Shown: positions 1-64,000 of the stretch, one piece after another | How positions within the stretch are numbered: the first letter of the stretch is position 1 | Layout: every line of letters begins with the position of its first letter | Origin: a virus | Length of the DNA: 64,000 bases | Direction: 5' to 3' (one strand) | Virus record (IMG/VR): IMGVR_UViG_3300018036_000004 | Location: 1 to 64,000 of that record | The notes under the pieces: generated by a model | Seen by the model: only the letters and a program-made list of their open reading frames with translations | Databases searched by the model: none | Told to the model about the DNA's origin: nothing | Translations under genes and position numbers: made by a program

Positions 1-25
1 CAGTAAGTCTAATCGTAGGGCAAGT

Positions 26-382
26 ATGTCTAAGAAAGCCAATTGGTGGAATACTACTATTGTATTCGACTATGGCACAGACTTTCGTTTACACATTGGT
101 GCGGAACAGTCTTTCAGTGCTGGCTCTAGTTCTTTAGATCGTATTCTAAGTAACTCTATGCCACGAGTTAAAAAAGAAACTTACGAACCTATTTTAGAAC
201 TGTTGTCCAATAATCCTGACATTGGAATTTACAGACCAAGTTCGTTTGACGAGTTGCATATGGATAGTAGGCGTAAAAGTGTAATCTTAGGATGGTCTTT
301 AAGTGGTGTTAAGCCAAGAGACATGGACTTAGCAGCCTACTTAAAGTCTAATGGTATTAAAGGTTATATTGTTAAGGGTTAA
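26..382 (+). CDS. hypothetical protein, possibly 5'-truncated
   Basis: No family recognised. The product is 118 residues, soluble and mixed in charge. The frame stays open to the left edge of the window, so the ATG could be internal to a longer gene. An AGGG five bases upstream makes it usable as a start. The residues around it (SNRRAS then MSKKANWW) resemble the basic, A-S-containing motif found near other N termini in this window. The next + strand gene follows after 20 bases. That the stretch is coding is fairly sure; start and function are not known. Confidence 0.6.
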   Translation: MSKKANWWNTTIVFDYGTDFRLHIGAEQSFSAGSSSLDRILSNSMPRVKKETYEPILELLSNNPDIGIYRPSSFDELHMDSRRKSVILGWSLSGVKPRDMDLAAYLKSNGIKGYIVKG

Positions 383-402
383 TACATAACAAGGAGTTAA
401 AA

Positions 403-1089
403 ATGTATAACAGAAATTGGAAACCAGGTATGTCTCGTACACAACATAAAACAGCAGGTGGTATTAAAAACTCGGACTTAGATAGTCTTTTAAGTTTTGC
501 AGAAGCCTACGCTTCCTTAGGTAGTGCTGTACAAGAACAAGTGTATGACTTGTTTATGGGTGATTTTGACGACATTAACCCAAGTGCTGTACAAGCTATG
601 GCTAGAAAACTTAAAGGTAAAAACAATGAGTTAGACTCATTGTTTACAGATTTCCAACAGTGGTGGCAAGGCGCTATGGGTGAGAGTATTAGATTAGGTA
701 GTACTAGAAAATCATCCTCCAAGGACATTATACTGGAAAGGTTTAGAGAGATGTGGGCTCATCGTAATCCTAAACTTAATGGTAGGAGTGATGTTATTTT
801 TGGTGGAAGTTTAGACATAGTTTCTACAAGTCCAGATGGAGATACAATCACAATTGCCTTTGAAGCGGAAGCAGAGTATTCCTCGATCATGAGTGGTGAC
901 CCAGAAGAATACGCGGAAGACGCGCTACATAATCAAGTAGAGTCTGTTCTCAGTCGTATTTTTGGAGACAGTGTTTTACTGAATGACACAAAGGATAGTG
1001 ACTTCGACATAGGACGAGGGGAGATTCAGGGTTGGTTTGAAGCCGAAGTGTATCTTCCAGACGCGTTAAAAGCGTTAAGTAAACTCTAA
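403..1089 (+). CDS. hypothetical protein with QA-type helical segment
   Basis: No named family recognised. The start is fixed by AAGGAG eight bases upstream. Residues 13-19 (TQHKTAG) fit the K-x-A-S/G motif common near N termini here. Residues 45-65 (the QVYDLFMGDFDDINPSAVQA stretch) resemble the helical QA module of several neighbours. The C-terminal half is acidic and beta-prone, without catalytic motifs that I recognise. A terminator-like hairpin follows 20 bases after the stop, so it probably ends a unit with the preceding gene. Confidence 0.7.
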   Translation: MYNRNWKPGMSRTQHKTAGGIKNSDLDSLLSFAEAYASLGSAVQEQVYDLFMGDFDDINPSAVQAMARKLKGKNNELDSLFTDFQQWWQGAMGESIRLGSTRKSSSKDIILERFREMWAHRNPKLNGRSDVIFGGSLDIVSTSPDGDTITIAFEAEAEYSSIMSGDPEEYAEDALHNQVESVLSRIFGDSVLLNDTKDSDFDIGRGEIQGWFEAEVYLPDALKALSKL

Positions 1090-1108
1090 TAATAGTTAAT
1101 AGTTATTT

Positions 1109-1150
1109 AATCCTAGTATGTATATAAACACATTTTAACATACTAGGATT
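1109..1150 (+). promoter_or_regulatory. compact hairpin with TATA-like loop and buried ribosome site
   Basis: Perfect 12-bp inverted repeat (AATCCTAGTATG / CATACTAGGATT) followed by a T-run, as in an intrinsic terminator. The loop holds TATATAAAC. The 3' arm contains the only ribosome-site-like AGGA before the ATG at 1158. It could terminate upstream transcription, start a new transcript and control translation of the next gene. First of a set of similar elements in the 0-13 kb region. Confidence 0.6.
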
Positions 1151-1157
1151 TTTTATT

Positions 1158-1787
1158 ATGGCAGTACCAAAGAAATACGAACACATTGATTTTAAGCCCC
1201 CTAAGACAGTAGCAGACGCTGCAAAGAAAGGTTTAGAGTACCGACGACAATCTGGTAAAGGTGGTTTAAGTGCCCAAGAGGCTGGAGAGAAAGGTATTGG
1301 TAGTGGTGTACAAAGGGCTGTGAATCTAAAGAACAGAAACAACCTTACAGTAGACACTATTAAGATGATGAGAGGTTTCTTTGCTAGACATGAAAAGAAT
1401 AAGTCTATAGCCCCTAAAAATAAAGATACTCCATGGGAAGACGCGGGTCATGTGGCTTGGTTGTTATGGGGCGGTGATCCTGGTAAGAAGTGGGTCGATG
1501 GTATCTTGAAACAGATGGAAGAAGCCGATAAGAAAGAAGAACAAGAACAGTCTAAGAAAGCCAGTGTTCTAAGTGTGGTGAAGGCCTACAATAAAACGGC
1601 TTCTACTTATCGTAAAGCGAAGATGTTAGAACTTACAGATAAGTTAACACCTAAGCAAGAAAAGGAACTGGATAAGTTAGTAAAACTTATGAATAAGGGA
1701 TATGTAGAACAGGCTTTTATACAAGCCACAATGTTAGGTTTATCTAAACACTTACAAAGTTTAGTCTTACAAAACCGAAAACAATAA
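1158..1787 (+). CDS. phage protein with FARHE/WGGD block plus C-terminal QA module
   Basis: Residues 55-112 contain the block NLTVDTIKMMRGFFARHE then WLLWGGDPGKKWV, an arrangement I associate with virion-associated phage proteins but cannot name securely. A charged helical linker follows (110-135), then two K-x-A-S motifs (KKAS near 132, NKTAS near 145), and a C-terminal helical tail resembling the QA module (MNKGYVEQAFIQATMLGL). The arrangement looks like a domain followed by a cleavable linker and a helical module. The start ATG is served by AGGA inside the 3' arm of the hairpin just upstream. Virion association is inference. Confidence 0.6.
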   Translation: MAVPKKYEHIDFKPPKTVADAAKKGLEYRRQSGKGGLSAQEAGEKGIGSGVQRAVNLKNRNNLTVDTIKMMRGFFARHEKNKSIAPKNKDTPWEDAGHVAWLLWGGDPGKKWVDGILKQMEEADKKEEQEQSKKASVLSVVKAYNKTASTYRKAKMLELTDKLTPKQEKELDKLVKLMNKGYVEQAFIQATMLGLSKHLQSLVLQNRKQ

Positions 1788-1793
1788 ATAGTC

Positions 1794-1831
1794 AATCCTT
1801 TGTATAATGTAGTAATACTATACAAAGGATT
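1794..1831 (+). promoter_or_regulatory. compact hairpin with TATA-like loop and buried ribosome site
   Basis: Perfect 13-bp inverted repeat (AATCCTTTGTATA / TATACAAAGGATT) directly after the preceding gene. The loop and right arm contain TAATACTATAC, a plausible -10 type sequence. The 3' arm carries AAAGGA, nine bases from the next ATG. Same design as the hairpin before the previous gene. Confidence 0.6.
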
Positions 1832-1836
1832 TTACC

Positions 1837-3552
1837 ATGCGTAGAAGGAAACTGTCAGACCTTAAACCACCCCTTGGAACAGATATGTGTTCCATTTATG
1901 ATCGTATGCATCGACAAATACCGGTACTTAAGGAAACTAAGGACCCCCAACTGGCAATTAAACTTCTAAATATGTACAACAAAATTGAAAAGGGAGAGGA
2001 CTTAGACAAGTCAGAAGAACATAAGATGTACTCTCCCTTCACAGAAACCTACTCGAATCTAGACTTCTTTAAGGAAGTCTATTTAACAACACATGCCCAA
2101 TACCGAATGGATCTTCGGGGTTTGTCTGTAAAGGAGTTAGGTCAAGTTTTAGGTAGATGGGAAGACAAGTTAAAAAATAACAGACAGGCTCGAAAGGCTT
2201 TTAATAAACTAGCACACTCTAACAATACATCAAAGAACTTAGAGGATAAAGTATTAAAAGTTAGATTGGCTTTAGAGTTAGCGTTCGACGAAAGTGTTAG
2301 GAAGGACAAAAGACAACCTAACAACATTAGTCAAGTAAGAGTTAAAACAATTTATTATCTAAGTGGTTATCAACAACAAATTCCACCTCTGCAGAATTGT
2401 GTGTCTAGGCCAACCAATTTTCCTCCAGAGGAAAATAGTATTATTACTGAAAATAATAGTTGGGAAACTGTTAAGTTAGGTAACAGCTTTATTTTTGGAC
2501 TTCTTAGGAACGCTCCACTAGAAGTACAAGAGATAGTTAAAAGACCTTTACACGAAAGTATTGACTTACCTTTTAACCCTTATCCAAGTTACGAAACTTC
2601 TATTAGTGAACTGGAACATATAAGATACATACAAGATACTACAGAAGATTGGAACTTTGTTAAATGGGCTGACGAGGATACTTATGGTATATTCGTAGAA
2701 TACTTAAACGAGTTAGGTGTATTGGAAGACGGTTTATATTTAGACATTGAAACCGTAGGAGAGTCTGTTATTCCTATCATCTTAAAGTTAAAGTATTACT
2801 ATAATAGACCAAGGCCTTACCAGTACGCACAAAAAGAAGGTATAAAACACTTTTCGATGGACTTTGAAACAGCCCGAACACCTAGTTATCCTAGTGGACA
2901 TACACTACAAGCCACTTATATAGCCGAGTACTTATCGGATAGGTTTCCACAATTTACAAGAGGACTTAAAGACTTAGGTCGTCGTATTTCTAAAACAAGA
3001 TTACAGGCGGGTGTTCATTTTCCAAGTGATTGTTTATTTGGAGCACACTTGGCTAGAGTACTATACAAAGGATTACCCACTACCATGAGAGTTGCTAATA
3101 TGGATCAACAGAAAATTATTCGTCTATTGGATACAGTGGACGAAAGTATTATTCACCAAGTTTTGTCTATCACAGATTCTTTAAACCTTGGGTTTCAGTT
3201 CAAACCTGGAGAAAACCTATTAGACTTAGTAATGGACGCTATTTACACTGAAGTGGCAGACAAGACACCTAATAAATGTTTAGATATGGAAAATATGGAA
3301 CTACTTAATGTTAAAGGTGTTGTAGATACAGACACATTAATAATTACAGGTAAATTAGACTGGAGTTTTTGGTTAGAAGGTGATTACCAACAAGGACAAT
3401 GTGCTTTAGCCTTACAAAAAGAGTATGGATCAGATACTGTATGGGAAGCCTATAATCATTTAGACAATACTACTGTATATGAAGTTGAAATAAAGAAAAT
3501 GTTTAGTGTTACATTTAAAAACGGTAGGATGTCTGTAAAAGTGAGTAAGTAA
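1837..3552 (+). CDS. PAP2-superfamily phosphatase with long N-terminal extension
   Basis: All three signature motifs of the PAP2/class A acid phosphatase and haloperoxidase superfamily are present in order: K-x6-RP (K319, R326-P327), PSGH (352-355) and R-x5-H-x3-D (R388, H394, D398). These bind phosphate and supply the nucleophilic histidine, so a phosphomonoesterase activity is likely; the substrate is unknown. No membrane helices surround the motifs, so it is the soluble type. The N-terminal 300 residues are additional: residues 86-105 (THAQYRMDLRGLSVKELGQVL) resemble the core of DUF4258-like domains. About 170 residues follow the catalytic core without recognised motifs. The start has AAAGGA in the hairpin upstream. 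The fold is firm; the role in infection is not. Confidence 0.8.
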   Translation: MRRRKLSDLKPPLGTDMCSIYDRMHRQIPVLKETKDPQLAIKLLNMYNKIEKGEDLDKSEEHKMYSPFTETYSNLDFFKEVYLTTHAQYRMDLRGLSVKELGQVLGRWEDKLKNNRQARKAFNKLAHSNNTSKNLEDKVLKVRLALELAFDESVRKDKRQPNNISQVRVKTIYYLSGYQQQIPPLQNCVSRPTNFPPEENSIITENNSWETVKLGNSFIFGLLRNAPLEVQEIVKRPLHESIDLPFNPYPSYETSISELEHIRYIQDTTEDWNFVKWADEDTYGIFVEYLNELGVLEDGLYLDIETVGESVIPIILKLKYYYNRPRPYQYAQKEGIKHFSMDFETARTPSYPSGHTLQATYIAEYLSDRFPQFTRGLKDLGRRISKTRLQAGVHFPSDCLFGAHLARVLYKGLPTTMRVANMDQQKIIRLLDTVDESIIHQVLSITDSLNLGFQFKPGENLLDLVMDAIYTEVADKTPNKCLDMENMELLNVKGVVDTDTLIITGKLDWSFWLEGDYQQGQCALALQKEYGSDTVWEAYNHLDNTTVYEVEIKKMFSVTFKNGRMSVKVSK

Positions 3553-3695
3553 TGAAAGACAAAAACTTAGACATAGAACATATCCATACTTGTTTAAGAG
3601 CTTTATTAAAAGATTATCCTAGTACAGAGGACCAGAAGAGGTTAGTACAAAGTATAATGAAGCAAGTTAAACAACTAAAAAATATGGAACAATGA
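3552..3695 (+). CDS. small hypothetical protein
   Basis: 47-residue helical, basic protein (MKDKNLDIEHIHTCLRALL...). It overlaps the phosphatase stop by one base (TAATG) and the next start by four (ATGA), the translational coupling typical of this genome. These overlaps are the main evidence that it is real. Function unknown. Confidence 0.6.
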   Translation: MKDKNLDIEHIHTCLRALLKDYPSTEDQKRLVQSIMKQVKQLKNMEQ

Positions 3696-4003
3696 AAGAC
3701 TTATACTTAATACAATCCGATGTTACCGGAGCCATAAAAGTAGGTGTGTCTAAAACACCTGAGAAAAGATTAAAACAACTACAAACAGGAAGCCCTTATA
3801 AGTTAAAACTTATAGGTGTGTTTAAAAACAAAGGGTCTTGTGAAAGGGGTTTACATCAACTTCTACAACCTTACAGACAAAACATTAACAGACAAAGTAC
3901 TAAGGGTGAGTGGTTTGACTTTATGTGTATGGGCAGTCTACCTTTATGGATAATAGAAAATCTAGATTTAGAAATTGTAAATACATGGTGGGATAATAGT
4001 TAG
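3692..4003 (+). CDS. GIY-YIG-like / T5orf172-type protein
   Basis: The N terminus (YLIQSDVTGAIKVGVSKTP then RLKQLQTGSPYKL) matches the T5orf172 branch of the GIY-YIG nuclease superfamily: a beta strand, a K-V-G core in place of Y-I-G, an arginine helix, and a later H-x-L-L...KGEWF segment. Length (103 residues) fits a stand-alone domain. Phage members are presumed DNA-binding or nicking proteins; catalysis here is not assured. Coupled by ATGA to the small gene upstream. Confidence 0.75.
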   Translation: MKDLYLIQSDVTGAIKVGVSKTPEKRLKQLQTGSPYKLKLIGVFKNKGSCERGLHQLLQPYRQNINRQSTKGEWFDFMCMGSLPLWIIENLDLEIVNTWWDNS

Positions 4004-4055
4004 TCTATAACTTTTATACAAACACAAGTATATAAACACAAATTAGGAGAAAACT

Positions 4056-4385
4056 ATGAGCAGAAACCATAATGGTTTAAAGTACGCTTTAAACGAAATT
4101 GTAGAGTATCTTTTAGATGTTAGACACGAGGCTAATAAAAAACTTAAAAGAGAATTAAGTTATGATACAGAGATCTATAGGGATTTAGAACAGTTAACTA
4201 ATGAGTTAGTACCTGGTGCCACTATGGAAAGATTATCGGATGATGAGTATGAAGAGTTATCTCAAGACCAAGACTGGATGGACTTGTATGAAACTTGGGG
4301 TTTCTATAATGATATGTACAATGTACCTAAAGAAGTGGAAGCTATTTTAAATAGAGCCGTTGCTAGTATTGAAAATCTAACCTAA
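4056..4385 (+). CDS. hypothetical acidic protein
   Basis: 109 residues, helical and acidic in the second half (LSDDEYEELSQDQDWMDLY). No family recognised. AGGAG lies seven bases before the ATG; the leader contains AAGTATATAAACAC, another TATA-like sequence. A hairpin terminator/promoter element follows the stop. Confidence 0.65.
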   Translation: MSRNHNGLKYALNEIVEYLLDVRHEANKKLKRELSYDTEIYRDLEQLTNELVPGATMERLSDDEYEELSQDQDWMDLYETWGFYNDMYNVPKEVEAILNRAVASIENLT

Positions 4386-4406
4386 CAACTACTTTATACA
4401 TAGTGT

Positions 4407-4445
4407 AAAAACTCCTGTGTACTATAAAAGGTCACAGGAGTTTTT
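4407..4445 (+). promoter_or_regulatory. compact hairpin with TATA-like loop and buried ribosome site
   Basis: Thirteen-bp inverted repeat (AAAAACTCCTGTG / CACAGGAGTTTTT) with TACTATAAAAGG in the loop and a T-run, ending two bases before the next ATG. The ribosome site AGGAG is wholly inside the 3' arm, so folding would hide it. A good case of combined terminator, promoter and translational control, by inference. Confidence 0.65.
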
Positions 4446-4447
4446 TA

Positions 4448-4981
4448 ATGTCTAAGTATCAAATTATATATACAGACCCACCTTGGGACTACAAAGGTCA
4501 AACACAACACAATGGTAAAGGTGGTGTTAAAACAGGTGGTGCTATCACACACTATCCTACAATGACTCTAAAACAGTTAAAAGAGTTAAAGCCAATGATA
4601 GAAGACTTAGCGGACGCAGATAACTGTTTAATGTTTATGTGGACTAGTTCACCACACTTAGACCAAGCCATAGATTTATTAAAAGCGTGGGGCTTTGAGT
4701 GGGCTACTATCGCTTTTGTATGGGACAAAGTAAAAGTTAATCCAGGTTTCTATACTATGTCACAATGTGAGATAGTACTTTTAGGTAAGATGGGTAAGAT
4801 ACCAAAGCCTAGAGGGGCTAGAAACATTAGGCAGTTTTTATCCCAAGAAAGAACAAGACATAGTGCTAAACCACATGAGATTCGTAAGCGTATAGAACAG
4901 ATGTTTCCTACACAAAAGAAGATAGAAATGTTTGCACGAGAAAAGTGTGAAGGTTGGGACTGTTGGGGCAACGAAGTTTAA
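4448..4981 (+). CDS. MT-A70 family adenine methyltransferase
   Basis: Contains the DPPW catalytic tetrad (residues 10-13) after a beta strand and the MT-A70 pattern that follows: HYPTMTLKQLKEL, the strand CLMFMWTSSPHL, then GFEWATIAFVWDK and the C-terminal SAKPHEIRKRIEQMFP segment. It transfers a methyl group from S-adenosylmethionine to adenine N6, in phages usually DNA. 177 residues is normal for phage MT-A70 proteins. No restriction partner is adjacent, so protection from host restriction is the simplest role (inference). Confidence 0.88.
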   Translation: MSKYQIIYTDPPWDYKGQTQHNGKGGVKTGGAITHYPTMTLKQLKELKPMIEDLADADNCLMFMWTSSPHLDQAIDLLKAWGFEWATIAFVWDKVKVNPGFYTMSQCEIVLLGKMGKIPKPRGARNIRQFLSQERTRHSAKPHEIRKRIEQMFPTQKKIEMFAREKCEGWDCWGNEV

Positions 4982-5069
4982 AATTAACATTAAACATATA
5001 AAATTAACCTTTAAGTAAGTATATGTAAGTGTTCGTTAGAACATAACTCTAATCCTTAAAGGAGAATAT

Positions 5070-5264
5070 ATGCGTAAAGTTTTAAGTTTGGTGGCTCTGG
5101 CTACTTTCCTTGTACTAGCCTTTGGTAGTAAAGGTAACCCTGAGTATCGTGCTTGTTACGATCGTTGTGTAGATCGTAAAAATAAAAAGTATGAAGGTAT
5201 GGGGGGTGCTAATAAGATAGACCTGCAAGTATGTGCCGAAAACTGTGACGCTCGTCACAAGTAA
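5070..5264 (+). CDS. small secreted or membrane-anchored protein with twin CX3C motif
   Basis: 64 residues. A signal-like N terminus (MRK then a hydrophobic run at residues 4-18 ending AFGS) precedes a short basic domain with cysteines at 29, 33, 55 and 59. This twin C-x3-C arrangement suggests a helical hairpin held by two disulfides, as in small periplasmic or intermembrane-space proteins. No lipobox cysteine is seen. AAAGGAGAA precedes the ATG. Export is inferred; function unknown. Confidence 0.65.
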   Translation: MRKVLSLVALATFLVLAFGSKGNPEYRACYDRCVDRKNKKYEGMGGANKIDLQVCAENCDARHK

Positions 5265-5284
5265 GGTAGTCTTTCTATTGTAAT

Positions 5285-5308
5285 AAGGAGATAGTTCACT
5301 ATCTCCTT
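5285..5308 (+). terminator. hairpin terminator
   Basis: Perfect 10-bp stem (AAGGAGATAG / CTATCTCCTT) with a 4-base loop and a short T-run, 20 bases after the preceding stop. Unlike nearby hairpins it does not contain the next gene's ribosome site (TAAGGG, further on). Confidence 0.7.
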
Positions 5309-5327
5309 TTAACTTTAAGGGTTTGTT

Positions 5328-5762
5328 ATGAAATTGTTTTATACGAGTTTAAATGTGTTTATACCATTACTACTTGGTGGTATTGTATATCTTACATACA
5401 GATCGTCTTGTTTGTTAATGTTTGAGTGGGTAGACTACTTACATCTTACAACATATATAGAGTGGTTAAGGGCTTATGGGTCTGGTCTTAACTACACACC
5501 TTCTAGATTTACCTTGTACTCTTTACCTGATGGTGTGTGGGTACATAGTATGACGGCTACTTATCTTAGTATATGGAAAGAGGACTATAAGAAAGGTTTG
5601 GTTTGGATACTACTGGGCTTACTATTAGGTGTTGGTAGTGAGTTAGGTCAACTGTTTGGGCTAGTAAGTGGTGTGTTCGACTTACAAGATGTGTTTGCTT
5701 ATGTACTATTCTTTATAATAGGTGGTGTAATACAAGTAACAATCAACAACAATAGGAGTTAA
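5328..5762 (+). CDS. VanZ-like integral membrane protein
   Basis: 144 residues with hydrophobic segments near 8-25, 85-105, 107-117 and 118-137. The C-terminal half has a VanZ-like pattern: SELGQLFGLVSGVFDLQDVFA followed by a glycine-rich membrane helix. SLPDGVWVHSMT precedes it, as in small VanZ-type proteins. Probably in the host inner membrane; no enzymatic role is claimed. Two bases separate its stop from the next start, so they are co-translated. Confidence 0.6.
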   Translation: MKLFYTSLNVFIPLLLGGIVYLTYRSSCLLMFEWVDYLHLTTYIEWLRAYGSGLNYTPSRFTLYSLPDGVWVHSMTATYLSIWKEDYKKGLVWILLGLLLGVGSELGQLFGLVSGVFDLQDVFAYVLFFIIGGVIQVTINNNRS

Positions 5763-5764
5763 CA

Positions 5765-6322
5765 ATGGGTGGAAAAGGATACTCAAGTGATGACAATCGC
5801 TCTATGCAATTAAACGATAACAATGACAGATACTACTCATCAAGGGGGATAGATCGGGATGAAGATTATGACGATTACGAACATGGTGGTAGTTCTAATG
5901 TACAACACAAACCAGTATTCCAAGACTATGTACCTTTTGTAGACTGGTTCCCATATTTTAAGACTTGGATACAGAACATTAAGATTAATATAGGCGAGTC
6001 TTACGAGATTGAAGGTAAGTTGAATGGTCTTACTACGATTCAATATGTAGAACATTTTAAAGGTTTCAATCTTTGGAACAGTGAACATAAGAAGACATGG
6101 GACTACTACAAAACCAGAGCCTTGGTGGACTATTGTGTGGATAAAGGTTTAACTTATACTGTACAATATGGTAGTGTTGTGGAATACAAGGTACAGAACT
6201 GGTCTAACTTTGGATTTGAAGCACAAAACATTATGTATGTGAACCATGTTATCTACGAAAACAATAACCTACTGTTTCCTAACAACGCAGAGGATCTATT
6301 CTTAACTACAAGGGATTTATAA
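5765..6322 (+). CDS. hypothetical protein
   Basis: 185 residues. The first 60 are polar, aspartate- and serine-rich and probably disordered; the rest is aromatic-rich (VDWFPYFKTWIQN). No family recognised. It starts two bases after the membrane protein gene, with AGGAG overlapping that gene's end, so the two form an operon. Confidence 0.65.
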   Translation: MGGKGYSSDDNRSMQLNDNNDRYYSSRGIDRDEDYDDYEHGGSSNVQHKPVFQDYVPFVDWFPYFKTWIQNIKINIGESYEIEGKLNGLTTIQYVEHFKGFNLWNSEHKKTWDYYKTRALVDYCVDKGLTYTVQYGSVVEYKVQNWSNFGFEAQNIMYVNHVIYENNNLLFPNNAEDLFLTTRDL

Positions 6323-6331
6323 GTTAAGTGG

Positions 6332-6363
6332 TAGGTTTTGTGTAGTACTATATACAAAACCTA
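6332..6363 (+). promoter_or_regulatory. compact hairpin with TATA-like loop
   Basis: Ten-bp inverted repeat (TAGGTTTTGT / ACAAAACCTA) whose loop reads GTAGTACTATAT. TAGGAG for the next gene (GTG start at 6374) begins within the 3' arm. Same design as the hairpins before the phosphatase and MT-A70 genes. The loop motif GTGTAGTAC(T/A)ATATA recurs before the LRR gene at 12454. Confidence 0.6.
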
Positions 6364-6373
6364 GGAGTGAAGA

Positions 6374-7126
6374 GTGGAATACAAGTTATGGAATGGTAAC
6401 TGTTTAGAACTTATGTCCGATATAGAGGATAAGTCTGTCGATATGATTCTGTGCGACTTACCTTATGGAACAACAAACTGTAAGTGGGATAACATCTTAC
6501 CTTTTGAGGAAATGTGGCTTCAATATAACAGAGTTATCAAAGATAAAGGTGCTATTGTATTGTTCGCCACACAACCTTTTACAAGTGCTCTGATAATGAG
6601 TAATGTAGATATGTTCAAGTATTGTTGGACATGGGATAAGTGTATTGGTAGAGGTCACTTAGTAGCTAAAATCAGACCTTTACAGCGTACAGAAGATATA
6701 TGTGTGTTTGGTAAAGGCCTTATTAACTACTTTCCTATAATGGAAGAGAGAGATAAGCCTGTAAAAGGTAAAGAGGGTAAAAGAACAGACATTATGGGTG
6801 GAGAGAGTACGGGTTATGAACAAGTTTATACACATAAGTATCCACAGACACTTTTAAGTTATCCTATCCGTATTAAAAAAGAAGACAGAGTACATCCCAC
6901 ACAAAAACCTGTGTCTTTATTAGAGTATCTCATTAAAACATACACACAAGAGAACGAGTGGGTATTAGATAATACTATGGGTAGTGGTTCCACCGGATTA
7001 GCCTGCCAAGATACTAATCGTAACTTCATAGGTATAGAACAAAACGAAGAGTATTACAACATCGCTCAAAGAAGAATGGGTACTAATACTTACAGTACAA
7101 CAAACTTATTTAGGGCTGTACAATGA
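6374..7126 (+). CDS. DNA methyltransferase, N6/N4 type (DLPY), copy 1
   Basis: Beta-class DNA methyltransferase. The catalytic motif IV is DLPYG (residues 28-32), the variant usual in phage members, followed by CKWDN. The C-terminal half has HPTQKP and the AdoMet-binding motif DNTMGSGSTG. It should methylate adenine or cytosine amino groups in DNA. The start is GTG, chosen because AGGAG sits at the right distance and the N terminus (MEYKLWNGNCLELM) aligns with its neighbour. It overlaps the next gene by four bases and is clearly paralogous to it. Confidence 0.9.
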   Translation: MEYKLWNGNCLELMSDIEDKSVDMILCDLPYGTTNCKWDNILPFEEMWLQYNRVIKDKGAIVLFATQPFTSALIMSNVDMFKYCWTWDKCIGRGHLVAKIRPLQRTEDICVFGKGLINYFPIMEERDKPVKGKEGKRTDIMGGESTGYEQVYTHKYPQTLLSYPIRIKKEDRVHPTQKPVSLLEYLIKTYTQENEWVLDNTMGSGSTGLACQDTNRNFIGIEQNEEYYNIAQRRMGTNTYSTTNLFRAVQ

Positions 7127-7929
7127 GTAAATTAACATTATGGAATGGTAACTGTTTAGAGTTAATGTCTAATATAGAGGACAATAGTGTAGATTTAATC
7201 TTATGTGATTTACCCTATGGTACTACGGCTTGTAAGTGGGATACTGTTATACCTTTTGACTTATTGTGGGAGCAGTACAATAGAATAACAAAAGAGGATA
7301 GTGCTATTGTATTGTTTGGTCAAGAACCTTTCAGTTCTCACTTAAGAATGAGTAACTTAAAGATGTGGAAGTACGACTGGATCTGGTACAAAAATAGACC
7401 AAGTGGTGTAGCAACAGCTAAGTACAAGCCCATGGTGAACCATGAAATCATTTCTGTGTTTTGTAAAACCAAGACTCGATACTATCCTATAAAAGAAGAA
7501 AGGGATTTAAAACCAGAAAACGCACACTTGAAAGAGAAAGAGTTTACTAGGGCTTTCTACGGGTCTAGTACACAAGGAATGAAAACAGACAAACCAAACA
7601 AGTCTACTTTTACACCTTTAAGGTATCCTACAACAGTAAAGAGATACGATGCTGTCTCCAACCATAAAGGTAATAGACTACATCCAACACAAAAGCCTAT
7701 AGATCTATTAGAGTATTTAGTAAATACTTATACTCTAGAAGGGGACATTGTACTAGACAATACAATGGGTAGTGGTAGTACAGGTGTGGCTTGTCAAAAT
7801 ACTAATAGAAGGTTTATCGGTATTGAACAGAATGAAGAGTATTACAACATTGCTTGTAAACGAATGGAAGAGAACTTACATTCTACATTACATTTATTTA
7901 AAGTAGAAAAGGACAACAACAATGAGTAA
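7123..7929 (+). CDS. DNA methyltransferase, N6/N4 type (DLPY), copy 2
   Basis: Tandem paralogue of the preceding gene: near-identical N terminus (WNGNCLELMSNIED), DLPYG at residues 29-33, HPTQKP and DNTMGSGSTG in the same order. The central target-recognition part differs, with about 20 extra residues, so the two copies probably recognise different sequences (inference). ATGA overlaps with genes on both sides indicate one operon. Confidence 0.9.
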   Translation: MSKLTLWNGNCLELMSNIEDNSVDLILCDLPYGTTACKWDTVIPFDLLWEQYNRITKEDSAIVLFGQEPFSSHLRMSNLKMWKYDWIWYKNRPSGVATAKYKPMVNHEIISVFCKTKTRYYPIKEERDLKPENAHLKEKEFTRAFYGSSTQGMKTDKPNKSTFTPLRYPTTVKRYDAVSNHKGNRLHPTQKPIDLLEYLVNTYTLEGDIVLDNTMGSGSTGVACQNTNRRFIGIEQNEEYYNIACKRMEENLHSTLHLFKVEKDNNNE

Positions 7930-8437
7930 CTCTGTAAACCATCCTCAACATTATGGTGGAGAAGACAATAAGTATGAAGCCATTAAAATTATAGAGGCTT
8001 GGAATTGTGGGTTCTGTTTAGGAACCGCTCTTAAGTACTTAGTAAGGGCCGGTAAGAAAGACCAGTCCAAACTAATAGAGGACTATAAGAAGGCATTATG
8101 GTATGTACAAAGGGCTTTTACTAATCAAGAGTGTGTAGATGTACCTAAAGAAGGTGACTACTGTTTAAACAGTGTTTTAAAAGGCCTTATAGTCTGTGAC
8201 GATGTAAAAGAAGTTTTAAAGTGTGTTGCTAATAACCAACTGGAACCTGGTATATGGGCTTTACAATACATGACAGATCATACCTTAATAGGCAAGGCCT
8301 TAAAGATAGCGGAGATGTGGAACCTACAAGACGACTTTTTAGAGTCCTACAATAACTATATCTGGGAAGGTCGTTTAGAAGACGAGGCTATTAATATGGC
8401 CTTGTATGATTGGGACTTACCTCTCATTACACAATAA
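7922..8437 (+). CDS. DUF3310-like phage protein
   Basis: Residues 5-68 match DUF3310 as I know it: HPQHYGGEDNKYEAIKII, then LGTALKYLVRAGKKD and the DYKKALWYVQRA helix. Phages of many hosts carry this domain, sometimes labelled nucleotide-kinase-like, but its biochemical role is not established. About 100 helical residues follow that are not part of the usual domain. It overlaps the methyltransferase gene by eight bases. Confidence 0.8.
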   Translation: MSNSVNHPQHYGGEDNKYEAIKIIEAWNCGFCLGTALKYLVRAGKKDQSKLIEDYKKALWYVQRAFTNQECVDVPKEGDYCLNSVLKGLIVCDDVKEVLKCVANNQLEPGIWALQYMTDHTLIGKALKIAEMWNLQDDFLESYNNYIWEGRLEDEAINMALYDWDLPLITQ

Positions 8438-8447
8438 ATCGTATATA

Positions 8448-8497
8448 AGAAAAGACCCTTGTCTTTTGTGTAGTTTTTAATAAAATTACCCTTGTCT
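8448..8497 (+). repeat. hairpin and direct repeat between genes
   Basis: AAAAGAC-CCTT-GTCTTTT forms a perfect 7-bp hairpin after the preceding stop. Its CCCTTGTCTTTTGTGT part is repeated 33 bases on, just before the next gene, without the left arm. A weak terminator plus a duplicated segment; function uncertain. Confidence 0.45.
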
Positions 8498-8513
8498 TTT
8501 GTGTGGGTTTTGT

Positions 8514-9092
8514 ATGTGTAGTTATCTTAGGTTACAGTTATGGCTTAGTTTTGTTGGAAGTTTAACATATACAATACTGGCACCTTTGGTAATGAAGTGG
8601 CATGGTGTGTATTGGACTACAACCATGATTTCTATATATATGCTTAGTACTAGGCTGTCGGGTTTTGTAACACCTTACTTTAGAAATCTATCTTTATTGG
8701 TGGGAACAGTGATGTGGGTATTCATAGACTTAGGATACTTTGGTATTACTACATTGTACTTTTTAAGTATTGAGTGGTACTTACTAGCAGACGCCATATT
8801 GTTATTTTTCACCCTTGTATTTCACAGTGTCTTCTTAGTAAACTTTAATGCTTTCTGTGTTACAAAGTATGGTGAAGAGACTTTTAAAGATTATTCTTAC
8901 ACTTTACATAGAGTATCTTCGGTCAGTGGTATTATTACATTCTCTTCTGTTATTGTACTAGAACACTTTAAAACACCTGTAGAGTATTACTTTTATATAT
9001 ACTGGTGTGGACTTGTGTGTTGTCTAGCCTTACAAAGTTATAACTTGTATAAACATTGGACTTTGTTATACAACGAACACAATAAACAATAA
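8514..9092 (+). CDS. polytopic membrane protein
   Basis: About 192 residues with five or six hydrophobic segments (near 8-25, 32-48, 57-75, 83-108, 133-150, 160-175). No family recognised. The start is uncertain: ATG at 8514 has only a weak TGGG upstream, and a TTG at 8499 would add five residues. Probably inserted in the host inner membrane; role unknown. Confidence 0.55.
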   Translation: MCSYLRLQLWLSFVGSLTYTILAPLVMKWHGVYWTTTMISIYMLSTRLSGFVTPYFRNLSLLVGTVMWVFIDLGYFGITTLYFLSIEWYLLADAILLFFTLVFHSVFLVNFNAFCVTKYGEETFKDYSYTLHRVSSVSGIITFSSVIVLEHFKTPVEYYFYIYWCGLVCCLALQSYNLYKHWTLLYNEHNKQ

Positions 9093-9094
9093 AG

Positions 9095-9116
9095 TTACTA
9101 TAAGATTGTATAGTAA
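9095..9116 (+). promoter_or_regulatory. short inverted repeat before a gene
   Basis: TTACTATA-agattg-TATAGTAA is a perfect 8-bp inverted repeat in the 30-base gap between genes, directly followed by AAAGGGTG and the next ATG. It contains two TACTATA-type motifs, as in other compact hairpins here. Confidence 0.45.
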
Positions 9117-9124
9117 AGGGTGTA

Positions 9125-9385
9125 ATGACTTACTATGTAATAAACATAAAAGGTATGTGGGTAGCTACTACAAAAGAGCCAATGAACTGTCCTACTAATG
9201 TCTATAAAACAGACAATACAGGACCAGAGGGATTAGATAGTATCTTTGGTTTATGTTGTACATATATATGGGGCGCTCATGTTATGACGACATACAGGTT
9301 CTCTTGTACACCATTCAAAGGTACTTACGGTACAGGGTTAAGAAGTTATTTTAAAGTACCTGTTAATAACATTCTTTTAGGGTAG
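9125..9385 (+). CDS. small hypothetical protein
   Basis: 86 residues, no recognised family. Start supported by AAAGGGTG upstream. It lies four bases before the next gene, suggesting joint translation with the two genes that follow. Confidence 0.55.
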   Translation: MTYYVINIKGMWVATTKEPMNCPTNVYKTDNTGPEGLDSIFGLCCTYIWGAHVMTTYRFSCTPFKGTYGTGLRSYFKVPVNNILLG

Positions 9386-9389
9386 AGCT

Positions 9390-9635
9390 ATGTCAGTAGA
9401 ACCAATGAATATATACAGATGTATTGTGACTAGTAGAACTATTTACTTAGAGCCTACTGTTTCTTGGTCCCCTCAATCTCATGGGCTTCAAAGAAGAAAA
9501 CATTACTTTCAAAAGCAATTCCCAGAAAAGTCCTTAGTGTGGGTACAGGATAAAGAGCAATGGGAAACACTTAAACAAAACTATGCGGTGACTACTTTTA
9601 TTGTAGAAAACAATAAGTTAAAAAGTGGAGAGTAG
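9390..9635 (+). CDS. small hypothetical protein
   Basis: 81 residues, basic, with a YRCIVTSRTIYLEP N terminus; no family recognised. The upstream TAGAG site is weak. The stop directly abuts the ATG of the HAD gene, so the two are probably coupled. Confidence 0.55.
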   Translation: MSVEPMNIYRCIVTSRTIYLEPTVSWSPQSHGLQRRKHYFQKQFPEKSLVWVQDKEQWETLKQNYAVTTFIVENNKLKSGE

Positions 9636-10133
9636 ATGAAAGTAATTTTCTTAGACCATGACGGTGTTGTCTGTTTACAACATCAATGGGGTACAAGATT
9701 TAAGACTGGTGATATGTTTGACCAGTTTGACCCTAAAGCCGTAAAAGTTTTAAACAGTATCCTACAAGAAGTACAGTGTGAGATAGTTGTGTCTAGTGAT
9801 TGGCGCTTACATTGTGACCTAGACCACATGAAACAAACATATAGGGATAGGGGTGTCTTACAGTATCCTTATGACTACACACCTAAGATAAGTTCGTACA
9901 GAGAAGATGTGTGGAATGAAACTCAATCCTATAAAGATCAAGTGTCAATAGACGCTAAGGTGAGAGAGTTTGAAATTAGAGAGTGGTTAGTCCAACACCC
10001 TTATGTCACACATTGGGTAGCCATAGACGATCTTAACATGAAAGGGTTATCGAACTTTGTACATACAAGATACCCTTTGGAAGGTATTAAGCAAACTGGT
10101 ATAAAAGACAAGGTGTTGTCTTTTCTAAGGTAA
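9636..10133 (+). CDS. HAD-superfamily phosphatase-like protein
   Basis: Motif I is DHDG at the start (nucleophile D7, acid/base D9). SSDWR (residues 53-57) fits motif II. A late VAIDD (near 130) matches the acidic motif IV. The SSDWR plus IDD pattern is that of the HAD_18 / RNA-repair-type phosphatase group, which may remove terminal phosphates from nucleotides or nucleic acids. 165 residues, no cap domain. Three genes are tightly packed in front of it. Confidence 0.8.
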   Translation: MKVIFLDHDGVVCLQHQWGTRFKTGDMFDQFDPKAVKVLNSILQEVQCEIVVSSDWRLHCDLDHMKQTYRDRGVLQYPYDYTPKISSYREDVWNETQSYKDQVSIDAKVREFEIREWLVQHPYVTHWVAIDDLNMKGLSNFVHTRYPLEGIKQTGIKDKVLSFLR

Positions 10134-10189
10134 ACACAATAATCTTTTAATAGATTGTTGTTTATTAAATTCTAGAGGAAACCTTAATC

Positions 10190-10969
10190 ATGAGTACATA
10201 CAAAACTTTACTTACAGAAGTAAGAACCCTTAAAAAAGTAGCTAATGATGACTTTAAAGAAAACCTTTTAGAGTTACTTAACAGTGAGGATCTAAGTCAG
10301 GTTAACCAAGCCTTATCTTTGAACGACGCGTTAAACATACTTAGCGACCAAGAAGTAGCAGACATCTTAATTCCAAAAACACATGATAATGGTTTTTACC
10401 GACTCGTCTACTGGGAAAATATGGATAGTTTTGGTTGGGAACTTTTGAAAAAGTATCCTAATCACCCAGAGTGGAAACAGTTGGATACACTAGTAAGTAT
10501 TGGGGAAGGAACTGGCAGTGTTCCTAAGGAAATAGAGAACTTAACTAACTTGACAGAGTTGTCTTTACGTAAGGCCAACGTACCTAAAGAGATAGGAAAC
10601 TTAACTAACTTGAAAGATCTAACTCTTTCAAGTTGTAACCTTACTAGCCTACCTAGTTGGATAGGAAACTTAAAGAACTTGACATACTTGGGTTTATATA
10701 GTAACAACCTATCTACTCTACCCAAAGAGATTGGCAACCTTACTAACTTGGACGCTTTAGGGTTAGACTTTAATAAACTAACAAGTCTACCTAAGGAAAT
10801 AGGAAACCTAACTAACTTGGAAAAGTTGTGGTTAAACGGAAACAAACTAACAAGTTTACCGGAAGAATTAGGGAAATTGCGTCGTAGTTTAAAAGTAGTA
10901 GAACTATATAACAATTATATTAAGAAAGACGAACTTCCAAATTGGCTTAAGCGAATTGTAAGTATGTAA
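10190..10969 (+). CDS. LRR protein 1 with targeting-like leader and QA module
   Basis: Three parts. Residues 1-22 ([20 protein letters not shown]) form a helical leader shared with two later LRR genes. Residues 23-60 carry the QA module ([20 protein letters not shown]). From about residue 105 five to six leucine-rich repeats of roughly 23 residues follow, with consensus [14 protein letters not shown]. The leader resembles, in spacing and type of residue, the capsid-targeting peptides of T4 internal proteins (M-x-T-Y-x-x-[FL]-[IL]-x-E), which would make this a packaged, processed protein; that is inference. LRRs usually bind proteins. AGAGGAAA precedes the ATG. Confidence 0.8.
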   Translation: MSTYKTLLTEVRTLKKVANDDFKENLLELLNSEDLSQVNQALSLNDALNILSDQEVADILIPKTHDNGFYRLVYWENMDSFGWELLKKYPNHPEWKQLDTLVSIGEGTGSVPKEIENLTNLTELSLRKANVPKEIGNLTNLKDLTLSSCNLTSLPSWIGNLKNLTYLGLYSNNLSTLPKEIGNLTNLDALGLDFNKLTSLPKEIGNLTNLEKLWLNGNKLTSLPEELGKLRRSLKVVELYNNYIKKDELPNWLKRIVSM

Positions 10970-11009
10970 TACTTACACCACATACTATAAAACACTTAAG
11001 GAGTTAAAA

Positions 11010-11726
11010 ATGAGAAGAAAACAAGCAAGTGATCCATTAAACCAAACTTATGTAAGCTTGGTAGAATTCGATCTACTTACAGGGGCTGAAGGTGCAAGGA
11101 TACATCGCAGGGAACAGGACGGATCTCCTTATGTTAGTGAAAAGGACTTGAACTTTTACGCTAAACAAGATTTAGAATTCTGGGAAGAGTACATTATGTA
11201 CACACCGGAGTGGGAAAAGGCTATGGAAGCTTTAGAGGAACTCTACGATACTTCTGACGTAGAGATTTATCCTAAGGCTGAGACTAGATCGATTGTTGTG
11301 TACTCAATAGAAAATGAAGAATACGATATGCGTGTTAGTGACTCCAAGGCTTGGGGTTATATGGAAAAACAAAAGAACAACATGAAAAGTATATATAACT
11401 CTGTTAAGGGTTCACAAGTCCTTAGACAGTTACAAGATACCCACAACAAGGCAAGTAAGGCACAAGTAGATAAAGTAAGACAGTCGTTGTTTACCTTTGA
11501 CTTAAGAAATATCAATCAGATGATAGACATTGCGTATGCGTTGGAAGACAAAAAGATTAACGATGTTATTAGGGAGTTTCTGGACTTCACACCATTAGAT
11601 ATAAATAGCGGTACTGTTTGGATGACTGTACAAATATTTACAAGGTGGAAAATTGCTACTCGTGGGGGTCTATCTTCTTGGGAAGACTCCGAGGAAGAAT
11701 CCTTTGACGATTCTGACTGGTATTAA
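11010..11726 (+). CDS. hypothetical protein with KQAS leader and QA-like segment
   Basis: 238 residues, no family recognised. It begins MRRKQASD, a short form of the K-x-A-S leader. Residues 155-190 (QSLFTFDLRNINQMIDIAYALED) resemble the QA module. The C terminus is strongly acidic (SWEDSEEESFDDSDWY). It sits between an LRR gene and the aldolase gene, with AAGGAG eight bases upstream; a hairpin terminator follows. Confidence 0.65.
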   Translation: MRRKQASDPLNQTYVSLVEFDLLTGAEGARIHRREQDGSPYVSEKDLNFYAKQDLEFWEEYIMYTPEWEKAMEALEELYDTSDVEIYPKAETRSIVVYSIENEEYDMRVSDSKAWGYMEKQKNNMKSIYNSVKGSQVLRQLQDTHNKASKAQVDKVRQSLFTFDLRNINQMIDIAYALEDKKINDVIREFLDFTPLDINSGTVWMTVQIFTRWKIATRGGLSSWEDSEEESFDDSDWY

Positions 11727-11747
11727 TCTAATACTTACTCTATAAAG

Positions 11748-11779
11748 AACCCCTTACTGTTAAACACAGTCAAGGGGTT
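11748..11779 (+). promoter_or_regulatory. compact hairpin with buried ribosome site
   Basis: Inverted repeat AACCCCTTACTGT / ACAGT-c-AAGGGGTT (one bulge) followed by a T-run, ending six bases before the aldolase ATG. AAGGGG in the 3' arm is the only ribosome site available. Confidence 0.6.
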
Positions 11780-11784
11780 TTCTT

Positions 11785-12393
11785 ATGTTAACTGCAATGG
11801 GCGATGTAATGCGTGAAGCATACAAACGAGGATGGATTACTACTAGAGATGGAAACATATCGTTGGTACAATCTAACAGAGAAACATTCTACATCACACC
11901 TAGTGGTTGGCGTAAAACTATCTTACATCCTGAACATATCTTACGCATACCTATTGTGGATAACGAGTTAGAACTTAAAGAAGGTATGAACCCTAGTGGT
12001 GAACTAGAAATGCATTGGAACTTACAACAACCCAATAAGTTTCGAACAAGAGCCGTGGTACATCTACATCCTACTTATACTATAAGTGCTATGTTAAAAG
12101 GTTTCGATTTACAGTCAATGTCTAAACACTTTCCAGAGTTGTCTAGATATACAAGAGTAGGACCTACTGTACCAGTATTGCCTGTAATCTCTACAGAGTT
12201 AGCATGGGCAACTGCAGGGAACTTTTATATAGACAGTGATGGTAAAGTTAAGTATGACATTGTAGGGCAAGCAGGACATGGTGTTTGTGCTATTGGAGGG
12301 AACCCTTGGGATGCTTTTGAGCATATAGAGCGCTTAGAACATATCTGTCAGATAGTATTGGCTAGTGGTGTTGATCCAAAAGACTTACAATAA
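11785..12393 (+). CDS. class II aldolase/adducin family enzyme
   Basis: Matches the zinc-dependent class II aldolase family (fuculose- and ribulose-phosphate aldolases, methylthioribulose-phosphate dehydratase). RGWITTRDGNIS and YITPSGW form the phosphate site. SGELEMH holds the likely catalytic E73. HLHP (H93, H95) and GHGV (H165) supply the three metal histidines. Length (202 residues) is standard and no key residue is missing, so it is probably active on a sugar phosphate; the substrate cannot be told. It lies among LRR genes with no other sugar-metabolism gene nearby, so the role in infection is open. Confidence 0.87.
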   Translation: MLTAMGDVMREAYKRGWITTRDGNISLVQSNRETFYITPSGWRKTILHPEHILRIPIVDNELELKEGMNPSGELEMHWNLQQPNKFRTRAVVHLHPTYTISAMLKGFDLQSMSKHFPELSRYTRVGPTVPVLPVISTELAWATAGNFYIDSDGKVKYDIVGQAGHGVCAIGGNPWDAFEHIERLEHICQIVLASGVDPKDLQ

Positions 12394-12426
12394 AGGTTTA
12401 ATCTTGTGTAGTACAATATAAACCTT
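12393..12426 (+). promoter_or_regulatory. compact hairpin with TATA-like loop
   Basis: AAGGTTTA / TAAACCTT inverted repeat bracketing CTTGTGTAGTACAATA, in which TACAAT is a good -10 match. It begins at the aldolase stop codon and lies 28 bases before the next LRR gene, whose own site (AAGGAAA) is outside the hairpin. Confidence 0.55.
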
Positions 12427-12453
12427 AATAACATAATCTAAGGAAACCTAATT

Positions 12454-13101
12454 ATGACTACTTATAAAACATTATTACAAGAAGTAAGAACCCTTAAAAA
12501 AGTAGCAAGCGGTGACTTTAAAAAGAAACTTTTAAGTTTACTTAATAGTGATGATCCTAGTCAGGTTAACCAAGCCCTATCTTTAAATGATACCCTAGGT
12601 ATTCTTAGTGACCAAGAAATAGGTGACTGGTCTATACCTACAGTTATTAATAGAAACCGAAACGTGGAAGAACATTGGAAAACCTTAGACAGTTTAGGTT
12701 GGGTACTTTTAAAAGCCATACCTAATCATCCTATGTGGAGTAGCCTTACAGCTTTAGGGTGCTACGGTGGCAACATTACAAGTTTACCTAGTGAAATAGG
12801 AAACCTAACAAACTTAAAAACCTTGTTCTTAAATAATAACAATCTAACAAGTCTACCTAAAGAAATAGGAAACTTAAAGAACTTGGAAACGTTGTACGTA
12901 GAAGAAAACAATCTAACAAGTATCCCTAGTTCTATTGGTAACCTAAATAAGTTAAAGTTCTTTCGGTTAAGTGATAACAATCTAACAAGTCTACCCAGTT
13001 CTAGTGGTAACCTAACTAAGTTGAGAGCGTTAACCTTAGACAATAACAAACTAACAATTGATGATGTACCAGAAAACCTTAGAAAGGTTACAAAAATCTA
13101 A
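12454..13101 (+). CDS. LRR protein 2 with targeting-like leader and QA module
   Basis: Paralogue of the LRR gene at 10190: leader [22 protein letters not shown] module ([20 protein letters not shown]), a linker ending PNHPMW, then four LRRs ([14 protein letters not shown] type) and a short cap ending DVPENLRKV. At 215 residues it is shorter by about two repeats. It ends in the same way as the third LRR gene. AAGGAAA precedes the start. Confidence 0.8.
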
Positions 13102-13159
13102 AGTTTAACCCTACTAAACCAATAAAAGTTATCTTGTACATAAATAAAGGAAACTATTC

Positions 13160-13879
13160 ATGACTACTTATAAATCCTTACTTACAGAAGTTCGTACTCT
13201 TAAAAAGTTAGCCAGTGAAGATTTTAAAGAAAGTCTTTTAGAGTTAATTAACAGTGGAGATATACAAGACATTAACCATGCTTTATTTTTAAACGAGGAC
13301 TTAGAAATCCTTACAGATCAAGAAATTGGTGATTTACTCTTTCCACAAGTTATTAATAGTAAAAGCGGGAAGACTGTATTTGGGGCATGGCTCCAAGACG
13401 GATTAGGTTGGATGCTTTTAGAAACTTTACCTAATCACCCTATGTGGAAAAACTTAACTAAATTGAGTCTACTTGGTAGAGGACTAACAAGTTTACCAAG
13501 TTCAATAGAAAACTTAAAGAACTTGAAAAGTTTGTTCTTATATGATAACGAATTAACAAGTTTACCTAAAGAACTTGAAAACCTAAAGAACTTGTTATAC
13601 TTGAACTTAATGAATAACGACCTAAAAAGTTTACCTAGTGCAATAGGAAACTTAACTAACTTGAAAGAGTTGAACTTAAGGAATAACAAACTATCCAATT
13701 TACCAAGTTGGATAGGTAATTTAAAGAACTTGGAATACTTGAGCTTAGAGAATAACAACCTAACAAGTTTACCTAAAGAAATAGGAAACTTAACTAACTT
13801 GAAAGTCTTGAACTTAAACAATAACAGCCTAACAATAGAGGATGTTCCGGAGAACATTAGATCTATCCTTTTTGATTAG
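13160..13879 (+). CDS. LRR protein 3 with targeting-like leader and QA module
   Basis: Third paralogue: leader MTTYKSLLTEVRTLKKLASE, QA module (LINSGDIQDINHALFLNEDL), PNHPMW linker, six LRRs and a DVPENIRSI end like copy 2. Repeat number differs among the three copies (about 4 to 6), as expected from unequal recombination between the near-identical repeat-coding DNA. AAAGGAAA precedes the ATG. Confidence 0.8.
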   Translation: MTTYKSLLTEVRTLKKLASEDFKESLLELINSGDIQDINHALFLNEDLEILTDQEIGDLLFPQVINSKSGKTVFGAWLQDGLGWMLLETLPNHPMWKNLTKLSLLGRGLTSLPSSIENLKNLKSLFLYDNELTSLPKELENLKNLLYLNLMNNDLKSLPSAIGNLTNLKELNLRNNKLSNLPSWIGNLKNLEYLSLENNNLTSLPKEIGNLTNLKVLNLNNNSLTIEDVPENIRSILFD

Positions 13880-13889
13880 ATAGAACTAA

Positions 13890-14117
13890 TCACTTAATAT
13901 GATTAACAGACTGGGACATTTCAACATTCCAGTCTGTTCTTAATTCTATTAGTGGATTAAACGTGGCACTACTACGCTCGGCTATAAGGGAACCTTGTGG
14001 CTTTACCATCTCTCCTACAATGTCTATAGCATCAAAGTTTATCTCGGTTTCCCTTTGATACTTTACTTTAATGTTTTCCTGTCCTAAGGCTAACCCAATC
14101 AATACATACAACAACAT
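13890..14117 (-). CDS. small hypothetical protein on the opposite strand
   Basis: 75 residues: a hydrophobic N terminus (MLLYVLIGLALG) that could be a signal peptide, then a well-formed soluble sequence ending NPLIELRTDWNVEMSQSVNHIK. It fills an otherwise empty gap between + strand genes and has codon use like its neighbours, which argues that it is real. The upstream site is weak (TAGTGAG). The only - strand gene in the first 24 kb. Confidence 0.5.
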   Translation of the reverse strand: MLLYVLIGLALGQENIKVKYQRETEINFDAIDIVGEMVKPQGSLIAERSSATFNPLIELRTDWNVEMSQSVNHIK

Positions 14118-14270
14118 AACATACTCACTATCTGTTAAGTGGGACTAAGTACAAGGATTGTGTTTACATATATACTTATTGGATTGTATCAATAGATTAT
14201 TGTATACAATCAATAGTTGCCTTATAACAACAGTATGTGTAAGAACATACCCTATAACAGTGGAGAAATT

Positions 14271-14840
14271 ATGTTGAAACATTTACAAAGAATGGCTATC
14301 CAAAAAGTAATGAAAACAGCCTCTTTTAATTTTGACCAGGACTTTTGGGGTGACCTGATTGTACAAGGTTGTGTTAAAGTTAAAACTAACTTTAAAGTTA
14401 GTAAGACAGAAGAATTTAGTATTTACACAACAGTTCGTAGTAGAGATTACTACACACCAGATGATTGGGACGAACATACTTTTAAAGCACCTTCCACCTA
14501 CGAAATTAATCTTAGTGGGGCTATGGACTTGGATTGTGTAGAAAAAGAACTCGGAGAACTAGTAACGGGTGACGAAGTATGGGAAGCCTTTGTAGAGTCT
14601 TTAGAGGACAATGGTAGTTATGGTGGAGGCATGTTTTACGAGGCCTTAGAAGATCTAACTATAGAACTAGAAGACGATTGGAGAGGTGAAGCCTCAGATT
14701 ACACTTTCGAAGACTGGAATGTGAGTTCTTGGAATGTTAAAAATCCTAAGTACAAAGTAGTAGGAGACCATGTAACTTTTAGTTTAACACTTCAAGTAAA
14801 CATTGAAGTAGAAGGTTTACAGTTTGACAGTGAATACTAA
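14271..14840 (+). CDS. hypothetical protein with KTAS leader
   Basis: 189 residues. ATG at 14271 is chosen because TGGAG lies six bases upstream; earlier in-frame starts lack a site. The leader MLKHLQRMAIQKVMKTAS matches that of the gene at 15313 (MKHLYKTAIRNVMSKT), although the rest of the two proteins differs. The body is acidic and beta-rich. No family recognised. A shared leader on unrelated bodies suggests a sorting or cleavage signal. Confidence 0.65.
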   Translation: MLKHLQRMAIQKVMKTASFNFDQDFWGDLIVQGCVKVKTNFKVSKTEEFSIYTTVRSRDYYTPDDWDEHTFKAPSTYEINLSGAMDLDCVEKELGELVTGDEVWEAFVESLEDNGSYGGGMFYEALEDLTIELEDDWRGEASDYTFEDWNVSSWNVKNPKYKVVGDHVTFSLTLQVNIEVEGLQFDSEY

Positions 14841-15168
14841 GTTAAAACAAACATATTGGACCTGTACAGAAAGTAATACTAAATTAACTCTAGAACAGGT
14901 CCTATCCTTTTCACAAAACATAAAACCTACACTAATTAAACACCAAGACCTTACTCACCTTAGAACTGTTAAATGTTCCATAGACAGAGTAGAAACAGCT
15001 AACACATCCTTTCCTATTATAGTATTACAACATGATGGACTCTACTGTAGAATACTAGATGGACACCATAGACTACAGAAATCTATACGGCTAGGAAACA
15101 CTAACATTCTGGCTAAAGTTATACAGAAAAACAAAACTCCAAGTCCTTGGCAATCCTTGTTGTTTTAA
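14824..15168 (+). CDS. ParB-like nuclease-fold protein
   Basis: About 114 residues. The segment CRILDGHHRLQKSIRLGNTN matches the ParB/sulfiredoxin-like core (DGHHR followed by a G-containing helix). It is a single small domain without the helix-turn-helix of partition ParB, so a phage accessory protein is more likely than a segregation factor. The start is TTG at 14824 (GAAGG eight bases upstream) or GTG at 14830; both overlap the preceding gene. Confidence 0.7.
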   Translation: MTVNTKLKQTYWTCTESNTKLTLEQVLSFSQNIKPTLIKHQDLTHLRTVKCSIDRVETANTSFPIIVLQHDGLYCRILDGHHRLQKSIRLGNTNILAKVIQKNKTPSPWQSLLF

Positions 15169-15213
15169 TACACAATACTTTACTTATATAAAGTAATATA
15201 AGTAATAAATTGT

Positions 15214-15286
15214 GGGGCATTAACTCAGTTGGGAGAGTGTCACCCTTGCAAGGTGAAAGTCATCAGTTCGAATCTGATATGCTCCA
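15214..15286 (+). tRNA. tRNA-Ala (anticodon TGC)
   Basis: Full cloverleaf: acceptor GGGGCAT/ATGCTCC (one G-U pair), D stem ACTC/GAGT, anticodon stem TCACC/GGTGA with loop CTTGCAA (anticodon TGC at 15247-15249), T stem ATCAG/CTGAT with loop TTCGAAT, discriminator A. The CCA end is not encoded. It reads GCA and GCG alanine codons. The only tRNA in the window. Confidence 0.93.
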
Positions 15287-15312
15287 CTTTCTTTTAAAAC
15301 ATAGGAAGACTT

Positions 15313-15627
15313 ATGAAACACTTGTATAAAACAGCTATTCGTAATGTTATGAGTAAAACTCTTACCTGGAAAGACATAGAATCTAAATATCCAAAATTAT
15401 ATAAAGAAGCACTACCTATGTTTATGAATCCTTTTGGGGATGGACCCTTTGATGGATTAACTTTTATAGAGTTTGTTAACTCTATAGACCCACATTACTT
15501 ACAAAGTAAAACATCTTTGTCTAAACAAGATACTATAGAACTAGCCTTCCTTTTCTTGGATAGACCTCAGTTTAAATCTAAATTGCCTGACTTGTACCAA
15601 CAAGTGAAAAGAACATACAAAATCTAA
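15313..15627 (+). CDS. hypothetical protein with shared leader
   Basis: 104 residues; leader MKHLYKTAIRNVMSKT is shared with the gene at 14271. The body (GDGPFDGLTFIEFVNSIDPH) is not recognised. It follows the tRNA by 26 bases, with TAGGAAGA before the ATG. Confidence 0.6.
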   Translation: MKHLYKTAIRNVMSKTLTWKDIESKYPKLYKEALPMFMNPFGDGPFDGLTFIEFVNSIDPHYLQSKTSLSKQDTIELAFLFLDRPQFKSKLPDLYQQVKRTYKI

Positions 15628-15650
15628 ACAGGATACTAGGAGTTAATACC

Positions 15651-16205
15651 ATGGTTAAACCTTACGTTGTACTAGATGTTAATGACGGTTCTAGATCTAG
15701 AAAACATCCACACTGGGAAATTACAGGACCTAATACTTTTACTGAATGTATTAAAAAAGCCTGTGACGAGTACATGAAAACGTTAAAACTCGAAATAGAG
15801 GCTATACAGAAACCTTGGACTCAAAAAGAGTTTAAAAAGTTTTACCCTGGTGTGGAACCACACCCAGACTTGTTTAAAAAATCTCAAGTTAAAGTTACTA
15901 ACGGTAACGTCTTCCCCAATAGAAACTGGGTAAAATCTGAACCAACTGGTACCACTATTAACTTTAATAATAGAGCAGGTTGTGTCTGTAGACTTTATGT
16001 AACTATTGAATACCAAGACTATGAAGTACAAGATAACAAAATGGTTCCTGTATACACAAAAGATACACATGTACTAACGATAGGATTTCGTTACGGAGAA
16101 CCCCTAGACGATAAATACTATGACCAAATGTTAAGTATAATGAGAACAGGCTCCAAAACAGCTTCCATCGCTACTACATACCATCTAAACAACCGTTATT
16201 TTTAA
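15651..16205 (+). CDS. hypothetical protein with C-terminal KTAS motif
   Basis: 184 residues, beta-rich, no family recognised. The C-terminal 20 residues contain SKTASIATTYHL, the K-T-A-S motif usually seen near N termini here. If this is a protease site, only a short tail would be removed. AGGAG upstream; next gene follows after 21 bases. Confidence 0.6.
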   Translation: MVKPYVVLDVNDGSRSRKHPHWEITGPNTFTECIKKACDEYMKTLKLEIEAIQKPWTQKEFKKFYPGVEPHPDLFKKSQVKVTNGNVFPNRNWVKSEPTGTTINFNNRAGCVCRLYVTIEYQDYEVQDNKMVPVYTKDTHVLTIGFRYGEPLDDKYYDQMLSIMRTGSKTASIATTYHLNNRYF

Positions 16206-16226
16206 TAAAAAGGAGTGGTGAAAACT

Positions 16227-16799
16227 ATGTCGTATGAAGAAGCCTCTAAACTTTGGGAACTGATATTTACTAAAGACTTAGATAACATTAACCAAGCCGT
16301 TATGTTAAATGAAGTACTAAACATTATACCTTTACAAGATATACAAGACGCTCTATATCCACAATTTCTTTATTCTCAAACTCAACAACAGTTTATTAAC
16401 TTTGAAGACCTAGAAGACTTACTACTTAAAGTCTTTGACTATGTAGAACTAGACCCAGAAGACTATGACAGTATCTCTACTTTGTACAAAGACAAGTCCT
16501 TTCCTCTTACTTTGATTACAAACCCACCCTCTTTGTTAACACCTGAACCCGAACATATACCTCATCCAGATACTGTATCTGGACAAAGAGAATGGAAACA
16601 CTTAAAAGATAAGGCTTATAAATACACAGACAAACTAAATACTAACATACCACAGTTAAAAGGTATGACAGCAGAAGACTTTGTTACGGAAACACATAAA
16701 CAATATGTAAAACTAAATACTAAACTAGAAGCCTTACTGAATAAACTGGCTGAAGATCCTAACCTGTGGCAAACTACTACGGGTATCGTTTATAGATAG
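16227..16799 (+). CDS. QA-module protein
   Basis: 190 residues. ATG at 16227 is preferred over the GTGs at 16215 and 16218 because AGGAG (16211-16215) is then correctly spaced. The N terminus is the QA module (LWELIFTKDLDNINQAVMLNEVL, split here by description: LWELIF, DLDNINQAV, LNEVL), followed by DIQDALYPQFL exactly as in the LRR proteins. The rest is helical with a proline-rich stretch near 100-115 and no LRRs. It is an LRR-family N terminus on another body. Confidence 0.65.
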   Translation: MSYEEASKLWELIFTKDLDNINQAVMLNEVLNIIPLQDIQDALYPQFLYSQTQQQFINFEDLEDLLLKVFDYVELDPEDYDSISTLYKDKSFPLTLITNPPSLLTPEPEHIPHPDTVSGQREWKHLKDKAYKYTDKLNTNIPQLKGMTAEDFVTETHKQYVKLNTKLEALLNKLAEDPNLWQTTTGIVYR

Positions 16800-16840
16800 A
16801 CAATATAACGATAGTTTCTACACCTTTTACATATATTTAG

Positions 16841-16884
16841 AAAACCACATATTCACTTCATTTAGAAGTTGTGTATGTGGTTTT
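16841..16884 (+). terminator. hairpin terminator
   Basis: Stem AAAACCACATA / TATGTGGTTTT, 42 bases after the last + strand stop. A-rich on the left and T-rich on the right, so it could work in both directions. It closes the first transcription block. Confidence 0.7.
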
Positions 16885-17456
16885 ATTACGCTTTACAACG
16901 ACACAAGTGTCTTACCCTAAAGACATAGATACACACTGTGTAAAACAAAAATTAAACCCCTTTACAACACTATACTAACATAAGACAACATAAGTATAAA
17001 CATAGTAAAAGTATAGAACTCTAGAGTGTATACATAGGATAATAAACAAAACATAACTAGGAATACAACAAGACAAGAACAAGACATAAACAAGACATAA
17101 ACAAGACATAAACAAGAATACAACAAAGGCCTTTAGAGCCTGAGTTAGGTATTTCTGATAGACCAACATCGAAAATAGATTGTTTTTCTATTTGTAATTG
17201 GGTTTGTTTACTTGGGTTTGTAAAACCACACTAAACATCTGTACCTGTGGTTATGTATATTTAGAGTGTATGGGTATAGTATTCACCCTAGTACTAATAC
17301 CTAATAAAACTAAACAAACATTTAGTTTTATTACTTTGTGTAGATTGTGTGAACCCTTTTCTGGTCTTTAGGTTTAAAAATGTACGAGTTAAAGTTCAGC
17401 TTCGTCTTTAGTAAGTACTTGTAAGAGTGTCTTAATGTTAACTTAAAGGAGTTGTA
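16885..17456. other. repeat-rich non-coding region
   Basis: No convincing gene on either strand. Contents: three perfect tandem copies of an 11-bp unit; a hairpin AACCACA...TGTGGTT (17224-17252); a perfect 13-bp hairpin TAATAAAACTAAA / TTTAGTTTTATTA (17302-17333); a repeated GGGTTTGT; strongly A-rich on the + strand in the first half. Together these suggest an origin, a recombination site or a complex regulatory region, but no function is shown. Confidence 0.5.
17081..17113. repeat. 11-bp tandem repeat, three copies
   Basis: Three perfect copies of AAGACATAAAC, flanked by degenerate copies (CAAGACAAGAAC before, AAGAATACAAC after). They lie in the non-coding region and could be iterons or protein-binding sites. 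Confidence 0.75.
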
Positions 17457-17777
17457 ATGGAAGATAAAGTAAAGGAAGTGTATAGTCTGGAAGTGTTCTT
17501 AGGTATGTTAGAAAGTAATTCCGAGGAAGTGTTATTCACAGATGTATGTAGTAGTCATATTCTGTTGTTAGTGGGTTTATTGGAAGCTGGAGTTTTGTCT
17601 TACTTAGTAGAAGGTTATTTGTTTGATAGTAAAGTATCTTTGAGTGGTAGGTATAAGGGTGTAGAGTTTGTGTTTAATATGGATGTAGGTTTGTATGAGT
17701 TGTTATTGTTGTGTGTACCTAAGTTAAAGGTTGTGTTAATACAGGGAGCTTATACAGGACAGGTAATTTTATTTTAG
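17457..17777 (+). CDS. hypothetical protein
   Basis: 106 residues, leucine/valine-rich, no family recognised. First gene after the repeat region; AAAGGAG precedes the ATG. Valine and leucine content (LLLVGLLEAGVLSYLV) might suggest membrane contact, but charges interrupt the segment. Confidence 0.6.
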   Translation: MEDKVKEVYSLEVFLGMLESNSEEVLFTDVCSSHILLLVGLLEAGVLSYLVEGYLFDSKVSLSGRYKGVEFVFNMDVGLYELLLLCVPKLKVVLIQGAYTGQVILF

Positions 17778-17896
17778 AATTAGTTTAAAAAAGTGTCCGA
17801 ATCTAATTATGGATTTAGTATATAGGGAAAGAAAGTCTTGTATAGGCCTTTGTATGTATTATCCCTCACCCCTCTCTATTAAGGAACTAGTAAGTC

Positions 17897-18454
17897 ATGG
17901 ACGAACGATTATTAAAAGACTACTTAAACTGTAAAGACCCTACCTCCTATCATATGACATTAATGTATCCAGATTATTTAAGTAAGTCCGATGTGTTAGC
18001 TTGTATAGACAGATTGGAAAAGAAGTTTTGTTTACAAGATTGGTATCATGTATGTTTGTATGTAATGAAGCCCGAGTGGTTATGTAACTACAAAGGTAAA
18101 GTAGAACAGAGATCTGTAATCCAGAAGTTATTTAAGAGTGTACAAGTATTCCAAGTAGTAGAAAAGGCTTTTAAACAGGATTGGTATGGTATACCTGTAT
18201 GTACACATCAGTTGTGGTACTTACTTTGTACCTTAGTAGTGTTTAAGAAGCTAGAGGTACAGTCTATGTTGTTTCCAATGTTAGAAGACTGTACAAGGCC
18301 TTATATCAACGTTTATGGACCTTTATTAGAAGGTAGTGATTGGTTGTTAGACGAGTTACAAGAGGAAGAAGGTCTTGTGTATGATTATTTGTGTGATTTA
18401 CGAGAGTTAAGTCGTAGGGACTTATTAGACTTTGCCAATATGCAAATAGATTAA
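17897..18454 (+). CDS. hypothetical protein
   Basis: 185 residues, helical with many aromatic and cysteine residues; no family recognised. AAGGA lies about ten bases upstream. The hairpin after its stop overlaps the first copy of the regulatory cassette. Confidence 0.6.
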   Translation: MDERLLKDYLNCKDPTSYHMTLMYPDYLSKSDVLACIDRLEKKFCLQDWYHVCLYVMKPEWLCNYKGKVEQRSVIQKLFKSVQVFQVVEKAFKQDWYGIPVCTHQLWYLLCTLVVFKKLEVQSMLFPMLEDCTRPYINVYGPLLEGSDWLLDELQEEEGLVYDYLCDLRELSRRDLLDFANMQID

Positions 18455-18455
18455 A

Positions 18456-18505
18456 GGAATCTACTCTCCTAAGTAAAGTAGATTCCTATACATATATGTA
18501 GAAGG
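18456..18505 (+). promoter_or_regulatory. TATA/hairpin cassette copy 1, nested with a terminator
   Basis: GGAATCTACT / AGTAGATTCC (10-bp stem) forms the end of the preceding gene. Its loop carries the cassette's ACTCTCCT box and its right arm supplies the ATTCC that leads into the core TATACATATATGTAG. The usual hairpin after the core is weak here. It lies 150 bases before the gene at 18651, which has a second copy closer by. Confidence 0.6.
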
Positions 18506-18542
18506 AACCCTTTATATAGGTCGAACTGTACAAATGATAAAT

Positions 18543-18579
18543 AAAAGAGAGAAGAGTGTAAAAAGTTCCTCTCTCTTTT
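18543..18579 (+). terminator. hairpin terminator joined to cassette copy 2
   Basis: Stem AAAAGAGAGA / TCTCTCTTTT with an 18-base loop and T-run. Its 3' arm is at the same time the CTCTCTTTT box of the following cassette. Confidence 0.7.
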
Positions 18580-18620
18580 ATTTTAGCTTCCTATACATAT
18601 TACTTAGGAACACTAAGTAA
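18570..18620 (+). promoter_or_regulatory. TATA/hairpin cassette copy 2
   Basis: CTCTCTTTT box, core TTCCTATACATAT, then a perfect hairpin TTACTTAG-gaaca-CTAAGTAA in the place where other copies have GTGG/CCAC. The changed but still paired stem is strong covariation evidence for an RNA or DNA hairpin. It drives the gene at 18651. Confidence 0.7.
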
Positions 18621-18650
18621 ACATAAACAACACATAGAACGGATATAACA

Positions 18651-18962
18651 ATGACAGACAATCAAGTATTTACAGCATTCCAAAAGAAGGTCAAAGCAAT
18701 GCGTTTTGGTCATCATGTCGAAATCCCTTTCACAACCAAAGTAGTGGTTCATGTATGGACAGATAAAACAGATGCTAAATCCCGTAAAGAGATCACATTC
18801 ACAATGCTTGCCGGTATGAAAGCTGTAGATGCTGGTAAAATGGCCGATGGTCTTGTGAAAGCTCACTTTGGACTTACCCGTAAGGAAATGGAATACTCTG
18901 CAAACTTCTGTTCACAGATCGACATACTGTGTGCGGTAACTGGAAAGAAACTCAAGGTGTAA
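18651..18962 (+). CDS. hypothetical protein, probably well expressed
   Basis: 103 residues, basic, no family recognised. It has its own cassette and its own strong terminator, so it is a single-gene unit. Codon use differs from the flanking genes (CTT, ACC, CGT and GTG rather than TTA, ACA, AGA), suggesting high expression. Possibly a small DNA- or host-protein-binding early protein; that is a guess from context only. Confidence 0.65.
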   Translation: MTDNQVFTAFQKKVKAMRFGHHVEIPFTTKVVVHVWTDKTDAKSRKEITFTMLAGMKAVDAGKMADGLVKAHFGLTRKEMEYSANFCSQIDILCAVTGKKLKV

Positions 18963-18967
18963 TAAAT

Positions 18968-19004
18968 AAAGGGAGAGGACTGTAAAAAAGTTCCTCTCCC
19001 TTTT
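18968..19004 (+). terminator. hairpin terminator joined to cassette copy 3
   Basis: Stem AAAGGGAGAGGA / TCCTCTCCCTTT plus T-run, six bases after the stop codon. The 3' arm doubles as the CTCTCCCTTTT box of the next cassette. Confidence 0.75.
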
Positions 19005-19047
19005 ATTTTGGATTCCTATACATATATGTAGAGGGGAAACTACATAT
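18994..19047 (+). promoter_or_regulatory. TATA/hairpin cassette copy 3
   Basis: CTCTCCCTTTT box, core ATTCCTATACATATATGTAG and hairpin ATATGTAG-aggggaaa-CTACATAT (8 bp). GTAG/CTAC replaces GTGG/CCAC by a compensatory change. It precedes the gene at 19083. Confidence 0.75.
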
Positions 19048-19082
19048 CAAAGGTATCCAAACCACTTAACTTAGGAGACATT

Positions 19083-19409
19083 ATGTCAGTAATTACTTTT
19101 GAAGATATGGAATGGTTACAAGAGGAAGCCAATTTGGATGCACAGCATTACGACGATCATGAGGATATGAAAGTATCTGAATGGTATTGGAATCGTTATC
19201 ATATGATTGGTTCTTGTATGAGCCAGTTGTTCTTTATCTATAATGGACATCAAAGTCCTCGTACAAAAGCCTCTGTATCTGTAGAAATCTTAAAAGAATA
19301 TGGATATGAAGCCATTGTAAAGGAATTAGAGGAAACAGAGACTCAAACAGACACAGACTGGGACGCTTTAGCGGACGAATGGTCTGAGTATCAGGCCTCT
19401 AAGGAGTAA
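19083..19409 (+). CDS. hypothetical acidic protein
   Basis: 108 residues, strongly acidic, with a TETQTDTDWDALADEWSEY C terminus. No family recognised. A single-gene unit between a cassette and a strong terminator; TAGGAG precedes the ATG. Small acidic phage proteins of this kind are often DNA mimics or inhibitors, but nothing specific supports that here. Confidence 0.6.
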   Translation: MSVITFEDMEWLQEEANLDAQHYDDHEDMKVSEWYWNRYHMIGSCMSQLFFIYNGHQSPRTKASVSVEILKEYGYEAIVKELEETETQTDTDWDALADEWSEYQASKE

Positions 19410-19428
19410 AAGGCCTTGTAGAGTGTTT

Positions 19429-19473
19429 AAAAGCCACTAGATCTAGTAAAAAGGCATGGATCTAGTGGCTTTT
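19429..19473 (+). terminator. strong hairpin terminator
   Basis: Perfect 15-bp stem AAAAGCCACTAGATC / GATCTAGTGGCTTTT with a 15-base loop, followed by a T-rich run, 20 bases after the stop. Confidence 0.85.
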
Positions 19474-19514
19474 GTTGTTTTTTCTAGAAAAAACACATAT
19501 TTTTATACTTTTTT

Positions 19515-19576
19515 ACTCTCTTTTGTATACTCGTTTCCTATATATATATGTGGAAGGACACCACGGTAAAAAATAG
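19515..19576 (+). promoter_or_regulatory. TATA/hairpin cassette copy 4
   Basis: A full cassette: ACTCTCTTTT, ten bases, TTTCCTATATATATATGTGG, hairpin GTGG-aaggaca-CCAC, then GGTAAAAAATAG. Here the box is not part of a terminator, which shows that it is conserved in its own right. It precedes the gene at 19624. Confidence 0.8.
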
Positions 19577-19623
19577 ATCCGATAAACTCACTTCTAGTAC
19601 CTTTTAAGGTCAAGGAAAATACT

Positions 19624-20256
19624 ATGTCTCATAAAATTGAAAATACTGCTAAACAATTGGAATTCTTGTTAGGAAACAAGGCAACTTTCACAGTAGAAAA
19701 CGAAGCCACTGCTACTCGTATTACTTACAGAGTAGAGTTGGTAGAACAAGCCACTCAGACTTACGATGTAATGGCCATGACAGGAAGTGACAACACTTCT
19801 AAAGGGTCTTATACACTTGTAGGACGTTTGGTTAATGGTTCTTTTGAGTTTCCTAAGACCGCTGAACATTACTTACCAAAGATTGCACAATCTAGTAATC
19901 AATGGGAAGCAGACTTTGCTAAGTCTTTAATGAAGCGTTTGAACTACGGTCCTTTGTCTGATAAACAAGTAGCCCGATTGAACATTATCTGTAGAAAGAA
20001 TGGTTATACAGTACCAAAGAGTTTGGCTACTGACTCAGTACACACAAGAACATTCAAGTGGTTGTTCGCTAAGTTAAACACTACAGGGCTTCCACAAGGT
20101 GTAAACTTCTACCATGAAGGGTTGTGCTGTAGATGTAACCTTCCCTTAACTGTTCCAGCGTCTATTATGACTGGATATGGTCCTAACTGTGCAGATGTGG
20201 TAGGTATCAAGGCTGAGTGGAAACGATTGAACAAGTCTTTTCCACCTAAGGCGTAA
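19624..20256 (+). CDS. DUF6011-like zinc-ribbon protein
   Basis: 210 residues. The C-terminal CCRCNLPLTVPASIMTGYG then PNC matches the small zinc motif of DUF6011-type phage proteins (C-x2-C...P-x-S...G-x-GP-x-C). The N-terminal 100 residues are beta-rich, followed by a helical part (KSLMKRLNYGPLSDKQVARL). Probably nucleic-acid binding. AAGGAAA precedes the ATG; the gene has its own cassette, and a terminator-type hairpin follows. Confidence 0.7.
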   Translation: MSHKIENTAKQLEFLLGNKATFTVENEATATRITYRVELVEQATQTYDVMAMTGSDNTSKGSYTLVGRLVNGSFEFPKTAEHYLPKIAQSSNQWEADFAKSLMKRLNYGPLSDKQVARLNIICRKNGYTVPKSLATDSVHTRTFKWLFAKLNTTGLPQGVNFYHEGLCCRCNLPLTVPASIMTGYGPNCADVVGIKAEWKRLNKSFPPKA

Positions 20257-20270
20257 TAATCATTAAGAAT

Positions 20271-20335
20271 AGGACTCTCCTTTACAGGGATGAGTCCTAT
20301 ATATTTATGTGGATAGGGTAACCACATTAAATAAT
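20271..20335 (+). promoter_or_regulatory. TATA/hairpin cassette copy 5, nested with a terminator
   Basis: TAGGACTC / GAGTCCTA encloses the TCC(TTT) part of the box, and its right arm runs into the core CCTATATATTTATGTGG. Then comes GTGG-atagggtaa-CCAC and ATTAAATAAT. It precedes the operon starting at 20365. Confidence 0.75.
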
Positions 20336-20364
20336 CCCTTACTTACTAACTATTGGAGACAACC

Positions 20365-20637
20365 ATGGATACAAACTACACAGGCCCTACTAAAACCTAC
20401 AAAGAGTTATTAGAGACAGCCCAACAGTTATTAGAGACAGCCCAACAGTTAGACTTTGAAGGTCACTTGTATGGTGTGGAATACGCATACAATGTGTATA
20501 CACAAGCCCAACAGTTCTTGGACTACTTATATGAGAATGGGTTTAACACAGATACCACACTTCCTATCTGTAAACACCTAATGATTAACTTAGGTTTTAG
20601 AGATCTGGTTTACGACTTACTACATACATATCCTTAA
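20365..20637 (+). CDS. hypothetical protein with in-frame duplication
   Basis: 90 residues. ATG at 20365 is chosen for the TTGGAG seven bases upstream. Residues 15-28 are two exact copies of LLETAQQ, from a perfect 21-bp tandem duplication. The TYKELLETAQQL start resembles the helical leaders of other proteins here. No family recognised. First gene of a three-gene operon. Confidence 0.6.
   Translation: MDTNYTGPTKTYKELLETAQQLLETAQQLDFEGHLYGVEYAYNVYTQAQQFLDYLYENGFNTDTTLPICKHLMINLGFRDLVYDLLHTYP
20407..20448 (+). repeat. perfect 21-bp tandem duplication in a coding region
   Basis: Two identical 21-base copies (starting TTATTAGAGACAGCCC), adding seven residues to the product. The lack of any difference between copies indicates a recent slippage or duplication. 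Confidence 0.9.
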
Positions 20638-20654
20638 TACCTTGGGAGAGACGG

Positions 20655-21038
20655 ATGAAGCTTAATTATAAGTACTACATTCAGTTAGACTGTCATTATA
20701 AGACAGATAACTGTCAGACACTATACTTACCTACACCTCATGGTATAAACACAGCTTTAGGTGAATACTATGATGTTCTTACGGACTTTGTAGAACATTT
20801 AAAACAAGATGTTCTACAAGACATCCCTAATACTAAGTACGATAAGGCCCCAGAACTAAACTGTTTAGTTGTAAAAGAGGACCCTTTAGGTACACACTCA
20901 GAGTGTACCTGTATAGCTAACTATCACTGGTATAATGTGGAAGCTTACCCAGCACACCTTATGGATATAATGATTGCTAGTATGAGAGAGATACAACAGA
21001 CAGTAGCTAGAGATCCACTTTTAGCTTTACTATTATAA
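20655..21038 (+). CDS. hypothetical protein
   Basis: 127 residues, histidine- and tyrosine-rich, no family recognised. GGGAGAG lies upstream, 17 bases after the preceding stop; second gene of the operon. Confidence 0.6.
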   Translation: MKLNYKYYIQLDCHYKTDNCQTLYLPTPHGINTALGEYYDVLTDFVEHLKQDVLQDIPNTKYDKAPELNCLVVKEDPLGTHSECTCIANYHWYNVEAYPAHLMDIMIASMREIQQTVARDPLLALLL

Positions 21039-21050
21039 AAGGAGATTAGA

Positions 21051-21482
21051 ATGCCGTACTTACATTCAGAGACACTAAACAATCTATTTCTTAAACGATT
21101 GTACGCTAAAGGAAAACTATCTATCACAGAGATGGTATCTCATTGTATAGGTAAGCGTATTAGACATACTACAGGTATGGATTATATGGATTGGGACGAG
21201 TACCTAAGGGACTACGAACACTTATACGGTTGGATCTTAACAGAACTTGTATACAGTTGGTGGTTTAAGGACGATACCTCTAACTTACCGGGTCAACAGC
21301 TTATTCCAGCTTTTAAATCCAGTGAAGAGGAATCTGTATTCGGTATGTTAATGGATGGTACTATTACTTGGGATTGTACAGAACACCAAAGGGCTGTACT
21401 TGAAGGTATTCATTGGAAGTTCGGTCCAGGTTGGAGAAACAAGTGGAAAGAGATACCTGTGTGTAAAGGAATGGACTTGTAA
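21051..21482 (+). CDS. hypothetical protein
   Basis: 143 residues, tryptophan-rich C-terminal half (IHWKFGPGWRNKWKEIP). No family recognised. AAAGGAG precedes the start, 12 bases after the previous stop; last gene of the operon. Confidence 0.6.
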   Translation: MPYLHSETLNNLFLKRLYAKGKLSITEMVSHCIGKRIRHTTGMDYMDWDEYLRDYEHLYGWILTELVYSWWFKDDTSNLPGQQLIPAFKSSEEESVFGMLMDGTITWDCTEHQRAVLEGIHWKFGPGWRNKWKEIPVCKGMDL

Positions 21483-21500
21483 AGTTTTTTAAATAAAAAC

Positions 21501-21561
21501 ACTCTCCTTTTAAATCTAGTTTCCTATATATTTATGTGGAAGGAAACCACGATAAAAAATA
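21501..21561 (+). promoter_or_regulatory. TATA/hairpin cassette copy 6
   Basis: ACTCTCCTTTT, core TTTCCTATATATTTATGTGG, hairpin GTGG-aaggaaa-CCAC, GATAAAAAATAG, then the ACTTACTATTGGAG leader found after several cassettes. It precedes the genes from 21591 to 22240. Confidence 0.8.
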
Positions 21562-21590
21562 GCCCAACCTACTTACTATTGGAGAACACA

Positions 21591-21806
21591 ATGAAAATCA
21601 ATCAAGAGATAACACGACAAGTTGCAGCTAGACTTTATGAAAGTCGCGTAGGCGAGATTCGGGAATACTTTGGTGACGCTGTAGCCCTCAAGTTTTATAC
21701 CGAAGTAGAGACTCGTACAAAAAACGTAAATAACTACGCTGAAGTAGTAGTAATTATCGGTGAAGTTTTCTTTCAATTCATAAATGAGGAGTTTTCAAAT
21801 GACTAA
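21591..21806 (+). CDS. small hypothetical protein
   Basis: 71 residues. The start is ATG at 21591 (TTGGAG at the right distance); the frame is open further upstream through the cassette but without a ribosome site. No family recognised. It overlaps the next gene by eight bases. Confidence 0.6.
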   Translation: MKINQEITRQVAARLYESRVGEIREYFGDAVALKFYTEVETRTKNVNNYAEVVVIIGEVFFQFINEEFSND

Positions 21807-22086
21807 TGAAATGTTAGAACTGTTAAAGTTCGCAAACCTTACAGGAACAATGGACGAGTGTTTAGCCTTGTTCGAACAAGGCCTGTCCTGTATTGAAGTT
21901 TACAAAGCGTTGGATGCAATGTTGGAACAAGAGGTACAACAAGAAGACCCTATTCAAAAAGGTATTCAACAATGGGTTGAAGCCCAACCCATTAGCAACT
22001 TAAGAACCTTACATGATAGTATGGTTCAAATGTCTAAAGAGTTGGAACAGTTGATTCCATTACCCACACAACCAAAATCTAAATAA
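21799..22086 (+). CDS. small hypothetical helical protein
   Basis: 95 residues from ATG 21799, which has GAGGAG upstream inside the preceding gene. Helical, glutamine- and glutamate-rich. LLKFANLTGTMDECLALFEQGL suggests a small helical bundle. No family recognised. Confidence 0.6.
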   Translation: MTNEMLELLKFANLTGTMDECLALFEQGLSCIEVYKALDAMLEQEVQQEDPIQKGIQQWVEAQPISNLRTLHDSMVQMSKELEQLIPLPTQPKSK

Positions 22087-22096
22087 GGAGTTTAAA

Positions 22097-22240
22097 ATGG
22101 TATTCACATATAAAGTAAAAGTTAACGATGTTCCAATGTACTTGGAGAGTATTACCCAAGACCAATATGATAACTGGTTAGACACTATGGCTTCTCTCGG
22201 TATGAAAGTCGAGTTGTTAAAGACTTGGATAGCCCCATAA
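22097..22240 (+). CDS. small hypothetical protein
   Basis: 47 residues (starts MVFTYKVKVNDVPMYLES). AAGGAG is well placed eight bases upstream, and the gene follows the previous stop by ten bases. Too short to classify; included because of the ribosome site and operon position. Confidence 0.55.
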   Translation: MVFTYKVKVNDVPMYLESITQDQYDNWLDTMASLGMKVELLKTWIAP

Positions 22241-22260
22241 GAATATAAGTAAGTAAGGTT

Positions 22261-22307
22261 AAGGTCACCTTGTAAAGTGTAAAAAACTTTATGTGGTGGC
22301 CTTTTTT
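22261..22307 (+). terminator. hairpin terminator
   Basis: AAGGTCACC / GGTGGCCTT (one G-U pair) followed by six Ts, 20 bases after the last stop of the operon. Confidence 0.75.
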
Positions 22308-22319
22308 ATTGACTTTTTC

Positions 22320-22380
22320 ACTCTCTTTTAGAGGGTCACTTCCTATATATATTTGTGGAGGGAAAACCACATTAAAAAAG
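22320..22380 (+). promoter_or_regulatory. TATA/hairpin cassette copy 7
   Basis: ACTCTCTTTT, core ACTTCCTATATATATTTGTGG, hairpin GTGG-agggaaaa-CCAC, ATTAAAAAAGA. It drives the genes from 22415 to 23688. Confidence 0.8.
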
Positions 22381-22414
22381 ACGACCAGTAACTTATTAGT
22401 TCAAGGGAAAAACT

Positions 22415-22771
22415 ATGACTATTACAAAAGCACATTGGAACAGTGGATTTGGTGTACAGACACCTAAACAAGTACCTACAATCGATATGGAGCGCATTAC
22501 ACAATGGCGCGCCAATGTATGGATGTCTATACATGAAGTAATCGAGGTAATGAAAGACACTTGTCCTGAGTACAATGGATTCAATGTTGAAACATTAAAA
22601 CATTACGCTGAAGACTTACAAGACTTAGAGTTTCAAATTGCTCGTGAGGGTTCTGTTACTTTATACGCTCGTGGTAAAGTTAACATGGGACACATTACAG
22701 TGTTACACCTCGGTTTAAGAGTAGACGAGTTAGATAACGACGAAACTGGTTTTAGAGCATGGTGGGATTAA
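22415..22771 (+). CDS. hypothetical protein
   Basis: 118 residues, no family recognised; helical middle part (SIHEVIEVMKDT), beta-rich end. AAGGGAAA precedes the ATG. First gene of a three-gene operon, 10 bases before the next. Confidence 0.6.
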   Translation: MTITKAHWNSGFGVQTPKQVPTIDMERITQWRANVWMSIHEVIEVMKDTCPEYNGFNVETLKHYAEDLQDLEFQIAREGSVTLYARGKVNMGHITVLHLGLRVDELDNDETGFRAWWD

Positions 22772-22781
22772 GGAGATTAAA

Positions 22782-23273
22782 ATGGAATATGTTCGTAAAG
22801 ACTACTTTCCTGTAAAGAACTGTAGAGTTCGAGTACGGGAAAAACAAGGTAAGGCCAAGACCCAGGTACCTGTGGGTACCGAGGGTGTGGTCTTCTGGAT
22901 TGGAGAAGACGAGTACAGACCAGGTAAGCGTATGGGCTTCAAGGATTCTGCGGGTGTTACACATTGGGTACACGAGTCCTTCTGTGACTTTTCTGGGTAC
23001 GGTTTACCTTTCGGTCAAGTCCCAGAAGATGTGGAGCAGTGGGCAGGTTACATTCTCAAAGGGGCTATAGTAGTATCTACATCTCCTAAGGATGTAACTA
23101 TTGTGTGTAGACCAGCCGTATCTGTAAAGCCTACTAAGGTTTTACCAGATTACTTGGCAGATGCTTGGTACGCGGAACCTTATAAAGGTGATGTAAGTAT
23201 ATGGAATGTTGTGGACCAAAATCGACAGACCATTTGTTTAATACCAGTCACAGTACTAGGGGAAATATTTTAA
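22782..23273 (+). CDS. hypothetical protein with SH3/KOW-like N-terminal half
   Basis: 163 residues. Residues 10-68 (CRVRVREKQG, VPVGTEGVVFWIG, RMGFKDSAGVTHWV) read as a small five-stranded barrel of SH3/KOW type, often nucleic-acid or protein binding. This is a fold impression, not a family match. AAGGAG upstream. Confidence 0.55.
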   Translation: MEYVRKDYFPVKNCRVRVREKQGKAKTQVPVGTEGVVFWIGEDEYRPGKRMGFKDSAGVTHWVHESFCDFSGYGLPFGQVPEDVEQWAGYILKGAIVVSTSPKDVTIVCRPAVSVKPTKVLPDYLADAWYAEPYKGDVSIWNVVDQNRQTICLIPVTVLGEIF

Positions 23274-23283
23274 GGAGAATAAT

Positions 23284-23688
23284 ATGACACTACAAGAATA
23301 CACAACAGAATTGTTTAATGGGGATTACAATGACTTAGTATGGTTATCTAGTATGGCCTTTAAGAGTCAAAGTAATCCTGTATGGAGAAAGGTCTATAAA
23401 AGATCAGCTTTCTTTCAAACCTATAAACATGATCCTAATAAGAATACTTATAGACAAGGCTTACAATGGTATATGACAGTGGCTTGGGTCATGGGTTGGA
23501 AAGATGTGTCTGAACAAGACATTACATCTTTGTTAGACAATACCGGGTTTCTTAGAAGCCCTAACGAAGACTTCTTAGACTTATGTTTCGATAAGGCTAT
23601 GGAGTACGGAGAAAAGAATTTAATGTCTAATGTAGACATAGATGCCCAAGAAGCTGTAGATAAAGACATAGCTTCCGGTCGATTTTAA
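23284..23688 (+). CDS. hypothetical protein
   Basis: 134 residues, helical, tryptophan-rich. The first 25 residues (YTTELFNGDYNDLVWLSSMAF) weakly resemble the QA module. AAGGAG precedes the ATG. Its stop codon TAA runs directly into the box of the next cassette. Confidence 0.6.
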   Translation: MTLQEYTTELFNGDYNDLVWLSSMAFKSQSNPVWRKVYKRSAFFQTYKHDPNKNTYRQGLQWYMTVAWVMGWKDVSEQDITSLLDNTGFLRSPNEDFLDLCFDKAMEYGEKNLMSNVDIDAQEAVDKDIASGRF

Positions 23689-23736
23689 CTCTCTTTTAAA
23701 CAAACCCTTCCTATATATTTATGTAGGAAGGGTTTT
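23688..23736 (+). promoter_or_regulatory. TATA/hairpin cassette copy 8, variant with one long stem
   Basis: The ACTCTCTTTT box begins in the stop codon of the preceding gene. The core TATATATTTATG is enclosed by a perfect 12-bp stem AAACCCTTCCTA / TAGGAAGGGTTT instead of carrying a GTGG/CCAC hairpin after it. This could be a terminator or an altered promoter. It precedes the small gene at 23759. Confidence 0.65.
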
Positions 23737-23758
23737 GTAAATTATCTTTGGAGGATAT

Positions 23759-23878
23759 ATGAAAGAACTTCTTACACGATACTACCTATGGTTAGCAGGA
23801 TTACCTGTAATAGGTGGTGTAATACATATTATAGTTCACACATTTTCACACATAATGGGCATTCATGGATGTCCCTAG
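23759..23878 (+). CDS. small membrane protein
   Basis: 39 residues (MKELLTRYYLWLAGLPVIGG...) with one hydrophobic segment spanning residues 9-28, and several histidines after it. GGAGG lies five bases upstream and the TAG stop is nine bases before the next start. Probably a single-span membrane peptide; phages use such peptides as holins or membrane effectors, but no role is claimed. Confidence 0.6.
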   Translation: MKELLTRYYLWLAGLPVIGGVIHIIVHTFSHIMGIHGCP

Positions 23879-23887
23879 GAGATTACA

Positions 23888-24439
23888 ATGATTACATTTA
23901 AATATCAAAAGACTGGTAATACTGTTAACGATACTGTATACGGCAACGACTTAGTTGAATACACTATTGTTCAGCAAGACTACACACAAGTTAAACAATC
24001 TAACATTGAAGCCTTACAAGGTATTACCGAAGAAGACCTTACAAGCATTATCGAAGGCTTACAGGGTTACGACTCTAGAAAGAAAACAGCTTCCTTGGTA
24101 CCGGCTACATTAGACTTAGCTAAAGAAATAGTTGTAGGGATGTTAGTAGGTCTGAAGAAAGAAGCGGATACAGACAAGGCTCCTTTGTATGTCTTTGATG
24201 GTTGTGTAGACATTAACGATCAGGAAGTCGAAGTACGAAAGTATAATGGTACTAATGACAAGCTAATGGGTACACATATTGTTCAAGGGTATGTACAGTC
24301 TAGAACAGTATTAGTACAAGGTTTGGAAGAGCCTAAGAAAGAGAAGCGTTCCCTGATTCAGACAGTCATTAAGGATGCTATTACTTACAAGTTCTTAAAG
24401 ACACCTATCACCTTCAAGTTAGATCAGATTGTGGGGTGA
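23888..24439 (+). CDS. hypothetical protein with central KTAS motif
   Basis: 183 residues, no family recognised. RKKTASLVPATLDLA at about residues 59-73 contains the K-T-A-S motif; it would split the protein into an N-terminal 60-residue part and a larger C-terminal part if cleaved. TAGGAG precedes the ATG. Confidence 0.6.
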   Translation: MITFKYQKTGNTVNDTVYGNDLVEYTIVQQDYTQVKQSNIEALQGITEEDLTSIIEGLQGYDSRKKTASLVPATLDLAKEIVVGMLVGLKKEADTDKAPLYVFDGCVDINDQEVEVRKYNGTNDKLMGTHIVQGYVQSRTVLVQGLEEPKKEKRSLIQTVIKDAITYKFLKTPITFKLDQIVG

Positions 24440-24442
24440 CAT

Positions 24443-24598
24443 ATGAGTGTAAGATTCAGCGACGGTGTTGAAATAGATACAAGTGGACCTCTTCGGGTGT
24501 TAAAACTCGAAGACGGTCTGTATGTAGTAGGTCAAGGTACTTTAATGGCTGTAGACAATCTACAACAAGCCTATGACTATATTAAGGCTTTTAAGTAG
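24443..24598 (+). CDS. small hypothetical protein
   Basis: 51 residues (starts MSVRFSDGVEIDTS), beta-rich then helical. It starts three bases after the preceding stop, with GTGGGGTGA just upstream. The stop lies in a perfect 20-bp palindrome (24591-24610). Real by position and codon pattern; no family recognised. Confidence 0.6.
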   Translation: MSVRFSDGVEIDTSGPLRVLKLEDGLYVVGQGTLMAVDNLQQAYDYIKAFK

Positions 24599-24610
24599 TT
24601 AACTACTTAA
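24591..24610. repeat. perfect 20-bp palindrome
   Basis: TTAAGTAGTT / AACTACTTAA, no spacer, overlapping the stop codon of the last + strand gene and followed by a run of A. It may be a protein-binding site or part of the terminator region. Confidence 0.6.
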
Positions 24611-24627
24611 AAAAAGCTAGTTAAAAC

Positions 24628-24667
24628 AAAACCCTCTAAAGATGTTTTTAAGTCTTTAGAGGGTTTT
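24628..24667. terminator. bidirectional terminator between converging units
   Basis: Perfect 15-bp stem AAAACCCTCTAAAGA / TCTTTAGAGGGTTTT, A-rich on one side and T-rich on the other, in the gap between converging + and - strand genes. Confidence 0.88.
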
Positions 24668-24686
24668 TTATTTTTTAAGAGTTCTG

Positions 24687-24995
24687 TTAACAGAAGGTAT
24701 AACTTTCCTCAGTGGGTACTTTCAAGGCACACCACTTACCTACATTGTCTTGACGAATGGTAATAGAGGCTCCGTTGTCATACTCAACAACAATGTCCTT
24801 AATAATAACCATTACATCTTTATTTAGGATGTCGTCATATATAAGTTCGGACATGAACTCACTATAACAATCCACTACTTTTAGATTTTGTAGGGATTGT
24901 TGTACATGATCAATGTTTTCTTGTTTAAAGTTTCTTTCTTGTAATACTTTTACAGGATCTACGGGAGAGCTTAGTTTTGTTTTTGTTATTTTCAT
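24687..24995 (-). CDS. hypothetical protein
   Basis: 102 residues from the ATG at 24995, which has AAGGTAA upstream; a longer frame exists but lacks a site and would overlap the exonuclease gene. Basic N terminus, then helical and beta parts; no family recognised. Last gene of the - strand unit, directly behind the exonuclease. Confidence 0.6.
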   Translation of the reverse strand: MKITKTKLSSPVDPVKVLQERNFKQENIDHVQQSLQNLKVVDCYSEFMSELIYDDILNKDVMVIIKDIVVEYDNGASITIRQDNVGKWCALKVPTEESYTFC

Positions 24996-25008
24996 TGTTT
25001 TACCTTGT

Positions 25009-25992
25009 TTAAAATATGACCAGATCACCAGCATTAAACTGTCGTATCTGGAAGTACTCTAGTAACTGTTGTACAGTACCTAGATCTGGATTGTCCTTTT
25101 GAATGTTTACCTCTAAGTCTTGGTTAATAACGGCTAACTTAACACATAGTTGAACCAAGTCTTGATTTTCTACTAAGTTAGCTTGAATCTTTGTAGAGTT
25201 TCTAAACTTAGGTAATGTACCTTGTACGGCTAAGTCTAAAATAGCTTCTACACTACCATGTTCTGTTAATAGGTTAGCTGCTGTCTTTTGACCACAGCTT
25301 GGACAACCCGGTATATTATCACCACTGTCACCTGCTAACCCTTTAAGCTGAGGAATCATTGTAGGGTGTACACCCCACTTAGATTGTACATCAGATAGTT
25401 TATAAACAGTATCTTTCTGTTTACCCGAACCACCGGAAACAACATGAACATTAGGGGTAACACATTGGTGTAAGTCCCCATCCCCTGTGTAAATACATAC
25501 TCGGGTATCCCTATCTTGTGTAGAAAAGGTTTTAGCTAAAGATCCCATAGCGTCATCGGCTTCCCAACCTTCAACTCGACAGTATTCCCAACCCAAAAGA
25601 CTAATCATCTTTTCTATTGTACGAAGTTGTAGAAACATTTCTTGTTTATACAATTCTTTAGAGGCGACTTCTTCCTCTGTAAGTTTATCTTTATCTAATT
25701 TACGATTACCTTTGTAATCTGGGTACATCTCTTTACGAACAGTAGCCCCACCTTCCCAACAGACAATAAGTCTACATCCTTGAGGGTCCGACCATCGACG
25801 GTAAGTAGACATTACCATATTAAGGAAACCGTAGATAGCACCAGTAGGTATAAACTTATTTCTTTTCTCGTCTATAAACCCTAAACCAGAATAAGATCCC
25901 ATAGCCCTATGTAATAGATGATTACCATCTATTAAGATAACATCATAGAGGCCAGGTGTTTTAGCGTCTATGTCGAATAGATTTAACTGCAT
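25009..25992 (-). CDS. 5'-3' exonuclease (FEN / Pol I 5' nuclease family)
   Basis: 327 residues, the family's normal size. Metal-binding motifs appear in order: DGNHLLHRA near 22, GWEADDAMG near 143-151, TGDGDLHQ, and the helix-hairpin-helix GDSGDNIPG near 218. In T4 and T7 such enzymes remove RNA primers and flaps during replication. The region LDKDKLTEEEVASKELYKQE would be the flexible arch. It lies behind the tandem paralogue array; SD AAGGAA upstream. Confidence 0.9.
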   Translation of the reverse strand: MQLNLFDIDAKTPGLYDVILIDGNHLLHRAMGSYSGLGFIDEKRNKFIPTGAIYGFLNMVMSTYRRWSDPQGCRLIVCWEGGATVRKEMYPDYKGNRKLDKDKLTEEEVASKELYKQEMFLQLRTIEKMISLLGWEYCRVEGWEADDAMGSLAKTFSTQDRDTRVCIYTGDGDLHQCVTPNVHVVSGGSGKQKDTVYKLSDVQSKWGVHPTMIPQLKGLAGDSGDNIPGCPSCGQKTAANLLTEHGSVEAILDLAVQGTLPKFRNSTKIQANLVENQDLVQLCVKLAVINQDLEVNIQKDNPDLGTVQQLLEYFQIRQFNAGDLVIF

Positions 25993-26015
25993 AGTTCTTC
26001 CTTTGTTTTATGTAC

Positions 26016-26486
26016 TTATAGTACAATTTTGTACACTATATCTATAGTGTGTCTTATAGATAATTCGAAACCTACTAAGGCTGGTACCATAAATAAAATG
26101 TTATCTGATTTATCTTTTACAGTTAGCTTCGTTGGGTAATAACTATCCGCTTCCATATAATAAGCTTTACTTAAAGCTTCTGGTCTATATACCCAAGTAT
26201 AATTCTGTCTGAACACAATACTGTTTAATCTGTAACCACTATACAAGTATAGGCTTACTACCTCTTGTGTTTCTTTTAAGTTGGAACACTTGTAGGTTAA
26301 CCCCATACTTGTATTGTATATAGGTATGTTCATATTAGACAGTTCACAGTACTCATACTTTTGATCGTAAATACTAATGAGTATTACCACTGTATGGTTT
26401 TCCTTTATAAGACTAAGCCTACAATAACTAAAATGTTTATTACCCAAGTCTAATAAGGTAGTGTGTATGTCTAAGAATATATCCAT
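26016..26486 (-). CDS. member of a tandem paralogue family (divergent)
   Basis: 156 residues. Pattern shared weakly with the genes upstream: a beta-rich N-terminal half, a central segment ending in YRLNSIVFRQ (compare GY..YAFQY in others), and a C-terminal Lys-Ser-Asp-Asn-ILFMVP (compare VLFHLP and VFKLP). No known family. Function unknown; probably arose by duplication and drift. Confidence 0.5.
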   Translation of the reverse strand: MDIFLDIHTTLLDLGNKHFSYCRLSLIKENHTVVILISIYDQKYEYCELSNMNIPIYNTSMGLTYKCSNLKETQEVVSLYLYSGYRLNSIVFRQNYTWVYRPEALSKAYYMEADSYYPTKLTVKDKSDNILFMVPALVGFELSIRHTIDIVYKIVL

Positions 26487-26509
26487 AAAGATATATTCAG
26501 ATAAGTCTT

Positions 26510-26893
26510 TTATTTCTTAGCCATTAACTGTTTTACAGGTAGGTTATAGTTCTTACAGAAGTTATAAGCCTCTTCCGGGTTAAACTCTTGTATACAATAC
26601 CCATCCACATCTACTAACTCATAGTTCATTTCTCCAGAGTCTTGTTTAGAGAAACACATACGGTAAGCGTCACTTAAATGTTTAGGTAAAGCTTGTCCGA
26701 ATCCATACTCTGTAGGAAACTTACTATACTTTACTACAAAACCTTTTTGTAGTAGTTGTTGAATCACTTTAAAGTAAGCCTGTGTAGGAGGTGTATCAAA
26801 CACATGGTATCTACCATGGCTGTCTTCAATACATAAGTGAAAGTGTTTACTTGGTTGTTTTATATCTTCATATATCAAGTCTTTAAAAGTCAT
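26510..26893 (-). CDS. hypothetical protein in the paralogue array
   Basis: 127 residues. It lies inside the tandem array and keeps some of its features (HFHLCIEDSHGRYHVF, LLQKGFVV, DVDGYCIQEFNPEEAY), but membership in the family is uncertain. It starts two bases after the stop of the preceding gene. No known family. Confidence 0.5.
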   Translation of the reverse strand: MTFKDLIYEDIKQPSKHFHLCIEDSHGRYHVFDTPPTQAYFKVIQQLLQKGFVVKYSKFPTEYGFGQALPKHLSDAYRMCFSKQDSGEMNYELVDVDGYCIQEFNPEEAYNFCKNYNLPVKQLMAKK

Positions 26894-26895
26894 AC

Positions 26896-27378
26896 TTACC
26901 TCACATCTATAAGGATAGGATACCCTAGGGCTAAGGCTTCTTGTTTAGGTAGACGGAACAAGGTTTTAAAGGAAGAGTCTTTAGCTTCAAAAGAATCCTC
27001 ACCGCCTTGTTGTATACAGAAAATCTTATCTGTTAAAGGTGTGGGGTTAACACCTACAAGAGTAAAAACCTGTATACCTGCCAAGTAGTAGCCACTATCT
27101 CTAGACATTATGTTGTTAAAGTTGTCCCCACCTTTCATATTAGACAGGTAGGTAGTGTGTTTAGAAAACTGGTCAGTGTTATCCGGCAATACTACATAAT
27201 CGGAATCCACATAAAAGTGTTCTACCTTAATAGGTACATGGTCTTGTTTACTAAGGGGTTTACTAATAGTAGTAATCCTATGTTCTTTAAAACCTGTAGG
27301 TTGTCGAAAACAAAGCCAGAAACTTGGGGTGTTGTTCCAGTTTATCCTGTACAACATATCTTTTATTTCTCTTATCAT
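26896..27378 (-). CDS. tandem paralogue family protein
   Basis: 160 residues from the ATG that overlaps the upstream stop as ATGA. Shares with the array an early W-L-x-F-R (FWLCFRQPTG) and a late LFRLPKQEALALGYPI, equivalent to the FKLPS.EE.Y.LG.P ending of its neighbours. No known family. Confidence 0.6.
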   Translation of the reverse strand: MIREIKDMLYRINWNNTPSFWLCFRQPTGFKEHRITTISKPLSKQDHVPIKVEHFYVDSDYVVLPDNTDQFSKHTTYLSNMKGGDNFNNIMSRDSGYYLAGIQVFTLVGVNPTPLTDKIFCIQQGGEDSFEAKDSSFKTLFRLPKQEALALGYPILIDVR

Positions 27379-27812
27379 AACCAAGACGCCATACAAATTA
27401 AAGGAAGACCCGCCACATAGGGCATCTCCTTAGGTAAGTGAAACAAAACATTATTGTCCTGGTCAAAAGCTACAGCCACATCTAACGGACTTAGATCTAC
27501 ATAGACAGCTTTATTTACAAGTGGATGCTCTTTTCGGAACTGAGGAATCTGTAAAGCGTAGAAACCATAACCTTTCTTGAGTTTCTCCCGATACAAACTC
27601 ATAGCCTTTTCCACACCTACAGAGGTCTTCTGGGACTTTTGTGGTAGTACACCAATCATTCGACCCCAACTTACAAGTACAGTGGGACCCTTTTTACTAA
27701 ACATATAATACTTGTCACTGTTAACAGCTGGGTCTTTAAGGCGAAGCCATAAGTTCCACTGGCCAATAGGACTTGTCCAACCACATTCATTTTCAAATAT
27801 AGTTCTAATCAT
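27375..27812 (-). CDS. tandem paralogue family protein
   Basis: 145 residues. WNLWLRLKDP, KGYGFYALQIPQF and NNVLFHLPKEMPYVAGLP line up with the two larger genes upstream. TAGGAGGTAA before the ATG is a strong ribosome site. The gene begins just after a degenerate cassette, so a promoter may lie there. Confidence 0.65.
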   Translation of the reverse strand: MIRTIFENECGWTSPIGQWNLWLRLKDPAVNSDKYYMFSKKGPTVLVSWGRMIGVLPQKSQKTSVGVEKAMSLYREKLKKGYGFYALQIPQFRKEHPLVNKAVYVDLSPLDVAVAFDQDNNVLFHLPKEMPYVAGLPLICMASWL

Positions 27813-27829
27813 ATTACCTCCTAATATAA

Positions 27830-27875
27830 GTATGTTTTATAAATGTATAGGAAGTAAAAACCTAAAAGAGAGTCA
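27830..27875 (-). promoter_or_regulatory. TATA/hairpin cassette, degenerate copy
   Basis: On the - strand: TGA stop, CTCTCTTTT, then ACTTCCTATACATTTAT, without a clear hairpin after the core. It begins at the stop of the preceding gene, as other copies do, and lies 20 bases before the start of the next. Confidence 0.55.
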
Positions 27876-28442
27876 CTTATTTAACTTGTCCCTATTAGTG
27901 TAATACCAATCCTGTAACTCCACTGGGAAACCTAACTGGTATGTTTCTTCTATACTAGGTAGTTTGAAGACACAATCTTTATTTACATCTAATGCTGTAC
28001 AGGTATCTTTAGTCCATAATAACTTATCAACCTTTCTAGATAAAGTATCTGTTGGCTTATTGTCTGTAAGGTATTGAAAAGCGTAAGGTATATAACCTAG
28101 GTTTATACGGGATTGTAAAAACTTTACCATTTCAACTCTGTCGTCGAAGTTCCTTAGTTCAGTGATGTTAAAATCTACTTGATGTGTCGCGTGTGGGTAT
28201 TGTCCATTAAAAGCACCTCTAATCTTACTAGGTAAGGGTAGGAAAGCTACACACTCTTTATACTTAAATCCCCACTCTCCTAACATAATTAAGTGGCACC
28301 CTTTGTATGAGAAGGAACCCACCCAACGATCTTTTAATTGTGGGTCTGGATTAGGTGCTCGGAACACCAACCAAGAGTTCTGTTTACCACAAGCGTTTAA
28401 TACTTGGGATAAGTACTGCATATGTTGTAAGTGGTCTAACAT
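27873..28442 (-). CDS. tandem paralogue family protein
   Basis: 189 residues. NSWLVFRAPNP near residue 22, INLGYIPYAFQYL near 115, KVDKLLWTKDTCTALDVNKD near 140 and CVFKLPSIEETYQLGFPVEL near the end all match the gene upstream. TAATG overlap with that gene shows coupling. No known family. Confidence 0.7.
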   Translation of the reverse strand: MLDHLQHMQYLSQVLNACGKQNSWLVFRAPNPDPQLKDRWVGSFSYKGCHLIMLGEWGFKYKECVAFLPLPSKIRGAFNGQYPHATHQVDFNITELRNFDDRVEMVKFLQSRINLGYIPYAFQYLTDNKPTDTLSRKVDKLLWTKDTCTALDVNKDCVFKLPSIEETYQLGFPVELQDWYYTNRDKLNK

Positions 28443-29026
28443 TAGGACACCACCAAATGTTTAGTTTTGTTTTGTTGGTACCATTCTTCAAAGACTACCA
28501 TATGACCTAGCTTATAGGTAGCCTCTACACTGGGTAACTTAAACACACACTGAGCATTTTTATTTAAACCTGTAGATACATTAGGTGACCAGTTAACTTG
28601 TTCTACATTCTGTGTTAGTACATCTACAGGTCTTTTAACATTTAAGTATTGGAAGCCATAAGGAATAAAGTTATCTTGTTCATATGTGTATATACTATGT
28701 CTAAGACCAGATAAACTTTTAAAGACATAACTGTTCTTGTAGCCATAATTCCGACCCCTATTAGACAGTATGTGTTTAGGAAGAAGGTGTACAAGGTTGT
28801 AGTGAAAATGTATAGGTTGAGGTGTGTATAAGTGGTTTTCCGGCCAAGGGTAGACCTTACCCCTGAGAGACATAAAGTTATCACCATAACACAAGGCTCC
28901 ATACCATATGTCTAAACCATTATCAATGTGTTTGCGGTATAGTAGCCAATAGTGTTGTGTTCTACAACACAACGACATAGCTTCCCGTACTTGTTCCCGA
29001 ATTTCTAAGTGGTCCAGTGTTAACAT
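28442..29026 (-). CDS. tandem paralogue family protein
   Basis: 194 residues, closest relative of the next gene downstream: YWLLYRKHID, FIPYGFQYLNVKRPVDVL, QVNWSPNVSTGLNKNAQ and CVFKLPSVEATYKLGHMVVF. The conserved end (VFKLPS, E, Y, LG) defines the family. It starts by TAATG overlap with the SWIM gene. Unknown function. Confidence 0.7.
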   Translation of the reverse strand: MLTLDHLEIREQVREAMSLCCRTQHYWLLYRKHIDNGLDIWYGALCYGDNFMSLRGKVYPWPENHLYTPQPIHFHYNLVHLLPKHILSNRGRNYGYKNSYVFKSLSGLRHSIYTYEQDNFIPYGFQYLNVKRPVDVLTQNVEQVNWSPNVSTGLNKNAQCVFKLPSVEATYKLGHMVVFEEWYQQNKTKHLVVS

Positions 29027-29346
29027 TATTTATTACTCCATTGTTGTTTAAACTCTTGAAGCTTTGTGTAAGCGAAAGCCAGAACATGCTTACACGCTCC
29101 AGCTTTACCATGGTCCATACAAGAACAGTTATGGTCTATTCGAGGCATACCTGCTTTACGCATTACGATTTTAAGTTCTACGGAATAATCTTTAATGAAA
29201 GCTAAACCCTCACTTTGTACATTAACATGATGTCGAATGTACTCTGAGTTATGTAAACGCTTAGGACAAGATACTTCTAATAAATTATACAAGGCCTTAG
29301 CTTTTAACATGATGTCGGTCATTGGAGGTTTAGATCCAGTAGTCAT
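29026..29346 (-). CDS. SWIM zinc-finger protein
   Basis: 106 residues. NCSCMDHGKAGACKHVLAFAY is a SWIM motif (C-x-C-x(n)-C-x-H), a zinc module that binds DNA or proteins. The start is ambiguous: ATG at 29346 has AGAGG at good distance, whereas ATG at 29355 does not; both overlap the upstream gene. First of a run of coupled genes leading into the paralogue array. Confidence 0.78.
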   Translation of the reverse strand: MTTGSKPPMTDIMLKAKALYNLLEVSCPKRLHNSEYIRHHVNVQSEGLAFIKDYSVELKIVMRKAGMPRIDHNCSCMDHGKAGACKHVLAFAYTKLQEFKQQWSNK

Positions 29347-29623
29347 CTTCGTCATCCTCTTCTAACTCTTCTCCTGAAGCTTTTCTTTGTAAGGCTTCCA
29401 AAGTATCCATCAAACCCATAATCTTTTCATTGTCTACAGGCATTGAGTAAACACTTTTGTACCCTAACTCTGTGTAGAAGTCTACAATCGTTTGCTTAAA
29501 GTCTTTAAAGACTTTTTCCGCATTACCCTGTTTAAAGGCTTCTACTGATAAAATGTCCAACATCTCAATGTGGGTTTGTACCCACATCTCGATGGTTTGT
29601 TTAATAATCATTTGGGCTAACAT
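29330..29623 (-). CDS. hypothetical protein
   Basis: 97 residues, helical with an acidic tail (GEELEEDDEDDYWI). No family recognised. It overlaps the SWIM gene and follows the next gene upstream by ten bases; AAGGAGG precedes the ATG. Confidence 0.6.
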   Translation of the reverse strand: MLAQMIIKQTIEMWVQTHIEMLDILSVEAFKQGNAEKVFKDFKQTIVDFYTELGYKSVYSMPVDNEKIMGLMDTLEALQRKASGEELEEDDEDDYWI

Positions 29624-29633
29624 TTCTGCCTCC

Positions 29634-29891
29634 TTATTTAAGATCTTTATCGTTCATGACGACCACATTACCTAAAATGATGTGACCACCTAATTGTTTA
29701 CTGGCCTTAAAGTTTAAAGGCAGTTTCTTTAACCACCCCTCTTCGTTTACAACCATGATACTATCTGGGTCTAAACGAATTACTTCAATGTACCCGCCAA
29801 CAATACCTTGTAAAGTTTCTAGTAAACCTTCTTCTTTTACGGTTATGTCTTCTTGTGTGTTATCTGTTTTTAATACTGTAATGTTTATCAT
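29634..29891 (-). CDS. small hypothetical protein
   Basis: 85 residues, beta-rich (MINITVLKTDNTQEDITVKEEG). No family recognised. Its ATG lies in the right arm, and its AGGAG in the loop, of a 7-bp hairpin, so translation may be controlled by folding. First gene of a transcription unit, with a variant cassette directly upstream. Confidence 0.6.
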   Translation of the reverse strand: MINITVLKTDNTQEDITVKEEGLLETLQGIVGGYIEVIRLDPDSIMVVNEEGWLKKLPLNFKASKQLGGHIILGNVVVMNDKDLK

Positions 29892-29943
29892 GTTTACTCC
29901 TATCTAAACATATATATAGAATCTACTCTAGGATGTTAGAGTG
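29889..29943 (-). promoter_or_regulatory. TATA/hairpin cassette, variant with start codon in the hairpin
   Basis: Reading the - strand: CACTCTA, a hairpin CTCTA/TAGAG, core ATTCTATATATATG, then ATGTTTA-gataggag-TAAACAT. The last stem has a wholly different sequence from GTGG/CCAC but the same position. The ribosome site AGGAG is in the loop and the gene's ATG in the stem. Confidence 0.6.
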
Positions 29944-29968
29944 TTTGACGTTAAAAGTTAAATAAAAA

Positions 29969-29995
29969 GGGTGTGAAGTAAAACACCACACACCC
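29969..29995 (-). terminator. hairpin terminator
   Basis: GGGTGTG / CACACCC stem followed on the - strand by five Ts, behind the small gene at 30019. Confidence 0.75.
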
Positions 29996-30018
29996 CCCAA
30001 CCAACTTACAAAACAACC

Positions 30019-30132
30019 TTACTTATTTTTGTATTCTTTATAAGCCTCAATCCCCATTGTGATAAGAACCGAAGCAGAGGTGATCAACCAAAGATCACCT
30101 AAACATTGTAAAACGATTTGACTTGTACTCAT
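30019..30132 (-). CDS. small membrane protein
   Basis: 37 residues (MSTSQIVLQCLGDLWLITSA...) with a hydrophobic stretch over residues 6-27 and a charged tail EAYKEYKNK. TTGGAG lies seven bases upstream. It has its own cassette and terminator, a strong sign that this tiny gene is expressed separately. Likely a single-span membrane peptide. Confidence 0.65.
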   Translation of the reverse strand: MSTSQIVLQCLGDLWLITSASVLITMGIEAYKEYKNK

Positions 30133-30161
30133 ATGAACTCCAAAGAAAGTATGTTAACGAA

Positions 30162-30224
30162 GTATTTTTTAACGTGGTCCTCCTTCCACATAAATATATA
30201 GGAAGGAGGTTTCCAAAAGAGAGT
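30162..30224 (-). promoter_or_regulatory. TATA/hairpin cassette for the 37-residue membrane peptide
   Basis: On the - strand the TAA stop of the preceding gene runs into CTCTCTTTT. Then CCTCCTTCC-TATATATTTATGT-GGAAGGAGG (9-bp stem round the core), the overlapping hairpin GTGG-aaggagga-CCAC, and GTTAAAAAATAC. The two stems share bases and cannot form together. Confidence 0.8.
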
Positions 30225-30574
30225 TATTTATTTAATCTAAATCCAACTCTCGCCGTTGGTGTGCTCAATACCACACCAGGTATTGGACTCTTCAACAACT
30301 CCTGTATACCATACTTGTTTAACTTCTGTATGGTCTGTGTTTCCAAGTATTGTTCAGGCACGAGCCTAGCGTCTTGTAAACGCACTACAGTGTCTTGGAA
30401 GGTCACCACTATGTGTCCACTAGTACCTTGCAAGGTAACACTGTTAGACTCTGTTGTAGCGTGTCCTACAGCGTGTTTACGAAGTTCTTCTTTTACTTCT
30501 TCTAACTCTTTATCCATTTCAGTACGGGCCTTGTACAAAGACAAGGCCTTATCGACTAATTCTTGTGTGTTCAT
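30224..30574 (-). CDS. hypothetical coiled-coil protein
   Basis: 116 residues: a helical N terminus (residues 1-38, TEMDKELEEVKEELRKHA) likely to form a coiled coil, then a beta-rich part (VTLQGTSGHIVVTFQDTVVRL). No family recognised. It directly follows the zinc-cluster gene (one-base overlap); its stop adjoins the next cassette. Confidence 0.6.
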   Translation of the reverse strand: MNTQELVDKALSLYKARTEMDKELEEVKEELRKHAVGHATTESNSVTLQGTSGHIVVTFQDTVVRLQDARLVPEQYLETQTIQKLNKYGIQELLKSPIPGVVLSTPTARVGFRLNK

Positions 30575-31278
30575 TACTCACCTCCCATACAGCCAATGTG
30601 AACATTACCAAAGTTTTCCACATTCACGAACTCAGTGTTCGCTTCGATAACTTTGACACACTTCGAGCAGATAGTAGCAAACCCTACTTTCGTGGTAGTA
30701 CCTGTGTGCTTAGGTGTTTCTTCTACTTCCTTAGCTTCTTCTACTTCTTGTGTTTCTTCTACAACAGGTTCTTTCAACTGATCCATCAAGTCGTCAGCCC
30801 ACATAGCAATCTTAGCGTATGTCGCTTGCTGACAAGACCCAGCCAATGGGCAACTGTTGCAAGTGTTATCTGGATAGTACTTCCCGAAACAACGATTAGA
30901 CATTAACGCAATGTCCTTTAAACTCAAGTACCCATCGTCCAAGTCCTCTTGGAACAACTCATGGTCAGTTTGGTCCAATGTAGGAACCCAACGGTTTGTA
31001 GATTCTACAACAGGTTGTTCTGTAACAGTTTCATTAACAGTTTCATTAACAGTTTCAGTGGTAGTAGTTTCTTCAAAAGGAATAGCTGTTTGAGTACCAG
31101 TAGGAAGTAAGTACCAACCACGCTTAGGTTTAGTACAACCCATTTCAGCTGTAGTAGACTCAAAAGCGGATTGGGAACAAGAAACACCTAACTCGTTGCA
31201 ACGGGCGACGACGGTACCTTTCTTAAAAGGGTTCTCAATAGCGGCGGTTTCAATAATGACAGATTGTATTGTATGCAT
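30574..31278 (-). CDS. hypothetical protein with cysteine clusters
   Basis: 234 residues. Two likely zinc sites: CFGKYYPDNTCNSCPLAGSC near residues 129-148 and a C-terminal ICSKC...HIGC. A threonine/glutamate linker includes the repeat TVNETVNETV, and a second acidic linker precedes the C-terminal site. Modular, probably nucleic-acid or protein binding. AAGGAG upstream; own cassette. Confidence 0.6.
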   Translation of the reverse strand: MHTIQSVIIETAAIENPFKKGTVVARCNELGVSCSQSAFESTTAEMGCTKPKRGWYLLPTGTQTAIPFEETTTTETVNETVNETVTEQPVVESTNRWVPTLDQTDHELFQEDLDDGYLSLKDIALMSNRCFGKYYPDNTCNSCPLAGSCQQATYAKIAMWADDLMDQLKEPVVEETQEVEEAKEVEETPKHTGTTTKVGFATICSKCVKVIEANTEFVNVENFGNVHIGCMGGE

Positions 31279-31325
31279 TGCATAACTCCTTGGCCTTAAA
31301 AGGCACTAGATGGTTTAAAGGCGGG

Positions 31326-31389
31326 CTATTTTTTATCGTGGTATCCCTTTCCACATTAATATATAGGAATCAAAAAGTAAAAGGAGAGT
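31326..31389 (-). promoter_or_regulatory. TATA/hairpin cassette for genes 31278 to 30224
   Basis: ACTCTCCTTTT, core GATTCCTATATATTAATGTGG, hairpin GTGG-aaagggata-CCAC, GATAAAAAATAG. The box is the 3' arm and T-run of the ATPase gene's terminator. Confidence 0.8.
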
Positions 31390-31423
31390 GGAAAAGATAA
31401 ACTTTTTTAATCTTTTCCACTCT
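31385..31423 (-). terminator. terminator of the AAA+ ATPase gene
   Basis: Perfect 14-bp stem AGAGTGGAAAAGAT / ATCTTTTCCACTCT running directly into CCTTTT on the - strand. It overlaps the next cassette. Confidence 0.8.
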
Positions 31424-31437
31424 AGGGTACAACCCTA

Positions 31438-32586
31438 TTAGATTGTACCCAATACAGGATCGATCAGACGCTTAAGTTCGAAACGATTGTCCTCGTCCAA
31501 ACCATCTGTCCAAGACATTAAGGCTTCTTTTAACAACTCTACTGAGGATACAGTGTTATCATCTTTCCAGATGTCTGTAGCATCATTACAGATGTCACAC
31601 AAACCCCGCATCGTAAGTTCACCATAGATGTCACCATCCCCAATAGACTTACGAACACCTTTGGTGATCAAACCCAACTTGTCAAAGAACTCGTCCCCAA
31701 CTTGGATGGCCAACTCAGGATACAATCCTTTTAAGATGTTTCCTTCCTCTGACCAGTTCATGTAGTGTGTCTCAATTTTAGCTCCCAATCGGTCCATGAT
31801 AGAACCATCGATTGGATTAGAACTAGTCATTCGACCCCGGGCATCACCGGACCCAACACTGTTAGCAGTACAAACGAACTGTGGTTTGTTACCAAACTGA
31901 TCTCTAAACAAAGAGACCATGTTACCATGAGGATCAAGGATACGACCAGAGATACTGTCACACAAGATACGAAACCATTCTGCTTGGGCAGGGTCTGCAC
32001 GGTCAACATCTGACAATAAGATCAAAGGAGCACGACGAACACCATCTTTACCCTCTACACCTTGTGTCACAGCATGCCATACAGCACCGTACTGCCAGTA
32101 AGAACCTGTTTCGTCTAATTTCTCTTTGTAGAACCAACCATCCAAGTCTTTACCTGGTGTAAACGACAACGCCATTGCAGGACGACGAGTCAACGCGGAG
32201 AACGCGTGTACAAAGGCGTCTTTCCCAGTACCGGGCATTCCCCAGATAAACGCGTTACGACCATTCTTCACAGCGCGTAAGGCTCTTTTAAAGGAAACTC
32301 CTGCGTCACCCTTAGTTGGGAACTGATACCCTTTCGGCATCGGTAAGCACGTATCACCTTTTACACTTGTATCTACTGGAAGCTCTACTTTACCAATCTT
32401 AACAGACAACGCTGTAGATACAGTAGTACGGGACAACTTTTTGTTAACCATACCGTGAATCTTGTCTGAAATAACAGGGGCGTTGTACTCAGCCACATAA
32501 GCGTCTGGTGTCATATTGTGAACAGTTGAAAGGTGATTGATGATTGCGTGGTGTTCAAAACCACAGATAGCACATTTAATAGTCAT
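31438..32586 (-). CDS. cobS: MoxR/CobS-like AAA+ ATPase with N-terminal zinc finger
   Basis: 382 residues. N-terminal C5-x2-C8-x9-H18-x4-H23 followed by MTPDAYVAEY is a ROS/MucR-type zinc finger. The AAA+ core has Walker A GMPGTGK (116-122), a Walker B LILLSDVDRAD near 190, a sensor region FVCTANSVGSGD and IMDRLGAKIE. This is the MoxR/CobS branch, whose members act as hexameric chaperones with VWA-domain partners. Phage copies are often labelled cobaltochelatase CobS, but no cobalamin genes are present, so a protein-remodelling role is more likely. The HExxH and VWA proteins are encoded just upstream. Confidence 0.88.
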   Translation of the reverse strand: MTIKCAICGFEHHAIINHLSTVHNMTPDAYVAEYNAPVISDKIHGMVNKKLSRTTVSTALSVKIGKVELPVDTSVKGDTCLPMPKGYQFPTKGDAGVSFKRALRAVKNGRNAFIWGMPGTGKDAFVHAFSALTRRPAMALSFTPGKDLDGWFYKEKLDETGSYWQYGAVWHAVTQGVEGKDGVRRAPLILLSDVDRADPAQAEWFRILCDSISGRILDPHGNMVSLFRDQFGNKPQFVCTANSVGSGDARGRMTSSNPIDGSIMDRLGAKIETHYMNWSEEGNILKGLYPELAIQVGDEFFDKLGLITKGVRKSIGDGDIYGELTMRGLCDICNDATDIWKDDNTVSSVELLKEALMSWTDGLDEDNRFELKRLIDPVLGTI

Positions 32587-32635
32587 GGCCGAAACTCCTT
32601 GGACTGAAAAGTCACTAGAATGAAAAGTATTGGGT

Positions 32636-32698
32636 CTATTTTTTATTGTGGTGTCCCTTCCACATATATATATAGGAAACTAGAATTTAAAAGAGAGT
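32636..32698 (-). promoter_or_regulatory. TATA/hairpin cassette for the AAA+ ATPase gene
   Basis: ACTCTCTTTT, core GTTTCCTATATATATATGTGG, hairpin GTGG-aagggaca-CCAC, AATAAAAAATAG; 50 bases before the ATPase start. Confidence 0.82.
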
Positions 32699-32752
32699 AG
32701 AAAAGAGAAAACTTTTTAATTTTTTATGTAATCTTTTTTGTTTTAGACTACC

Positions 32753-33127
32753 TCAATCGTCTAATGTTCCGAAAGCCTCTATAAGATCTAAAGGTCCACT
32801 GAACTTTTCTCGTATACTACAGATACAATCTGTAAGTACTTTTAATAAAGATGCGTCTAAAGGTATGTCTTTATGTTTTAACCATTCATGGCACTGGAAC
32901 TCTTGGTCTAACCGTTTACCTGTGTTCCATTTCATTATGGCCAAGTAAGGTTCGTAGACATACCCTTTACCACCTTTTAAAGCGTAAGTTTCTATACTTT
33001 CATGATAGTCCTGTAAGGCCGTATTAAACAACCTTACAGTATCTGGACCCTGTTTAGTATACATAAAGTCATAACAGATTGGAGTTTGGTGGGAATCACC
33101 ACCCCTCCAAAGTAAAAGTTCCCACAT
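32753..33127 (-). CDS. hypothetical protein
   Basis: 124 residues, no family recognised; aromatic-rich N-terminal part and helical C-terminal part with a possible zinc pair (CHEWLKHKD). It follows the next gene upstream by three bases, and the start lies near GTGTGAG. It is translated with the array-type gene and the HExxH protein. Confidence 0.55.
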   Translation of the reverse strand: MWELLLWRGGDSHQTPICYDFMYTKQGPDTVRLFNTALQDYHESIETYALKGGKGYVYEPYLAIMKWNTGKRLDQEFQCHEWLKHKDIPLDASLLKVLTDCICSIREKFSGPLDLIEAFGTLDD

Positions 33128-33130
33128 AAC

Positions 33131-33544
33131 TCACACCGGAAAGTTCATAACACCAGTATCTAATAGCGTACCCATTAAGTACTTACCAGGACCATGTTTA
33201 TAGGTTGTAAGGATATTTATAGCCCAACCCCCTAACAGGGTACCTTGTAATAACATACTAATAAAAGCGTCTCTGTCTTTATCCCATGGGGATAAACTTA
33301 CACACTGAAAAACATTTAAGGTTTGATTGGGCATATGTTCACAAAGAAATATTTTCTTTGTCAGAGGACAACCGTATACAATGGGACCTTGTTTCCCATA
33401 CCGCTCCTCTCTAACAAACCACAAAGTGTGATTGTTTAACATATAAGCTGCCTCGTCTACAGACCAGTTAGGCACTTTCATTAAAAGAGTAGTAGAGGGC
33501 CTTAGACTAGGCCCCCTACCGGTTACTTTATGTAAAGTATACAT
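33131..33544 (-). CDS. hypothetical protein, possible outlying member of the paralogue array
   Basis: 137 residues from the ATG at 33544, which overlaps the upstream stop as TAATG. YMLNNHTLWFVREERYG recalls MLYRINWNN..FWLCFRQ in the tandem array 5 kb away, and LLGGWAINIL recalls the GY..YA(F/L)Q segment. The resemblance is weak. No other family recognised. Confidence 0.5.
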   Translation of the reverse strand: MYTLHKVTGRGPSLRPSTTLLMKVPNWSVDEAAYMLNNHTLWFVREERYGKQGPIVYGCPLTKKIFLCEHMPNQTLNVFQCVSLSPWDKDRDAFISMLLQGTLLGGWAINILTTYKHGPGKYLMGTLLDTGVMNFPV

Positions 33545-34692
33545 TACACCACCTCCACATCTAATGGTTGTATGCCAGTCTTTTCGTCTGGTACACCAGC
33601 CCATGTAACTCGGACTCGTTTACCATTCATAATAGCCTCGTCACCAACTTTAAAGATAGGTGGTTTGTTACTATTAGATTTAGTACCACCTTGTTGTTCA
33701 TCCTCTTCATCGTTATAGGCTTCACCTTGTTCATTGGACCCTTCATCACCATTACCTTCACCAGGATCTGACTTTGTACCATCATCTTGTTGTTCTTGTT
33801 GTTCCTCGTACAATCCTTCTAAGGCTAAAACAATGTCCATAGCCAACCACAAGTGATCCAAGTCGTCTTCTGGCTTAAGTGCGATAACTTTATCCAAGAT
33901 TGGTTTCAACTCTCCGGTAGATACCATTTCAAAAGCTTCTGGGTTGTCCTCATAGTAAGACTGTAAACATTGCATTTGTTGGAAAGACTGATAACCCAAT
34001 CCCAAGTCTCTAAAAGTACAAGTGATAACAGCCAACGCTGTACCCGTAGCGTTTACTTTACGATGTGGATTGGCTTCCTTACCCTCTTTCTCCATACGAA
34101 GAATCAGATCTTGTAAGGCTACAAGTTTCTCTTTAATAGGAGGAAACGCTTGAATACCACATCGTTCGATTCTAATGTCTTCGATAATGTTACCCCATGT
34201 GAGGATCACAGGAATGTATTTCTTCCACTTAGCGGGTTCCATCAAAGGAAGGCGCTTATTTAAGGGTTCCCACACTTCAGTTACAGATAACTGTCTAGTA
34301 CAAGAGTATGCAGTGTGTAATCCTTCATGATAGGCTCCACCTTGTAACTCGTGTGTAATGCGACGGGCTTCCGTCGCGGCCAACATCTCCAAGTTAGAAG
34401 GTGTTTCCGCGATTACAATAGCCTTCTCATAGTCATACACTTGTACTTGGTTTGCTTGTGTAACCAAGTAAGAGATGTCATCAAAAGACAAAGTACCAGT
34501 GAAGTTATACTTCACATATTGTCCAACCACATTCATTAATGAACGAGCGGTCCAGTTATCTTTATTGTAGAACTGGCGTCCTCTAGAAAACACTGGAGGG
34601 GCTTCGATCCCCAAAGGGGATAAGATACCTTGTACGGCCGCTCTATGTGTTGCTGCCCATTGTGAACTCTTGTAACTACTAACTTTTCTCAT
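33544..34692 (-). CDS. CobT-N-like protein with HExxH motif
   Basis: 382 residues. The middle holds ARRITHELQGGAYHEGLHTAYS, in which H122-E-G-L-H126 is an HExxH zinc-hydrolase motif, followed by WGNIIEDIRIERCG, the pattern I know from the N-terminal part of CobT/VWA-partner proteins. A glutamate/glutamine-rich acidic linker (about 295-345) precedes a small beta domain (FKVGDEAIMNGKRVRVTW). In bacterial CobT, an N-terminal region, acidic linker and VWA domain are one chain; here the VWA part is a separate gene next door. Whether it is a protease is open. Own cassette; AAGGAG upstream. Confidence 0.7.
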   Translation of the reverse strand: MRKVSSYKSSQWAATHRAAVQGILSPLGIEAPPVFSRGRQFYNKDNWTARSLMNVVGQYVKYNFTGTLSFDDISYLVTQANQVQVYDYEKAIVIAETPSNLEMLAATEARRITHELQGGAYHEGLHTAYSCTRQLSVTEVWEPLNKRLPLMEPAKWKKYIPVILTWGNIIEDIRIERCGIQAFPPIKEKLVALQDLILRMEKEGKEANPHRKVNATGTALAVITCTFRDLGLGYQSFQQMQCLQSYYEDNPEAFEMVSTGELKPILDKVIALKPEDDLDHLWLAMDIVLALEGLYEEQQEQQDDGTKSDPGEGNGDEGSNEQGEAYNDEEDEQQGGTKSNSNKPPIFKVGDEAIMNGKRVRVTWAGVPDEKTGIQPLDVEVV

Positions 34693-34737
34693 TGTATTCT
34701 CCTTGGACTTATCAAGTCACTAGATTTAAAAGACGGA

Positions 34738-34799
34738 CTATTTTTTAATGTGGTTTCCTTCCACAAATATATATAGGAATCCACATCTCGAAAGAGAGT
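34738..34799 (-). promoter_or_regulatory. TATA/hairpin cassette for the HExxH gene, nested with a terminator
   Basis: GGAATCCAC-tctctttcgagat-GTGGATTCC (9-bp stem) contains the ACTCTCTTTC box in its loop and runs into TATATATATTTGTGG. Then GTGG-aaggaaa-CCAC and ATTAAAAAATAG. The first stem may be the terminator of the VWA gene. Confidence 0.8.
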
Positions 34800-34815
34800 G
34801 GATTCCAGAAACTTT

Positions 34816-36192
34816 TTATGTATCCAAACGAATCTTTTTAGTACGCTTTGGAAACATAATGTCTTCTAAACAAGACATTAATGCTTTTGGTAAGTCATTA
34901 ATGTTGTCCACAAGAATGTTTCGTTCTCTAAACACTGCTGTCACTCCAGCACACCCGGCGGATTCTAAACCCACACCAATAATAGCAACACCAGCCTCTT
35001 TAGCCAAACGAATCTGTCTAAGTACTACACCAGGATTATTTGGATAACCATCTGTCAACACCAAGATAACCTTGTGGGCCTCTGTACGCTGATTCATACC
35101 CATCATGGCATGATGGATACCGTCAGACATTGGTGTACCACCACGAGCCACTACATTGGTAAATCTGCCAGCACACTGTGCTACTTTTTCCTCATAACCT
35201 TTAAACACATCAATGTTCACAGATCCCTCACGATGGTACAATCTAGATTCATTGTAAGGAACTCTAAACCCACCTTCTCCATCTCGGAAACCAATAACTT
35301 CTACTGGACAATCTAAGGACTCCAACGCTTGTGCTATCGCTAAAGAAGCTGTAGCCTCTCCAGTAATAAGTCTCTTAGTCATTGAACTAGACTCATCCAA
35401 TACAATACTAACAGCCAATGTGGTTTGATCTTTATGTATTGTAGTCTGGTTAGGACGACTAGGCATTTTACCGCCTTTAATCTGTACCATGGATTGTACA
35501 AGTCTTCTGGAAGACAAGTCCCCTCTCTTTGTACCATGTAATGTTTCTGGTCTACGAGCCATCAAGAACTTAGTTCTCAACTTAGACTTCAACGCCCCAC
35601 ACAAAGGTTTAGCGGCATCCTTAAGTTTCTTAGCCTTACGAGGACCACCCGTTTCCACTTTAATGATCTGGTCATGACTAGTAGAGTAAGGACGATAGTG
35701 TTCCTCATCCCAAGAATCTACATTTTGTTGTAAGTCTTCATTGTCCATCAAACTATCTACCAAGTTATCCAACGCTTTTGAAGAGTCCACCATTTGTTCC
35801 TGTAAAGACTGTAACATCTGTTCGAACTCTTCATCTGACATCTGTTGGATTTCGTCTTGGACACTAGAAGAGCCACTTTCGTTACTCTCACTTGTTTCAC
35901 CTTTGTGGGCTTCCTCTTGTGTTTCAGTTTCTTCACCTTGTTCACCAGACTTACCGTCTTGGTCTTCTTCGTCTTCCTGACCACCATTCGAAGATTCTTC
36001 TTGGTCTTCTTCACCTTGCTGACCGGAACCATCCCCGTCTTGGTCTTCATTAGACTCGTCACCTTGGTCGTTCGAAGATCCGTCTTGGTTATCTTGGTCT
36101 TCATTAGACTCATCACCTTTAGTATTATCTTTATCTTTAGATGTGTCTTGTTGATCACGGATAACTTGTAAAAATTGATTTGTTACACGCAT
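34816..36192 (-). CDS. cobT: VWA-domain protein, CobT-C-like
   Basis: 458 residues from the ATG at 36192 (TTGGAG upstream). Residues 15-115 are an extreme acidic low-complexity region (D, E, Q, S, G). A basic middle part follows. The C-terminal 200 residues form a von Willebrand A domain: MIDAS DESSS (266-270), TPMSDG, and LTDGYPNNPG. MIDAS proteins of this type bind metal and partner with MoxR/CobS ATPases, matching the neighbouring AAA+ gene. The metal-chelatase label of CobT is not supported by context. The separate cassette suggests independent dosage control. Confidence 0.85.
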   Translation of the reverse strand: MRVTNQFLQVIRDQQDTSKDKDNTKGDESNEDQDNQDGSSNDQGDESNEDQDGDGSGQQGEEDQEESSNGGQEDEEDQDGKSGEQGEETETQEEAHKGETSESNESGSSSVQDEIQQMSDEEFEQMLQSLQEQMVDSSKALDNLVDSLMDNEDLQQNVDSWDEEHYRPYSTSHDQIIKVETGGPRKAKKLKDAAKPLCGALKSKLRTKFLMARRPETLHGTKRGDLSSRRLVQSMVQIKGGKMPSRPNQTTIHKDQTTLAVSIVLDESSSMTKRLITGEATASLAIAQALESLDCPVEVIGFRDGEGGFRVPYNESRLYHREGSVNIDVFKGYEEKVAQCAGRFTNVVARGGTPMSDGIHHAMMGMNQRTEAHKVILVLTDGYPNNPGVVLRQIRLAKEAGVAIIGVGLESAGCAGVTAVFRERNILVDNINDLPKALMSCLEDIMFPKRTKKIRLDT

Positions 36193-36225
36193 TGTAAACT
36201 CCAATAAAGTAAGTAAGTGTTCGGG

Positions 36226-36287
36226 CTATTTTTTATTGTGGTTTCCTTCCACAAATATATATAGGAATCAAAAAGTAAAAGGAGAGT
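36226..36287 (-). promoter_or_regulatory. TATA/hairpin cassette for the VWA gene
   Basis: ACTCTCCTTTT, core GATTCCTATATATATTTGTGG, hairpin GTGG-aaggaaa-CCAC, AATAAAAAATAG, then an ACTTACTT-type leader and TTGGAG. Confidence 0.82.
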
Positions 36288-36318
36288 ATGAAAGTAAAAC
36301 TTTTTTCATACTCTCCTT
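36279..36318 (-). terminator. terminator of the upstream basic protein gene
   Basis: AAGGAGAGTATGAA / TTCATACTCTCCTT, 14-bp stem. On the - strand its 3' arm and T-run are also the box of the VWA gene's cassette. Confidence 0.78.
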
Positions 36319-36334
36319 ACAAGTACCTTTACTG

Positions 36335-37534
36335 TTACATCTTGTATTGTGTAGCAACCGTGACAGTAGGACGAACAGCTTTTATCTCTTTATGGCAATT
36401 AACTACTTGTTCCTTTCTAGGTCGTTCTACCTTATACAAAAGACCATCTCCGGACTTTCTTCTCTTAGTGGCAAACACTTGTTCGCCATCTCGAAGCTTC
36501 TTTCTACCTACCCACAATCTTACCATAGTAGGTCTTCTTGTGTATTGATAACCGTGCTCACCCCCTTTACCTGTAGGTACTTGGTCTACATACAAGGTAC
36601 GAACATTCGACAAGGTCTCTGCGTCGATTTCAATCTGTTGTAGATTAACCTTTACATTGGACTTAGACTTAACTTTTGTTGTACGACCATTAGGTGCTTC
36701 TACAACTTTAAACTTTCGTTTAATAAGCTTAGACTTTACAACAGTCTTAGGATTGTTAACCGCATGTAAGAAGTTAAGAACACCTCTACATCCCGCTCTT
36801 GTAGCTACTATATGGTCTTCGTCACAGTGTGGTACTAACAAGTTTTCGTTTACACCTGTAACACTTCTAATCTGTAACTCACCAGACTCTCTAACGTATC
36901 GAACCAAAGTAATACGATGTGTGTAACTTGTATAAGTATAGTTCTGTAATACTTGTGAGATTACATGATCTACATAAGCACTAGATCTATTAGTGTAATT
37001 TGTCCAGTTAGAACCAAACCGTTTATGTAAGTCTTTACTCTTTATAGGACTCATAAAGAACATCCATACATTGTCTTGTGTTGGACAACATACAAGTGTT
37101 GGCTCTTGTACGTTCACACTAGGTAAGGTACAGCTAAACGTTGTATCTACGGTTTCTTTAAACCGATCGTAATCGTCTATCTCGTCAACGTGTTTACCTA
37201 GGTACTCGTTAATAGCTTCTAACTGTGCAGGATCTTCTTCTGGTACCAGACTAAGATACAAGTCCTCATCCACTACATACATCGTTTGTTTACTGTTATA
37301 CCAGTCTCGAATAACTGGAATAGTATGTAACTCCCACTCTGTAAGACCGCCTTGTCTTTGTAAAGCATCCAAGTAACAAGCGGCATCCGCTTGCCGCTTA
37401 TGTTCACCTCGATACGGCATACGTTTCAAAGCTTGGGATACGTTTTGAATAGCGTCCCACCAACCTTGTCTTTGTTGGTACGTACTTGTTAGCTCTTTAT
37501 CTAACATGTCTAAAACATCTAAAATATGGTTCAT
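36335..37534 (-). CDS. hypothetical basic protein
   Basis: 399 residues from the ATG at 37534 (TTGGAG upstream); a longer frame upstream runs through the cassette and is not expected to be translated. Helical N-terminal part (DVLDMLDKELTSTYQQRQ), a middle beta-rich part, and a strongly basic C terminus (RRPTMVRLWVGRKKLRDGEQV). Nucleic-acid binding is plausible from charge. No family recognised. It is next to the VWA/AAA+ set but separately promoted. Confidence 0.62.
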   Translation of the reverse strand: MNHILDVLDMLDKELTSTYQQRQGWWDAIQNVSQALKRMPYRGEHKRQADAACYLDALQRQGGLTEWELHTIPVIRDWYNSKQTMYVVDEDLYLSLVPEEDPAQLEAINEYLGKHVDEIDDYDRFKETVDTTFSCTLPSVNVQEPTLVCCPTQDNVWMFFMSPIKSKDLHKRFGSNWTNYTNRSSAYVDHVISQVLQNYTYTSYTHRITLVRYVRESGELQIRSVTGVNENLLVPHCDEDHIVATRAGCRGVLNFLHAVNNPKTVVKSKLIKRKFKVVEAPNGRTTKVKSKSNVKVNLQQIEIDAETLSNVRTLYVDQVPTGKGGEHGYQYTRRPTMVRLWVGRKKLRDGEQVFATKRRKSGDGLLYKVERPRKEQVVNCHKEIKAVRPTVTVATQYKM

Positions 37535-37560
37535 AGTTTTCTCCAAGTAAGTAAGTACCT

Positions 37561-37622
37561 TATTGTTTAACGTGGTTAGGCGTCCACAAATATGTATAGG
37601 AATCAAAAAGTAAAAGGAGAGT
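37561..37622 (-). promoter_or_regulatory. TATA/hairpin cassette, divergent pair, left member
   Basis: ACTCTCCTTTT, core GATTCCTATACATATTTGTGG, hairpin GTGG-acgcctaa-CCAC, GTTAAACAAT. It faces the + strand cassette 40 bases away, so this gap is a divergent control region. Confidence 0.78.
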
Positions 37623-37657
37623 GAGTTTTTAAAAAATAAAAAAGAATTCAAAAAGTT

Positions 37658-37720
37658 ACTCTCTTTTAAAGAGTCACTTCCTATATAGTTTTGTGGAAGG
37701 GGAACCACTTTAAAAAATAC
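37658..37720 (+). promoter_or_regulatory. TATA/hairpin cassette, divergent pair, right member
   Basis: ACTCTCTTTT, core CACTTCCTATATAGTTTTGTGG, hairpin GTGG-aaggggaa-CCAC, TTTAAAAAATAC, then ACTTACTTGGAG. It precedes the gene at 37757. Confidence 0.8.
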
Positions 37721-37756
37721 TTCGCTACATAAACCTATACTTACTTGGAGTAAACA

Positions 37757-38086
37757 ATGGACGAGATCCGTTTTACCTGTCCTGTCTCTGGACACCACTA
37801 CTTATACTCACTTGTACGCTTTCGTCGAAAGTATCCTTTAACTGTAGAAGATATGGACTACTACTTTACAGTGATGACTTTTGATGTGTTGAAAGATGGT
37901 CGCTTTGCTATCCGTTCAATGCAAGATTACTGTCGTGAGAATGGTAGTTTGTCTACTGGTGACTTGGTAGTTGTACCAAAGGAAGATACTAACAAGTTCA
38001 AAGACTATGTCATTAAGTGGCACAGTCAGTGGACTAGTGGTAGTGTTGTATCCGACTTGTACGACCTATTACAAAACGAAGGCTAA
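37757..38086 (+). CDS. hypothetical protein
   Basis: 109 residues, no family recognised; beta-rich N-terminal part, helical end. Codon use (CGT, CGC) differs from most neighbours, as in other cassette-driven genes that may be strongly expressed. TTGGAG precedes the ATG. Confidence 0.62.
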   Translation: MDEIRFTCPVSGHHYLYSLVRFRRKYPLTVEDMDYYFTVMTFDVLKDGRFAIRSMQDYCRENGSLSTGDLVVVPKEDTNKFKDYVIKWHSQWTSGSVVSDLYDLLQNEG

Positions 38087-38099
38087 CCTTTGTGTAGAG

Positions 38100-38126
38100 G
38101 GTTGGATACTGTAATGGTGTCCAACC
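38100..38126 (+). terminator. hairpin terminator
   Basis: GGTTGGA / TCCAACC stem with a TAC/GTG extension, followed by a T-rich run; then an ACTTACTTACTTGGAG leader without a cassette core. Confidence 0.65.
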
Positions 38127-38162
38127 TATCTTTGATTTTTTACTTACTTACTTGGAGAAACT

Positions 38163-38765
38163 ATGACAAAGACAAATAGAAAAACAACAAGAGACTGGAT
38201 GAAAACTAGTCGGTATGAATATGAGTGTAATGACTTAACTGTTAACATAATGTTAGCTGCTAACATTATGTGTAAGTCTACTGGTTGGAACAACCCACAT
38301 CGTATGAAAACTTTATGGGACCGTACTAGTAAGAATGGTCGTGGTGTGGAAAACACAAACAGTATAATCACCATACAACGATCCAAGCGTAACGAGTTTT
38401 CCCGAGGACATTGTGAGTCCTTAGTAGGGTACGGTTTTAACCACGGCTACAAAAGAGTTCATGTGTCGGGAGCTAAAACAAACTTAGGACACACATTGGT
38501 TATTTTGTTACATGAACTGTGTCATGCTGACCAAGGTAATCTCCCTACTATTAATGGTAAGACACGACCACACGACTTACCTTTTAATATACAACAGTAC
38601 AAGATGGCTCGTAAGTGGTGGGGTTACACTACTCATCCCGAGGATGCCGGATGGTCCATTGGTAAAGGGTACGCTCCCACTAAACATTTAAGGGTTTGGT
38701 TAGAACAAAAGATAGTAGACCAAGACCCAAAGGTTATGGCTTGGTTAAAAAAGATTGTCTTTTAA
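38163..38765 (+). CDS. SprT-like zinc metalloprotease-fold protein
   Basis: 200 residues. GHTLVILLHELCHADQG contains HExxH (H117-E-L-C-H121) in a helix preceded by a hydrophobic strand, the pattern of SprT/WSS1-type and related phage metalloproteins. A candidate third ligand is a later histidine (TTHPEDAG). In cells, SprT-like proteases remove DNA-protein crosslinks; in phages the role is unknown. The leader ACTTACTTACTTGGAG is that of cassette genes, but no TATA core is present after the terminator. Confidence 0.75.
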   Translation: MTKTNRKTTRDWMKTSRYEYECNDLTVNIMLAANIMCKSTGWNNPHRMKTLWDRTSKNGRGVENTNSIITIQRSKRNEFSRGHCESLVGYGFNHGYKRVHVSGAKTNLGHTLVILLHELCHADQGNLPTINGKTRPHDLPFNIQQYKMARKWWGYTTHPEDAGWSIGKGYAPTKHLRVWLEQKIVDQDPKVMAWLKKIVF

Positions 38766-38828
38766 ACTCTCTTTTGTAATTCCGTTTCCTATATATATTT
38801 GTGGAAGGGATACCACTTTAAAAAATAG
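38766..38828 (+). promoter_or_regulatory. TATA/hairpin cassette copy 10
   Basis: It begins one base after the preceding stop: ACTCTCTTTT, core GTTTCCTATATATATTTGTGG, hairpin GTGG-aagggata-CCAC, TTTAAAAAATAG, then CACTTACTTACAATG. It drives the two small genes to 39432. Confidence 0.82.
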
Positions 38829-38862
38829 GACCCACTTACTTACAATGCTAATGGAGCACATC

Positions 38863-39132
38863 ATGGTCGATATGACATATGAACAACAACTCAATCTTAA
38901 AACCCTTAAGACTTTGGACTTGGAAGTCTTTAACTTGAAAGTACAGTTTAAAGACTTACTACAACAACAAGGATGCCACCCGGTAGCCATTAAAAGTTTC
39001 TTTGAAGGTATGATAACTACTTCTGAAGTGATTAGACATACACCAAGTCCTACTATGGAAACCTATGAAGTAGGTTTGGAACTTACAGAGAAACAAAACA
39101 GCTTGAACACTTACAAAAAACTTTGTAAGTAA
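38863..39132 (+). CDS. small hypothetical helical protein
   Basis: 89 residues from the ATG served by ATGGAG nine bases upstream; the open frame upstream lies in the cassette. Leucine-rich helical N-terminal half (LNLKTLKTLDLEVFNLKVQF), possibly a coiled coil. No family recognised. Confidence 0.6.
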   Translation: MVDMTYEQQLNLKTLKTLDLEVFNLKVQFKDLLQQQGCHPVAIKSFFEGMITTSEVIRHTPSPTMETYEVGLELTEKQNSLNTYKKLCK

Positions 39133-39142
39133 ACTACAACAC

Positions 39143-39174
39143 AAGGTTGGTTGGTACTAGTATCAATCAACCTT
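39143..39174 (+). terminator. hairpin between two small genes
   Basis: AAGGTTGGTTG / CAATCAACCTT (one mismatch-type G-T), short T-rich follow-up; the next gene's TGGAG starts seven bases later. An attenuator or partial terminator is possible. Confidence 0.55.
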
Positions 39175-39195
39175 ACTTTATGGAGAATACCTATC

Positions 39196-39432
39196 ATGGT
39201 TAACAATACAGAAGACACTACAGCTTTGAAACAATGTGTTAAGATTATGAGTTCTACCGAACCTCAAGACTTGGACCAAGAACAAGCAGACTTTATGTTT
39301 GATACAATACAAGCATACAACGATGAAGATCGTATGTTTGATCCCGTATTGGATTGTGCCTTGTCTGACTTAGAAGCCTTCTTGGATAAAGCCGGTTCGT
39401 TAGAACAAGAGATTACTGAAGACAACGCTTAA
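39196..39432 (+). CDS. small acidic hypothetical protein
   Basis: 78 residues, strongly acidic and helical (LSDLEAFLDKAGSLEQEITEDN). Start from TGGAG 14 bases upstream. No family recognised. Last gene of its unit. Confidence 0.58.
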   Translation: MVNNTEDTTALKQCVKIMSSTEPQDLDQEQADFMFDTIQAYNDEDRMFDPVLDCALSDLEAFLDKAGSLEQEITEDNA

Positions 39433-39452
39433 CCCTATACCCTATACACATT

Positions 39453-39488
39453 AAGGCCTATACAGTACCTATACACTGTATAGGCCTT
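39453..39488 (+). terminator. strong hairpin terminator
   Basis: Perfect 14-bp stem AAGGCCTATACAGT / ACTGTATAGGCCTT followed by CTTTTG and TTTTTT. It marks the right end of the cassette-controlled region. Confidence 0.88.
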
Positions 39489-39568
39489 CTTTTGTTTTTT
39501 ACCTAGGTCCTTACATACCTATATACCTACAACACTATTAAACCTCAAATACGGGTACCCTATATACC

Positions 39569-40156
39569 ATGAACATCTTTACAATAGAATATAAGAATAT
39601 ACCTACACTAGATAATAAACATAAAGTAGAAATAGATTGGATTAGATCTGGCCAAACACAAGACGACCTAAGAACAGTTAAGATGGTAACTGAAACTACC
39701 CAACTACTATGTACAGCTGTTAATCTAAATGTTGGTAAACAAGTTACTAGATATAAAACAGCCCACCAACACCACCCATGCTCTAAATGGACTAGACACT
39801 CTTACATGAACTGGTGTAACTTACTTACTCATGGTATGGCCTTATCCTTTGAATACACAAAAAGATTTGGTAAGATACATAAGTGTCATGACGTACTACT
39901 ACAGCTTAACCAATGGAACTTGTTTGGGTTTAACAATACAACACTAGAAGACATATTCCCTAACTATAACTCTACGCCTGTATACCTATGTATACCTGAA
40001 GAATACATAAGAGAAAACGATCCAGTACTATCCTATAGACTATTCTATACCAGTAAACCTAGAATGAGATACAAAAGACAACAACCACCTACTTGGTTTA
40101 CGGAGATGAGAACACTACCCTATGAGTCTAGTACAGGTGTGTTAATACCTTCCTAA
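39569..40156 (+). CDS. conserved phage protein of the 'MNIF...HPC.W' type
   Basis: 195 residues. The pattern MNIFTIE, VKMVTETTQLLCTAV, HPCSKWTRHSYMNW, SFEYTKRFGKIHKCHDVL, IPEEY, PVLSYRLFYTSK and PPTWF matches a family frequent in phages, in databases sometimes attached to pyrimidine-dimer DNA glycosylase names. The sequence of conserved H, R, Y and K suggests an enzyme. The usual D-P-x-x-A-A and C-D-K-H near the N terminus are altered here. The start has no clear ribosome site. Confidence 0.65.
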   Translation: MNIFTIEYKNIPTLDNKHKVEIDWIRSGQTQDDLRTVKMVTETTQLLCTAVNLNVGKQVTRYKTAHQHHPCSKWTRHSYMNWCNLLTHGMALSFEYTKRFGKIHKCHDVLLQLNQWNLFGFNNTTLEDIFPNYNSTPVYLCIPEEYIRENDPVLSYRLFYTSKPRMRYKRQQPPTWFTEMRTLPYESSTGVLIPS

Positions 40157-40565
40157 ACCAACCTGATGGGATTTTTCCTACAGAACTGCACCATTAACTT
40201 CCGAATGAGTACGGACTACCCAATTCTCGTACATTAGATGTGTATTGAAAATTCAAAAGTAAATCCTAACGGTATTTAAACTAGGGATCTAAAGTCCAGT
40301 GTTATGTTGTATGTATTATGTTGTATGTATTATGTTGTATGTGTACTGTGTGTAAGTCTTACTGTGTTCAAAGTATACCTCAAAACCTTTTAGTCCATTA
40401 TTTATAAGAAATTGGTTTTGTAAGTGTAATTAGTGAATGGTGGAAATTGTTGTTATATAATTTTGCAAAGCTTTTTCCGATCGGGGGATTATGTACATAA
40501 ATAGTTTATCCGTATGTATAGGGTGTATTATTATGTACGACTTTAATAAGGAGTTTTAATATGGC
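40157..40565. other. non-coding gap with 14-bp tandem repeats
   Basis: No gene seen on either strand. It contains three tandem copies of a 14-base unit and, near its right end, a T-rich/GATCGGGGGATTATG stretch. A promoter for the next genes is likely; AAGGAG lies at the end. Confidence 0.5.
40303..40344. repeat. 14-bp tandem repeat, three copies
   Basis: TTATGTTGTATGTA twice exactly, and once with a final G. Direct repeats in a non-coding gap; possible protein-binding sites. Confidence 0.8.
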
Positions 40566-40577
40566 TTGGAAAATAAA

Positions 40578-40769
40578 ATGATGCAAAACTTTATTAACAA
40601 ACTTCCATACAGTCTTAGATGGACAACCCATAATTTAGTAGCACATCCAGCATTAGAAGTACTATACTTACTATCCATTCTTTTTAAATATCCCAAGTTG
40701 AATGATTGGGGAAATCGATTACACGATTGTACAATACCAAAACATGAAAAAGGGTCTGGGAGGGGTTGA
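40578..40769 (+). CDS. small conserved-looking phage protein, start in doubt
   Basis: 63 residues (MMQNFINKLPYSLRWTTHNL...). NLVAHPALEVLYLL and NRLHDCTIP look like a small phage/prophage family I have seen but cannot name. The strong AAGGAG upstream serves a different ATG (40561) that reads MAWKIK then TGA overlapping this gene's ATG; either a leader peptide couples translation, or a one-base change has split the original N terminus. Confidence 0.6.
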   Translation: MMQNFINKLPYSLRWTTHNLVAHPALEVLYLLSILFKYPKLNDWGNRLHDCTIPKHEKGSGRG

Positions 40770-41098
40770 TGGCTAAGTTATTCTATTTACAAAGAACAGA
40801 AGACGAGTCTGGTGTTAGTGGTACGGGTAAGATAGCCCAAGGTGTTATCTTTGATAATGGGAAAGTAGCTCTAACCTGGTTGTCAGATCATCCTAGTGTG
40901 TCAATGTATGACAATATAGGGGATGTTAGAGTTATACATGGGCATGAGGGTAAAACAGAAGTGGTAATGGAACAAGATTGGAAAAGATCTTTTCAAGAGT
41001 TAAAGTCTGCTTTACATAACTTTGATATGGTAAGTGTAATGAAAGGTTGTGTACCGGAAGGCAGTGAAACAAAGGATTTATTAGATAAACACAAGTGA
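40769..41098 (+). CDS. conserved phage hypothetical protein
   Basis: 109 residues. TEDESGVSGTGKIAQGVIF, FDNGKVALTWLSDHPSVSMYD and VRVIHGHEGKTEVVM form a pattern seen in many phage and prophage proteins without known function. It starts by TGATG overlap with the preceding gene and has GGGAGGGG upstream. Confidence 0.65.
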   Translation: MAKLFYLQRTEDESGVSGTGKIAQGVIFDNGKVALTWLSDHPSVSMYDNIGDVRVIHGHEGKTEVVMEQDWKRSFQELKSALHNFDMVSVMKGCVPEGSETKDLLDKHK

Positions 41099-41109
41099 TA
41101 GGAGTAAGT

Positions 41110-41508
41110 ATGTCACAAATCAAGGTTGTAGTAGAATTAAACATAGATGAGGAAGGTAACATTCAGACTTTACATTATCCGTTAGATGAAGAAAACGAGA
41201 AGATGTTGAATGCCTTACCTGCTGGAGGTTTACCTCATTTATCTCAGTCGTTAATGATCGAGTCTTTTAAAAGGGAAGCGTATGTTTCTTTTGTGTCTGT
41301 ATTAAGTCAAGGTACCGCCATAGAGGATATACATCCAGAGGAAGTCAAACAAGTATGTAGGGGTCGTTTTGATAAGGCTTTAGATAAGTACTTGGGTGCT
41401 ATTTGTGGAATGGTTATGTTGGAACATATGCCACAAACAGAAGAAGCCTCTGACAGTGAACCAGAGGCTTCAAGTGGGGAAGAAGTAGATACGATTAGTT
41501 TCGACTAA
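41110..41508 (+). CDS. hypothetical acidic protein
   Basis: 132 residues from the ATG with TAGGAG upstream. Acidic C-terminal third (EEASDSEPEASSGEEVDT). No family recognised. Its stop overlaps the stop of the converging gene by four bases, with no terminator between. Confidence 0.6.
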   Translation: MSQIKVVVELNIDEEGNIQTLHYPLDEENEKMLNALPAGGLPHLSQSLMIESFKREAYVSFVSVLSQGTAIEDIHPEEVKQVCRGRFDKALDKYLGAICGMVMLEHMPQTEEASDSEPEASSGEEVDTISFD

Positions 41509-41792
41509 GTATCTGTAGACATTACATAAGGTTGGATAGATTCTTGTAAGGCTTGCAAGTTAACAGTATAGTTTTCAGGTGTATCGCTATCCAGCCTGTT
41601 TTGTATTAAGTGTTTAAGGTTACTAGGGTTTAAGTTATCTAGTAGAACATGACCAAGTAGTAGGACATCTTTTTGTTCTAACTGTATAGTCTTAATGTCG
41701 TACTCAGAAGTATTTGTAGGTAGGTCTATACTATCAAAGACCAGTTTAAAGTTATTTGTATTGTGTTTACTTGTAACAAGGTATAGTGTCAT
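41505..41792 (-). CDS. small hypothetical protein
   Basis: 95 residues, no family recognised; converges on and overlaps the + strand gene at its end. Coupled by one-base overlap to the zinc-ribbon gene upstream; AAGGAGAAA precedes its ATG. Confidence 0.58.
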   Translation of the reverse strand: MTLYLVTSKHNTNNFKLVFDSIDLPTNTSEYDIKTIQLEQKDVLLLGHVLLDNLNPSNLKHLIQNRLDSDTPENYTVNLQALQESIQPYVMSTDT

Positions 41793-42043
41793 TATTTCTC
41801 CTTACCGGATCTACATTTAGAACACCAAGATTGTGGTATTTTCTTGCCGTTAATAGTTCTCCAACCAAAGTGTTCTTCTACAGTATCAAAGAGTTCACAG
41901 TTAGGACATTTAGTATATGTACTGTAAAAGTTTTGAATTCTGTCTTCTACATCAGTAAGAACTTGTTTCACTTTAGTTTTGTGTGGTACTGTTAAAGTAA
42001 CAGTAATAGTATCTTTGTTTCGAATAGTAGTAATTTGATGCAT
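41792..42043 (-). CDS. small zinc-ribbon protein
   Basis: 83 residues from the ATG with a very strong GGAGGTGAAT upstream. KCPNCELF and SWCSKCRSG supply four cysteines for a zinc ribbon after a beta-rich N-terminal half. Probably nucleic-acid binding; no specific family. Confidence 0.65.
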   Translation of the reverse strand: MHQITTIRNKDTITVTLTVPHKTKVKQVLTDVEDRIQNFYSTYTKCPNCELFDTVEEHFGWRTINGKKIPQSWCSKCRSGKEK

Positions 42044-42082
42044 ATTCACCTCCATATTTATATACTGTAAAGTTGTGTGTGT

Positions 42083-43336
42083 TTATAGGTTTCTACTTCC
42101 AATACTGTCGGGTAGTTCTGGATAAAGTTCTTTGAGTTTACAATAGAATATATAAGTGTGGGCATATTCCCAAGGCTTACCTCTAGGTGTTAAGTATTGT
42201 GTTTCATTTAAGTGTTGACTTAAGTCTTCCATAGAGAAAGAAGGATTAGTTTCCACAAAAGCTTTAACAATTTTGTGTATACATTGATAGTAGTAGGCTG
42301 TGGGTGTCATACCTACTTTTTCACAGTTACGAAGAACAGACATAGCGGACATACAAAACATCCCCGCCAGTTCATCGTATCTAATTGGGTGTGTTTGACT
42401 TTCAAGAATACTTATTAGTTTGGTTTTAAAAGTAGTGTCTAACAAGTATTGTTTAACAGCGTCGTTATGGTTCTTAATTAAAGGTTGTAGTAATCCGTTA
42501 AGGTTTTCTACACTCTTGTATAAAGTCTGGTCATCACACAAAGATGGAAGAATGTCTTTTATATCTTTTATTGTAATAGTGTGTGTTAAAGGTAAAGTGC
42601 TTATATACTTCTGTATTCTAGGTAGTAGTACGGTTACATCTTGTTTTTGAATACAGATACCATGTTTATTACAAAGGATTGTAACGGACCATCGACCAAA
42701 GGACTTACCGTTTTTATTAGTATAGCCGGCTTCGTTTAGTTTCTTAGTAATCTCAGCATATGTCAAAGGTTGTTGTTCTAACAAGGATTTAATATAAGTT
42801 ATGGATTCTGGGTCTTCTAGTTTAGGTTGTTCCTGTTGAACGATAACACTATCCTCAAAGTTGATGTTAGTAACATCTGGTAGTAAGGTATAAGGATTAA
42901 ACACTTGAGGGTCAAACTCACAGATTTCCTCTATTGGTGTAGGTTGTATCTTTCTAAGACTTTGAACAGCCACAACACCTTTAACAGTTTGTACACCTCT
43001 AGTTTGTAGATAATAATTCAAACCATTACTAGACCAAGGTTTACCTTGAGTATTAGTAATTCTTAAACTGTTTAGAATGGAACAAAGTGTATTGCTAGAT
43101 ATAAGTGTTTTACCATGTTCTTCCAAAACTAAACTCAAGTCTACTAAGGGTGCGTCTATAAGGAAACTTAAAACTCTTTTTCTTTTAGGTAATGAGTTCT
43201 TAGTACGCATATAGTGAATAGTCTGTTTAGACACTTGTTTACCAAAAGACAACAGTTTAACCATGTCTTGGTCTTTATAGCCTTGTAGTGTATACTTCAG
43301 GATCTCAGTTTTTTGTTGTAAGTCCAGTTCTACCAT
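42083..43336 (-). CDS. multi-helix-turn-helix protein with recombinase-type repeats
   Basis: 417 residues from the ATG with AGGAG upstream. The N terminus has a helix-turn-helix-like VKLLSFGKQVSKQTIHYMR. Three later segments share the pattern L-x-x-x-x-x-(T)-x-x-G-K-(P/S)-(W/F): ITNTQGKPWSSNGLNYYL near 105, NKNGKSFGRWSVTILC near 230 and LTPRGKPWEYAHTYIFY near 390. This pattern is that of the DNA-binding 'recombinase' domain of large serine recombinases, here without the catalytic serine domain. Likely a DNA-binding regulator or structural DNA protein. Confidence 0.6.
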   Translation of the reverse strand: MVELDLQQKTEILKYTLQGYKDQDMVKLLSFGKQVSKQTIHYMRTKNSLPKRKRVLSFLIDAPLVDLSLVLEEHGKTLISSNTLCSILNSLRITNTQGKPWSSNGLNYYLQTRGVQTVKGVVAVQSLRKIQPTPIEEICEFDPQVFNPYTLLPDVTNINFEDSVIVQQEQPKLEDPESITYIKSLLEQQPLTYAEITKKLNEAGYTNKNGKSFGRWSVTILCNKHGICIQKQDVTVLLPRIQKYISTLPLTHTITIKDIKDILPSLCDDQTLYKSVENLNGLLQPLIKNHNDAVKQYLLDTTFKTKLISILESQTHPIRYDELAGMFCMSAMSVLRNCEKVGMTPTAYYYQCIHKIVKAFVETNPSFSMEDLSQHLNETQYLTPRGKPWEYAHTYIFYCKLKELYPELPDSIGSRNL

Positions 43337-43413
43337 ATGTTCTCCTGTGGTTAGATACAGATATATACTAAAACACAAGAAAAAATTATAGGTTATTTTA
43401 TATTTTTAAAAGT

Positions 43414-43659
43414 CTAGTTAACATACACCACTGTATCCCAAGGACCTAAGTGTTCTGGTGTAAGTACTACTCTATACTTACAATCTAGTAAGACAGTGTT
43501 CCAAGTGTCACTGTCAATCACCATTTGTGTAGAGAAGGGTATTCCTAAGTTTAATTGTAGACAGCACACATACATAAACAATACCAAGTCTTCACACTCG
43601 AATTGTTTTAAATAGGCTGTGCCGTCTATTACGGTATATTGAAACTGTAGGAATCTCAT
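43414..43659 (-). CDS. small hypothetical protein
   Basis: 81 residues, beta-rich, four cysteines spread over the chain; no family recognised. The upstream site is weak (AATGATG AATGAG). Between two well-supported genes and in the same direction. Confidence 0.5.
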   Translation of the reverse strand: MRFLQFQYTVIDGTAYLKQFECEDLVLFMYVCCLQLNLGIPFSTQMVIDSDTWNTVLLDCKYRVVLTPEHLGPWDTVVYVN

Positions 43660-43704
43660 TCATCATTTATTGTATTAGTATTATCATATTTAATAAACAA
43701 ATTA

Positions 43705-43748
43705 AAGGACCCACAACCTATAAACTTTTCCCTTAGGTTGGGGTCCTT
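43705..43748 (-). terminator. hairpin terminator
   Basis: AAGGACCcACAACCTA / TAGGTTGgGGTCCTT stem (one mismatch), then TTTAAT on the - strand; behind the gene at 43781. Confidence 0.7.
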
Positions 43749-43780
43749 AGTAGTATTGTAGTTTATAACTGGGTTTAAAG

Positions 43781-44254
43781 TTATAATAAAACTTTGTAGT
43801 CTAGTGTAATGTAACCCTCGACATAAAAACCACCATCAATGTCAAAAGCTGAGTAAACATCTAAGGATGTATATTCTGTGTCTTCTAACTGTTCGTTTAA
43901 TATGTTCTCCACAAAACCAACAGCTTCCCTCTCACTTATATCGTAGACCTTGGTGTTAACAACAACACCCATTGGATAGTTATAATCTAAACGGGCCTCT
44001 ATAGTAGTATCTGAGTCTACATAAACATCTGACACAAGGTATTGTATACCTAAAGCTTTCTTTTGTAGTAAGGTACTAAAACCTCTATTACTCTGGTAGA
44101 GTTGTAAGAAGTATTTATTTAAGTCCTTTTCAGACATACCTAAAGCTTCAGCTAATACAATTGCTTGTTTTAGATGGGAGGAGGATCTGTCTCCGTTCCA
44201 GTTATTAAAAGTCTCTTGGAAAACTTGATCTAATTTTGGATCAATTTTGGTCAT
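43781..44254 (-). CDS. QA-module protein
   Basis: 157 residues. SSHLKQAIVLAEALGMSEKDL in the first 50 residues is a good QA module, like the proteins at 56.6-61.8 kb. The rest is beta-rich (YVDSDTTIEARLDYNYPMGV) and resembles the two-part layout of those genes: helical module, then a beta domain. A single-gene unit between two terminators. Confidence 0.6.
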   Translation of the reverse strand: MTKIDPKLDQVFQETFNNWNGDRSSSHLKQAIVLAEALGMSEKDLNKYFLQLYQSNRGFSTLLQKKALGIQYLVSDVYVDSDTTIEARLDYNYPMGVVVNTKVYDISEREAVGFVENILNEQLEDTEYTSLDVYSAFDIDGGFYVEGYITLDYKVLL

Positions 44255-44308
44255 ACTAGTAATCCTTGTTTTGTTAATTTATCTTCTACAATTTTATAAA
44301 CAAATAAA

Positions 44309-44337
44309 AAGGGGGGTCCTTTTACAAGACCCCCCTT
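44309..44337 (-). terminator. terminator of the tail sheath gene
   Basis: Ten-bp GC-rich stem AAGGGGGGTC / GACCCCCCTT, followed by TTTTTATTTG on the - strand. The strongest hairpin in the window, as fits a highly transcribed structural gene. Confidence 0.9.
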
Positions 44338-44360
44338 AGTTCAGGTTCCTTTAGTTCGGT

Positions 44361-47300
44361 TTACAAACTAGAACGAACATTGAAAGTAATTACAATGTAG
44401 ATCAATGGGAACACTGGTTGGTAGTAGGCTTCCACTTCGATAGCCGTTGCATCCGTTTCAGATACTTTAGCACTAGCAGGAATAAAGGTAGCAATAATTT
44501 GGTTACCCACAAGTCCTTTAAGAGTAGCGTTTAACTGACCCTCGATTTGACTTGTAATCCCTGGTAAGAACTTAATACCAATGAAACGATCCAAAGTAGC
44601 ACGGGCTTGTCTTTGAACTTCATCTGCAATAGTAATAACAGAAGGAGTTCTAGACAAAGTGTTAGTCATGTCTGTTGTAAGACCGTGACGAACAGAAATA
44701 ACCTGTCTGTCTTGTCCAATAACAGTCACACCTCTAACGGCCACTTGGTTTTGTGCTACAGCATCTAACTTACGAGCAACTTCATCAAATCCAACAATAC
44801 GACCACGAGTCCAAGGAGTCGCAACATCAATTGTAGGACTTGCTCTGTTACCAGCCCAAGCGGCTGCTACATAAGTACCATCCACCAAGTAAGACTTAAC
44901 AGAACCATCCGCTGCAGTTAAAGACAATGTAACAATGTCCGGATACATAATTCTCAAACGAGAACGTTTAACGGCTTCTGCTATATTACCGACCTGTCTA
45001 GGTTGTGTTCCAGCACTAACACCAACAATCGCAGTTCTTTCCGCACGATAACGAATAGAACTTTGAATGTCACAATGTCTAGCCAAGTATTGGAACATTG
45101 GTAAACTATCACCCCGCATAGGAACAATGTAGTTAGGATAAATACCACCAGGTAAAGACCCTTCTACTTCATCGATAGCCTTAATGTAAGCGTCAATAGA
45201 AGCAGAGTCCGGAGTACCATCGTTGTTAATGTCTTCATCCTTTTCTACTTGTTTAATAGCAATGATTACGGCACCATTCAAGAACGCTAAGTAAGCACCT
45301 AAGGAAACAGGATTAGAAGGAGTCTTTTCACCAAACGCTTGTTCTACAGTCGCTTGTTTAGTGTAAATCTGACTACTAAAATCTTGTTTACGATAGTTGT
45401 ACGACACATAGTAGATGTCTCCTACACTAGGTTCATTTCCACCACTTGCATAAGTAGTAACAACAGCCGAGTCTCCAACATTAACACCTAAAGTATTAGA
45501 AACAATTGTTTCTACTCCCGGTAAAGTATTAATAGGAAGATTGGAGTCTGTTGTAACAACCTTACGAAGTTTGAAAGTGAAACTTTCACCTGTAGGATAA
45601 CTAGCGCCACCAGGTCTTGGTAAAACAGTAAAAGTCAAACCAGTAACTAAGTCACGATAGGTTTGTCCAACATTACCATCTTGTCCATTACCACTATTAA
45701 GTACAGAAGTATTAGCTGAACCCGAACCGTCAATAGGATCAGAAGATGTAACATAGAAACCATCTATGGATGGTTCACCAACATTACCTTCTCCACCAGT
45801 AACACCTAATCCAGTACCAGGTCTTGTTACAGAGTCTACAGCGGCTTCTACAATAGCAATAGAACTAGAAGTTCCAACACCAGAAGTACCTAAACTTTGT
45901 AAGTACAAGAACTCTCCACCAACACTATCACGAATAGTTTTAGCAATACCCACTTTAGTAAAGTAAGCAGACGCACCACCATCTGCCCAGTCGATTAAGT
46001 GCAATGCTATAGACGCTTGGTCGTGTGCCAAAAGAGCACTAACCAATGTTTCCACTTCTACAACAGTTCTAAATACTTGTTCACCGGTATTGAATCCAAG
46101 TGTGTCGTTAGCAGAACCATTACCAATAGTAATAGAAGCATCTGAACTAGAACTAGCACCACGGAAACGGATACCCACACCTTCTTGCATTACCAATCCA
46201 CTAGCCAAACCTTGAGCAACCATGGCCGCTTGGATTTGGTTTAAGACTGTATTCGCTGTACCAATAGGACCTAAAGGAACATCTGCAGATGTTGTAATAG
46301 CACCGCCAGTACCGTCTGTAAACTCAATAGTTACAGGTACACCTTCGAAAGTAAACTTAAAGATGTTACTTTGTGGGTTAGTTGAACTTGGACCATAGAA
46401 AGTTACTAAAGGTTGTCCACTACCGTCTTGTCCACCTTCAAGTCCAATGTGTGAACTAATAGTAGGTTCCATAACTGTACCACGAATACCACTAACACCA
46501 ATTTCGTTAGAAGTAAGACCACAGTTATTGTTTCCACTACCACCTAAGACTTGAATAAAGGCTTGGTCTTGAACATATTGTCCATCCATAGAACCAGATT
46601 TTCCAGGTACAAGGCGGTTACGAAGAATAAGTCTATCATAACGCTTTTGTCCTGAGGCACCTGTAAGTGAGAACACACGAGCAATTTTACCATTAACAAG
46701 TTTGGCTTGTCCACCTTGTGCACTGTCAGTATCGAAACCTGCTAACACAGCAAAGTCACGAGCAGGAGTTCCATTAGTTACAAACTCCAAGAAACCACCG
46801 TCAGTATCTGTATGATCTGGAATCAAACTAAATACTAATCTTCCACTAGTATCGGCTTCTACTGTAATAATACAGGAAAGACCCGCTACACCAACTGCTG
46901 TGTTTACTGCAGTTTGAATAGCAGATACTAAGTCACTTACAGAACCATAAGTACTTGCGGGAATTGTGACAGAGATTGGAACAGAACCTTTAACGGAACC
47001 AGTGTAGTTAAGTTCAATTTGATCAAACTCACTCGCACTGATAACAGTAGGAGCCAAGAACTGTGTTACTCCAGTAATACTAGGAGCAGCATCTGGATTG
47101 TACAAGTGGAATACAGAAGTAGCATCGAAAGTACCACCATCAAGTGTTAACACACCATTAACAGAGGCTGTAACAGTTCTAACTGTAGTACTTACACCAG
47201 TACCTCCTGTACACACAAGTTGCCAGCCTGCATACAGATTATCTGTATCACAAGGCATTTCCGAAGCGGGAATTGTAAGTGTGTTAAGACCACCCGCACT

Positions 47301-49511
47301 CGCTAATGCAAAGATACCTAAGGTGGCTTGGTTAATAGCTAAAGCATAGTAACCAACATCTACAGTACCTGTAGCGATACAAGCCATAATAAGTTTACCA
47401 TCAACAATAAACTCTAAGTTCTTATTAGTTTCGTCTACTACATAAGTAGTGTATCCACTAGAGGCTGTATACACAATCTCATTACTCACAAGTTGTGCGT
47501 GTATACCGCAACCTGCACCTGTTGGATCACTTAAGTCCACAAAGCCACCAGTAACAGTAGACCCTTCAAACTCTACATCAAAATGGTCAGAACCATTAGA
47601 GATAAGATAGTAAGGACCTGTACCTGGTACAGTGTATTTAGCCAATGTTGCATCTTGACTGTCGAATGTAACAGTTACATCTTCTTCTACTGAACCTTGA
47701 TAGAAGTTAGTATTAAAAGGTGTTTCTACACGACAATCAGGAAGTCTTTCTGTACCACTTGGAAACTGTAATTCGATAGTAGCCAACCCACTGGACTTAG
47801 ATCCAAATTGTGGTGTTACTAAGGCATTACTGTTTTCGTCTGTGATAGTATAAGTACCAACACCACTTGCTCCAGCCGTATTACTAACAATAGAGTACTC
47901 TAGGTCTACTAATGTGTTGTAATAGAATGTAGCGTATACTGTGGCCCCTACAGGTACTGCTTGTGCTAAAGTGATAGTATTGGTTTCACTATCAACCTTA
48001 GTTACTTGTACACGACCACGATTAACAGCGTCTTCTACAGAGAATCCCCAATAAGCCCAAACCAGGTCTGGTCTATTGGTTGGAAGATCGTAACGACCAT
48101 TAGATACTTTGTTGTATGTATCAGAAGACAGAGGAGTATTTCTACCATTACCCGTTGTGGCTTGTAAAGGTAAAGTGAACTCTTTACGACCTTCTACTGC
48201 AGGAGAAGTTGCTGTATTTACAACGGCTGTACATTCTGCTAAGTATTGTCTAACATCTACCAAAGAAGAGGTAACTTGTGTTCCATCGAAGAAGTTGTAA
48301 CCCAAAGTGTGAACACCAGACTCAACAGTACTAGCAGTACCCCAAAGGATTAAGTCGTCCTTTAGAATAAAGTCCGCACCGGCTGTGTAATCCTGACGAT
48401 CTGGTGTAATACCACATTGTGTGATTTGAGTAACACCACGATGTGCCAGATAATCAAAAGTGTCCTGCCAAGAGTTAAAGTAATACTGACAAGATACAGT
48501 ATCTCCAACCTTTGGAGCGAAAGGTAAAGTAATAGCACCAGATTGTCCATCTACTGAAGTAGGGATTACTTGGATACCGTTTACTTTAACTGTTACATCC
48601 GCGGGATCTGTTGAGGTAATACCACCATTAGAACCATCTACGATAGGTCTTTGGAATGTGTAGAACACATTATTTCTTGGAGTAGTTTGTCCTAGAGTAA
48701 GTCCTAATGTAGTATTAGCAGACCCGTTAAGGATTTCAATACTATTATCAGCACTTAATACTACAACAGTGTCTCCAAAGTTATTAACTGTAGTAGAACC
48801 ACTTAAAGAAGTACTACCACTACCACCATTAATAAAAGCAGCGATTTGAGCGGCTGTCCAAGGAGCGCCCGCGGCACTTGGAAGAATTGTAATGTCCAAA
48901 GTAGTTTGGTTATCTACCAAGATTTTAAGAGTGTCGTTTACACCTTGTGTGATTACAAAAGGTTCACCTTTTGCTCCGTAAATAATAGGTGCTTGGGATG
49001 TAACTTGTTCAGACAAGTTATCCGTAATCAAAGTGTCTGTTCTATTAAAGAAGTAAGTAACTCTTACTTCGTCACCTAAACTAGGAGAAGTAGAAAGTTT
49101 TAAAATACCTTTAGAACCGTCAATAGCCAGAACTACTACGGGTTCATTATTAATAGTTACAGAAACACTACCGGTATCTTTTGCAGTAGTTCCTGAACCG
49201 TCTCCTGTTACAATAGGAAAATGTTTAACTTGAATACGATCCAAGTTACCATCAAAAGCACCTAAAGTTACATTACCAGTTTGGGAAATACTAACAACAG
49301 CACGACCTGTTTCATCTTCTTGAACAATGCGTTGGTCTACTGAAGAAGAAGAACCACGAACAAGTTCAAGTTGATTTTGTGTTAAGATTTCAGAGCCCGT
49401 TCCTACCAATAAAGGAATACGGACATTAGAGGCCACACCTTGTAAAGGGTCCTCAAAGTTTGTTTGGGTATACACACCGGGAGGGGCGTATATAGAACCT
49501 GGGAAAGTCAT
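44361..49511 (-). CDS. giant contractile tail sheath protein
   Basis: 1716 residues; ordinary sheath proteins have 400-700. The N terminus (IYAPPGVYTQTNFEDPLQGV) and the C-terminal 270 residues (YIVPMRGD, QPRQVGNIAEAVKRSRLRIMYP shortened, VDGTYVAAAWAGN, LTTDMTNTLSRTPSV, TIADEVQRQARATLDRFIG) are clear sheath features, including the handshake and core strands at the end. About 1100 residues lie between: beta-rich units with recurring V.NG..V...VDG..G.ITL..P..GD.V...YYFN (near 115-160, 305-350 and 500-545), NGSAN.TLG..G segments (near 265 and 1110), and an EF-hand-like DINNDGTPD near 1400. These are probably decorations on the outside of the tail. Followed by a strong terminator. Confidence 0.9.
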   Translation of the reverse strand: MTFPGSIYAPPGVYTQTNFEDPLQGVASNVRIPLLVGTGSEILTQNQLELVRGSSSSVDQRIVQEDETGRAVVSISQTGNVTLGAFDGNLDRIQVKHFPIVTGDGSGTTAKDTGSVSVTINNEPVVVLAIDGSKGILKLSTSPSLGDEVRVTYFFNRTDTLITDNLSEQVTSQAPIIYGAKGEPFVITQGVNDTLKILVDNQTTLDITILPSAAGAPWTAAQIAAFINGGSGSTSLSGSTTVNNFGDTVVVLSADNSIEILNGSANTTLGLTLGQTTPRNNVFYTFQRPIVDGSNGGITSTDPADVTVKVNGIQVIPTSVDGQSGAITLPFAPKVGDTVSCQYYFNSWQDTFDYLAHRGVTQITQCGITPDRQDYTAGADFILKDDLILWGTASTVESGVHTLGYNFFDGTQVTSSLVDVRQYLAECTAVVNTATSPAVEGRKEFTLPLQATTGNGRNTPLSSDTYNKVSNGRYDLPTNRPDLVWAYWGFSVEDAVNRGRVQVTKVDSETNTITLAQAVPVGATVYATFYYNTLVDLEYSIVSNTAGASGVGTYTITDENSNALVTPQFGSKSSGLATIELQFPSGTERLPDCRVETPFNTNFYQGSVEEDVTVTFDSQDATLAKYTVPGTGPYYLISNGSDHFDVEFEGSTVTGGFVDLSDPTGAGCGIHAQLVSNEIVYTASSGYTTYVVDETNKNLEFIVDGKLIMACIATGTVDVGYYALAINQATLGIFALASAGGLNTLTIPASEMPCDTDNLYAGWQLVCTGGTGVSTTVRTVTASVNGVLTLDGGTFDATSVFHLYNPDAAPSITGVTQFLAPTVISASEFDQIELNYTGSVKGSVPISVTIPASTYGSVSDLVSAIQTAVNTAVGVAGLSCIITVEADTSGRLVFSLIPDHTDTDGGFLEFVTNGTPARDFAVLAGFDTDSAQGGQAKLVNGKIARVFSLTGASGQKRYDRLILRNRLVPGKSGSMDGQYVQDQAFIQVLGGSGNNNCGLTSNEIGVSGIRGTVMEPTISSHIGLEGGQDGSGQPLVTFYGPSSTNPQSNIFKFTFEGVPVTIEFTDGTGGAITTSADVPLGPIGTANTVLNQIQAAMVAQGLASGLVMQEGVGIRFRGASSSSDASITIGNGSANDTLGFNTGEQVFRTVVEVETLVSALLAHDQASIALHLIDWADGGASAYFTKVGIAKTIRDSVGGEFLYLQSLGTSGVGTSSSIAIVEAAVDSVTRPGTGLGVTGGEGNVGEPSIDGFYVTSSDPIDGSGSANTSVLNSGNGQDGNVGQTYRDLVTGLTFTVLPRPGGASYPTGESFTFKLRKVVTTDSNLPINTLPGVETIVSNTLGVNVGDSAVVTTYASGGNEPSVGDIYYVSYNYRKQDFSSQIYTKQATVEQAFGEKTPSNPVSLGAYLAFLNGAVIIAIKQVEKDEDINNDGTPDSASIDAYIKAIDEVEGSLPGGIYPNYIVPMRGDSLPMFQYLARHCDIQSSIRYRAERTAIVGVSAGTQPRQVGNIAEAVKRSRLRIMYPDIVTLSLTAADGSVKSYLVDGTYVAAAWAGNRASPTIDVATPWTRGRIVGFDEVARKLDAVAQNQVAVRGVTVIGQDRQVISVRHGLTTDMTNTLSRTPSVITIADEVQRQARATLDRFIGIKFLPGITSQIEGQLNATLKGLVGNQIIATFIPASAKVSETDATAIEVEAYYQPVFPLIYIVITFNVRSSL

Positions 49512-49566
49512 TTTAAACTCCTAGTTTAAAGTACAAGAAAAAGGATCTAACCACGATAGTGGAACT

Positions 49567-49594
49567 AATACTCTTAGTTAATAGAAAGAGTATT
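49567..49594 (-). promoter_or_regulatory. inverted repeat with TATA-like loop before the sheath gene
   Basis: AATACTCTT-tctattaact-AAGAGTATT, perfect 9-bp stem, in the 100-base gap before the sheath gene and after the zinc-ribbon gene. It may end the upstream unit and hold the sheath promoter. Confidence 0.55.
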
Positions 49595-49614
49595 GTGTTT
49601 AATATACACAAAGA

Positions 49615-50070
49615 TTATTGTTTATCTTTTTTAAACTTTTCAGAGAGTTTTTTATTATAATCTTCAGCCAACGACCTATTTACATTAACCCTATCTATCT
49701 CTTGTTGTGTAAGTGTTCTGTACGAACCATCCCCTGTAGGTGTTAAGTGATCCATATGAACATCCCTACCACTTCTTCTTTCGTCTAAAGCTGTAGCAAT
49801 TTTAACATCCCTTCTTTTATGAATCACTTCCCACTTCTGTTCAGCATCCCTACCTATAACTTTATCGTAGTTATAATCAATACCAGACACTCCAGTGTTT
49901 TGAGGTATAGGACCTGTTGGTGTATGTTGAAAAGTAAAACTGGAACCGGAAACTTGTTTGTCTGCTAACTCATTACAACAAGTACAAGGGCAGGTTTCTC
50001 TTTGTGTAGTACTTCTTAGTTGTTCAAACTCTAAACCACAATGTGAACATAAGTATTTATATCTAGGCAT
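49615..50070 (-). CDS. FmdB-type zinc-ribbon protein
   Basis: 151 residues from ATG 50070, chosen because PRYKYLCSHCGLEFEQL is the usual N terminus of the FmdB zinc-ribbon family and because GAGGATACTA gives a ribosome site. Four cysteines (CSHC, CPCTCC) bind zinc. The remaining 110 residues are basic and helical (LAEDYNKKLSEKFKKDKQ). Located between tail genes, perhaps a tail-assembly or regulatory protein. Overlaps the preceding gene by eight bases. Confidence 0.75.
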   Translation of the reverse strand: MPRYKYLCSHCGLEFEQLRSTTQRETCPCTCCNELADKQVSGSSFTFQHTPTGPIPQNTGVSGIDYNYDKVIGRDAEQKWEVIHKRRDVKIATALDERRSGRDVHMDHLTPTGDGSYRTLTQQEIDRVNVNRSLAEDYNKKLSEKFKKDKQ

Positions 50071-50323
50071 TAGTATCCTCGTCCAGAAACCACTGATTAT
50101 TTTTGTATACAATCCAAGTACAATCACTCTCAAAAACATCTAAATGAATCTTGTTCATAAGTGTTCGAGTAATACCTATCGTGTGTATAGAACTATTGTC
50201 CATACTAAGTTGAAAGTGTAAGTTATCCGCAACCTTTTCGGCTTTATAGTAATCCCTTAAAGCACATACAATTATAGGTTTAGAATGTTCGTTTGATGTA
50301 TACCAAAGTAAATAAACTTTCAT
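50063..50323 (-). CDS. small hypothetical protein
   Basis: 86 residues (MKVYLLWYTSNEHSKPIIVCA...); reads like the small phage proteins that begin 'vyvl.y...g....i..vf.....A', with an alpha/beta pattern. No firm family. Coupled to the zinc-ribbon gene; AAGAGGAAA upstream. Confidence 0.55.
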   Translation of the reverse strand: MKVYLLWYTSNEHSKPIIVCALRDYYKAEKVADNLHFQLSMDNSSIHTIGITRTLMNKIHLDVFESDCTWIVYKNNQWFLDEDTNA

Positions 50324-50349
50324 GTTTCCTCTTGTTTAAATAAGTATAC

Positions 50350-51147
50350 TCACTCATCCAACAAGGTATAACTAAAAGTTTCTCTTCCTGTTTTCTCTAC
50401 TTGTAGATGTGCCAGTTTTAACATCTTCTCAAAGTCGGCTAATCTTTTAAAGACCTGACAACCTGCAGACCACCTATTAACATTCTCACTTTCTCCATTA
50501 GCAGAAGACCTATGTATGTTAATACCGAAATATCCACTAGCAATAGTTTTTTCACTACGGTCTAGAATACTATCTTTGTCACCATCCCTGTAAATCTTAA
50601 CCTTACCAGACCTTTGACATAACGCTTCATACTTACCTTGATGTAGACCGAGTTTCCAAGTGTCTAAGTATTGTCCTTCTACTAAGATAGCCGTACCCAC
50701 AACATAACTAGGATTCTCTAACCAGTATGTACCAGGATCTGTTGTACCTGGCCAAAAGTAAGAGTGCCATCCACCATCTGCGTAATAGTAACAACCTAAT
50801 GTGTCGTCAAACTTATTAGACTGTGTTTCTTTAGAACGGATTCCAAATAACCAAAGTCTATATGGTTCATCCCATATCTCGTACCCTAACTTACGAGCCT
50901 TATCTAATATAGGGGGTAAAGGTGCTGTGGGTTCGTACTTAGTAGGGACTTGTAATAAACCAGTCCAAGTATCTTCTCCTACAATGCCGTCTGATAATAA
51001 ACCCTTATCTTGTTGAAACTTACACACAATTTTGTGTGTAGTAGGTCCGAAGTCCCCATCTACAGATAAAGTATAACCATGTTGTTTTAATAGTTTTTGT
51101 AGTTTTCTTACATCGGCACCTTTGTCGCCTTTCTTTAAAATGTCCAT
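50350..51147 (-). CDS. peptidoglycan-binding L,D-transpeptidase-like lysin
   Basis: 265 residues. Residues 6-65 are a PG_binding_1 domain (LKKGDKGADVRKLQKLL, VDGDFGPTTHKIV, GIVGEDTW). The C-terminal half has the YkuD/L,D-transpeptidase signature: FGINIHR (H212) then RWSAGCQVF (S227, G229, catalytic C230). YRDGDKDSILDRSE (186-199) resembles a calcium-binding EF-hand loop. It would act on cell-wall peptide cross-links; as a free enzyme it is probably the endolysin or a virion lysin used at entry. It lies between tail genes and lacks a signal peptide. AGGAG upstream. Confidence 0.78.
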   Translation of the reverse strand: MDILKKGDKGADVRKLQKLLKQHGYTLSVDGDFGPTTHKIVCKFQQDKGLLSDGIVGEDTWTGLLQVPTKYEPTAPLPPILDKARKLGYEIWDEPYRLWLFGIRSKETQSNKFDDTLGCYYYADGGWHSYFWPGTTDPGTYWLENPSYVVGTAILVEGQYLDTWKLGLHQGKYEALCQRSGKVKIYRDGDKDSILDRSEKTIASGYFGINIHRSSANGESENVNRWSAGCQVFKRLADFEKMLKLAHLQVEKTGRETFSYTLLDE

Positions 51148-51158
51148 TAAAAAAACTC

Positions 51159-52382
51159 CTATTTAATAATCTCGAAATCTTTCGTTCTATTAGAGTAGAA
51201 CGGGTCTCTTAACTCTACTAACTTTAAACTCTCTACTAAAGTTAAAGTTGTAGGGTTTCCTGTTTCTATTAACTCATCATCTGTTAAAGCATTGGTAGCT
51301 ACTTCAGATACAAGTTGGTGGGGTACAACACGAGATAAGTATCTCGGCATTGGTTTAAACATAAACCAATCTGTCATAACTGTTACAGACACGCTTGCGG
51401 TGTAAAAATAATCATCCCCATTATCATCATATGTTTCTTCACCTTCTCCACCTAAAGAAACATCTGTAATAACAATACCTTCCTTGCCTAATCGATCCCT
51501 TAATGTTGTGTACAAGTACATTACAGTGCGATCCGCTATCTCACCTTGTGAGTAAAGGTCTCTAGCCATTATGTCAAAGTCTAAACTAAGTTCCCAGTTA
51601 CCGCCGTACTGTAAAAAGACATCTTCCCTTTGTCTAGTTACAAGTACACACATTACATCTCCAGCAAAAGCTCTTCTTCCAAAGGCTAGTATAACACCTG
51701 GTATGGCCGTATTGTTAGTACCATTTTCTTCTAATACATAAGGACCTGTAGATTGTCCTGCGTATCTATAGTCAACACTTAAAGACAAGTTGTTAGGTAA
51801 GGCTTTTAATAAAGTAATAGTACCTGTCTCTGGGTCTGCTGTATAGTTAACACCCTCGTAGTAAGGAAAATTACCGGGTACTTCGAATACTCGTAAGGAA
51901 CCTGCATGAAAACCACCAGCACCTACTTCGAAAGTATAGTTGTTAATCCTTAAAGGTATTTCATTAACTATCTCTAATAAAGGGTCTACATAGAACACAA
52001 GTTTATCTCTAGGTTCCCCTTTAACTAAAACTTGCTCTTCGACTACCTCTATATAATAGATACCTGGTGGTGTTGGAAACTTACTATTGTTTTGTTGAAT
52101 GGCTACACTGTCTTCTTTAATCCATTCAATACTAGTACCTTGTTTACCATAGTAACCAGTAAGGGTACAGTAAGAAGACACTGTACCCATAAAATGGTCT
52201 GCGGCTAACGATGTAGCGGACGCTGAGTTACTTTTAAGAATAATAGCCTGTTGAGGTCTTTCTTCGAAAGAGAACTTACCTTGAATAACAAGATTATCTT
52301 TATACTGGGGTTCCGTAGACCAATAGTTACGTAACTCCATTATAAATCTTCTTTTAATACTCTCCGTTAAGTTTGCAAACAT
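51159..52382 (-). CDS. virion structural (tail/baseplate-region) protein
   Basis: 407 residues. The N terminus (MFANLTESIKRRFIMELRNYW, first 20 being characteristic) and QAIILKSNSASATSLAADHFMGTV resemble a family of tail-region structural proteins of large myoviruses, by memory. The centre includes VNYTADPETGTITLLKAL, like the beta units of the sheath. The end is helical. The ribosome site is weak; the MFAN start is kept because its context is duplicated upstream of the next gene. Twelve bases precede the lysin gene. Confidence 0.65.
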   Translation of the reverse strand: MFANLTESIKRRFIMELRNYWSTEPQYKDNLVIQGKFSFEERPQQAIILKSNSASATSLAADHFMGTVSSYCTLTGYYGKQGTSIEWIKEDSVAIQQNNSKFPTPPGIYYIEVVEEQVLVKGEPRDKLVFYVDPLLEIVNEIPLRINNYTFEVGAGGFHAGSLRVFEVPGNFPYYEGVNYTADPETGTITLLKALPNNLSLSVDYRYAGQSTGPYVLEENGTNNTAIPGVILAFGRRAFAGDVMCVLVTRQREDVFLQYGGNWELSLDFDIMARDLYSQGEIADRTVMYLYTTLRDRLGKEGIVITDVSLGGEGEETYDDNGDDYFYTASVSVTVMTDWFMFKPMPRYLSRVVPHQLVSEVATNALTDDELIETGNPTTLTLVESLKLVELRDPFYSNRTKDFEIIK

Positions 52383-52419
52383 ACAGGGTCATCTTTAAAG
52401 GGTGTTTAAGTAAGGTTTT

Positions 52420-52992
52420 TTACAGTCGATAGTTTGTTGGAACTTTTACCTTTAGGATTCCTTTGGTTTCATTATCTATATCCCAACCAAGACCTCCCCT
52501 TCGTTCAACATCAAATGCTCTCGACCAGTCTTCCATATCCTCTAGAAAAGTATTATAAAAGTTATCACGGTCACGACCAAGATTGTACAATGTCCCAGAA
52601 GATGTAGTGATAGTGTATTCGAACTGCACATAAGGCATTCTATTCATTTCTATAATTTCGAAATCACTTACAACCTGTAATTCACGACGGTTTCGGCCGC
52701 GGCTATAAGACCTAGCTAATGTTGTAACCTTGTCCCGAACCAAGTCTAACCACTGTTGGGGTGTTCCAGCATCACTTAACCTTTCAGTTTCCGCTTGTAA
52801 AAATGTCTTATACCCTTCTAAGTGTCCTAGTAAGTTATCCTTTTCTCTTCCAGTCTGACCACGCATATAGTGCTTCAAAGTTTCTAAGGCTGAAAGTGTT
52901 TCCCTTATATTTATTAATTGTTCCTGTTTAGAAGCCAGTTTCTTTAATTGTTGAACTTCTTTAAGAAGTTGTTTTGCTGTTAATTTTCTCAT
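52420..52992 (-). CDS. leader-family protein (LKKLAS), copy 1
   Basis: 190 residues. Leader MRKLTAKQLLKEVQQLKKLAS is nearly identical to that of the next gene, whereas the bodies differ: here a helical part (LSALETLKHYMRGQTGREKD) and a beta part. The leader also has the K-K-L-A-S end of the LRR proteins. CTAGGAG upstream. In the structural region, so a virion-packaged protein is plausible (inference). Confidence 0.65.
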   Translation of the reverse strand: MRKLTAKQLLKEVQQLKKLASKQEQLINIRETLSALETLKHYMRGQTGREKDNLLGHLEGYKTFLQAETERLSDAGTPQQWLDLVRDKVTTLARSYSRGRNRRELQVVSDFEIIEMNRMPYVQFEYTITTSSGTLYNLGRDRDNFYNTFLEDMEDWSRAFDVERRGGLGWDIDNETKGILKVKVPTNYRL

Positions 52993-53006
52993 GTGTTAAC
53001 TCCTAG

Positions 53007-53036
53007 TTAACCTATTAAATTAATGTTTGCAAACAT
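53007..53036 (-). pseudogene. remnant start of a structural gene (MFAN fragment)
   Basis: ATG TTT GCA AAC then five more codons and a stop, preceded by the same GATGACC-tgt as the gene at 52382. The 23-base context occurs twice (52371-52393 and 53025-53047). It looks like the left-over first codons of the structural gene after insertion or duplication of the leader-family gene between them. Confidence 0.5.
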
Positions 53037-53047
53037 ACATGGTCATC

Positions 53048-53710
53048 CTAATATGCGTCTTTATTGTCTAGGTAATTCATTAGAATTTTTGGTGCTTCTT
53101 TATCAAACACAGATTTAAAATGTGTAAAACACTTATCCATCGACTCATCTATATTTGGAGTAAGAATATTTTTCTCAACATCGTAAGGGTCTTGAAACAA
53201 CCCGTAAAAATCACATTCGCTCTTATTGGTCCCATCTCTTGCGATCACATAATTGAACAAAATGAAATCACGACCCACGACTAACTTCATCTCTACATGT
53301 CCCCAAGCACCTTTACCCCCTATATTAGATTTTATTTTCCAATCTAAACCTGTTTTCTTAGCCCAATTTTCCATATAAGACAGGATTTTACCATAGGTGT
53401 CTTCAATGGCTTGTTTAGCGTCTTGGTCACATTCAGAACCTTGTTTCCACCAATCTATACAAACCTTTTGTTTTTGTACTCGAATAGGCTGTGTTCTTGT
53501 ATAGGTGACATAGGCTATGTCACCTTGAACATTAATGTCTTCGATATAATGTTGTGAGACATGCTGAGCAGCCCAAGACTCTACTTGACCCAACAGGTCT
53601 TCTTCGTCTTCGTAAACGAAAACATAATCTTCTAACCAGTCTTTAGAGGCCAGTTTCTTTAATTGTTGAACTTCAAGAAGAAGTTGTTTTGCTGTCAGTT
53701 TTTTATTCAT
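53048..53710 (-). CDS. leader-family protein (LKKLAS), copy 2
   Basis: 220 residues. Leader MNKKLTAKQLLLEVQQLKKLAS as in copy 1; the body starts with an acidic segment (KDWLEDYVFVYEDEEDLL) and continues as an alpha/beta domain with four cysteines. No family recognised. AAAAGGTG upstream. The pair shows exchange of bodies behind a constant leader. Confidence 0.65.
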   Translation of the reverse strand: MNKKLTAKQLLLEVQQLKKLASKDWLEDYVFVYEDEEDLLGQVESWAAQHVSQHYIEDINVQGDIAYVTYTRTQPIRVQKQKVCIDWWKQGSECDQDAKQAIEDTYGKILSYMENWAKKTGLDWKIKSNIGGKGAWGHVEMKLVVGRDFILFNYVIARDGTNKSECDFYGLFQDPYDVEKNILTPNIDESMDKCFTHFKSVFDKEAPKILMNYLDNKDAY

Positions 53711-53783
53711 AACACACCTTTTTGGAATTGTTATTTTAACATAAATGTTTTTTGTATAAGGATTCTATTGAATGTATCTCTAG

Positions 53784-55229
53784 TTAATCTATTAAATAAA
53801 TGTAAGCACTGGAGTCTGTCTCGATAATACCATCGTCAAACATAATCTCTAAAACCTGACTTACTTGTTTAGCGTCTACTTTAAACTTACGCATTACTTG
53901 TTTTGTTAAGTCTTCAATGAAAATAGCATCTTTACGACTTAGTAAGTCTTGAATGTACTTTTCCATCTTAGACTGTAAGTTTGCAAACTTCCACTTATTA
54001 CGATCCATCATGTCCTTAGGTGAAAAGGTATTACGTTTAGGAAGAAACTTGTCAAAGTCATATCGTCCGTCTCCTTCTCGGGCTTGTAACCAAGCCAAAA
54101 CACCTCTAGCAGAACCATGTGTACCAAACCTTTTAACAATGGAGAATCTATTATCTACCATGTACATTGTGTAACGATCAATGTACTTGTTATTTTCAGA
54201 ATCTGCGTTTCTTAAAGCAAGGAATGTGTATTCAGGAGAGATTCTTTTAGTGAAACTAGATTGATCTCTGGACCATCCCGCTACACCTACGGCAGAGTGT
54301 GTAGGTATACCTTTTCTAGGAACACTGTCACCTTGTTTGTAGATAGGATACCCATAACCATTAAAGTCCGCTTTAAAGTTTCTACGGGCTTGTCTAGACT
54401 GGTTCATTTTAACAGCCCCTTGTAAATCCGGTTGTTCGGATTCTACAACAAACCTGTTTAAAGTAGACACATCACTACCACCGGGTAACTCTAAAATCTC
54501 GTCTGGAGTTAAAGGACTAGCTTCGTACTCTTTCTTTTCCTGTGATAGTGGGCTTTGGTGGCCTCTATCTTCTTTTAAAGTATTTTTAAAAGTAGTAGGG
54601 TCATTAGAAACAGCGTTGGACTCTGCAAACTGTGAAACCTCTACTTTACGAGGATCTTTGTAAAAGATTTCGGCGGCGTCTATATCTTCCGAAACTCTTC
54701 TGTTTAATTTGGCTGTTCTAGGTTCTACAATCTGTTGTAACAAGTATAAGTTACTTTCGTGGTTGGAAGCCAATGTGATTAATAAATCCTCTAGACCTAT
54801 TGTCATTAAACCAAAACCTTTTAAGTCCTCAATACTTTGTTCGATTAACTGTAAAAAGAACCTTTCAATGTGTAAGCCTCTTTTAATAGGATCTTGTACC
54901 TGAGAGAAACCTTGTAGGTATGAAAACATCAAAGGTGCTTGGTAGGCTAGTTTAAGTTGGCTAGTTCCCATAACCCCACCAATCTTTTCCGCCAAACTAT
55001 CAATCTCTTCGTTTGTAGAGTTGTACAGTCTTTCGAAAAGTAAGTGGTCTTGGAAAAAGTGTGATCCGTATACAGTCCAATGGGAAGTCTGGTAAGAAAT
55101 AGACATTGCTCTTAAACAGGCTAAAACAGGTCCTAGGATCTGTCCACCTACGGCCACCATTTCTAAGTCGTTAGTCACATACCCATTTTTAGTAAAGTTT
55201 TCGTATTGTTGTTCCATAGTATCTTCCAT
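53784..55229 (-). CDS. Dps/ferritin-like domain fused to a large C-terminal region
   Basis: 481 residues. Residues 30-180 read as a Dps-type four-helix domain. H50-W, G55, H62, E66, D77 and E81 reproduce the spacing of Dps ferroxidase ligands (two histidines 12 apart, then 15 and 4 to the acidic pair). The middle (195-340) is hydrophilic; residues 340-420 form a beta-rich domain; the last 70 form a winged-helix-like end (DLTKQVMRKFKVDAKQVSQVL). Such a fusion is unusual; iron binding or a purely structural role are both possible. The start may instead be ATG 55217 (GGAAG upstream). Confidence 0.7.
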   Translation of the reverse strand: MEDTMEQQYENFTKNGYVTNDLEMVAVGGQILGPVLACLRAMSISYQTSHWTVYGSHFFQDHLLFERLYNSTNEEIDSLAEKIGGVMGTSQLKLAYQAPLMFSYLQGFSQVQDPIKRGLHIERFFLQLIEQSIEDLKGFGLMTIGLEDLLITLASNHESNLYLLQQIVEPRTAKLNRRVSEDIDAAEIFYKDPRKVEVSQFAESNAVSNDPTTFKNTLKEDRGHQSPLSQEKKEYEASPLTPDEILELPGGSDVSTLNRFVVESEQPDLQGAVKMNQSRQARRNFKADFNGYGYPIYKQGDSVPRKGIPTHSAVGVAGWSRDQSSFTKRISPEYTFLALRNADSENNKYIDRYTMYMVDNRFSIVKRFGTHGSARGVLAWLQAREGDGRYDFDKFLPKRNTFSPKDMMDRNKWKFANLQSKMEKYIQDLLSRKDAIFIEDLTKQVMRKFKVDAKQVSQVLEIMFDDGIIETDSSAYIYLID

Positions 55230-55404
55230 TTCGATTTCTTCGTTATACTCATAAGGACCACCCTGCCCCTCATAAGAACCTCAACCCCTTTTGAGTCTGC
55301 GTTGTTGTTTCCACATTGTTTTCACCGTATTAGTTTGTCTATCTAAGTTGTATAGTAATAACATTTTATGTAGACGATAGTGTTTCTATTGAGAGGAGTG
55401 TTAC

Positions 55405-55794
55405 ATGAATATACAGTTTAAATTAAGTTTAGAATCTGAATACGAACTGTATGATTATTACGGGTATCCAGTAATACCACAAAAGTTATTTTCGGATATT
55501 TACTATAAACATAATGTTAAAACTAACTCTGTGGCTTTTGTTTCAAGACAAGACAATAAGTATCTTATGTTAATGGTACCTATACCTAAATACTTAAACA
55601 GAGACGACCTTGAAAGAGTTACTTATCGTAATGACTTTTACTTTAGATGTGAGTTTATGTCTAATATAGAAGGTAATCACGATAAGTGTTTCTTTATGGT
55701 TAAGGCTTTAGATGTAGACACTATACCTTATGTAGATACAAGTATCTGGGGTATATTTAATAGACAAATACAAGAGTTAAAGAGTAAAGAATGA
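55405..55794 (+). CDS. hypothetical protein
   Basis: 129 residues, beta-rich, aromatic-rich; no family recognised. Divergent from the Dps-like gene over a 175-base gap. GAGAGGAG precedes the ATG. It overlaps the next gene by ATGA. Confidence 0.6.
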   Translation: MNIQFKLSLESEYELYDYYGYPVIPQKLFSDIYYKHNVKTNSVAFVSRQDNKYLMLMVPIPKYLNRDDLERVTYRNDFYFRCEFMSNIEGNHDKCFFMVKALDVDTIPYVDTSIWGIFNRQIQELKSKE

Positions 55795-56591
55795 GAGTTA
55801 TAAACAGATGGAAAGAGTGTTACGAAGGTGTTCACACTCAAACACCACCCAATGAGTTTAAACAGTTGTTTTGTAATAGCTGTATGAACACATCTTGTGA
55901 GTTATCTAAAGGTGGGGGTTTATCTTGGTCTAAACGCATGGCCTATCAAGTAGAGCGAATGTTAAACGATCCAAAGTTTGCAGACGAAAGGGACCCAGAG
56001 TTCCAACAAATTAGAAACTTAGACTTTAAAGACTTATTACATAGAGAACTAACTTTAAAGGTAAGTTCGGACAGAGGGGACTGGTCTATACCAACAGACA
56101 TAGAAGTTTCTGTAGAGGCTAGTAAGTTACTTAATACTATTGATGAGTTAGAACACCCACAAGGTTTTACACCAGAACTTTTACCAGAGGCTGTATTACC
56201 TCAACAACCTGTTCAACAGGATACAGAATACAAGTACTTTGTAAAAGGTAGTGGAGATAACACTTACATTGTTACTAATACAAAAGATAACTGGACTTGT
56301 ACTTGTCCTAGTTTTACTTACTCTAAGTTAGACACACCTACTTGTAAACATATAGACCAACATAAGCCTGTTAAACAAGACACACAAGACACAACACAAG
56401 AAGCGCCAGTACCAAGACCACCTCCTATTAATAAAGTCCCACAAATGAACACACAACAACCTACAACAGGTATTATGTTAAGTGGAAATAAAGAACAGCC
56501 CGAAGATGTAGATCCATGGGCTGCTCCTAGTGAAGTTAGTTCAGACAAAGGTACATTAAAGTCTGGAATGAAGTTTAGTTTTAAGAAGTGA
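55791..56591 (+). CDS. SWIM zinc-finger protein with cysteine-rich N terminus
   Basis: 266 residues. N-terminal CNSCMNTSCELS suggests a zinc site. Residues 165-188 (WTCTCPSFTYSKLDTPTCKH) form a SWIM finger (C-x-C...C-x-H). A proline/glutamine-rich tail follows, ending with a basic KSGMKFSFKK. Second SWIM protein of the window, not otherwise similar to the first. Probably a DNA- or protein-binding adaptor. Its stop abuts the stop of the converging gene. Confidence 0.72.
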   Translation: MRVINRWKECYEGVHTQTPPNEFKQLFCNSCMNTSCELSKGGGLSWSKRMAYQVERMLNDPKFADERDPEFQQIRNLDFKDLLHRELTLKVSSDRGDWSIPTDIEVSVEASKLLNTIDELEHPQGFTPELLPEAVLPQQPVQQDTEYKYFVKGSGDNTYIVTNTKDNWTCTCPSFTYSKLDTPTCKHIDQHKPVKQDTQDTTQEAPVPRPPPINKVPQMNTQQPTTGIMLSGNKEQPEDVDPWAAPSEVSSDKGTLKSGMKFSFKK

Positions 56592-57239
56592 TTACCACCC
56601 ATAAAAGGACAATACATCTTCTAGGACTTCCTTATCACCCCAAAAGTTCTTCTTTAATTGTTTAATAGCCTCTGGGTCTTGGAATAGTTTGTCACCATAG
56701 TCTTTAAAGGACTTATCAATAGTCTTAAAGTGTTTTTCAATTAAAGATGTAAGTTGTTTAGTGTTGTTGAATATAGTTAAAGGGATGAAAAAGTTTATAG
56801 GTAAGTATACTTTTTTGCTAACAAAAGAGTCTTGTAATGATAACGGACCATCATCCATAATTTCAGCTTCGTATTGTTTATTTCGTTTTAGGTATTCTCT
56901 TGGGATTACACTATACACATTAAAGTACTTATTGTGTACAACATTACAATAGAGGACAAGTTCATCGTCCTCTATTGACACAGAAACCTCAAATACACAA
57001 GCTAGTTGTAAGTGTCTGGTGTTTACTACCGTAAACACATTACCTTCGTCTTGTTCCATAACACTAAAATTACCAGACCAAGGTAAGTTTTCAAAGTCGT
57101 TTATACCATTAACGATGTCTATTAGTGGTTGTAGTTGGGGTAATAAGTCTAAGGAATCTGCTAACAATTCCGCTTGTTGTATTAAAGAAGGATCGTTTCT
57201 TAATACTAATTCTTGTAGTTTTTCAATTTCTGAGGACAT
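56592..57239 (-). CDS. QA-module protein with beta domain
   Basis: 215 residues. The N terminus is the QA module (LQELVLRNDPSLIQQAELL, LADSLDLLPQ), then a beta domain (VFEVSVSIEDDELVLYCNVV) and a helical end. Same design as the genes at 60106, 60675 and 61274. No terminator between it and the converging gene. Function unknown. Confidence 0.62.
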   Translation of the reverse strand: MSSEIEKLQELVLRNDPSLIQQAELLADSLDLLPQLQPLIDIVNGINDFENLPWSGNFSVMEQDEGNVFTVVNTRHLQLACVFEVSVSIEDDELVLYCNVVHNKYFNVYSVIPREYLKRNKQYEAEIMDDGPLSLQDSFVSKKVYLPINFFIPLTIFNNTKQLTSLIEKHFKTIDKSFKDYGDKLFQDPEAIKQLKKNFWGDKEVLEDVLSFYGW

Positions 57240-57282
57240 ATTTTCTCCAATAGTTAGTAAATATTAAAGAACTATTAAAGAA

Positions 57283-57513
57283 CTATTGTGAGTCTATATA
57301 GGCCTGTATATCTTCTATAGCTTGGTCCACTGTACTAGGTATTTCATCATAAGATAAGTAGGAATCCAAACTATCCGAAATATATTGTAAGGCTAGTTCT
57401 AAAGGTTGTTCTAACTTAATACAAGCTAAAACAGCACATGCTATGGCTTGGAAAAATTGTGGATTGTTCTTTTCTTGTTCAACCCACTTTTGAAACTCTT
57501 GTTCAATACTCAT
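57283..57513 (-). CDS. small hypothetical helical protein
   Basis: 76 residues from the ATG that overlaps the upstream stop as ATGA. Helical, with alternating hydrophobic pattern (FFQAIACAVLACIKLE) and two cysteines. No family recognised; coupled to the phosphoribosyltransferase gene. Confidence 0.58.
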   Translation of the reverse strand: MSIEQEFQKWVEQEKNNPQFFQAIACAVLACIKLEQPLELALQYISDSLDSYLSYDEIPSTVDQAIEDIQAYIDSQ

Positions 57514-57932
57514 AGTTCCCACCAGAACTCAATCCAAGACCCATCGTGTAAGTGTAACCAATCCACATTATGTAAATTGTCCTTACCATAAACACATAAA
57601 GTATTCATTTTACCTTTAAACTGTTTTAAGTCGAACTGAATAGTTTGAATGGTATGTCCTGTATCGTAAATATCATCTAACAATAAATAGGACTTACTAG
57701 ATTGTAAGTCTGCATCATGAATAAAAGATACGGCTTTATCTTTATTGTCGTAAGTCTGGTACTTAACAATAGACACAGGTAAGTCGTGTATGTTACTTAG
57801 ATGCACACCCATAGGTAAACTACCTCTATAAACACACACAATATGGTCAATGTTATTTTCCTTAATGTACTCACCTATTCTTTGTATGTCCGTCTGATAC
57901 ATATCTATAGAATATAAAGTTTTATTTATCAT
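57510..57932 (-). CDS. phosphoribosyltransferase
   Basis: 140 residues, type I PRTase fold. VYRGSLPMGVHLSN forms the first loop, and LLLDDIYDTGHT (D86-D87-x-x-D90-T91-G92-H93-T94) is the PRPP-binding motif. Members convert a purine or pyrimidine base and PRPP to the nucleotide; the short size is like phage and bacterial hypoxanthine/xanthine enzymes. Supports nucleotide salvage during infection. One base separates it from the nuclease gene. Confidence 0.85.
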   Translation of the reverse strand: MINKTLYSIDMYQTDIQRIGEYIKENNIDHIVCVYRGSLPMGVHLSNIHDLPVSIVKYQTYDNKDKAVSFIHDADLQSSKSYLLLDDIYDTGHTIQTIQFDLKQFKGKMNTLCVYGKDNLHNVDWLHLHDGSWIEFWWEL

Positions 57933-57933
57933 G

Positions 57934-58893
57934 TCATTCTCCTAACTCTAAATAATGTAAAACCATTTCTCTAACTTCATTAGATACTTCTAAGTTATTA
58001 ATACTGTCGTGTAAAGTGTCTTCTGTTTTAGTGTTCAGTTGTTCTTGTAATTTGTGTACAAAAGAATCCATCTCCATCTGTCTCTCTACTTGGCGTCTAC
58101 GACCTTCCATATCAAACACTTGCTCTGGAGCCTTAACTTTTAAAGGCTTTTGTGTACATACCACACCTTCTTTTGTACATTCTATTAACACACAACAAGG
58201 TATACGATTAACTTCGTCTTCAGATAAAGAACCACGCGTTAATGAGCCTGTATTAATAATAGTCTTATTACCTACTTGTGTAATACCTTGGTTCTTATGC
58301 CAGTGTCCAAAACAAAACACATCAGGCTCTAAGTCTTCTAAGTCACTATACTTAATAATGTCTTCACCCTCAAACATGGTACCGCCTTTCTCACTGGCTA
58401 GTATATGGGCTACACATATTAGTATATCTTCGTTCCCTTTCTTTATATGTTCAAACAAAGACTTGTCATAACTAGGACCTGGATAAGGAACACCAACTAC
58501 TCGTACTTTAAAGCCATCCTTTTCAAACACTACCTCATGTTCGTTATACAATCTTTTAAAGATACCTGTAGCATACAACACACCTAAAGGTTGTTGTGGT
58601 AGGAACTTATAATCTCCATACACACTGTCATGATTACCAGGGCAACAGTAAACGGGTATCTTGTAATCAATATGGTGTTCACTTGTCTTAATAATAAGTT
58701 TATGAGAGTTTTTTGTAGGAGACTTAACATGAAAAAAGTCACCCCCATCTAAGATAGCCATTGCGTTATTTGTGTAGGCTATATCCCTAACTTGTCCTAG
58801 TTTTTCTAATACTGTATCATCCCAGTCATCTAAACGAGAACTAGGTTTATGATCAGACATATGAACATCCGTTCGCCATACTAAGTTAATCAT
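57934..58893 (-). CDS. sbcD: SbcD/Mre11-like nuclease subunit
   Basis: 319 residues from the ATG overlapping the upstream gene. Calcineurin-type metallophosphoesterase motifs in order: TDVHMSD, DGGDFFH, PGNHDS, VAHIL and GHWHK. This is the nuclease of the SbcCD / Mre11-Rad50 / T4 gp47-gp46 complex, which trims DNA ends for recombination. The C-terminal 70 residues are helical, as expected for the ATPase-docking region. Operon with the SbcC-like gene. Confidence 0.9.
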   Translation of the reverse strand: MINLVWRTDVHMSDHKPSSRLDDWDDTVLEKLGQVRDIAYTNNAMAILDGGDFFHVKSPTKNSHKLIIKTSEHHIDYKIPVYCCPGNHDSVYGDYKFLPQQPLGVLYATGIFKRLYNEHEVVFEKDGFKVRVVGVPYPGPSYDKSLFEHIKKGNEDILICVAHILASEKGGTMFEGEDIIKYSDLEDLEPDVFCFGHWHKNQGITQVGNKTIINTGSLTRGSLSEDEVNRIPCCVLIECTKEGVVCTQKPLKVKAPEQVFDMEGRRRQVERQMEMDSFVHKLQEQLNTKTEDTLHDSINNLEVSNEVREMVLHYLELGE

Positions 58894-60058
58894 TGTGTAC
58901 CTTTTTACATACAGGACATTCACCTAACTCACCAAGAGTATCCTGTATAAAACCTTGTACTTTATGATACTGTATCTCACACTCTTGTATAGAGTGTTGT
59001 TGTGTATTTATTTGTGTTTGTACACTCTTAAGTTGTTCACTTAACTTAAGTACTTTACTTAAAGTACTTTGTATTTTTAATAACTTTGTACTATCTGGTA
59101 ACTCTGGTATGTCTTGTTGATAAGTGTCCACTAAGTCCACACATTGGACATATCTAGTGTTTAAGGCTTGTACCCTTTGTATCTTACTTACAAGTTGTGT
59201 AAAGTCTGTTGTGGGTACTTGTACCTCTTTTAAACCACTATACTTATTCAAAGTACTTTTACAATTGTTTTGTCTTGTAAGTAGTTGTCCTACTTTAGTT
59301 AAACCTAAATGTAATCTTTCGACTTTACTTTTATCTGGTATTGTTAAACCTTCTAAGTCTTTATACTGTTCTACAACCTGTTTACAAGAGTTGTACTTAT
59401 CTTGTAAATCCTGTACTTGTGTAATTGTAGTTTGTATCTTTTGTAGTTTAAGTTGTAACAGTTCCAAGCCTTCAAACATACTTTCAAGAGTATCAAAGCC
59501 TTTATACACTTGTAAGGCTTCTTCTTGTTTAACTAAGTCTTGTTCTCTTACTTTTAACTCACTAGTTACAGATCGTTTATCCTTTTCCGCTAGCCTTAAA
59601 GCATTATTTAAACGACCTACCTTTTCAACATCAGATAAGGCTTCTCCTAATACAGCACCTGTTTCGTTTACAAGAAATAAAGTTCCTTGGAACTGTTTTG
59701 CTATCTGTGGCCAGATTACAGTATTACCGGCTTGAATCGGTTTAACACCTAAATCATTTAGTTCTTCAGGAACACCTCGTCCTACAGTTTCTAACTTATA
59801 ACCATTAATAGTATAAGCGTTTACTTTAGGTCCCTTTTCCCAAGTTACAGTTTGACCATCTTCAAACGATAAGTCTACTGTTAACTGCTTCTGTCCATGA
59901 CGAACTAAAGGGCCACTAGGAGAGTTTTCAAACACACCCCTAATAGCCCTCATTAACGCCGTCTTACCAGAGTTGTTGGGACCTGTAACTACTGTTAGAC
60001 CATTAATGTCTAGTGTTACATCTTTAAGGCTTTGGAAATTCTGTACTCTAACTTTCAT
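58886..60058 (-). CDS. sbcC: half-length SbcC/Rad50-like ATPase ending at the zinc hook
   Basis: 390 residues. The N-terminal ATPase lobe has Walker A GPNNSGKT (26-33) and the strand pattern of SMC/Rad50 proteins. A long coiled coil runs from about 150 to 375. The zinc hook C381-P-V-C384 lies six residues before the stop. In Rad50 and gp46 the chain turns back at the hook and ends in a second lobe with Walker B and the signature motif; that half is absent here and not encoded next door. Either the partner half is elsewhere or this is a reduced form. It overlaps the SbcD-like gene by eight bases. Confidence 0.82.
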   Translation of the reverse strand: MKVRVQNFQSLKDVTLDINGLTVVTGPNNSGKTALMRAIRGVFENSPSGPLVRHGQKQLTVDLSFEDGQTVTWEKGPKVNAYTINGYKLETVGRGVPEELNDLGVKPIQAGNTVIWPQIAKQFQGTLFLVNETGAVLGEALSDVEKVGRLNNALRLAEKDKRSVTSELKVREQDLVKQEEALQVYKGFDTLESMFEGLELLQLKLQKIQTTITQVQDLQDKYNSCKQVVEQYKDLEGLTIPDKSKVERLHLGLTKVGQLLTRQNNCKSTLNKYSGLKEVQVPTTDFTQLVSKIQRVQALNTRYVQCVDLVDTYQQDIPELPDSTKLLKIQSTLSKVLKLSEQLKSVQTQINTQQHSIQECEIQYHKVQGFIQDTLGELGECPVCKKVHND

Positions 60059-60105
60059 AATATATAGTACAATATAAGTACTAAAAGTTAGAGGGTTATT
60101 CTAAT

Positions 60106-60645
60106 TTATCTTGTCCCAGGTATTAGTTTAAGGAACTTAGGGTCGTCCATTAGTTTCTTTAAAATAGGCTCTAACCTTGTTAAGTTTTTCTCAAAAGTAG
60201 TATCAATAAAGTCCAACATATCGTCGTAAGACATCTCTAATACATCTGTGGATACTACGGGTACTTTTCTGTTTAGGATTTGAGTTTGTACAAACTCAAA
60301 GGCCTTATTATTACCTCTCCAAGATCCAGCAGAAGAAGGATTGATTGTATACATAACACCATTACCTGTAAGTTTTACACCTGTATGTAACTCTCCATCC
60401 CTAATGATAGCGGTTGGCTCTAAAGACACATATAAACCAAAGTTGGTAGACATCCATTCCATATAGGTAGATTCTAACTCTGTATTTTTAATTTCTATTA
60501 ACTGTGTAAGTCTGTAATTGTATACCGCGGAATTAAAAACATCCCTTTCCTGTTTTGTTAAAGGTAAAGAATCCGCTAACACAATTGCTTGTGTTACTAA
60601 GGAATCGTCTTCTTTTTCTACTAAATCCAATAACTTATGTAACAT
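60106..60645 (-). CDS. QA-module protein with beta domain
   Basis: 179 residues. Module MLHKLLDLVEKEDDSLVTQA then IVLADSLPLTKQ; beta domain (LYVSLEPTAIIRDGELHTGV); helical end with DDMLDFIDTTFEKNLTRLEP, which corresponds to DVVEHYWNDI and DFVKYAERYF in the next two genes. Member of a tandem set of four. Function unknown. Confidence 0.65.
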   Translation of the reverse strand: MLHKLLDLVEKEDDSLVTQAIVLADSLPLTKQERDVFNSAVYNYRLTQLIEIKNTELESTYMEWMSTNFGLYVSLEPTAIIRDGELHTGVKLTGNGVMYTINPSSAGSWRGNNKAFEFVQTQILNRKVPVVSTDVLEMSYDDMLDFIDTTFEKNLTRLEPILKKLMDDPKFLKLIPGTR

Positions 60646-60674
60646 TGTCTTATACTCCCTTTATTAAACTAAGA

Positions 60675-61271
60675 CTATTTACACAAAGGTGTAGCCTTAT
60701 TTAATCGTGTCAGTTTAGGGTCCATTGCTAAGAACTTGGTTTTAAGGTGAACCTTAGCAGATATGTCATTCCAATAGTGTTCCACTACATCTTCCACTTT
60801 ATCCCAAGTATCGTCTACTGTGGTATCTATAGTTAGTTCCTTAAAGGCACCTTTAAGTTCTTTCTCTGCATACTTAAATGCCTTGTTACCGATAGAGCTT
60901 TGATAGTACCAGTTACCGTTCTTAGGGCAAAAGTAGATCATGTCGTCAAACCTTATACCCACACGAATAATGTTTGGGGCAATACTTACAGGCTCGATTT
61001 GGAAACTGAATGAGTAAGAGTCACTTTTACTCCCATCAGCAAAACCTAAACCTGGATTTTGTATACTGCGACCAACACTAACATAGTCATTAGAACCCCA
61101 ACCATTAAAGAATATGTTGGGTAGCACTAAGGCAATCTCTGTTTCCAACGCATAAATCTCTTGGGCATTAAGACCTACTAAGTACATAAGTTCTTTTACT
61201 TGTTCAATGTAAGCGAGGTTACCTGTTTCAACAAGTCTCATTAACTTTATTGCGTCTTCTGATAATCTCAT
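60675..61271 (-). CDS. QA-module protein with beta domain
   Basis: 198 residues. Starts MRLSEDAIKLMRLVETGN, close to MRNLSEDAQKLKDLITNGN of the gene just upstream; the QA core is eroded (YIEQVKELMYLVGL). Central beta domain (YSFSFQIEPVSIAPNIIRVG) and the NKAFKYAEKEL helix present in its paralogues. Follows the upstream gene by two bases. Confidence 0.65.
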   Translation of the reverse strand: MRLSEDAIKLMRLVETGNLAYIEQVKELMYLVGLNAQEIYALETEIALVLPNIFFNGWGSNDYVSVGRSIQNPGLGFADGSKSDSYSFSFQIEPVSIAPNIIRVGIRFDDMIYFCPKNGNWYYQSSIGNKAFKYAEKELKGAFKELTIDTTVDDTWDKVEDVVEHYWNDISAKVHLKTKFLAMDPKLTRLNKATPLCK

Positions 61272-61273
61272 TC

Positions 61274-61846
61274 TTAAAATCCTGCGTAGGATCTAAAAGC
61301 CGATTGATTAACCCATCTTTGGGCTTCCCCTGCTAAACGGTTAATACGATTACGAAAGTATCTTTCTGCATACTTAACAAAGTCTTCGTATTCTGTATCC
61401 CACTTAACTTCAAACAAACCAGGTCCTAACTTTTTGTTAAGAACCTTAATAGCAAAATCATCGGCTCTTTTATTGACATTAGTTTCATTGTTAGAACGAA
61501 AAGGTCCTACAGTAGATCCTCCCTCAAATACAGGCTGAACCTTAATTAAAGGCATGTTTGGATTAGGGTAGAAACCACCAACATAAACAGGAAACATATA
61601 TTCATACTCATCGTCGTCTGTTCGGATTACAAGAACATCTTGTAAGTCATACCGACCATAGTCGTCCCAAATCATTTCAGTGAAAGCTATCTTTTTCCAA
61701 TCTACGATAAGTTCCTTAATGTACTGTTCTTCATCTCTAGGCAACTGTATGTCTTCTAATAAAAGAACAGCCTGATTTACAAACGTTTCATTACCATTAG
61801 TAATTAAGTCTTTAAGTTTTTGAGCGTCTTCTGATAAGTTACGCAT
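61274..61846 (-). CDS. QA-module protein with beta domain
   Basis: 190 residues. MRNLSEDAQKLKDLITNGN, then FVNQAVLLLEDIQLPRDEE is a clear QA module; beta domain in the middle; KRADDFAIKVLNKKLG and DFVKYAERYFRNRINRL helices as in the set. Tandem duplication is the simplest origin. TATGGAG upstream within a duplicated intergenic cassette. Confidence 0.65.
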   Translation of the reverse strand: MRNLSEDAQKLKDLITNGNETFVNQAVLLLEDIQLPRDEEQYIKELIVDWKKIAFTEMIWDDYGRYDLQDVLVIRTDDDEYEYMFPVYVGGFYPNPNMPLIKVQPVFEGGSTVGPFRSNNETNVNKRADDFAIKVLNKKLGPGLFEVKWDTEYEDFVKYAERYFRNRINRLAGEAQRWVNQSAFRSYAGF

Positions 61847-61864
61847 AGTTTCTCCATAATAAAA

Positions 61865-61896
61865 AAGGATGTGTTTTAAACAAAAAACACATCCTT
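61865..61896 (-). terminator. hairpin terminator, duplicated intergenic element A
   Basis: AAGGATGTGTTTT / AACACATCCTT stem with T-run on the - strand, followed by TTATTATGGAGAAACT and the next ATG. Almost the same sequence lies 495 bases away before the preceding gene. Confidence 0.72.
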
Positions 61897-61915
61897 ATAT
61901 ACAATTTATTGCTAC

Positions 61916-62341
61916 TTACATTGCAGGTGTATAGATTGTAGTGTAAACAGTCACAACACCTTTTCTAGTAGTTTCTTCAATGTTTTTTAAGTCCCATTCG
62001 GCACCATAAACTTTATCCAACCATTTTGAAACAGGTCCCCAAATTGAGTGTGCATGGTCCAGCAATACCTCGTCCCACAAGTCATAATCTTCTTCTTCTA
62101 ACATAATTAATTCTTGGTGTTGTTGGGGTGTCAGTTTCTTAGATAACTCAAGATCTAGTTGTCCCTTATATTCATCTTGCTCTACTTTAATACCTCGAAA
62201 ATTCTTTTCTAAGGCTTTGATAAGTTCAGGCATATCAAACTTATCGAAGTTACCGGCTTGTTTAGTTGAAAGGGCTTCTACTTCTTGTTTAAGACTAGCT
62301 ACTTGGTTAGCCAATCTTTTTAGGGTTTGTTTATTAGTCAT
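61916..62341 (-). CDS. leader-type coiled-coil protein
   Basis: 141 residues from ATG 62341 (TATGGAG upstream); the longer frame has no ribosome site. The N-terminal 35 residues (TLKRLANQVASLKQEVEALS) form a short coiled coil, ending TKQAGNFD, in the manner of the K-x-A-S/G leaders. The rest is alpha/beta with an acidic loop (LEEEDYDLWDEV). No family recognised. Confidence 0.6.
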   Translation of the reverse strand: MTNKQTLKRLANQVASLKQEVEALSTKQAGNFDKFDMPELIKALEKNFRGIKVEQDEYKGQLDLELSKKLTPQQHQELIMLEEEDYDLWDEVLLDHAHSIWGPVSKWLDKVYGAEWDLKNIEETTRKGVVTVYTTIYTPAM

Positions 62342-62359
62342 AGTTTCTCCATAATAAAA

Positions 62360-62389
62360 AAGGATGTGTTTAAACATAAACACATCCTT
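62360..62389 (-). terminator. terminator of the RecA-like gene, duplicated intergenic element B
   Basis: AAGGATGTGTTTA / TAAACACATCCTT stem, T-run on the - strand, then TTATTATGGAGAAACT and ATG. Flanked by TATACAATTTATTG as in element A. Confidence 0.75.
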
Positions 62390-62412
62390 ATATACAATTT
62401 ATTGAAAATGTT

Positions 62413-63621
62413 TTAGAGATCTAAATCGTCTAAATCACTTAAAACATTATCGATGTCATTACCTGCCGTATCTTCCTCTTCGTCTTCATCTGTAAAGTTA
62501 TCTGCGGCCCCTGTACCCAATAATGGTAAGACAGTGTTACGCAAAGATAAGTAGTCGTCTTCAGATTGTATTAAGTGTGTTCTTAAACGCTCTGTACCTT
62601 GTAGTTTTAACGGACCACTTGGACAAGTTTCCCAAGTTAACCAAGAACCACCTTTCTTAATAATACCGTGAGCAATGGCAATTTCCATCATAGTACGAAC
62701 ATTGTCAATACCTTCACCCCAACGAATATAAAAGATCTCTTGACGACCTTGGGATCGTGACATCTTACACTTAACGGCTTCCACTTTAATAATACCACCC
62801 ACAACACGTTCATCTGTTTTATGAGTAAGTTTATTGTGTTCCTTAGCCTTTTCGTTTTGTACACGCCGTAATTCCAATCTAACAGAAGAATAAAACTTCC
62901 AAGCATTTCCACCTTGTGGTTTACTTTGTTTACCCATACTGTTCATTGTAGCACGGATCTGTGAGATACCAATAATAGCAGTTCCAGTCTTAGCGATAAC
63001 TTTCTTTAAGTTAGGTAGTTCCTGTGACCATACAGATTGTAACTCACCAATCTTACCTTGCTCTGCTACATCCAAGGCGTCTCGTTCAGATAGTCTTCTT
63101 GGAATAGCGGCTCCCACAGAGTCAAACACAATAATGTCAACACCAGCAGCGGCGTATGCCATTGCATACTTAATACCATCTTCTAAAGACTCTGGTTGTA
63201 ATAACTCAAAACGATCAGGGTCTGTAATAGGAACACCAAGTGCCATTGCATAATCAGGAACAATGTCGTTTTCCCAATCAATGTAAAGTGCGGAACCACC
63301 TTCAGCACAAACACGAGCACATGCTTCCAAACATAAAGTAGTTTTACCAGCCGACTCATGTCCCCATACTTGGGTAACACGACCACGAGGAAAACCTGGA
63401 CAAGGGGCTACACCAAACTTATTAGGTTCACCTCCAATAAGATAATCTACTACATCTGAACCACTACTAATGTGAGGTAAGGATTCTTTTAATGCGTCAT
63501 CATCCAAGGCTACACGAATACTGGTAAAGTCCTTACCAGCTTTCTTTTTTAAGTATTCACGAGCGGCTGCAAGTGGGTTAGACCCACCACTTTGTATTTC
63601 ACTTTTAGCTTTCTTAGCCAT
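62413..63621 (-). CDS. recA: RecA-like recombinase
   Basis: 402 residues from ATG 63621 (GTGGAGAAA upstream). Walker A GHESAGKT (87-94), Walker B DIIVFDSVGAA, the DNA-binding loops (MNSMGKQSKPQGGNAWKFY) and SVRLELRR all fit RecA; it would form filaments on single-stranded DNA and drive strand exchange. The C terminus is an acidic tail (FTDEDEEEDTAGNDIDNVL), which in RecA controls loading. The N-terminal 30 residues are phage-specific. Lies next to a RuvC-like gene and in the same direction as SbcC/SbcD-like genes. Confidence 0.93.
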   Translation of the reverse strand: MAKKAKSEIQSGGSNPLAAAREYLKKKAGKDFTSIRVALDDDALKESLPHISSGSDVVDYLIGGEPNKFGVAPCPGFPRGRVTQVWGHESAGKTTLCLEACARVCAEGGSALYIDWENDIVPDYAMALGVPITDPDRFELLQPESLEDGIKYAMAYAAAGVDIIVFDSVGAAIPRRLSERDALDVAEQGKIGELQSVWSQELPNLKKVIAKTGTAIIGISQIRATMNSMGKQSKPQGGNAWKFYSSVRLELRRVQNEKAKEHNKLTHKTDERVVGGIIKVEAVKCKMSRSQGRQEIFYIRWGEGIDNVRTMMEIAIAHGIIKKGGSWLTWETCPSGPLKLQGTERLRTHLIQSEDDYLSLRNTVLPLLGTGAADNFTDEDEEEDTAGNDIDNVLSDLDDLDL

Positions 63622-63650
63622 AGTTATTTCTCCACATAGAGTTGTTAGTT

Positions 63651-64000
63651 TTATTTTTGTGACCAAAGGAAGAACCGATCTTCTTCTCTATACATCATCC
63701 CAGTACGAACAGTTTTACCCGCTTTCTTACCACGAGAAAAAGTATGTTCCTTAGTAAAGTACTTCTTTTCAACTGAGTTTAATAGGCTTTCTGTAGTGTT
63801 TCCTAAATAAAAATTCCAGAATGAAGCCGACAATCTAGCAACATGATAAGCGTCGGCTTCATTGTGATTTATTCTACCAAAACCACCGTCTACTTTAGCC
63901 GCTTCACACATATCCATTTTATCCATAGCCCAACCTTTAGGTCTATCTATTAGTAAACGAGCATATGCTTTAACTTGTAAAGGTGACCAGAATACAACAT
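63651..64000 (-). CDS. RuvC-like Holliday-junction resolvase, partial
   Basis: C-terminal 116 residues; the 5' end lies beyond the window. FWSPLQVKAYARLLIDRPKG followed by a KMDMCEAAK helix and NEADAYHVARLSAS match the C-terminal part of phage RuvC-like nucleases, where the D of EADA is a catalytic metal ligand. A short basic tail follows. Thirty bases upstream of the RecA-like gene, so a recombination operon. Confidence 0.72.
   Translation of the reverse strand, partial: VVFWSPLQVKAYARLLIDRPKGWAMDKMDMCEAAKVDGGFGRINHNEADAYHVARLSASFWNFYLGNTTESLLNSVEKKYFTKEHTFSRGKKAGKTVRTGMMYREEDRFFLWSQK

What the first reader, a model, noticed from the sequence alone, without database searches (positions are those of the whole stretch)
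10190..13879. Three LRR proteins with N-terminal leaders like capsid-targeting peptides
All three begin M-(S/T)-T-Y-K-(T/S)-L-L-x-E-V-R-T-L-K-K-(V/L)-A-(S/N). This resembles in layout the targeting propeptides of T4 internal proteins (M-K-T-Y-x-x-F-I-x-E-A), which send proteins into the prohead and are then cut by the head protease. If so, these LRR proteins are packaged and injected with the DNA, as effectors acting on host proteins. LRR number differs between copies.
Basis: inference. Interest (0 to 1): 0.7.

Follow-up and report, generated by a model that had tools for sequence, protein, structure and literature searches.

The report
Head-packaging tags on phage binding proteins
Three phage proteins built like adaptable binding proteins carry a short, probably removable tag, shared with at least six other proteins of the same phage, that most likely loads them into the virus head for injection into the bacterium, with a predicted cutting site unlike that of the textbook phage T4.

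Summary
The leader is not specific to LRR proteins. In the same phage (this record plus a contig overlapping its last 60 kb at 99.8-100% identity) nine proteins carry LLxEVxxLKKxA: four LRR proteins and five others. That phage encodes portal, scaffold, major capsid protein and a head maturation protease, outside the window. Comparison with related phages points to a protease site [K/R]-x-A|(S/G). It is repeated in the scaffold, kept in portal, protease and one further structural-module protein, and ends the leader (KK[VLQ]A|[SNGA]). Relatives use other leader modules that also end in K-x-A; where such a module is internal or C-terminal, the motif moves to its other side, as expected for a cut between tag and cargo. 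So 'head-targeting leader removed by the head protease' is well supported by comparison, though unproved. The T4-like L-x-E cut at residue 10 is probably not the site. The LRRs vary almost only on the concave binding face. Injection and effector action remain inference. New variant of a known kind.

The parts
10190..10243 (+). Leader of LRR protein 1 (residues 1-18, [19 protein letters not shown]; cut site predicted)
10244..10969 (+). Predicted mature LRR protein 1: N-terminal helical domain and LRR domain
12454..12507 (+). Leader of LRR protein 2 ([19 protein letters not shown])
12508..13101 (+). Predicted mature LRR protein 2
13160..13213 (+). Leader of LRR protein 3 (MTTYKSLLTEVRTLKKLA|S)
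13214..13879 (+). Predicted mature LRR protein 3; AlphaFold2 model mean pLDDT 84.6, nearest solved structures Leptospira LRR proteins
52933..52992 (-). Same leader on a non-LRR protein (MRKLTAKQLLKEVQQLKKLA|S; ORF 52420-52992)
52420..52932 (-). Cargo of the 52420 protein, no Pfam family
53648..53710 (-). Same leader on a non-LRR protein (MNKKLTAKQLLLEVQQLKKLA|S; ORF 53048-53710)
53048..53647 (-). Cargo of the 53048 protein, no Pfam family
14271..14840 (+). Neighbouring protein with a different N-terminus ending in the same motif (MLKHLQRMAIQKVMKTA|S); tentative member
   Evidence: no orthologue available to test conservation
11010..11726 (+). Protein between LRR genes 1 and 2 that starts MRRKQA|S; tentative, could be chance

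Best explanation
The leader is a prohead-targeting propeptide. A short amphipathic helix (LLxEVxxLKK) docks the protein onto the scaffold-filled prohead core; when the head maturation protease is activated it cuts after K-x-A (residue 18 in the LRR proteins), freeing the cargo inside the head, from which it can be ejected with the DNA. The LRR proteins would then be delivered binding proteins whose variable concave face recognises a host (or competing-phage) protein. Shown by sequence: shared leader on different cargos, purifying selection on it, the presence of portal, scaffold, MCP and protease in the same phage, and the recurrence of [KR]xA at conserved places in head proteins and at tag-cargo junctions in relatives. 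Inferred: docking partner, cutting, packaging, ejection, target binding.
For: (1) Nine proteins of one phage share the leader: four LRR proteins plus G000 52420, 53048, 92352, 93860 and L030:17817; G001 carrying two of them overlaps the last 60 kb of this record at 99.8-100% identity, so it is the same phage. (2) That contig encodes portal (phrog_16240, 3e-26), MCP (phrog_2522, 7e-53) and a protease matching the PHROG 'head maturation protease' in all six orthologues tested. (3) Across 38 orthologue clusters, positionally conserved [KR]xA[SGN] occurs three times in N-terminal regions (portal, 3271 protein, scaffold) and not once in 8,992 body columns; with [SGNA], seven of nine conserved sites are in head-assembly proteins, and control motifs [KR]x(G/V/L/S) give 1, 0, 1, 0 N-terminal sites against 5. 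The protease N-terminus has it in 7 of 7, shifted by one residue in some. (4) The scaffold is studded with KKKA(S/A/G) in four of seven orthologues beyond shuffles (p 0.0005-0.0025). (5) Three further leader types in related phages mostly end in K-x-A: hairpin type 15 of 17, LR745208 type 12 of 14, LRxILAxEGL type 8 of 11. (6) Where the hairpin module is internal or C-terminal the motif precedes it, 7 of 7, about five independent cases against a background of 14% per window. (7) LRR repeats vary at strand positions 2, 3, 5, 7, 8 (2.3-3.1 bits) and hardly elsewhere.
Against: Genome-wide, homologue-collapsed proteins without a leader show no N-terminal excess of [KR]xA[SG] (22 against 96, odds ratio 1.03), so the motif alone predicts little. 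The motif was recognised after looking at the leaders, so the tests are not fully blind. AlphaFold2 draws residues 4-30 as one continuous helix across the predicted cut (pLDDT 62-85). The protease model failed (mean pLDDT 44), so its fold was not confirmed. The four leader types cannot be shown to be homologous. No virion proteomics exists.
Confidence: 0.66

Rival explanations
1. The leader is a docking helix that attaches proteins to the virion (head or tail) or to another phage assembly and is not cut off; K-x-A at its end is just part of the helix.
For: AlphaFold2 continues the helix through the site; no genome-wide excess of the motif; several leader carriers lie near tail genes (52420 and 53048 next to 51159-55229).
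Against: The motif's side swaps with module position in relatives and it is conserved in portal, protease and the 3271 protein, which lack the leader.
Confidence: 0.18
2. A true T4-type capsid targeting sequence cut after L-x-E at residue 10 by a gp21-like protease, as the first reader suggested in detail.
For: In all four LRR leaders positions 4, 7, 8 and 10 (Tyr, Leu, Leu, Glu) fit the T4 positions named as important for targeting (4, 7) and cutting (8, 10) in PMC9026906.
Against: The other five leaders lack the Tyr; no Pfam peptidase family S77 hit to the protease; the shared conserved N-terminal site of portal, protease and 3271 protein is KxA, not LxE; none of the three other leader types ends in LxE.
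Confidence: 0.05
3. The leader is an intracellular address unrelated to the virion, for example to the host membrane or a phage replication compartment, and the LRR proteins act during infection only.
For: The leader is a short amphipathic helix; LRR proteins need not be packaged to bind host targets; their genes lie apart from the head module, among small genes of unknown function and a tRNA gene.
Against: Does not explain why the end of the leader matches conserved sites in scaffold, portal and protease.
Confidence: 0.08
4. The shared N-termini are only a relic of gene duplication and shuffling, with no function.
For: 52420 and 53048 leaders are nearly identical in DNA (10 of 12 codons) and a 68-base segment is repeated exactly at the 92352 and 93860 gene starts, so start segments are copied.
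Against: Between other pairs the leader has diverged at synonymous sites but kept its residues.
Confidence: 0.03

Closest known systems
Phage T4 internal proteins IPI-III and their capsid targeting sequence (CTS), cut by gp21
   Same: Short N-terminal leader (10-19 residues in T4, 18-21 here) shared by different proteins, ahead of a likely head-protease site; a head protease in the phage; scaffold with many matching sites (PMC9026906).
   Different: Predicted cut K-x-A| instead of L/I-x-E|; leader core LLxEVxxLKK, without the T4 Tyr in five of nine carriers; cargo includes LRR proteins.
Salmonella giant phage SPN3US gp245 system (A-x-E|) and phiKZ relatives
   Same: N-terminal propeptides as short as 20 and 24 residues, portal cleaved near its N-terminus, serine preferred after the cut (PMC10052503).
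   Different: P1 residue predicted Ala, not Glu; portal propeptide here about 40 residues, not 254; leaders here are shared sequence families.
Phage P1 DarB capsid localisation signal
   Same: The N-terminal 30 residues suffice to send a foreign protein into the head; the cargo is an injected anti-defence protein (PMC9024508).
   Different: In P1 no shared leader sequence was found among Dar proteins; here the leader is shared by at least nine proteins.
Herpesvirus maturational protease
   Same: Head proteases of tailed phages are related to it (PMC9026906, PMC10052503). Cutting between Ala and Ser after a short motif resembles the herpesvirus consensus (own knowledge, not tested).
   Different: Basic residue two positions before the Ala; no fold comparison was possible.
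Leptospira-type bacterial LRR proteins (e.g. LIC12234, PDB 4tzh)
   Same: LRR domain, Foldseek E 2.6e-13, 46% identity over the repeats.
   Different: Leptospira proteins lack the phage leader and N-terminal domain in the aligned part; no close relative was found in phage records, and pattern scans of viral and bacterial contig collections, which only reach close relatives, found none beyond this phage's own fourth copy.

Membership tests
T4-type capsid targeting sequence | Leader shared by several otherwise different proteins | tested here: met
   Nine carriers, at least four body types; some bodies (53048, L030:17817, 92352) are distantly related to each other.
T4-type capsid targeting sequence | Cut after L/I-x-E by the head protease | tested here: not met
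   LLxE is in the leader, but no L/I-x-E is at the conserved N-terminal sites of portal, protease and 3271 protein; those share KxA. Actual cutting could not be tested.
T4-type capsid targeting sequence | Sufficient to direct a foreign protein into the head | not testable with these tools
   Needs a fusion experiment.
Head-protease propeptide (general) | Head maturation protease encoded by the same phage | tested here: met
   L029:9243-10631 on the contig that overlaps this record at 99.8-100%; phrog_18299 E 1.7e-12, six of six orthologues.
Head-protease propeptide (general) | Leader ends in the same motif as other substrates of the protease | tested here: met
   [KR]xA|: portal, protease, scaffold, 3271 protein, leaders. 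The motif itself is predicted, not measured.
Head-protease propeptide (general) | Leader absent from the mature virion protein | not testable with these tools
   Needs virion mass spectrometry.
Herpesvirus/HK97-type head protease fold | Protease fold and catalytic residues | tested here: inconclusive
   AlphaFold2 model mean pLDDT 44, unusable; no PDB sequence match; invariant His-55/128 and Ser-179/245 in the alignment are only candidates.
LRR proteins | LRR repeats and solenoid fold | tested here: met
   Pfam well above cut-offs; model pLDDT 84.6 and 676 PDB matches at E<=0.001.
Diversity-generating retroelement target | Reverse transcriptase in the genome | tested here: not met
   No RVT_1 match in this record; the record is a fragment.

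The most novel reading that the evidence does not exclude
An uncharacterised huge-phage lineage runs a general 'tag, dock, cut and inject' system: several interchangeable scaffold-docking modules, at either end or in the middle of cargo proteins, each separated from the cargo by a K-x-A| site of the head protease, and in this phage it delivers a small, diversifying set of LRR binders whose concave faces are matched to host proteins, much as injected effectors are.
Probability: 0.3. Interest if true: 0.82.

Novelty: new variant of a known kind. Interest (0 to 1): 0.62.

Why it matters
If right, the leader profiles and the K-x-A rule turn protein sequence into a list of head-packaged and probably injected proteins for a group of huge phages known mostly from metagenomes, where almost none of the cargo has a recognisable family. 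It would also be a head-protease specificity not seen in T4, phiKZ or SPN3US, and a case of LRR binding proteins delivered by a phage particle. The tags could serve to load foreign proteins into large phage heads, as the T4 sequence does.

Tried and rejected
T4-type L-x-E cutting was considered and rejected as the common site. An unbiased N-terminal motif count over non-leader proteins gave nothing: [KR]xA[SG] odds ratio 1.03, and no K/R-x-A pattern among the top tripeptide patterns; an earlier, less strict count with a motif tuned on the examples gave odds ratio 3.4 for this record (p 0.002) but only 2.0 (p 0.11) without leader carriers, and is not relied on. Homology between the leader of this phage and the hairpin leader of relatives was tested by hhalign and not supported (probability 0.8%). 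The idea that the ~30-aa segment after the LRR leader is the same hairpin was also not supported (0.2%). A structure model of the protease failed. No LRR relatives were found in annotated phages by tblastn; pattern-seeded scans of viral contigs and bacterial genomes, which reach only close relatives, gave only the fourth copy in G001. A diversity-generating retroelement was looked for and not found in this record. Promoter and terminator scans around the genes gave no more than chance. Leader sequence of this type was not found in annotated phages. Cargo proteins of relatives have no confident Pfam family, so cargo function gave no support either way.
Full report
OBSERVATION. They are paralogues, 52-62% identical to the third, with different repeat numbers. 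Pfam and an AlphaFold2 model confirm LRR solenoids, nearest to Leptospira LRR proteins among solved structures. Within the repeats, the framework positions are nearly fixed (0-1.5 bits) whereas strand positions 2, 3, 5, 7 and 8, which line the concave binding face, vary at 2.3-3.1 bits. This is what a set of binders with different targets would look like, although a variable concave face is usual for LRR proteins.

THE LEADER IS NOT ABOUT LRRs. The window is bases 1-64000 of a 102,476-base virus record. A simple pattern scan of the whole record in six frames gave exactly seven N-terminal matches and two matches in non-coding frames: the three LRR proteins, 52420 and 53048 in the window, and two proteins at record positions 92352 and 93860. 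A second contig, G001, overlaps the last 60 kb of this record at 99.8-100% identity, so it is a continuation of the same phage, and adds a fourth LRR protein and one further carrier (L031:1144, L030:17817). Five carriers are not LRR proteins, and none of the four in this record has a Pfam family; three of the five (53048, L030:17817, 92352) have distantly related bodies, the others do not. Leader codons show mainly synonymous differences, so selection has kept the peptide. Two cases of recent copying are also visible (52420/53048; a 68-base exact repeat at 92352/93860).

THE HEAD GENES. The record contains the large terminase but ends inside the portal gene. On G001 follow the portal, a topoisomerase IB, a protease, an acidic scaffold-like protein and the major capsid protein. 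The protease matches the PHROG 'head maturation protease' in six of six orthologues. A structure model of it failed, so its fold is not confirmed independently.

A CANDIDATE CUTTING SITE. Orthologues from eight other IMG/VR records (two of them near-duplicates) and the 485-kb phage LR745208 were aligned. Three head-module proteins have a variable N-terminus with one fixed point: [KR]-x-A-(S/N/F) in the portal, IR(K)TAS in the protease, and (K/R)-x-A-G immediately before the conserved core in the 3271 protein. The scaffold has repeated KKKA(S/A/G) in acidic surroundings, more than shuffling explains in four of seven orthologues. A count over 38 orthologue clusters put this on an unbiased footing: conserved [KR]xA[SGN] occurs at three N-terminal positions, all in head proteins, and nowhere in 8,992 body columns; with Ala allowed after the site, seven of nine conserved positions are in head-assembly proteins. 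The leaders of this phage end in KKVAN, KKVAS, KKLAS, KKQAG or KKLAA, the same motif. The major capsid protein also has a conserved KLAAS at residue 26, but that stretch is conserved throughout and may be structural.

INDEPENDENT TAGS IN RELATIVES. Related phages lack this leader but have others on many unrelated proteins: a 38-residue hairpin (LTAxDRxxLIRLASTLPKGSxERRAILAGL), a second type in LR745208 with 12 carriers (LRSKLIRLAHENPxLRPHLLPLLK), and a third in one relative with about ten carriers (LRxILAxEGL). They cannot be shown to be homologous with each other (for the first pair), yet most end in K/R-x-A: 15 of 17, 12 of 14 and 8 of 11 (members of one type share ancestry, so these are not independent counts). 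The most telling cases are proteins with the hairpin in the middle or at the C-terminus: there the motif stands before the module, 7 of 7, about five of them independent, against 14% expected per window. The motif therefore follows the boundary between tag and cargo, as expected of a processing site.

MECHANISM. By analogy with T4, where 10-19-residue propeptides target internal proteins to the prohead core and are then removed (PMC9026906), and with P1, where 30 residues of DarB suffice for head localisation (PMC9024508), the leader is best read as a scaffold-docking propeptide removed at K-x-A|. Giant phage SPN3US has cleaved head proteins with 20- and 24-residue propeptides and favours serine after its cut (PMC10052503). 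Steps shown by sequence: shared leader, selection on it, presence of protease and scaffold, motif conservation and its position at tag boundaries. Steps inferred: docking, cutting, packaging, ejection, binding of host proteins.

Right about the kind of thing. The T4 fit at positions 4, 7, 8 and 10 of the LRR leaders is real, but Tyr-4 is absent from the other five leaders and L-x-E is not the common site of the head proteins, so residue 10 is probably not where the cut is.

LIMITS. The motif was noticed before it was tested. Outside conserved positions it is common by chance: non-leader proteins show no N-terminal excess. The AlphaFold2 model runs one helix across the predicted cut. All virus records are fragments, no host is known, and there are no virion data.

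Noticed in passing
window 16227-16799, 56592-57239, 60106-60645, 60675-61271, 61274-61846; G000 90293-91894: A ~30-aa segment (LLxLLNSxDxxxVNQALxLNExL) that follows the leader in the LRR proteins stands at the very N-terminus of at least six non-LRR proteins of this phage. Scaffolds of four relatives give only weak matches (E 2 to 23). Its role is unexplained.
   Followed up: partly
L037:1640-4435 (protease), L036:9070-10308, L036:10305-11762, L046:9511-12840 (portal): Large insertions in head genes of relatives (about 430 aa in one protease) that look like inteins; portal, protease and two neighbouring genes are affected.
   Followed up: no
window about 21501, 32638, 34740, 36228, 38763; L031:2471-2532: A ~62-base element, 82-87% identical to the copy in L031, repeated at several places between genes.
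   Followed up: no
L029:6283-7278: Topoisomerase IB (PF01028, E 9.5e-28) encoded inside the head gene module, between portal and protease genes.
   Followed up: no
window 14271-14840, 15313-15627; L029:7285-9237: Another possible N-terminal family (KHLxRxAIxxVM(S)K); the first member continues to KTAS.
   Followed up: partly
window 11785-12393: A gene that looks like a class II aldolase sits between LRR genes 1 and 2 (impression from the sequence, not searched).
   Followed up: no
L033:16262-18898, L057:717-3050: Long proteins with the hairpin tag at the N-terminus, in the middle and at the C-terminus, like a polyprotein with K-x-A sites between parts.
   Followed up: partly
L025:30404-31828, C-terminus: The protease of LR745208 ends in EARTLIRLASLLS, resembling the LIRLA core of the relatives' tags (weak, E 0.4); possibly the protease docks by the same signal.
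   Followed up: partly

Follow-up and report, generated by a model that had tools for sequence, protein, structure and literature searches.

The recurrence of one short cassette ahead of genes on both strands of a 64,000-nucleotide stretch of viral DNA (hereafter the window) raised the question of what this element is and what reads it. The window belongs to a 102-kb virus record (G000), whose phage falls in a clade of huge phages that is widespread. A promoter-like cassette in about 17 copies on both strands had been claimed in an earlier note on this DNA, and the claim was confirmed: 17 strong copies and one diverged copy were found in the window, all within positions 18463-38822, with 10 on the plus strand and 8 on the minus strand. 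When the 102-kb record was scanned with a weight matrix built from the cassettes, 17 copies scored 34-55 bits, no other site in the rest of the record reached 11 bits, and the maximum in three block shuffles was 9.8 bits. A pattern search allowing up to three mismatches returned 23 matches in the window against 4.7 expected. The eighteenth copy (approximately 29904-29923, minus strand) kept the 24-nt box distance, but its TTCC is gone and so is the final base of ACTCTC. Further single copies were located outside the record, at position 101510 of a second contig of the same phage (G001) and at position 55500 of contig G002, and the resulting 20-copy set comprised the 18 window copies and these two. 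The G002 contig was assigned to the same phage type by its tetranucleotide usage (r of 0.82-0.93, versus 0.22-0.32 for T4) and by the cassette, not by overlap. Because of these two copies, the notion that none occurs outside 18-39 kb holds for the 102-kb record and not for the whole phage.

The exact cassette was present in IMG/VR only in G001 and G002 besides this record, and these two were also the only matches at up to three mismatches among 49 records (drawn from 50 loci, i.e., 49 of 141 loci plus L010). The exact pattern was absent from genome_contigs (exact matches only; one genome each from 84,980 bacterial and archaeal species). A near search of named phages with the cassette DNA gave no matches, and a distant search with one 71-base query gave weak pieces in 11 records, with a best E-value of 0.6. 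A hairpin-only pattern search found no match, and a query with the CobT-like protein retrieved no relatives. In a literature search, which does not prove absence, we recognised no description of the cassette or of such promoter turnover in huge phages.

In the aligned copies, TATATA began 24 nt downstream of the first base of ACTCTC (or its variant), corresponding to an 18-bp spacer; the ten bases between the boxes varied among copies, and their number was constant. On the plus strand, the series began with the cassette at 18463..18519 (ACTCTC-18-TATACA), which had a bulged alternative hairpin (18483) and whose nearest downstream ORF was the one behind the next cassette. The cassettes at 18568..18624 (hairpin TTACTTAG/CTAAGTAA) and 18993..19049 (hairpin ATATGTAG/CTACATAT) carried CCTCTC as the first box (copies 18588 and 19013), in each case overlapping the 3' arm of a 12-bp stem. 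A GTGG/CCAC hairpin was present at 19515..19571, 20274..20330 (a GTCC variant), 21501..21557 and 22320..22376, whereas the cassette at 23688..23744 was devoid of a leader hairpin (23708) and had a 12-bp inverted repeat, AAACCCTTCCTA/TAGGAAGGGTTT, flanking the -10-like box. On the minus strand, the cassette at 27817..27873, likewise without a leader hairpin (27853), headed a same-strand gene run including a 5'-3' exonuclease gene, and the diverged cassette at 29886..29942 (ACTCTA-18-TATATATATG) had the hairpin ATGTTTA/TAAACAT. The remaining minus-strand cassettes all had GTGG/CCAC: 30168..30224, with CCTCCTTCC/GGAAGGAGG around the -10-like box; 31333..31389, where a 14-bp stem has the first box in its 3' arm; 32642..32698; 34743..34799; 36231..36287, where the same holds for a 15-bp stem; and 37566..37622. 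The last of these is the divergent partner of the plus-strand cassette at 37658..37714, whose first box can pair with that of its partner (12 bp, long loop). Both this cassette and the final one, at 38766..38822, had GTGG/CCAC, the latter with a slightly better other fold in a 37-nt window (38786). As for the downstream elements, TAAAAAATA came next in 9 of 18 copies, and ACTTACTT...GGAG was absent from some.

The ACTCTC box matched the sigma-70 -35 box TTGACA at none of six positions, and none of the 30 sites from a sigma-70 consensus scan of 18300-38290 coincided with the cassette boxes. The GTGG sequence sits where the RNA start would be expected under sigma-70-type geometry, approximately 7 nt past the -10 box. 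All 18 cassettes had an ORF within 250 nt on their own strand (17 distinct starts), compared to 22% of 4000 random places, and 16 of 18 had an ORF start within 100 nt on their own strand, compared to 8%; ORFs were required to have an ATG, a ribosome-binding-site-like word and 35 or more amino acids. Greedily chosen ORFs, which take up 87% of the record, contained only 4 of the 18 cassettes. Conservation was highest in the two boxes, with their fixed spacing, rather than in the hairpin. The earlier interpretation is supported in part: selection acts on the element itself, which has promoter geometry, avoids ORFs and is placed just ahead of them. The proposal that the cassette genes form one class fits the distribution in the relative LR745208.1, in which 48 of the 56 copies of its own motif lay within the first 160 kb; of the 84 best matches listed for proteins of G000, G002 and the G001 tail, only 2 fell in that region. 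As a separate observation, AGTATATAA, a possible second (late) promoter class, was counted 14 times across G000, the G001 tail and G002, with about 3.7, 3.7 and 2.2 sites expected for the whole of G000, G001 and G002, respectively.

A hairpin at the expected RNA start was found in 18 of 20 copies, the exceptions being 23708 and 27853, and the stem was GTGG/CCAC in 13 of 20. The stem variants at 18588, 19013 and approximately 29922 are real, and the G002 copy reads GTAG/CTAC. The earlier assertion that stems differ and still pair was thus upheld for the named variants; two window copies lack the hairpin, and covariation rests on few variants, since most stems are GTGG/CCAC. In a chimera test, leaders with exchanged 3' halves were compared with the mean of the real leaders. 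For the 20 copies they reached the real mean in 0-4 of 20,000 permutations across six window choices; when only the 7 non-GTGG copies were used, the figure was 296 of 20,000. A duplex test with narrow arms gave 4 of 20,000 for the 20 copies and 1919 of 20,000 for the 7 non-GTGG copies, and with wide arms 5585 of 20,000 for the 18 window copies. The folding z-score was modest (−1.29 ± 0.33) for the 20 copies and −0.86 ± 0.40 for 18 copies, versus −0.42 ± 0.19 for control windows. Leader hairpins in LR745208.1, G010 and G037 did not exceed control windows. Both hairpin-less cassettes still keep the two boxes, and the hairpin is optional; these findings speak against it as the defining part of the cassette. 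A TTCC/GGAA inverted repeat around the TATATA box was short in most copies and long in two (494 of 20,000 permutations over all 20 copies). In 6 of 20 copies, the first box lay inside the 3' arm of a 12-15 bp stem, whereas shuffles reached 12 bp in 0.7% of 1200. Such stems would be expected of a terminator of the upstream unit; a terminator scan with a loop limit of 8 listed none of them, though T-rich sequence comes after them. The leader hairpin itself was rejected as an intrinsic terminator, since what comes after it is A-rich sequence on its own strand and, on the opposite strand, the TATA box. An Rfam search of 15000-42000 returned a tRNA and no other family above the gathering score.

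The cassette sequence was absent from the relatives searched, and several of them carried their own multi-copy two-box motif of the same layout. In G005, the motif GGGGGGTTCAACTC..CTCCGTATA (layout TTCAAC-17-TATA) was present in 23 copies, 19 of them within 100 nt of an ORF start (random, 15%); in LR745208.1, the motif GATTtc.CTAAAAA..CCGATAGGG was present in 56 copies, 51 of them so placed (random, 14%). Both seeds were taken from an unseeded k-mer table. Own two-box motifs were also found in G037 (44 copies) and G010 (37 copies). Copies inside greedy longest ORFs numbered 12 of 23 in G005, 31 of 56 in LR745208.1 and 28 of 44 in G037, where such ORFs cover about 90% of each record. The seeds for G003, G025, G010 and G037 were chosen after inspecting upstream regions of orthologous genes, so motif presence there is by construction in these four; GGGGTTCC of G010 and G037 had appeared earlier in unseeded k-mer tables. 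The G010 matrix separated less well (lowest of 37 hits at 18.2 bits, next at 14.9, shuffles up to 17.3), and in G025 a first matrix with overlapping hits was replaced by a pattern with 8 sites. A G039 motif was rejected (the weakest of its 39 hits scored 15 bits, and shuffles reached 20), and no clear motif emerged from the unseeded k-mer tables for G003, G004, G024, G025 and G043.

All five cassette genes with a G005 homologue, each on the minus strand, had that homologue directly behind a copy of the G005 motif: 29634..29891 (DUF3846), 30574..31278, 31438..32586 (a weak AAA ATPase match), 33544..34692 (PHROG 1576, E 2e-4) and 34816..36204 (von Willebrand A/CobT-like). The probability of this result is 2e-6 if the genes are independent, but four of the five are neighbours. 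In the reverse comparison, six G005 cassette genes had a homologue in G000, and one of these (96537) matched the second gene of a G000 cassette unit instead of the first, and the sole LR745208.1 homologue of a G000 cassette gene had its nearest motif 729 nt upstream. A seed-free test on four conserved genes indicated that upstream sequences were alike within most phages and not between phages. In each of G000, G005, G010, C34198 and C12953, 6 of 6 gene pairs exceeded the between-phage 95th percentile; the result was negative or weak for G043 (0/6), G037 (2/6), and C8050 and G024 (1/3 each). As C2514 was 99.97% identical to G005 over 15,128 bases and is the same phage, the 13 sets of this test represent 12 phages, with C2514-G005 pairs counted as between-phage; some genes in G024, G039 and G043 share one divergent intergenic region. 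The motif search in related phages thus revealed other phage-specific two-box motifs ahead of orthologous genes, as a promoter regulon predicts, and with different motifs before the same genes, the switches seem to have been replaced as a set.

Several sigma-like proteins are candidate readers, none of them linked to a motif. The G002 gene at 47781-48719 is sigma-like (PHROG 1740, E 7e-9; Pfam region 2 below cut-off) and has homologues in G005, G010, LR745208.1, G024 and G039; its predicted model had a pTM of 0.34, with the best Foldseek matches mostly to sigma factors at an E-value of 1.3e-3 or weaker. Two tandem sigma-70-type genes stand in the same row of G002, of which the second gene of the row (49156-49899) passed the Pfam cut-off of sigma region 2 only and the third (49889-50629) passed those of regions 2 and 4. 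Full sigma genes were recognised in 3 of 13 records; for this phage type they were found in G002 and not in G000 or G001. The sigma-like genes of G005 and LR745208.1 had no copy of their own motif within 3 kb upstream. A search for RNA polymerase beta (PF00562) gave no match in 15 records, with 14 of 14 controls positive. PF00940 gave zero hits in the same number of records and also in the controls, so this result does not argue against an N4-type RNA polymerase. The two pieces searched of a 3573-aa G002 protein had no Pfam match.

We consider it probable that the cassette defines a phage-specific promoter regulon, likely read by the host RNA polymerase with a phage sigma-like protein and replaced in concert between relatives. 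The cassette would serve as the promoter of a single regulon whose genes are mostly small and probably early or middle in timing, with ACTCTC as a -35-like box, TATATATWTWTG as a -10-like box and an 18-bp spacer between them. RNA would start at or adjoining GTGG, so that most transcripts would open with a short hairpin, within a leader that ends in a ribosome-binding site and in most copies measures about 50-75 nt. The hairpin, an optional addition, would most likely act as a 5'-terminal stem-loop slowing mRNA decay. The same promoter could instead have a host alternative sigma factor as its reader, without any phage specificity factor, a version that differs in the reader only. The recognition of full sigma genes in only 3 of 13 records speaks for it, but we find it unlikely, given that no exact pattern was present among the 84,980 species of genome_contigs and that the motif varies within one clade, of which differing hosts would explain only part.

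Matching hairpin arms, the second inverted repeat (TTCC/GGAA, long in two copies) around the TATATA box and the stems overlapping the first box might instead suggest an element working at the RNA level, at which long transcripts are cut or translationally controlled, the hairpin then being the functional part, flanked by ACTCTC...TATATA as recognition sequence. We judge this improbable: the two boxes at fixed spacing are better conserved than the hairpin, both hairpin-less copies retain them, the two-box motifs of LR745208.1, G010 and G037 occur without a hairpin above control, and the divergent cassettes at 37566-37714 are better explained by initiation. A promoter read through an extruded DNA hairpin, in the manner of the N4 virion RNA polymerase, would agree with the inverted repeats that flank or come after the -10-like box; it seems highly improbable, as the leader loop, mostly of 7-9 nt, is found downstream of the TATA box, whereas the N4 hairpin is centred at about -11. 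The least credible reading is a mobile repeat that spread and inserted before genes by chance. Many similar copies do lie within one region, yet the inter-box bases vary while their number stays fixed, the copies precede ORFs far more often than random places do, and different motifs occupy orthologous genes in relatives.

We propose, tentatively and with more doubt than conviction, that the promoter regulon keeps its target genes while both boxes change in concert, giving each phage a private code with a co-evolving phage sigma-like factor. If so, private codes could stop co-infecting relatives from using each other's genes, and the 5' hairpin would be an extra that some lineages carry. Change in a regulon should be difficult, since all of its targets have to follow the reader; related phages with different genome-wide motifs at the same genes make such a change traceable in sequence data. 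The motif offers a simple handle on an early or middle gene set in uncultured huge phages, a route to the missing specificity factor, and a supply of promoter-sigma pairs possibly free of cross-reaction.

Phage sigma factors reading phage promoters are known from SPO1, T4 (gp55) and phiEco32. The present regulon resembles these systems in placing a phage gene set under a common non-host promoter sequence, and differs from them in the clade-wide concerted change of motif and in its leader hairpin, with no more than a candidate for the sigma factor. The 5'-terminal stem-loops of ompA and papA in E. coli stabilise mRNA. Like them, the hairpin described here is short, variable in sequence and placed at the presumed 5' end, whereas it belongs to a repeated promoter cassette and its stabilising role is only inferred. 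Promoter hairpins of the N4 virion RNA polymerase are centred at about -11 and have required loop bases (PMC4496689); the presence of an inverted repeat is shared, while its position and loop size are different and the hairpin here has no fixed sequence. The extended start-associated ESAS elements of Cluster K mycobacteriophages are repeated intergenic promoter-like cassettes with -35 and -10 boxes 17-18 bp apart and an imperfect inverted repeat of about 15-17 bp whose consensus varies by subcluster; the start sites linked to them map to the non-structural half, Adephagia has 7 copies, the hexamers are SigA-like, and a 13-bp SAS is found at the start codon (PMC3203893, PMC11373665). ESAS and the cassette are alike as repeated promoter-like units with two spaced boxes; the TTCC/GGAA repeat of the cassette, a possible counterpart of the ESAS repeat, is short in most copies and long in two. 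Unlike the SigA-like ESAS boxes, the first box here is not SigA-like, and the cassette is further distinguished by a hairpin after the -10 box, by 18 copies compared to the 7 of Adephagia, and by the change of both boxes between relatives.

The weight matrix assigned 34–55 bits to 17 copies of the ACTCTC...TATATA cassette in G000, the virus record under study, and less than 11 bits to all other sites. A diverged eighteenth copy was located at about 29922 (−), which bears out the repetition of about 17 copies claimed in the earlier note. The layout comprised ACTCTCYTTT, 10 variable bases, TTCC, TATATATWTWTGT and GG, with 24 nt from the start of ACTCTC to the start of TATATA. Each of the 18 cassettes had, no more than 250 nt away on its own strand, an ORF with a ribosome-binding-site-like word (22% for random places); together they served 17 distinct ORF starts, copies 18483 and 18588 sharing one. 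The median distance from TTCC to ATG was 75 nt, and an ORF start lay within 100 nt of 16 of the 18 cassettes, in comparison to 8% of random places. Only four were situated inside greedily chosen ORFs, though such ORFs make up 87% of G000. A consensus scan of 18300–38290 for host-type promoters returned 30 sites, below the shuffle mean of 55, and none coincided with the cassette boxes. A 5'-3' exonuclease gene at 25009–25992 (−), part of the gene run on that strand that follows the 27853 cassette, would fit a pre-replication class. Weakly AAA ATPase-like, PHROG 1576-like and VWA/CobT-like genes occupied 31438–36204 (−) and were clustered in several clade records. Another word, AGTATATAA, was present in G000 and the associated contigs G001 and G002, and preceded a predicted gene start by 11–37 nt at six of its seven G000 places; these few sites may represent a second promoter class.

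The leaders were evaluated in 20 copies (18 in G000, one each in G001 and G002). Folded in a short window beginning near the predicted RNA start, 18 of them gave negative energies, the exceptions being 23708 and 27853, and a GTGG/CCAC stem was present in 13; the folding z-scores were modest. When 3' halves were exchanged between copies (chimera test), the leaders folded less well, and the real mean was reached in 0–4 of 20,000 permutations across six window choices, and in 296 of 20,000 for the seven non-GTGG copies alone. The permutation test of arm pairing (duplex test) gave 4 of 20,000 with narrow arms and all 20 copies, 1919 of 20,000 for the seven non-GTGG variants and 5585 of 20,000 with wide arms and 18 copies. 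The pairing within copies is therefore real, yet the evidence for it comes from few variants and its strength varies with the test used. The TATATA box was also flanked by an inverted repeat, TTCC/GGAA, which was long in copies 30204 and 23708 and weakly supported overall (494 of 20,000).

In six of the 20 copies the first box fell within the 3' arm of a 12–15 bp stem followed by T-rich sequence; a 12-bp stem was reached in 0.7% of 1200 shuffles. These stems could end the upstream unit; a terminator scan with loops of up to 8 listed none of the six. The predicted transcript of the first cassette (18483–18585, +) has no ORF of its own and meets a 12-bp stem with a T-rich tail (about 18541–18581) before the next cassette, which makes it a candidate short RNA of about 85–90 nt.

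The window covers the first 64 kb of G000 (102,476 bases). The G000 terminase shared 54% identity with the terminase of the 485-kb uncultured phage LR745208.1. The contig G001 overlapped G000 from about 42 kb to the end of the latter, where the proteins of the two were almost identical, and extended it by about 41 kb; the putative G001 capsid protein (291 aa) was 84% identical to the LR745208.1 counterpart and had at least 469 relatives among the 600 candidate IMG/VR stretches listed. Taken together, these similarities indicate that G000 is one fragment from a huge-phage clade. At an E threshold of 1e-5, the 62.6 kb contig G002 had no proteins in common with either G000 or G001. It probably derives from the same type of phage, since it carries the cassette, has the same G+C, correlates with both in tetranucleotides (0.82–0.93, versus 0.22–0.32 for T4, also AT-rich) and has 23 ORFs matching LR745208.1. 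Other features included a row of leucine-rich-repeat genes at 10190–13879 (+), two of them checked with Pfam, a relative of which adjoined the extra cassette at the G001 end (100144–100788), a tRNA-Ala gene (anticodon TGC) at 15214–15287 (+) and a 1716-aa protein at 44361–49511 (−) whose C-terminal part matched tail sheath.

Among 49 records, the search for the cassette in relatives succeeded in G001 and G002 and in no other, allowing up to 3 mismatches. Unseeded k-mer tables revealed a different strong motif in LR745208.1 (56 matrix hits scoring at least 26 bits, next site 11.6) and in the relative G005 (23 hits scoring at least 34 bits, next site 11.9), within 100 nt of an ORF start in 51/56 (random 14%) and 19/23 (random 15%) cases, respectively. 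With seeds picked upstream of orthologous genes, motifs were obtained for G037 (44 copies, lowest score 20.8, next 10.5), G010 (37 copies, lowest 18.2, shuffles up to 17.3), G003 (seven copies, lowest 48.9, next 11.8) and G025 (eight copies, found by pattern). By eye, the second box had a CCGTA-like core in G005, G010, G003, C12953 and C8050, and the first box was the most divergent part between phages (GGGTTCAAC, GGGTTCCC, GGTTGGAGC, CGTTAAAAC, TTAATYGAA, ACTCTC).

For five G000 cassette genes a homologue was found in G005 (E up to 1e-4), in every case directly behind a G005 motif copy; the chance of this is about 2e-6 for independent genes (23 copies, 283 predicted genes), and the true significance is weaker because four of the five adjoin. 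A sixth G005 gene behind the motif (96537) matched the gene in second position of a G000 unit. For the single cassette gene with an LR745208.1 homologue, the nearest motif was 729 nt upstream. A motif-free comparison of the sequences upstream of four conserved genes covered 13 sets from 12 phages (C2514 duplicates G005), the threshold being the 95th percentile of pairs of different genes from different phages. All six within-phage pairs exceeded it in G000, G005 (and its duplicate), C34198, C12953 and G010, as did 4/6 in G025, 3/6 in G003 and G039, 2/6 in G037, 1/3 each in C8050 and G024 and 0/6 in G043. Between phages, the mean score was 22.5 for the same gene versus 21.7 for different genes; upstream sequence is thus more phage-specific than gene-specific.

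Hairpins that vary between copies and whose arms match also followed the motif in G005 (z −1.40 ± 0.38, control −0.61 ± 0.26; chimera test 1 of 20,000) and in the seven G003 copies (z −2.56 ± 0.69, control −0.72 ± 0.43; 171 of 20,000). G025 leaders gave −1.06 ± 0.50 against −0.62 ± 0.38, and no hairpin signal was detected in leaders of LR745208.1 (+0.18, control 0.00), G010 (−0.54, control −0.55) or G037 (−0.25, control −0.26).

Candidate readers of the proposed promoter were sought in the clade. RNA polymerase beta (PF00562) had no match in 15 records, with positive controls. Three sigma-like genes were located in the cassette-bearing G002 (47781–50629, +). The third exceeded the Pfam cut-offs for regions 2 and 4 and matched, by sequence comparison, SigA and RpoS chains in experimentally determined structures; full genes of this type occurred in 3 of 13 records (G002, G037, G039). 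The family of the first was found in 6/13 (G002, G005, G010, LR745208.1, G024, G039). Its structure model was poor overall (pTM 0.34) with confident helical parts, and sigma factors made up most of its best Foldseek matches, none stronger than E 1.3e-3. A protein of 201 aa that matches sigma region 4 occurred in 11 of 13 clade records (G000: 88891–89496, +). No link was found between any of these sigma-like genes and a motif.

The cassette is best read, from sequence comparison, as the promoter of a regulon in which the 5' hairpin is optional, and the new part appears to be a motif changed in concert between relatives. Cluster K mycobacteriophages offer the closest described case known to us, the ESAS, which combine promoter boxes 17–18 bp apart with an inverted repeat whose consensus varies by subcluster (PMC3203893, PMC11373665).
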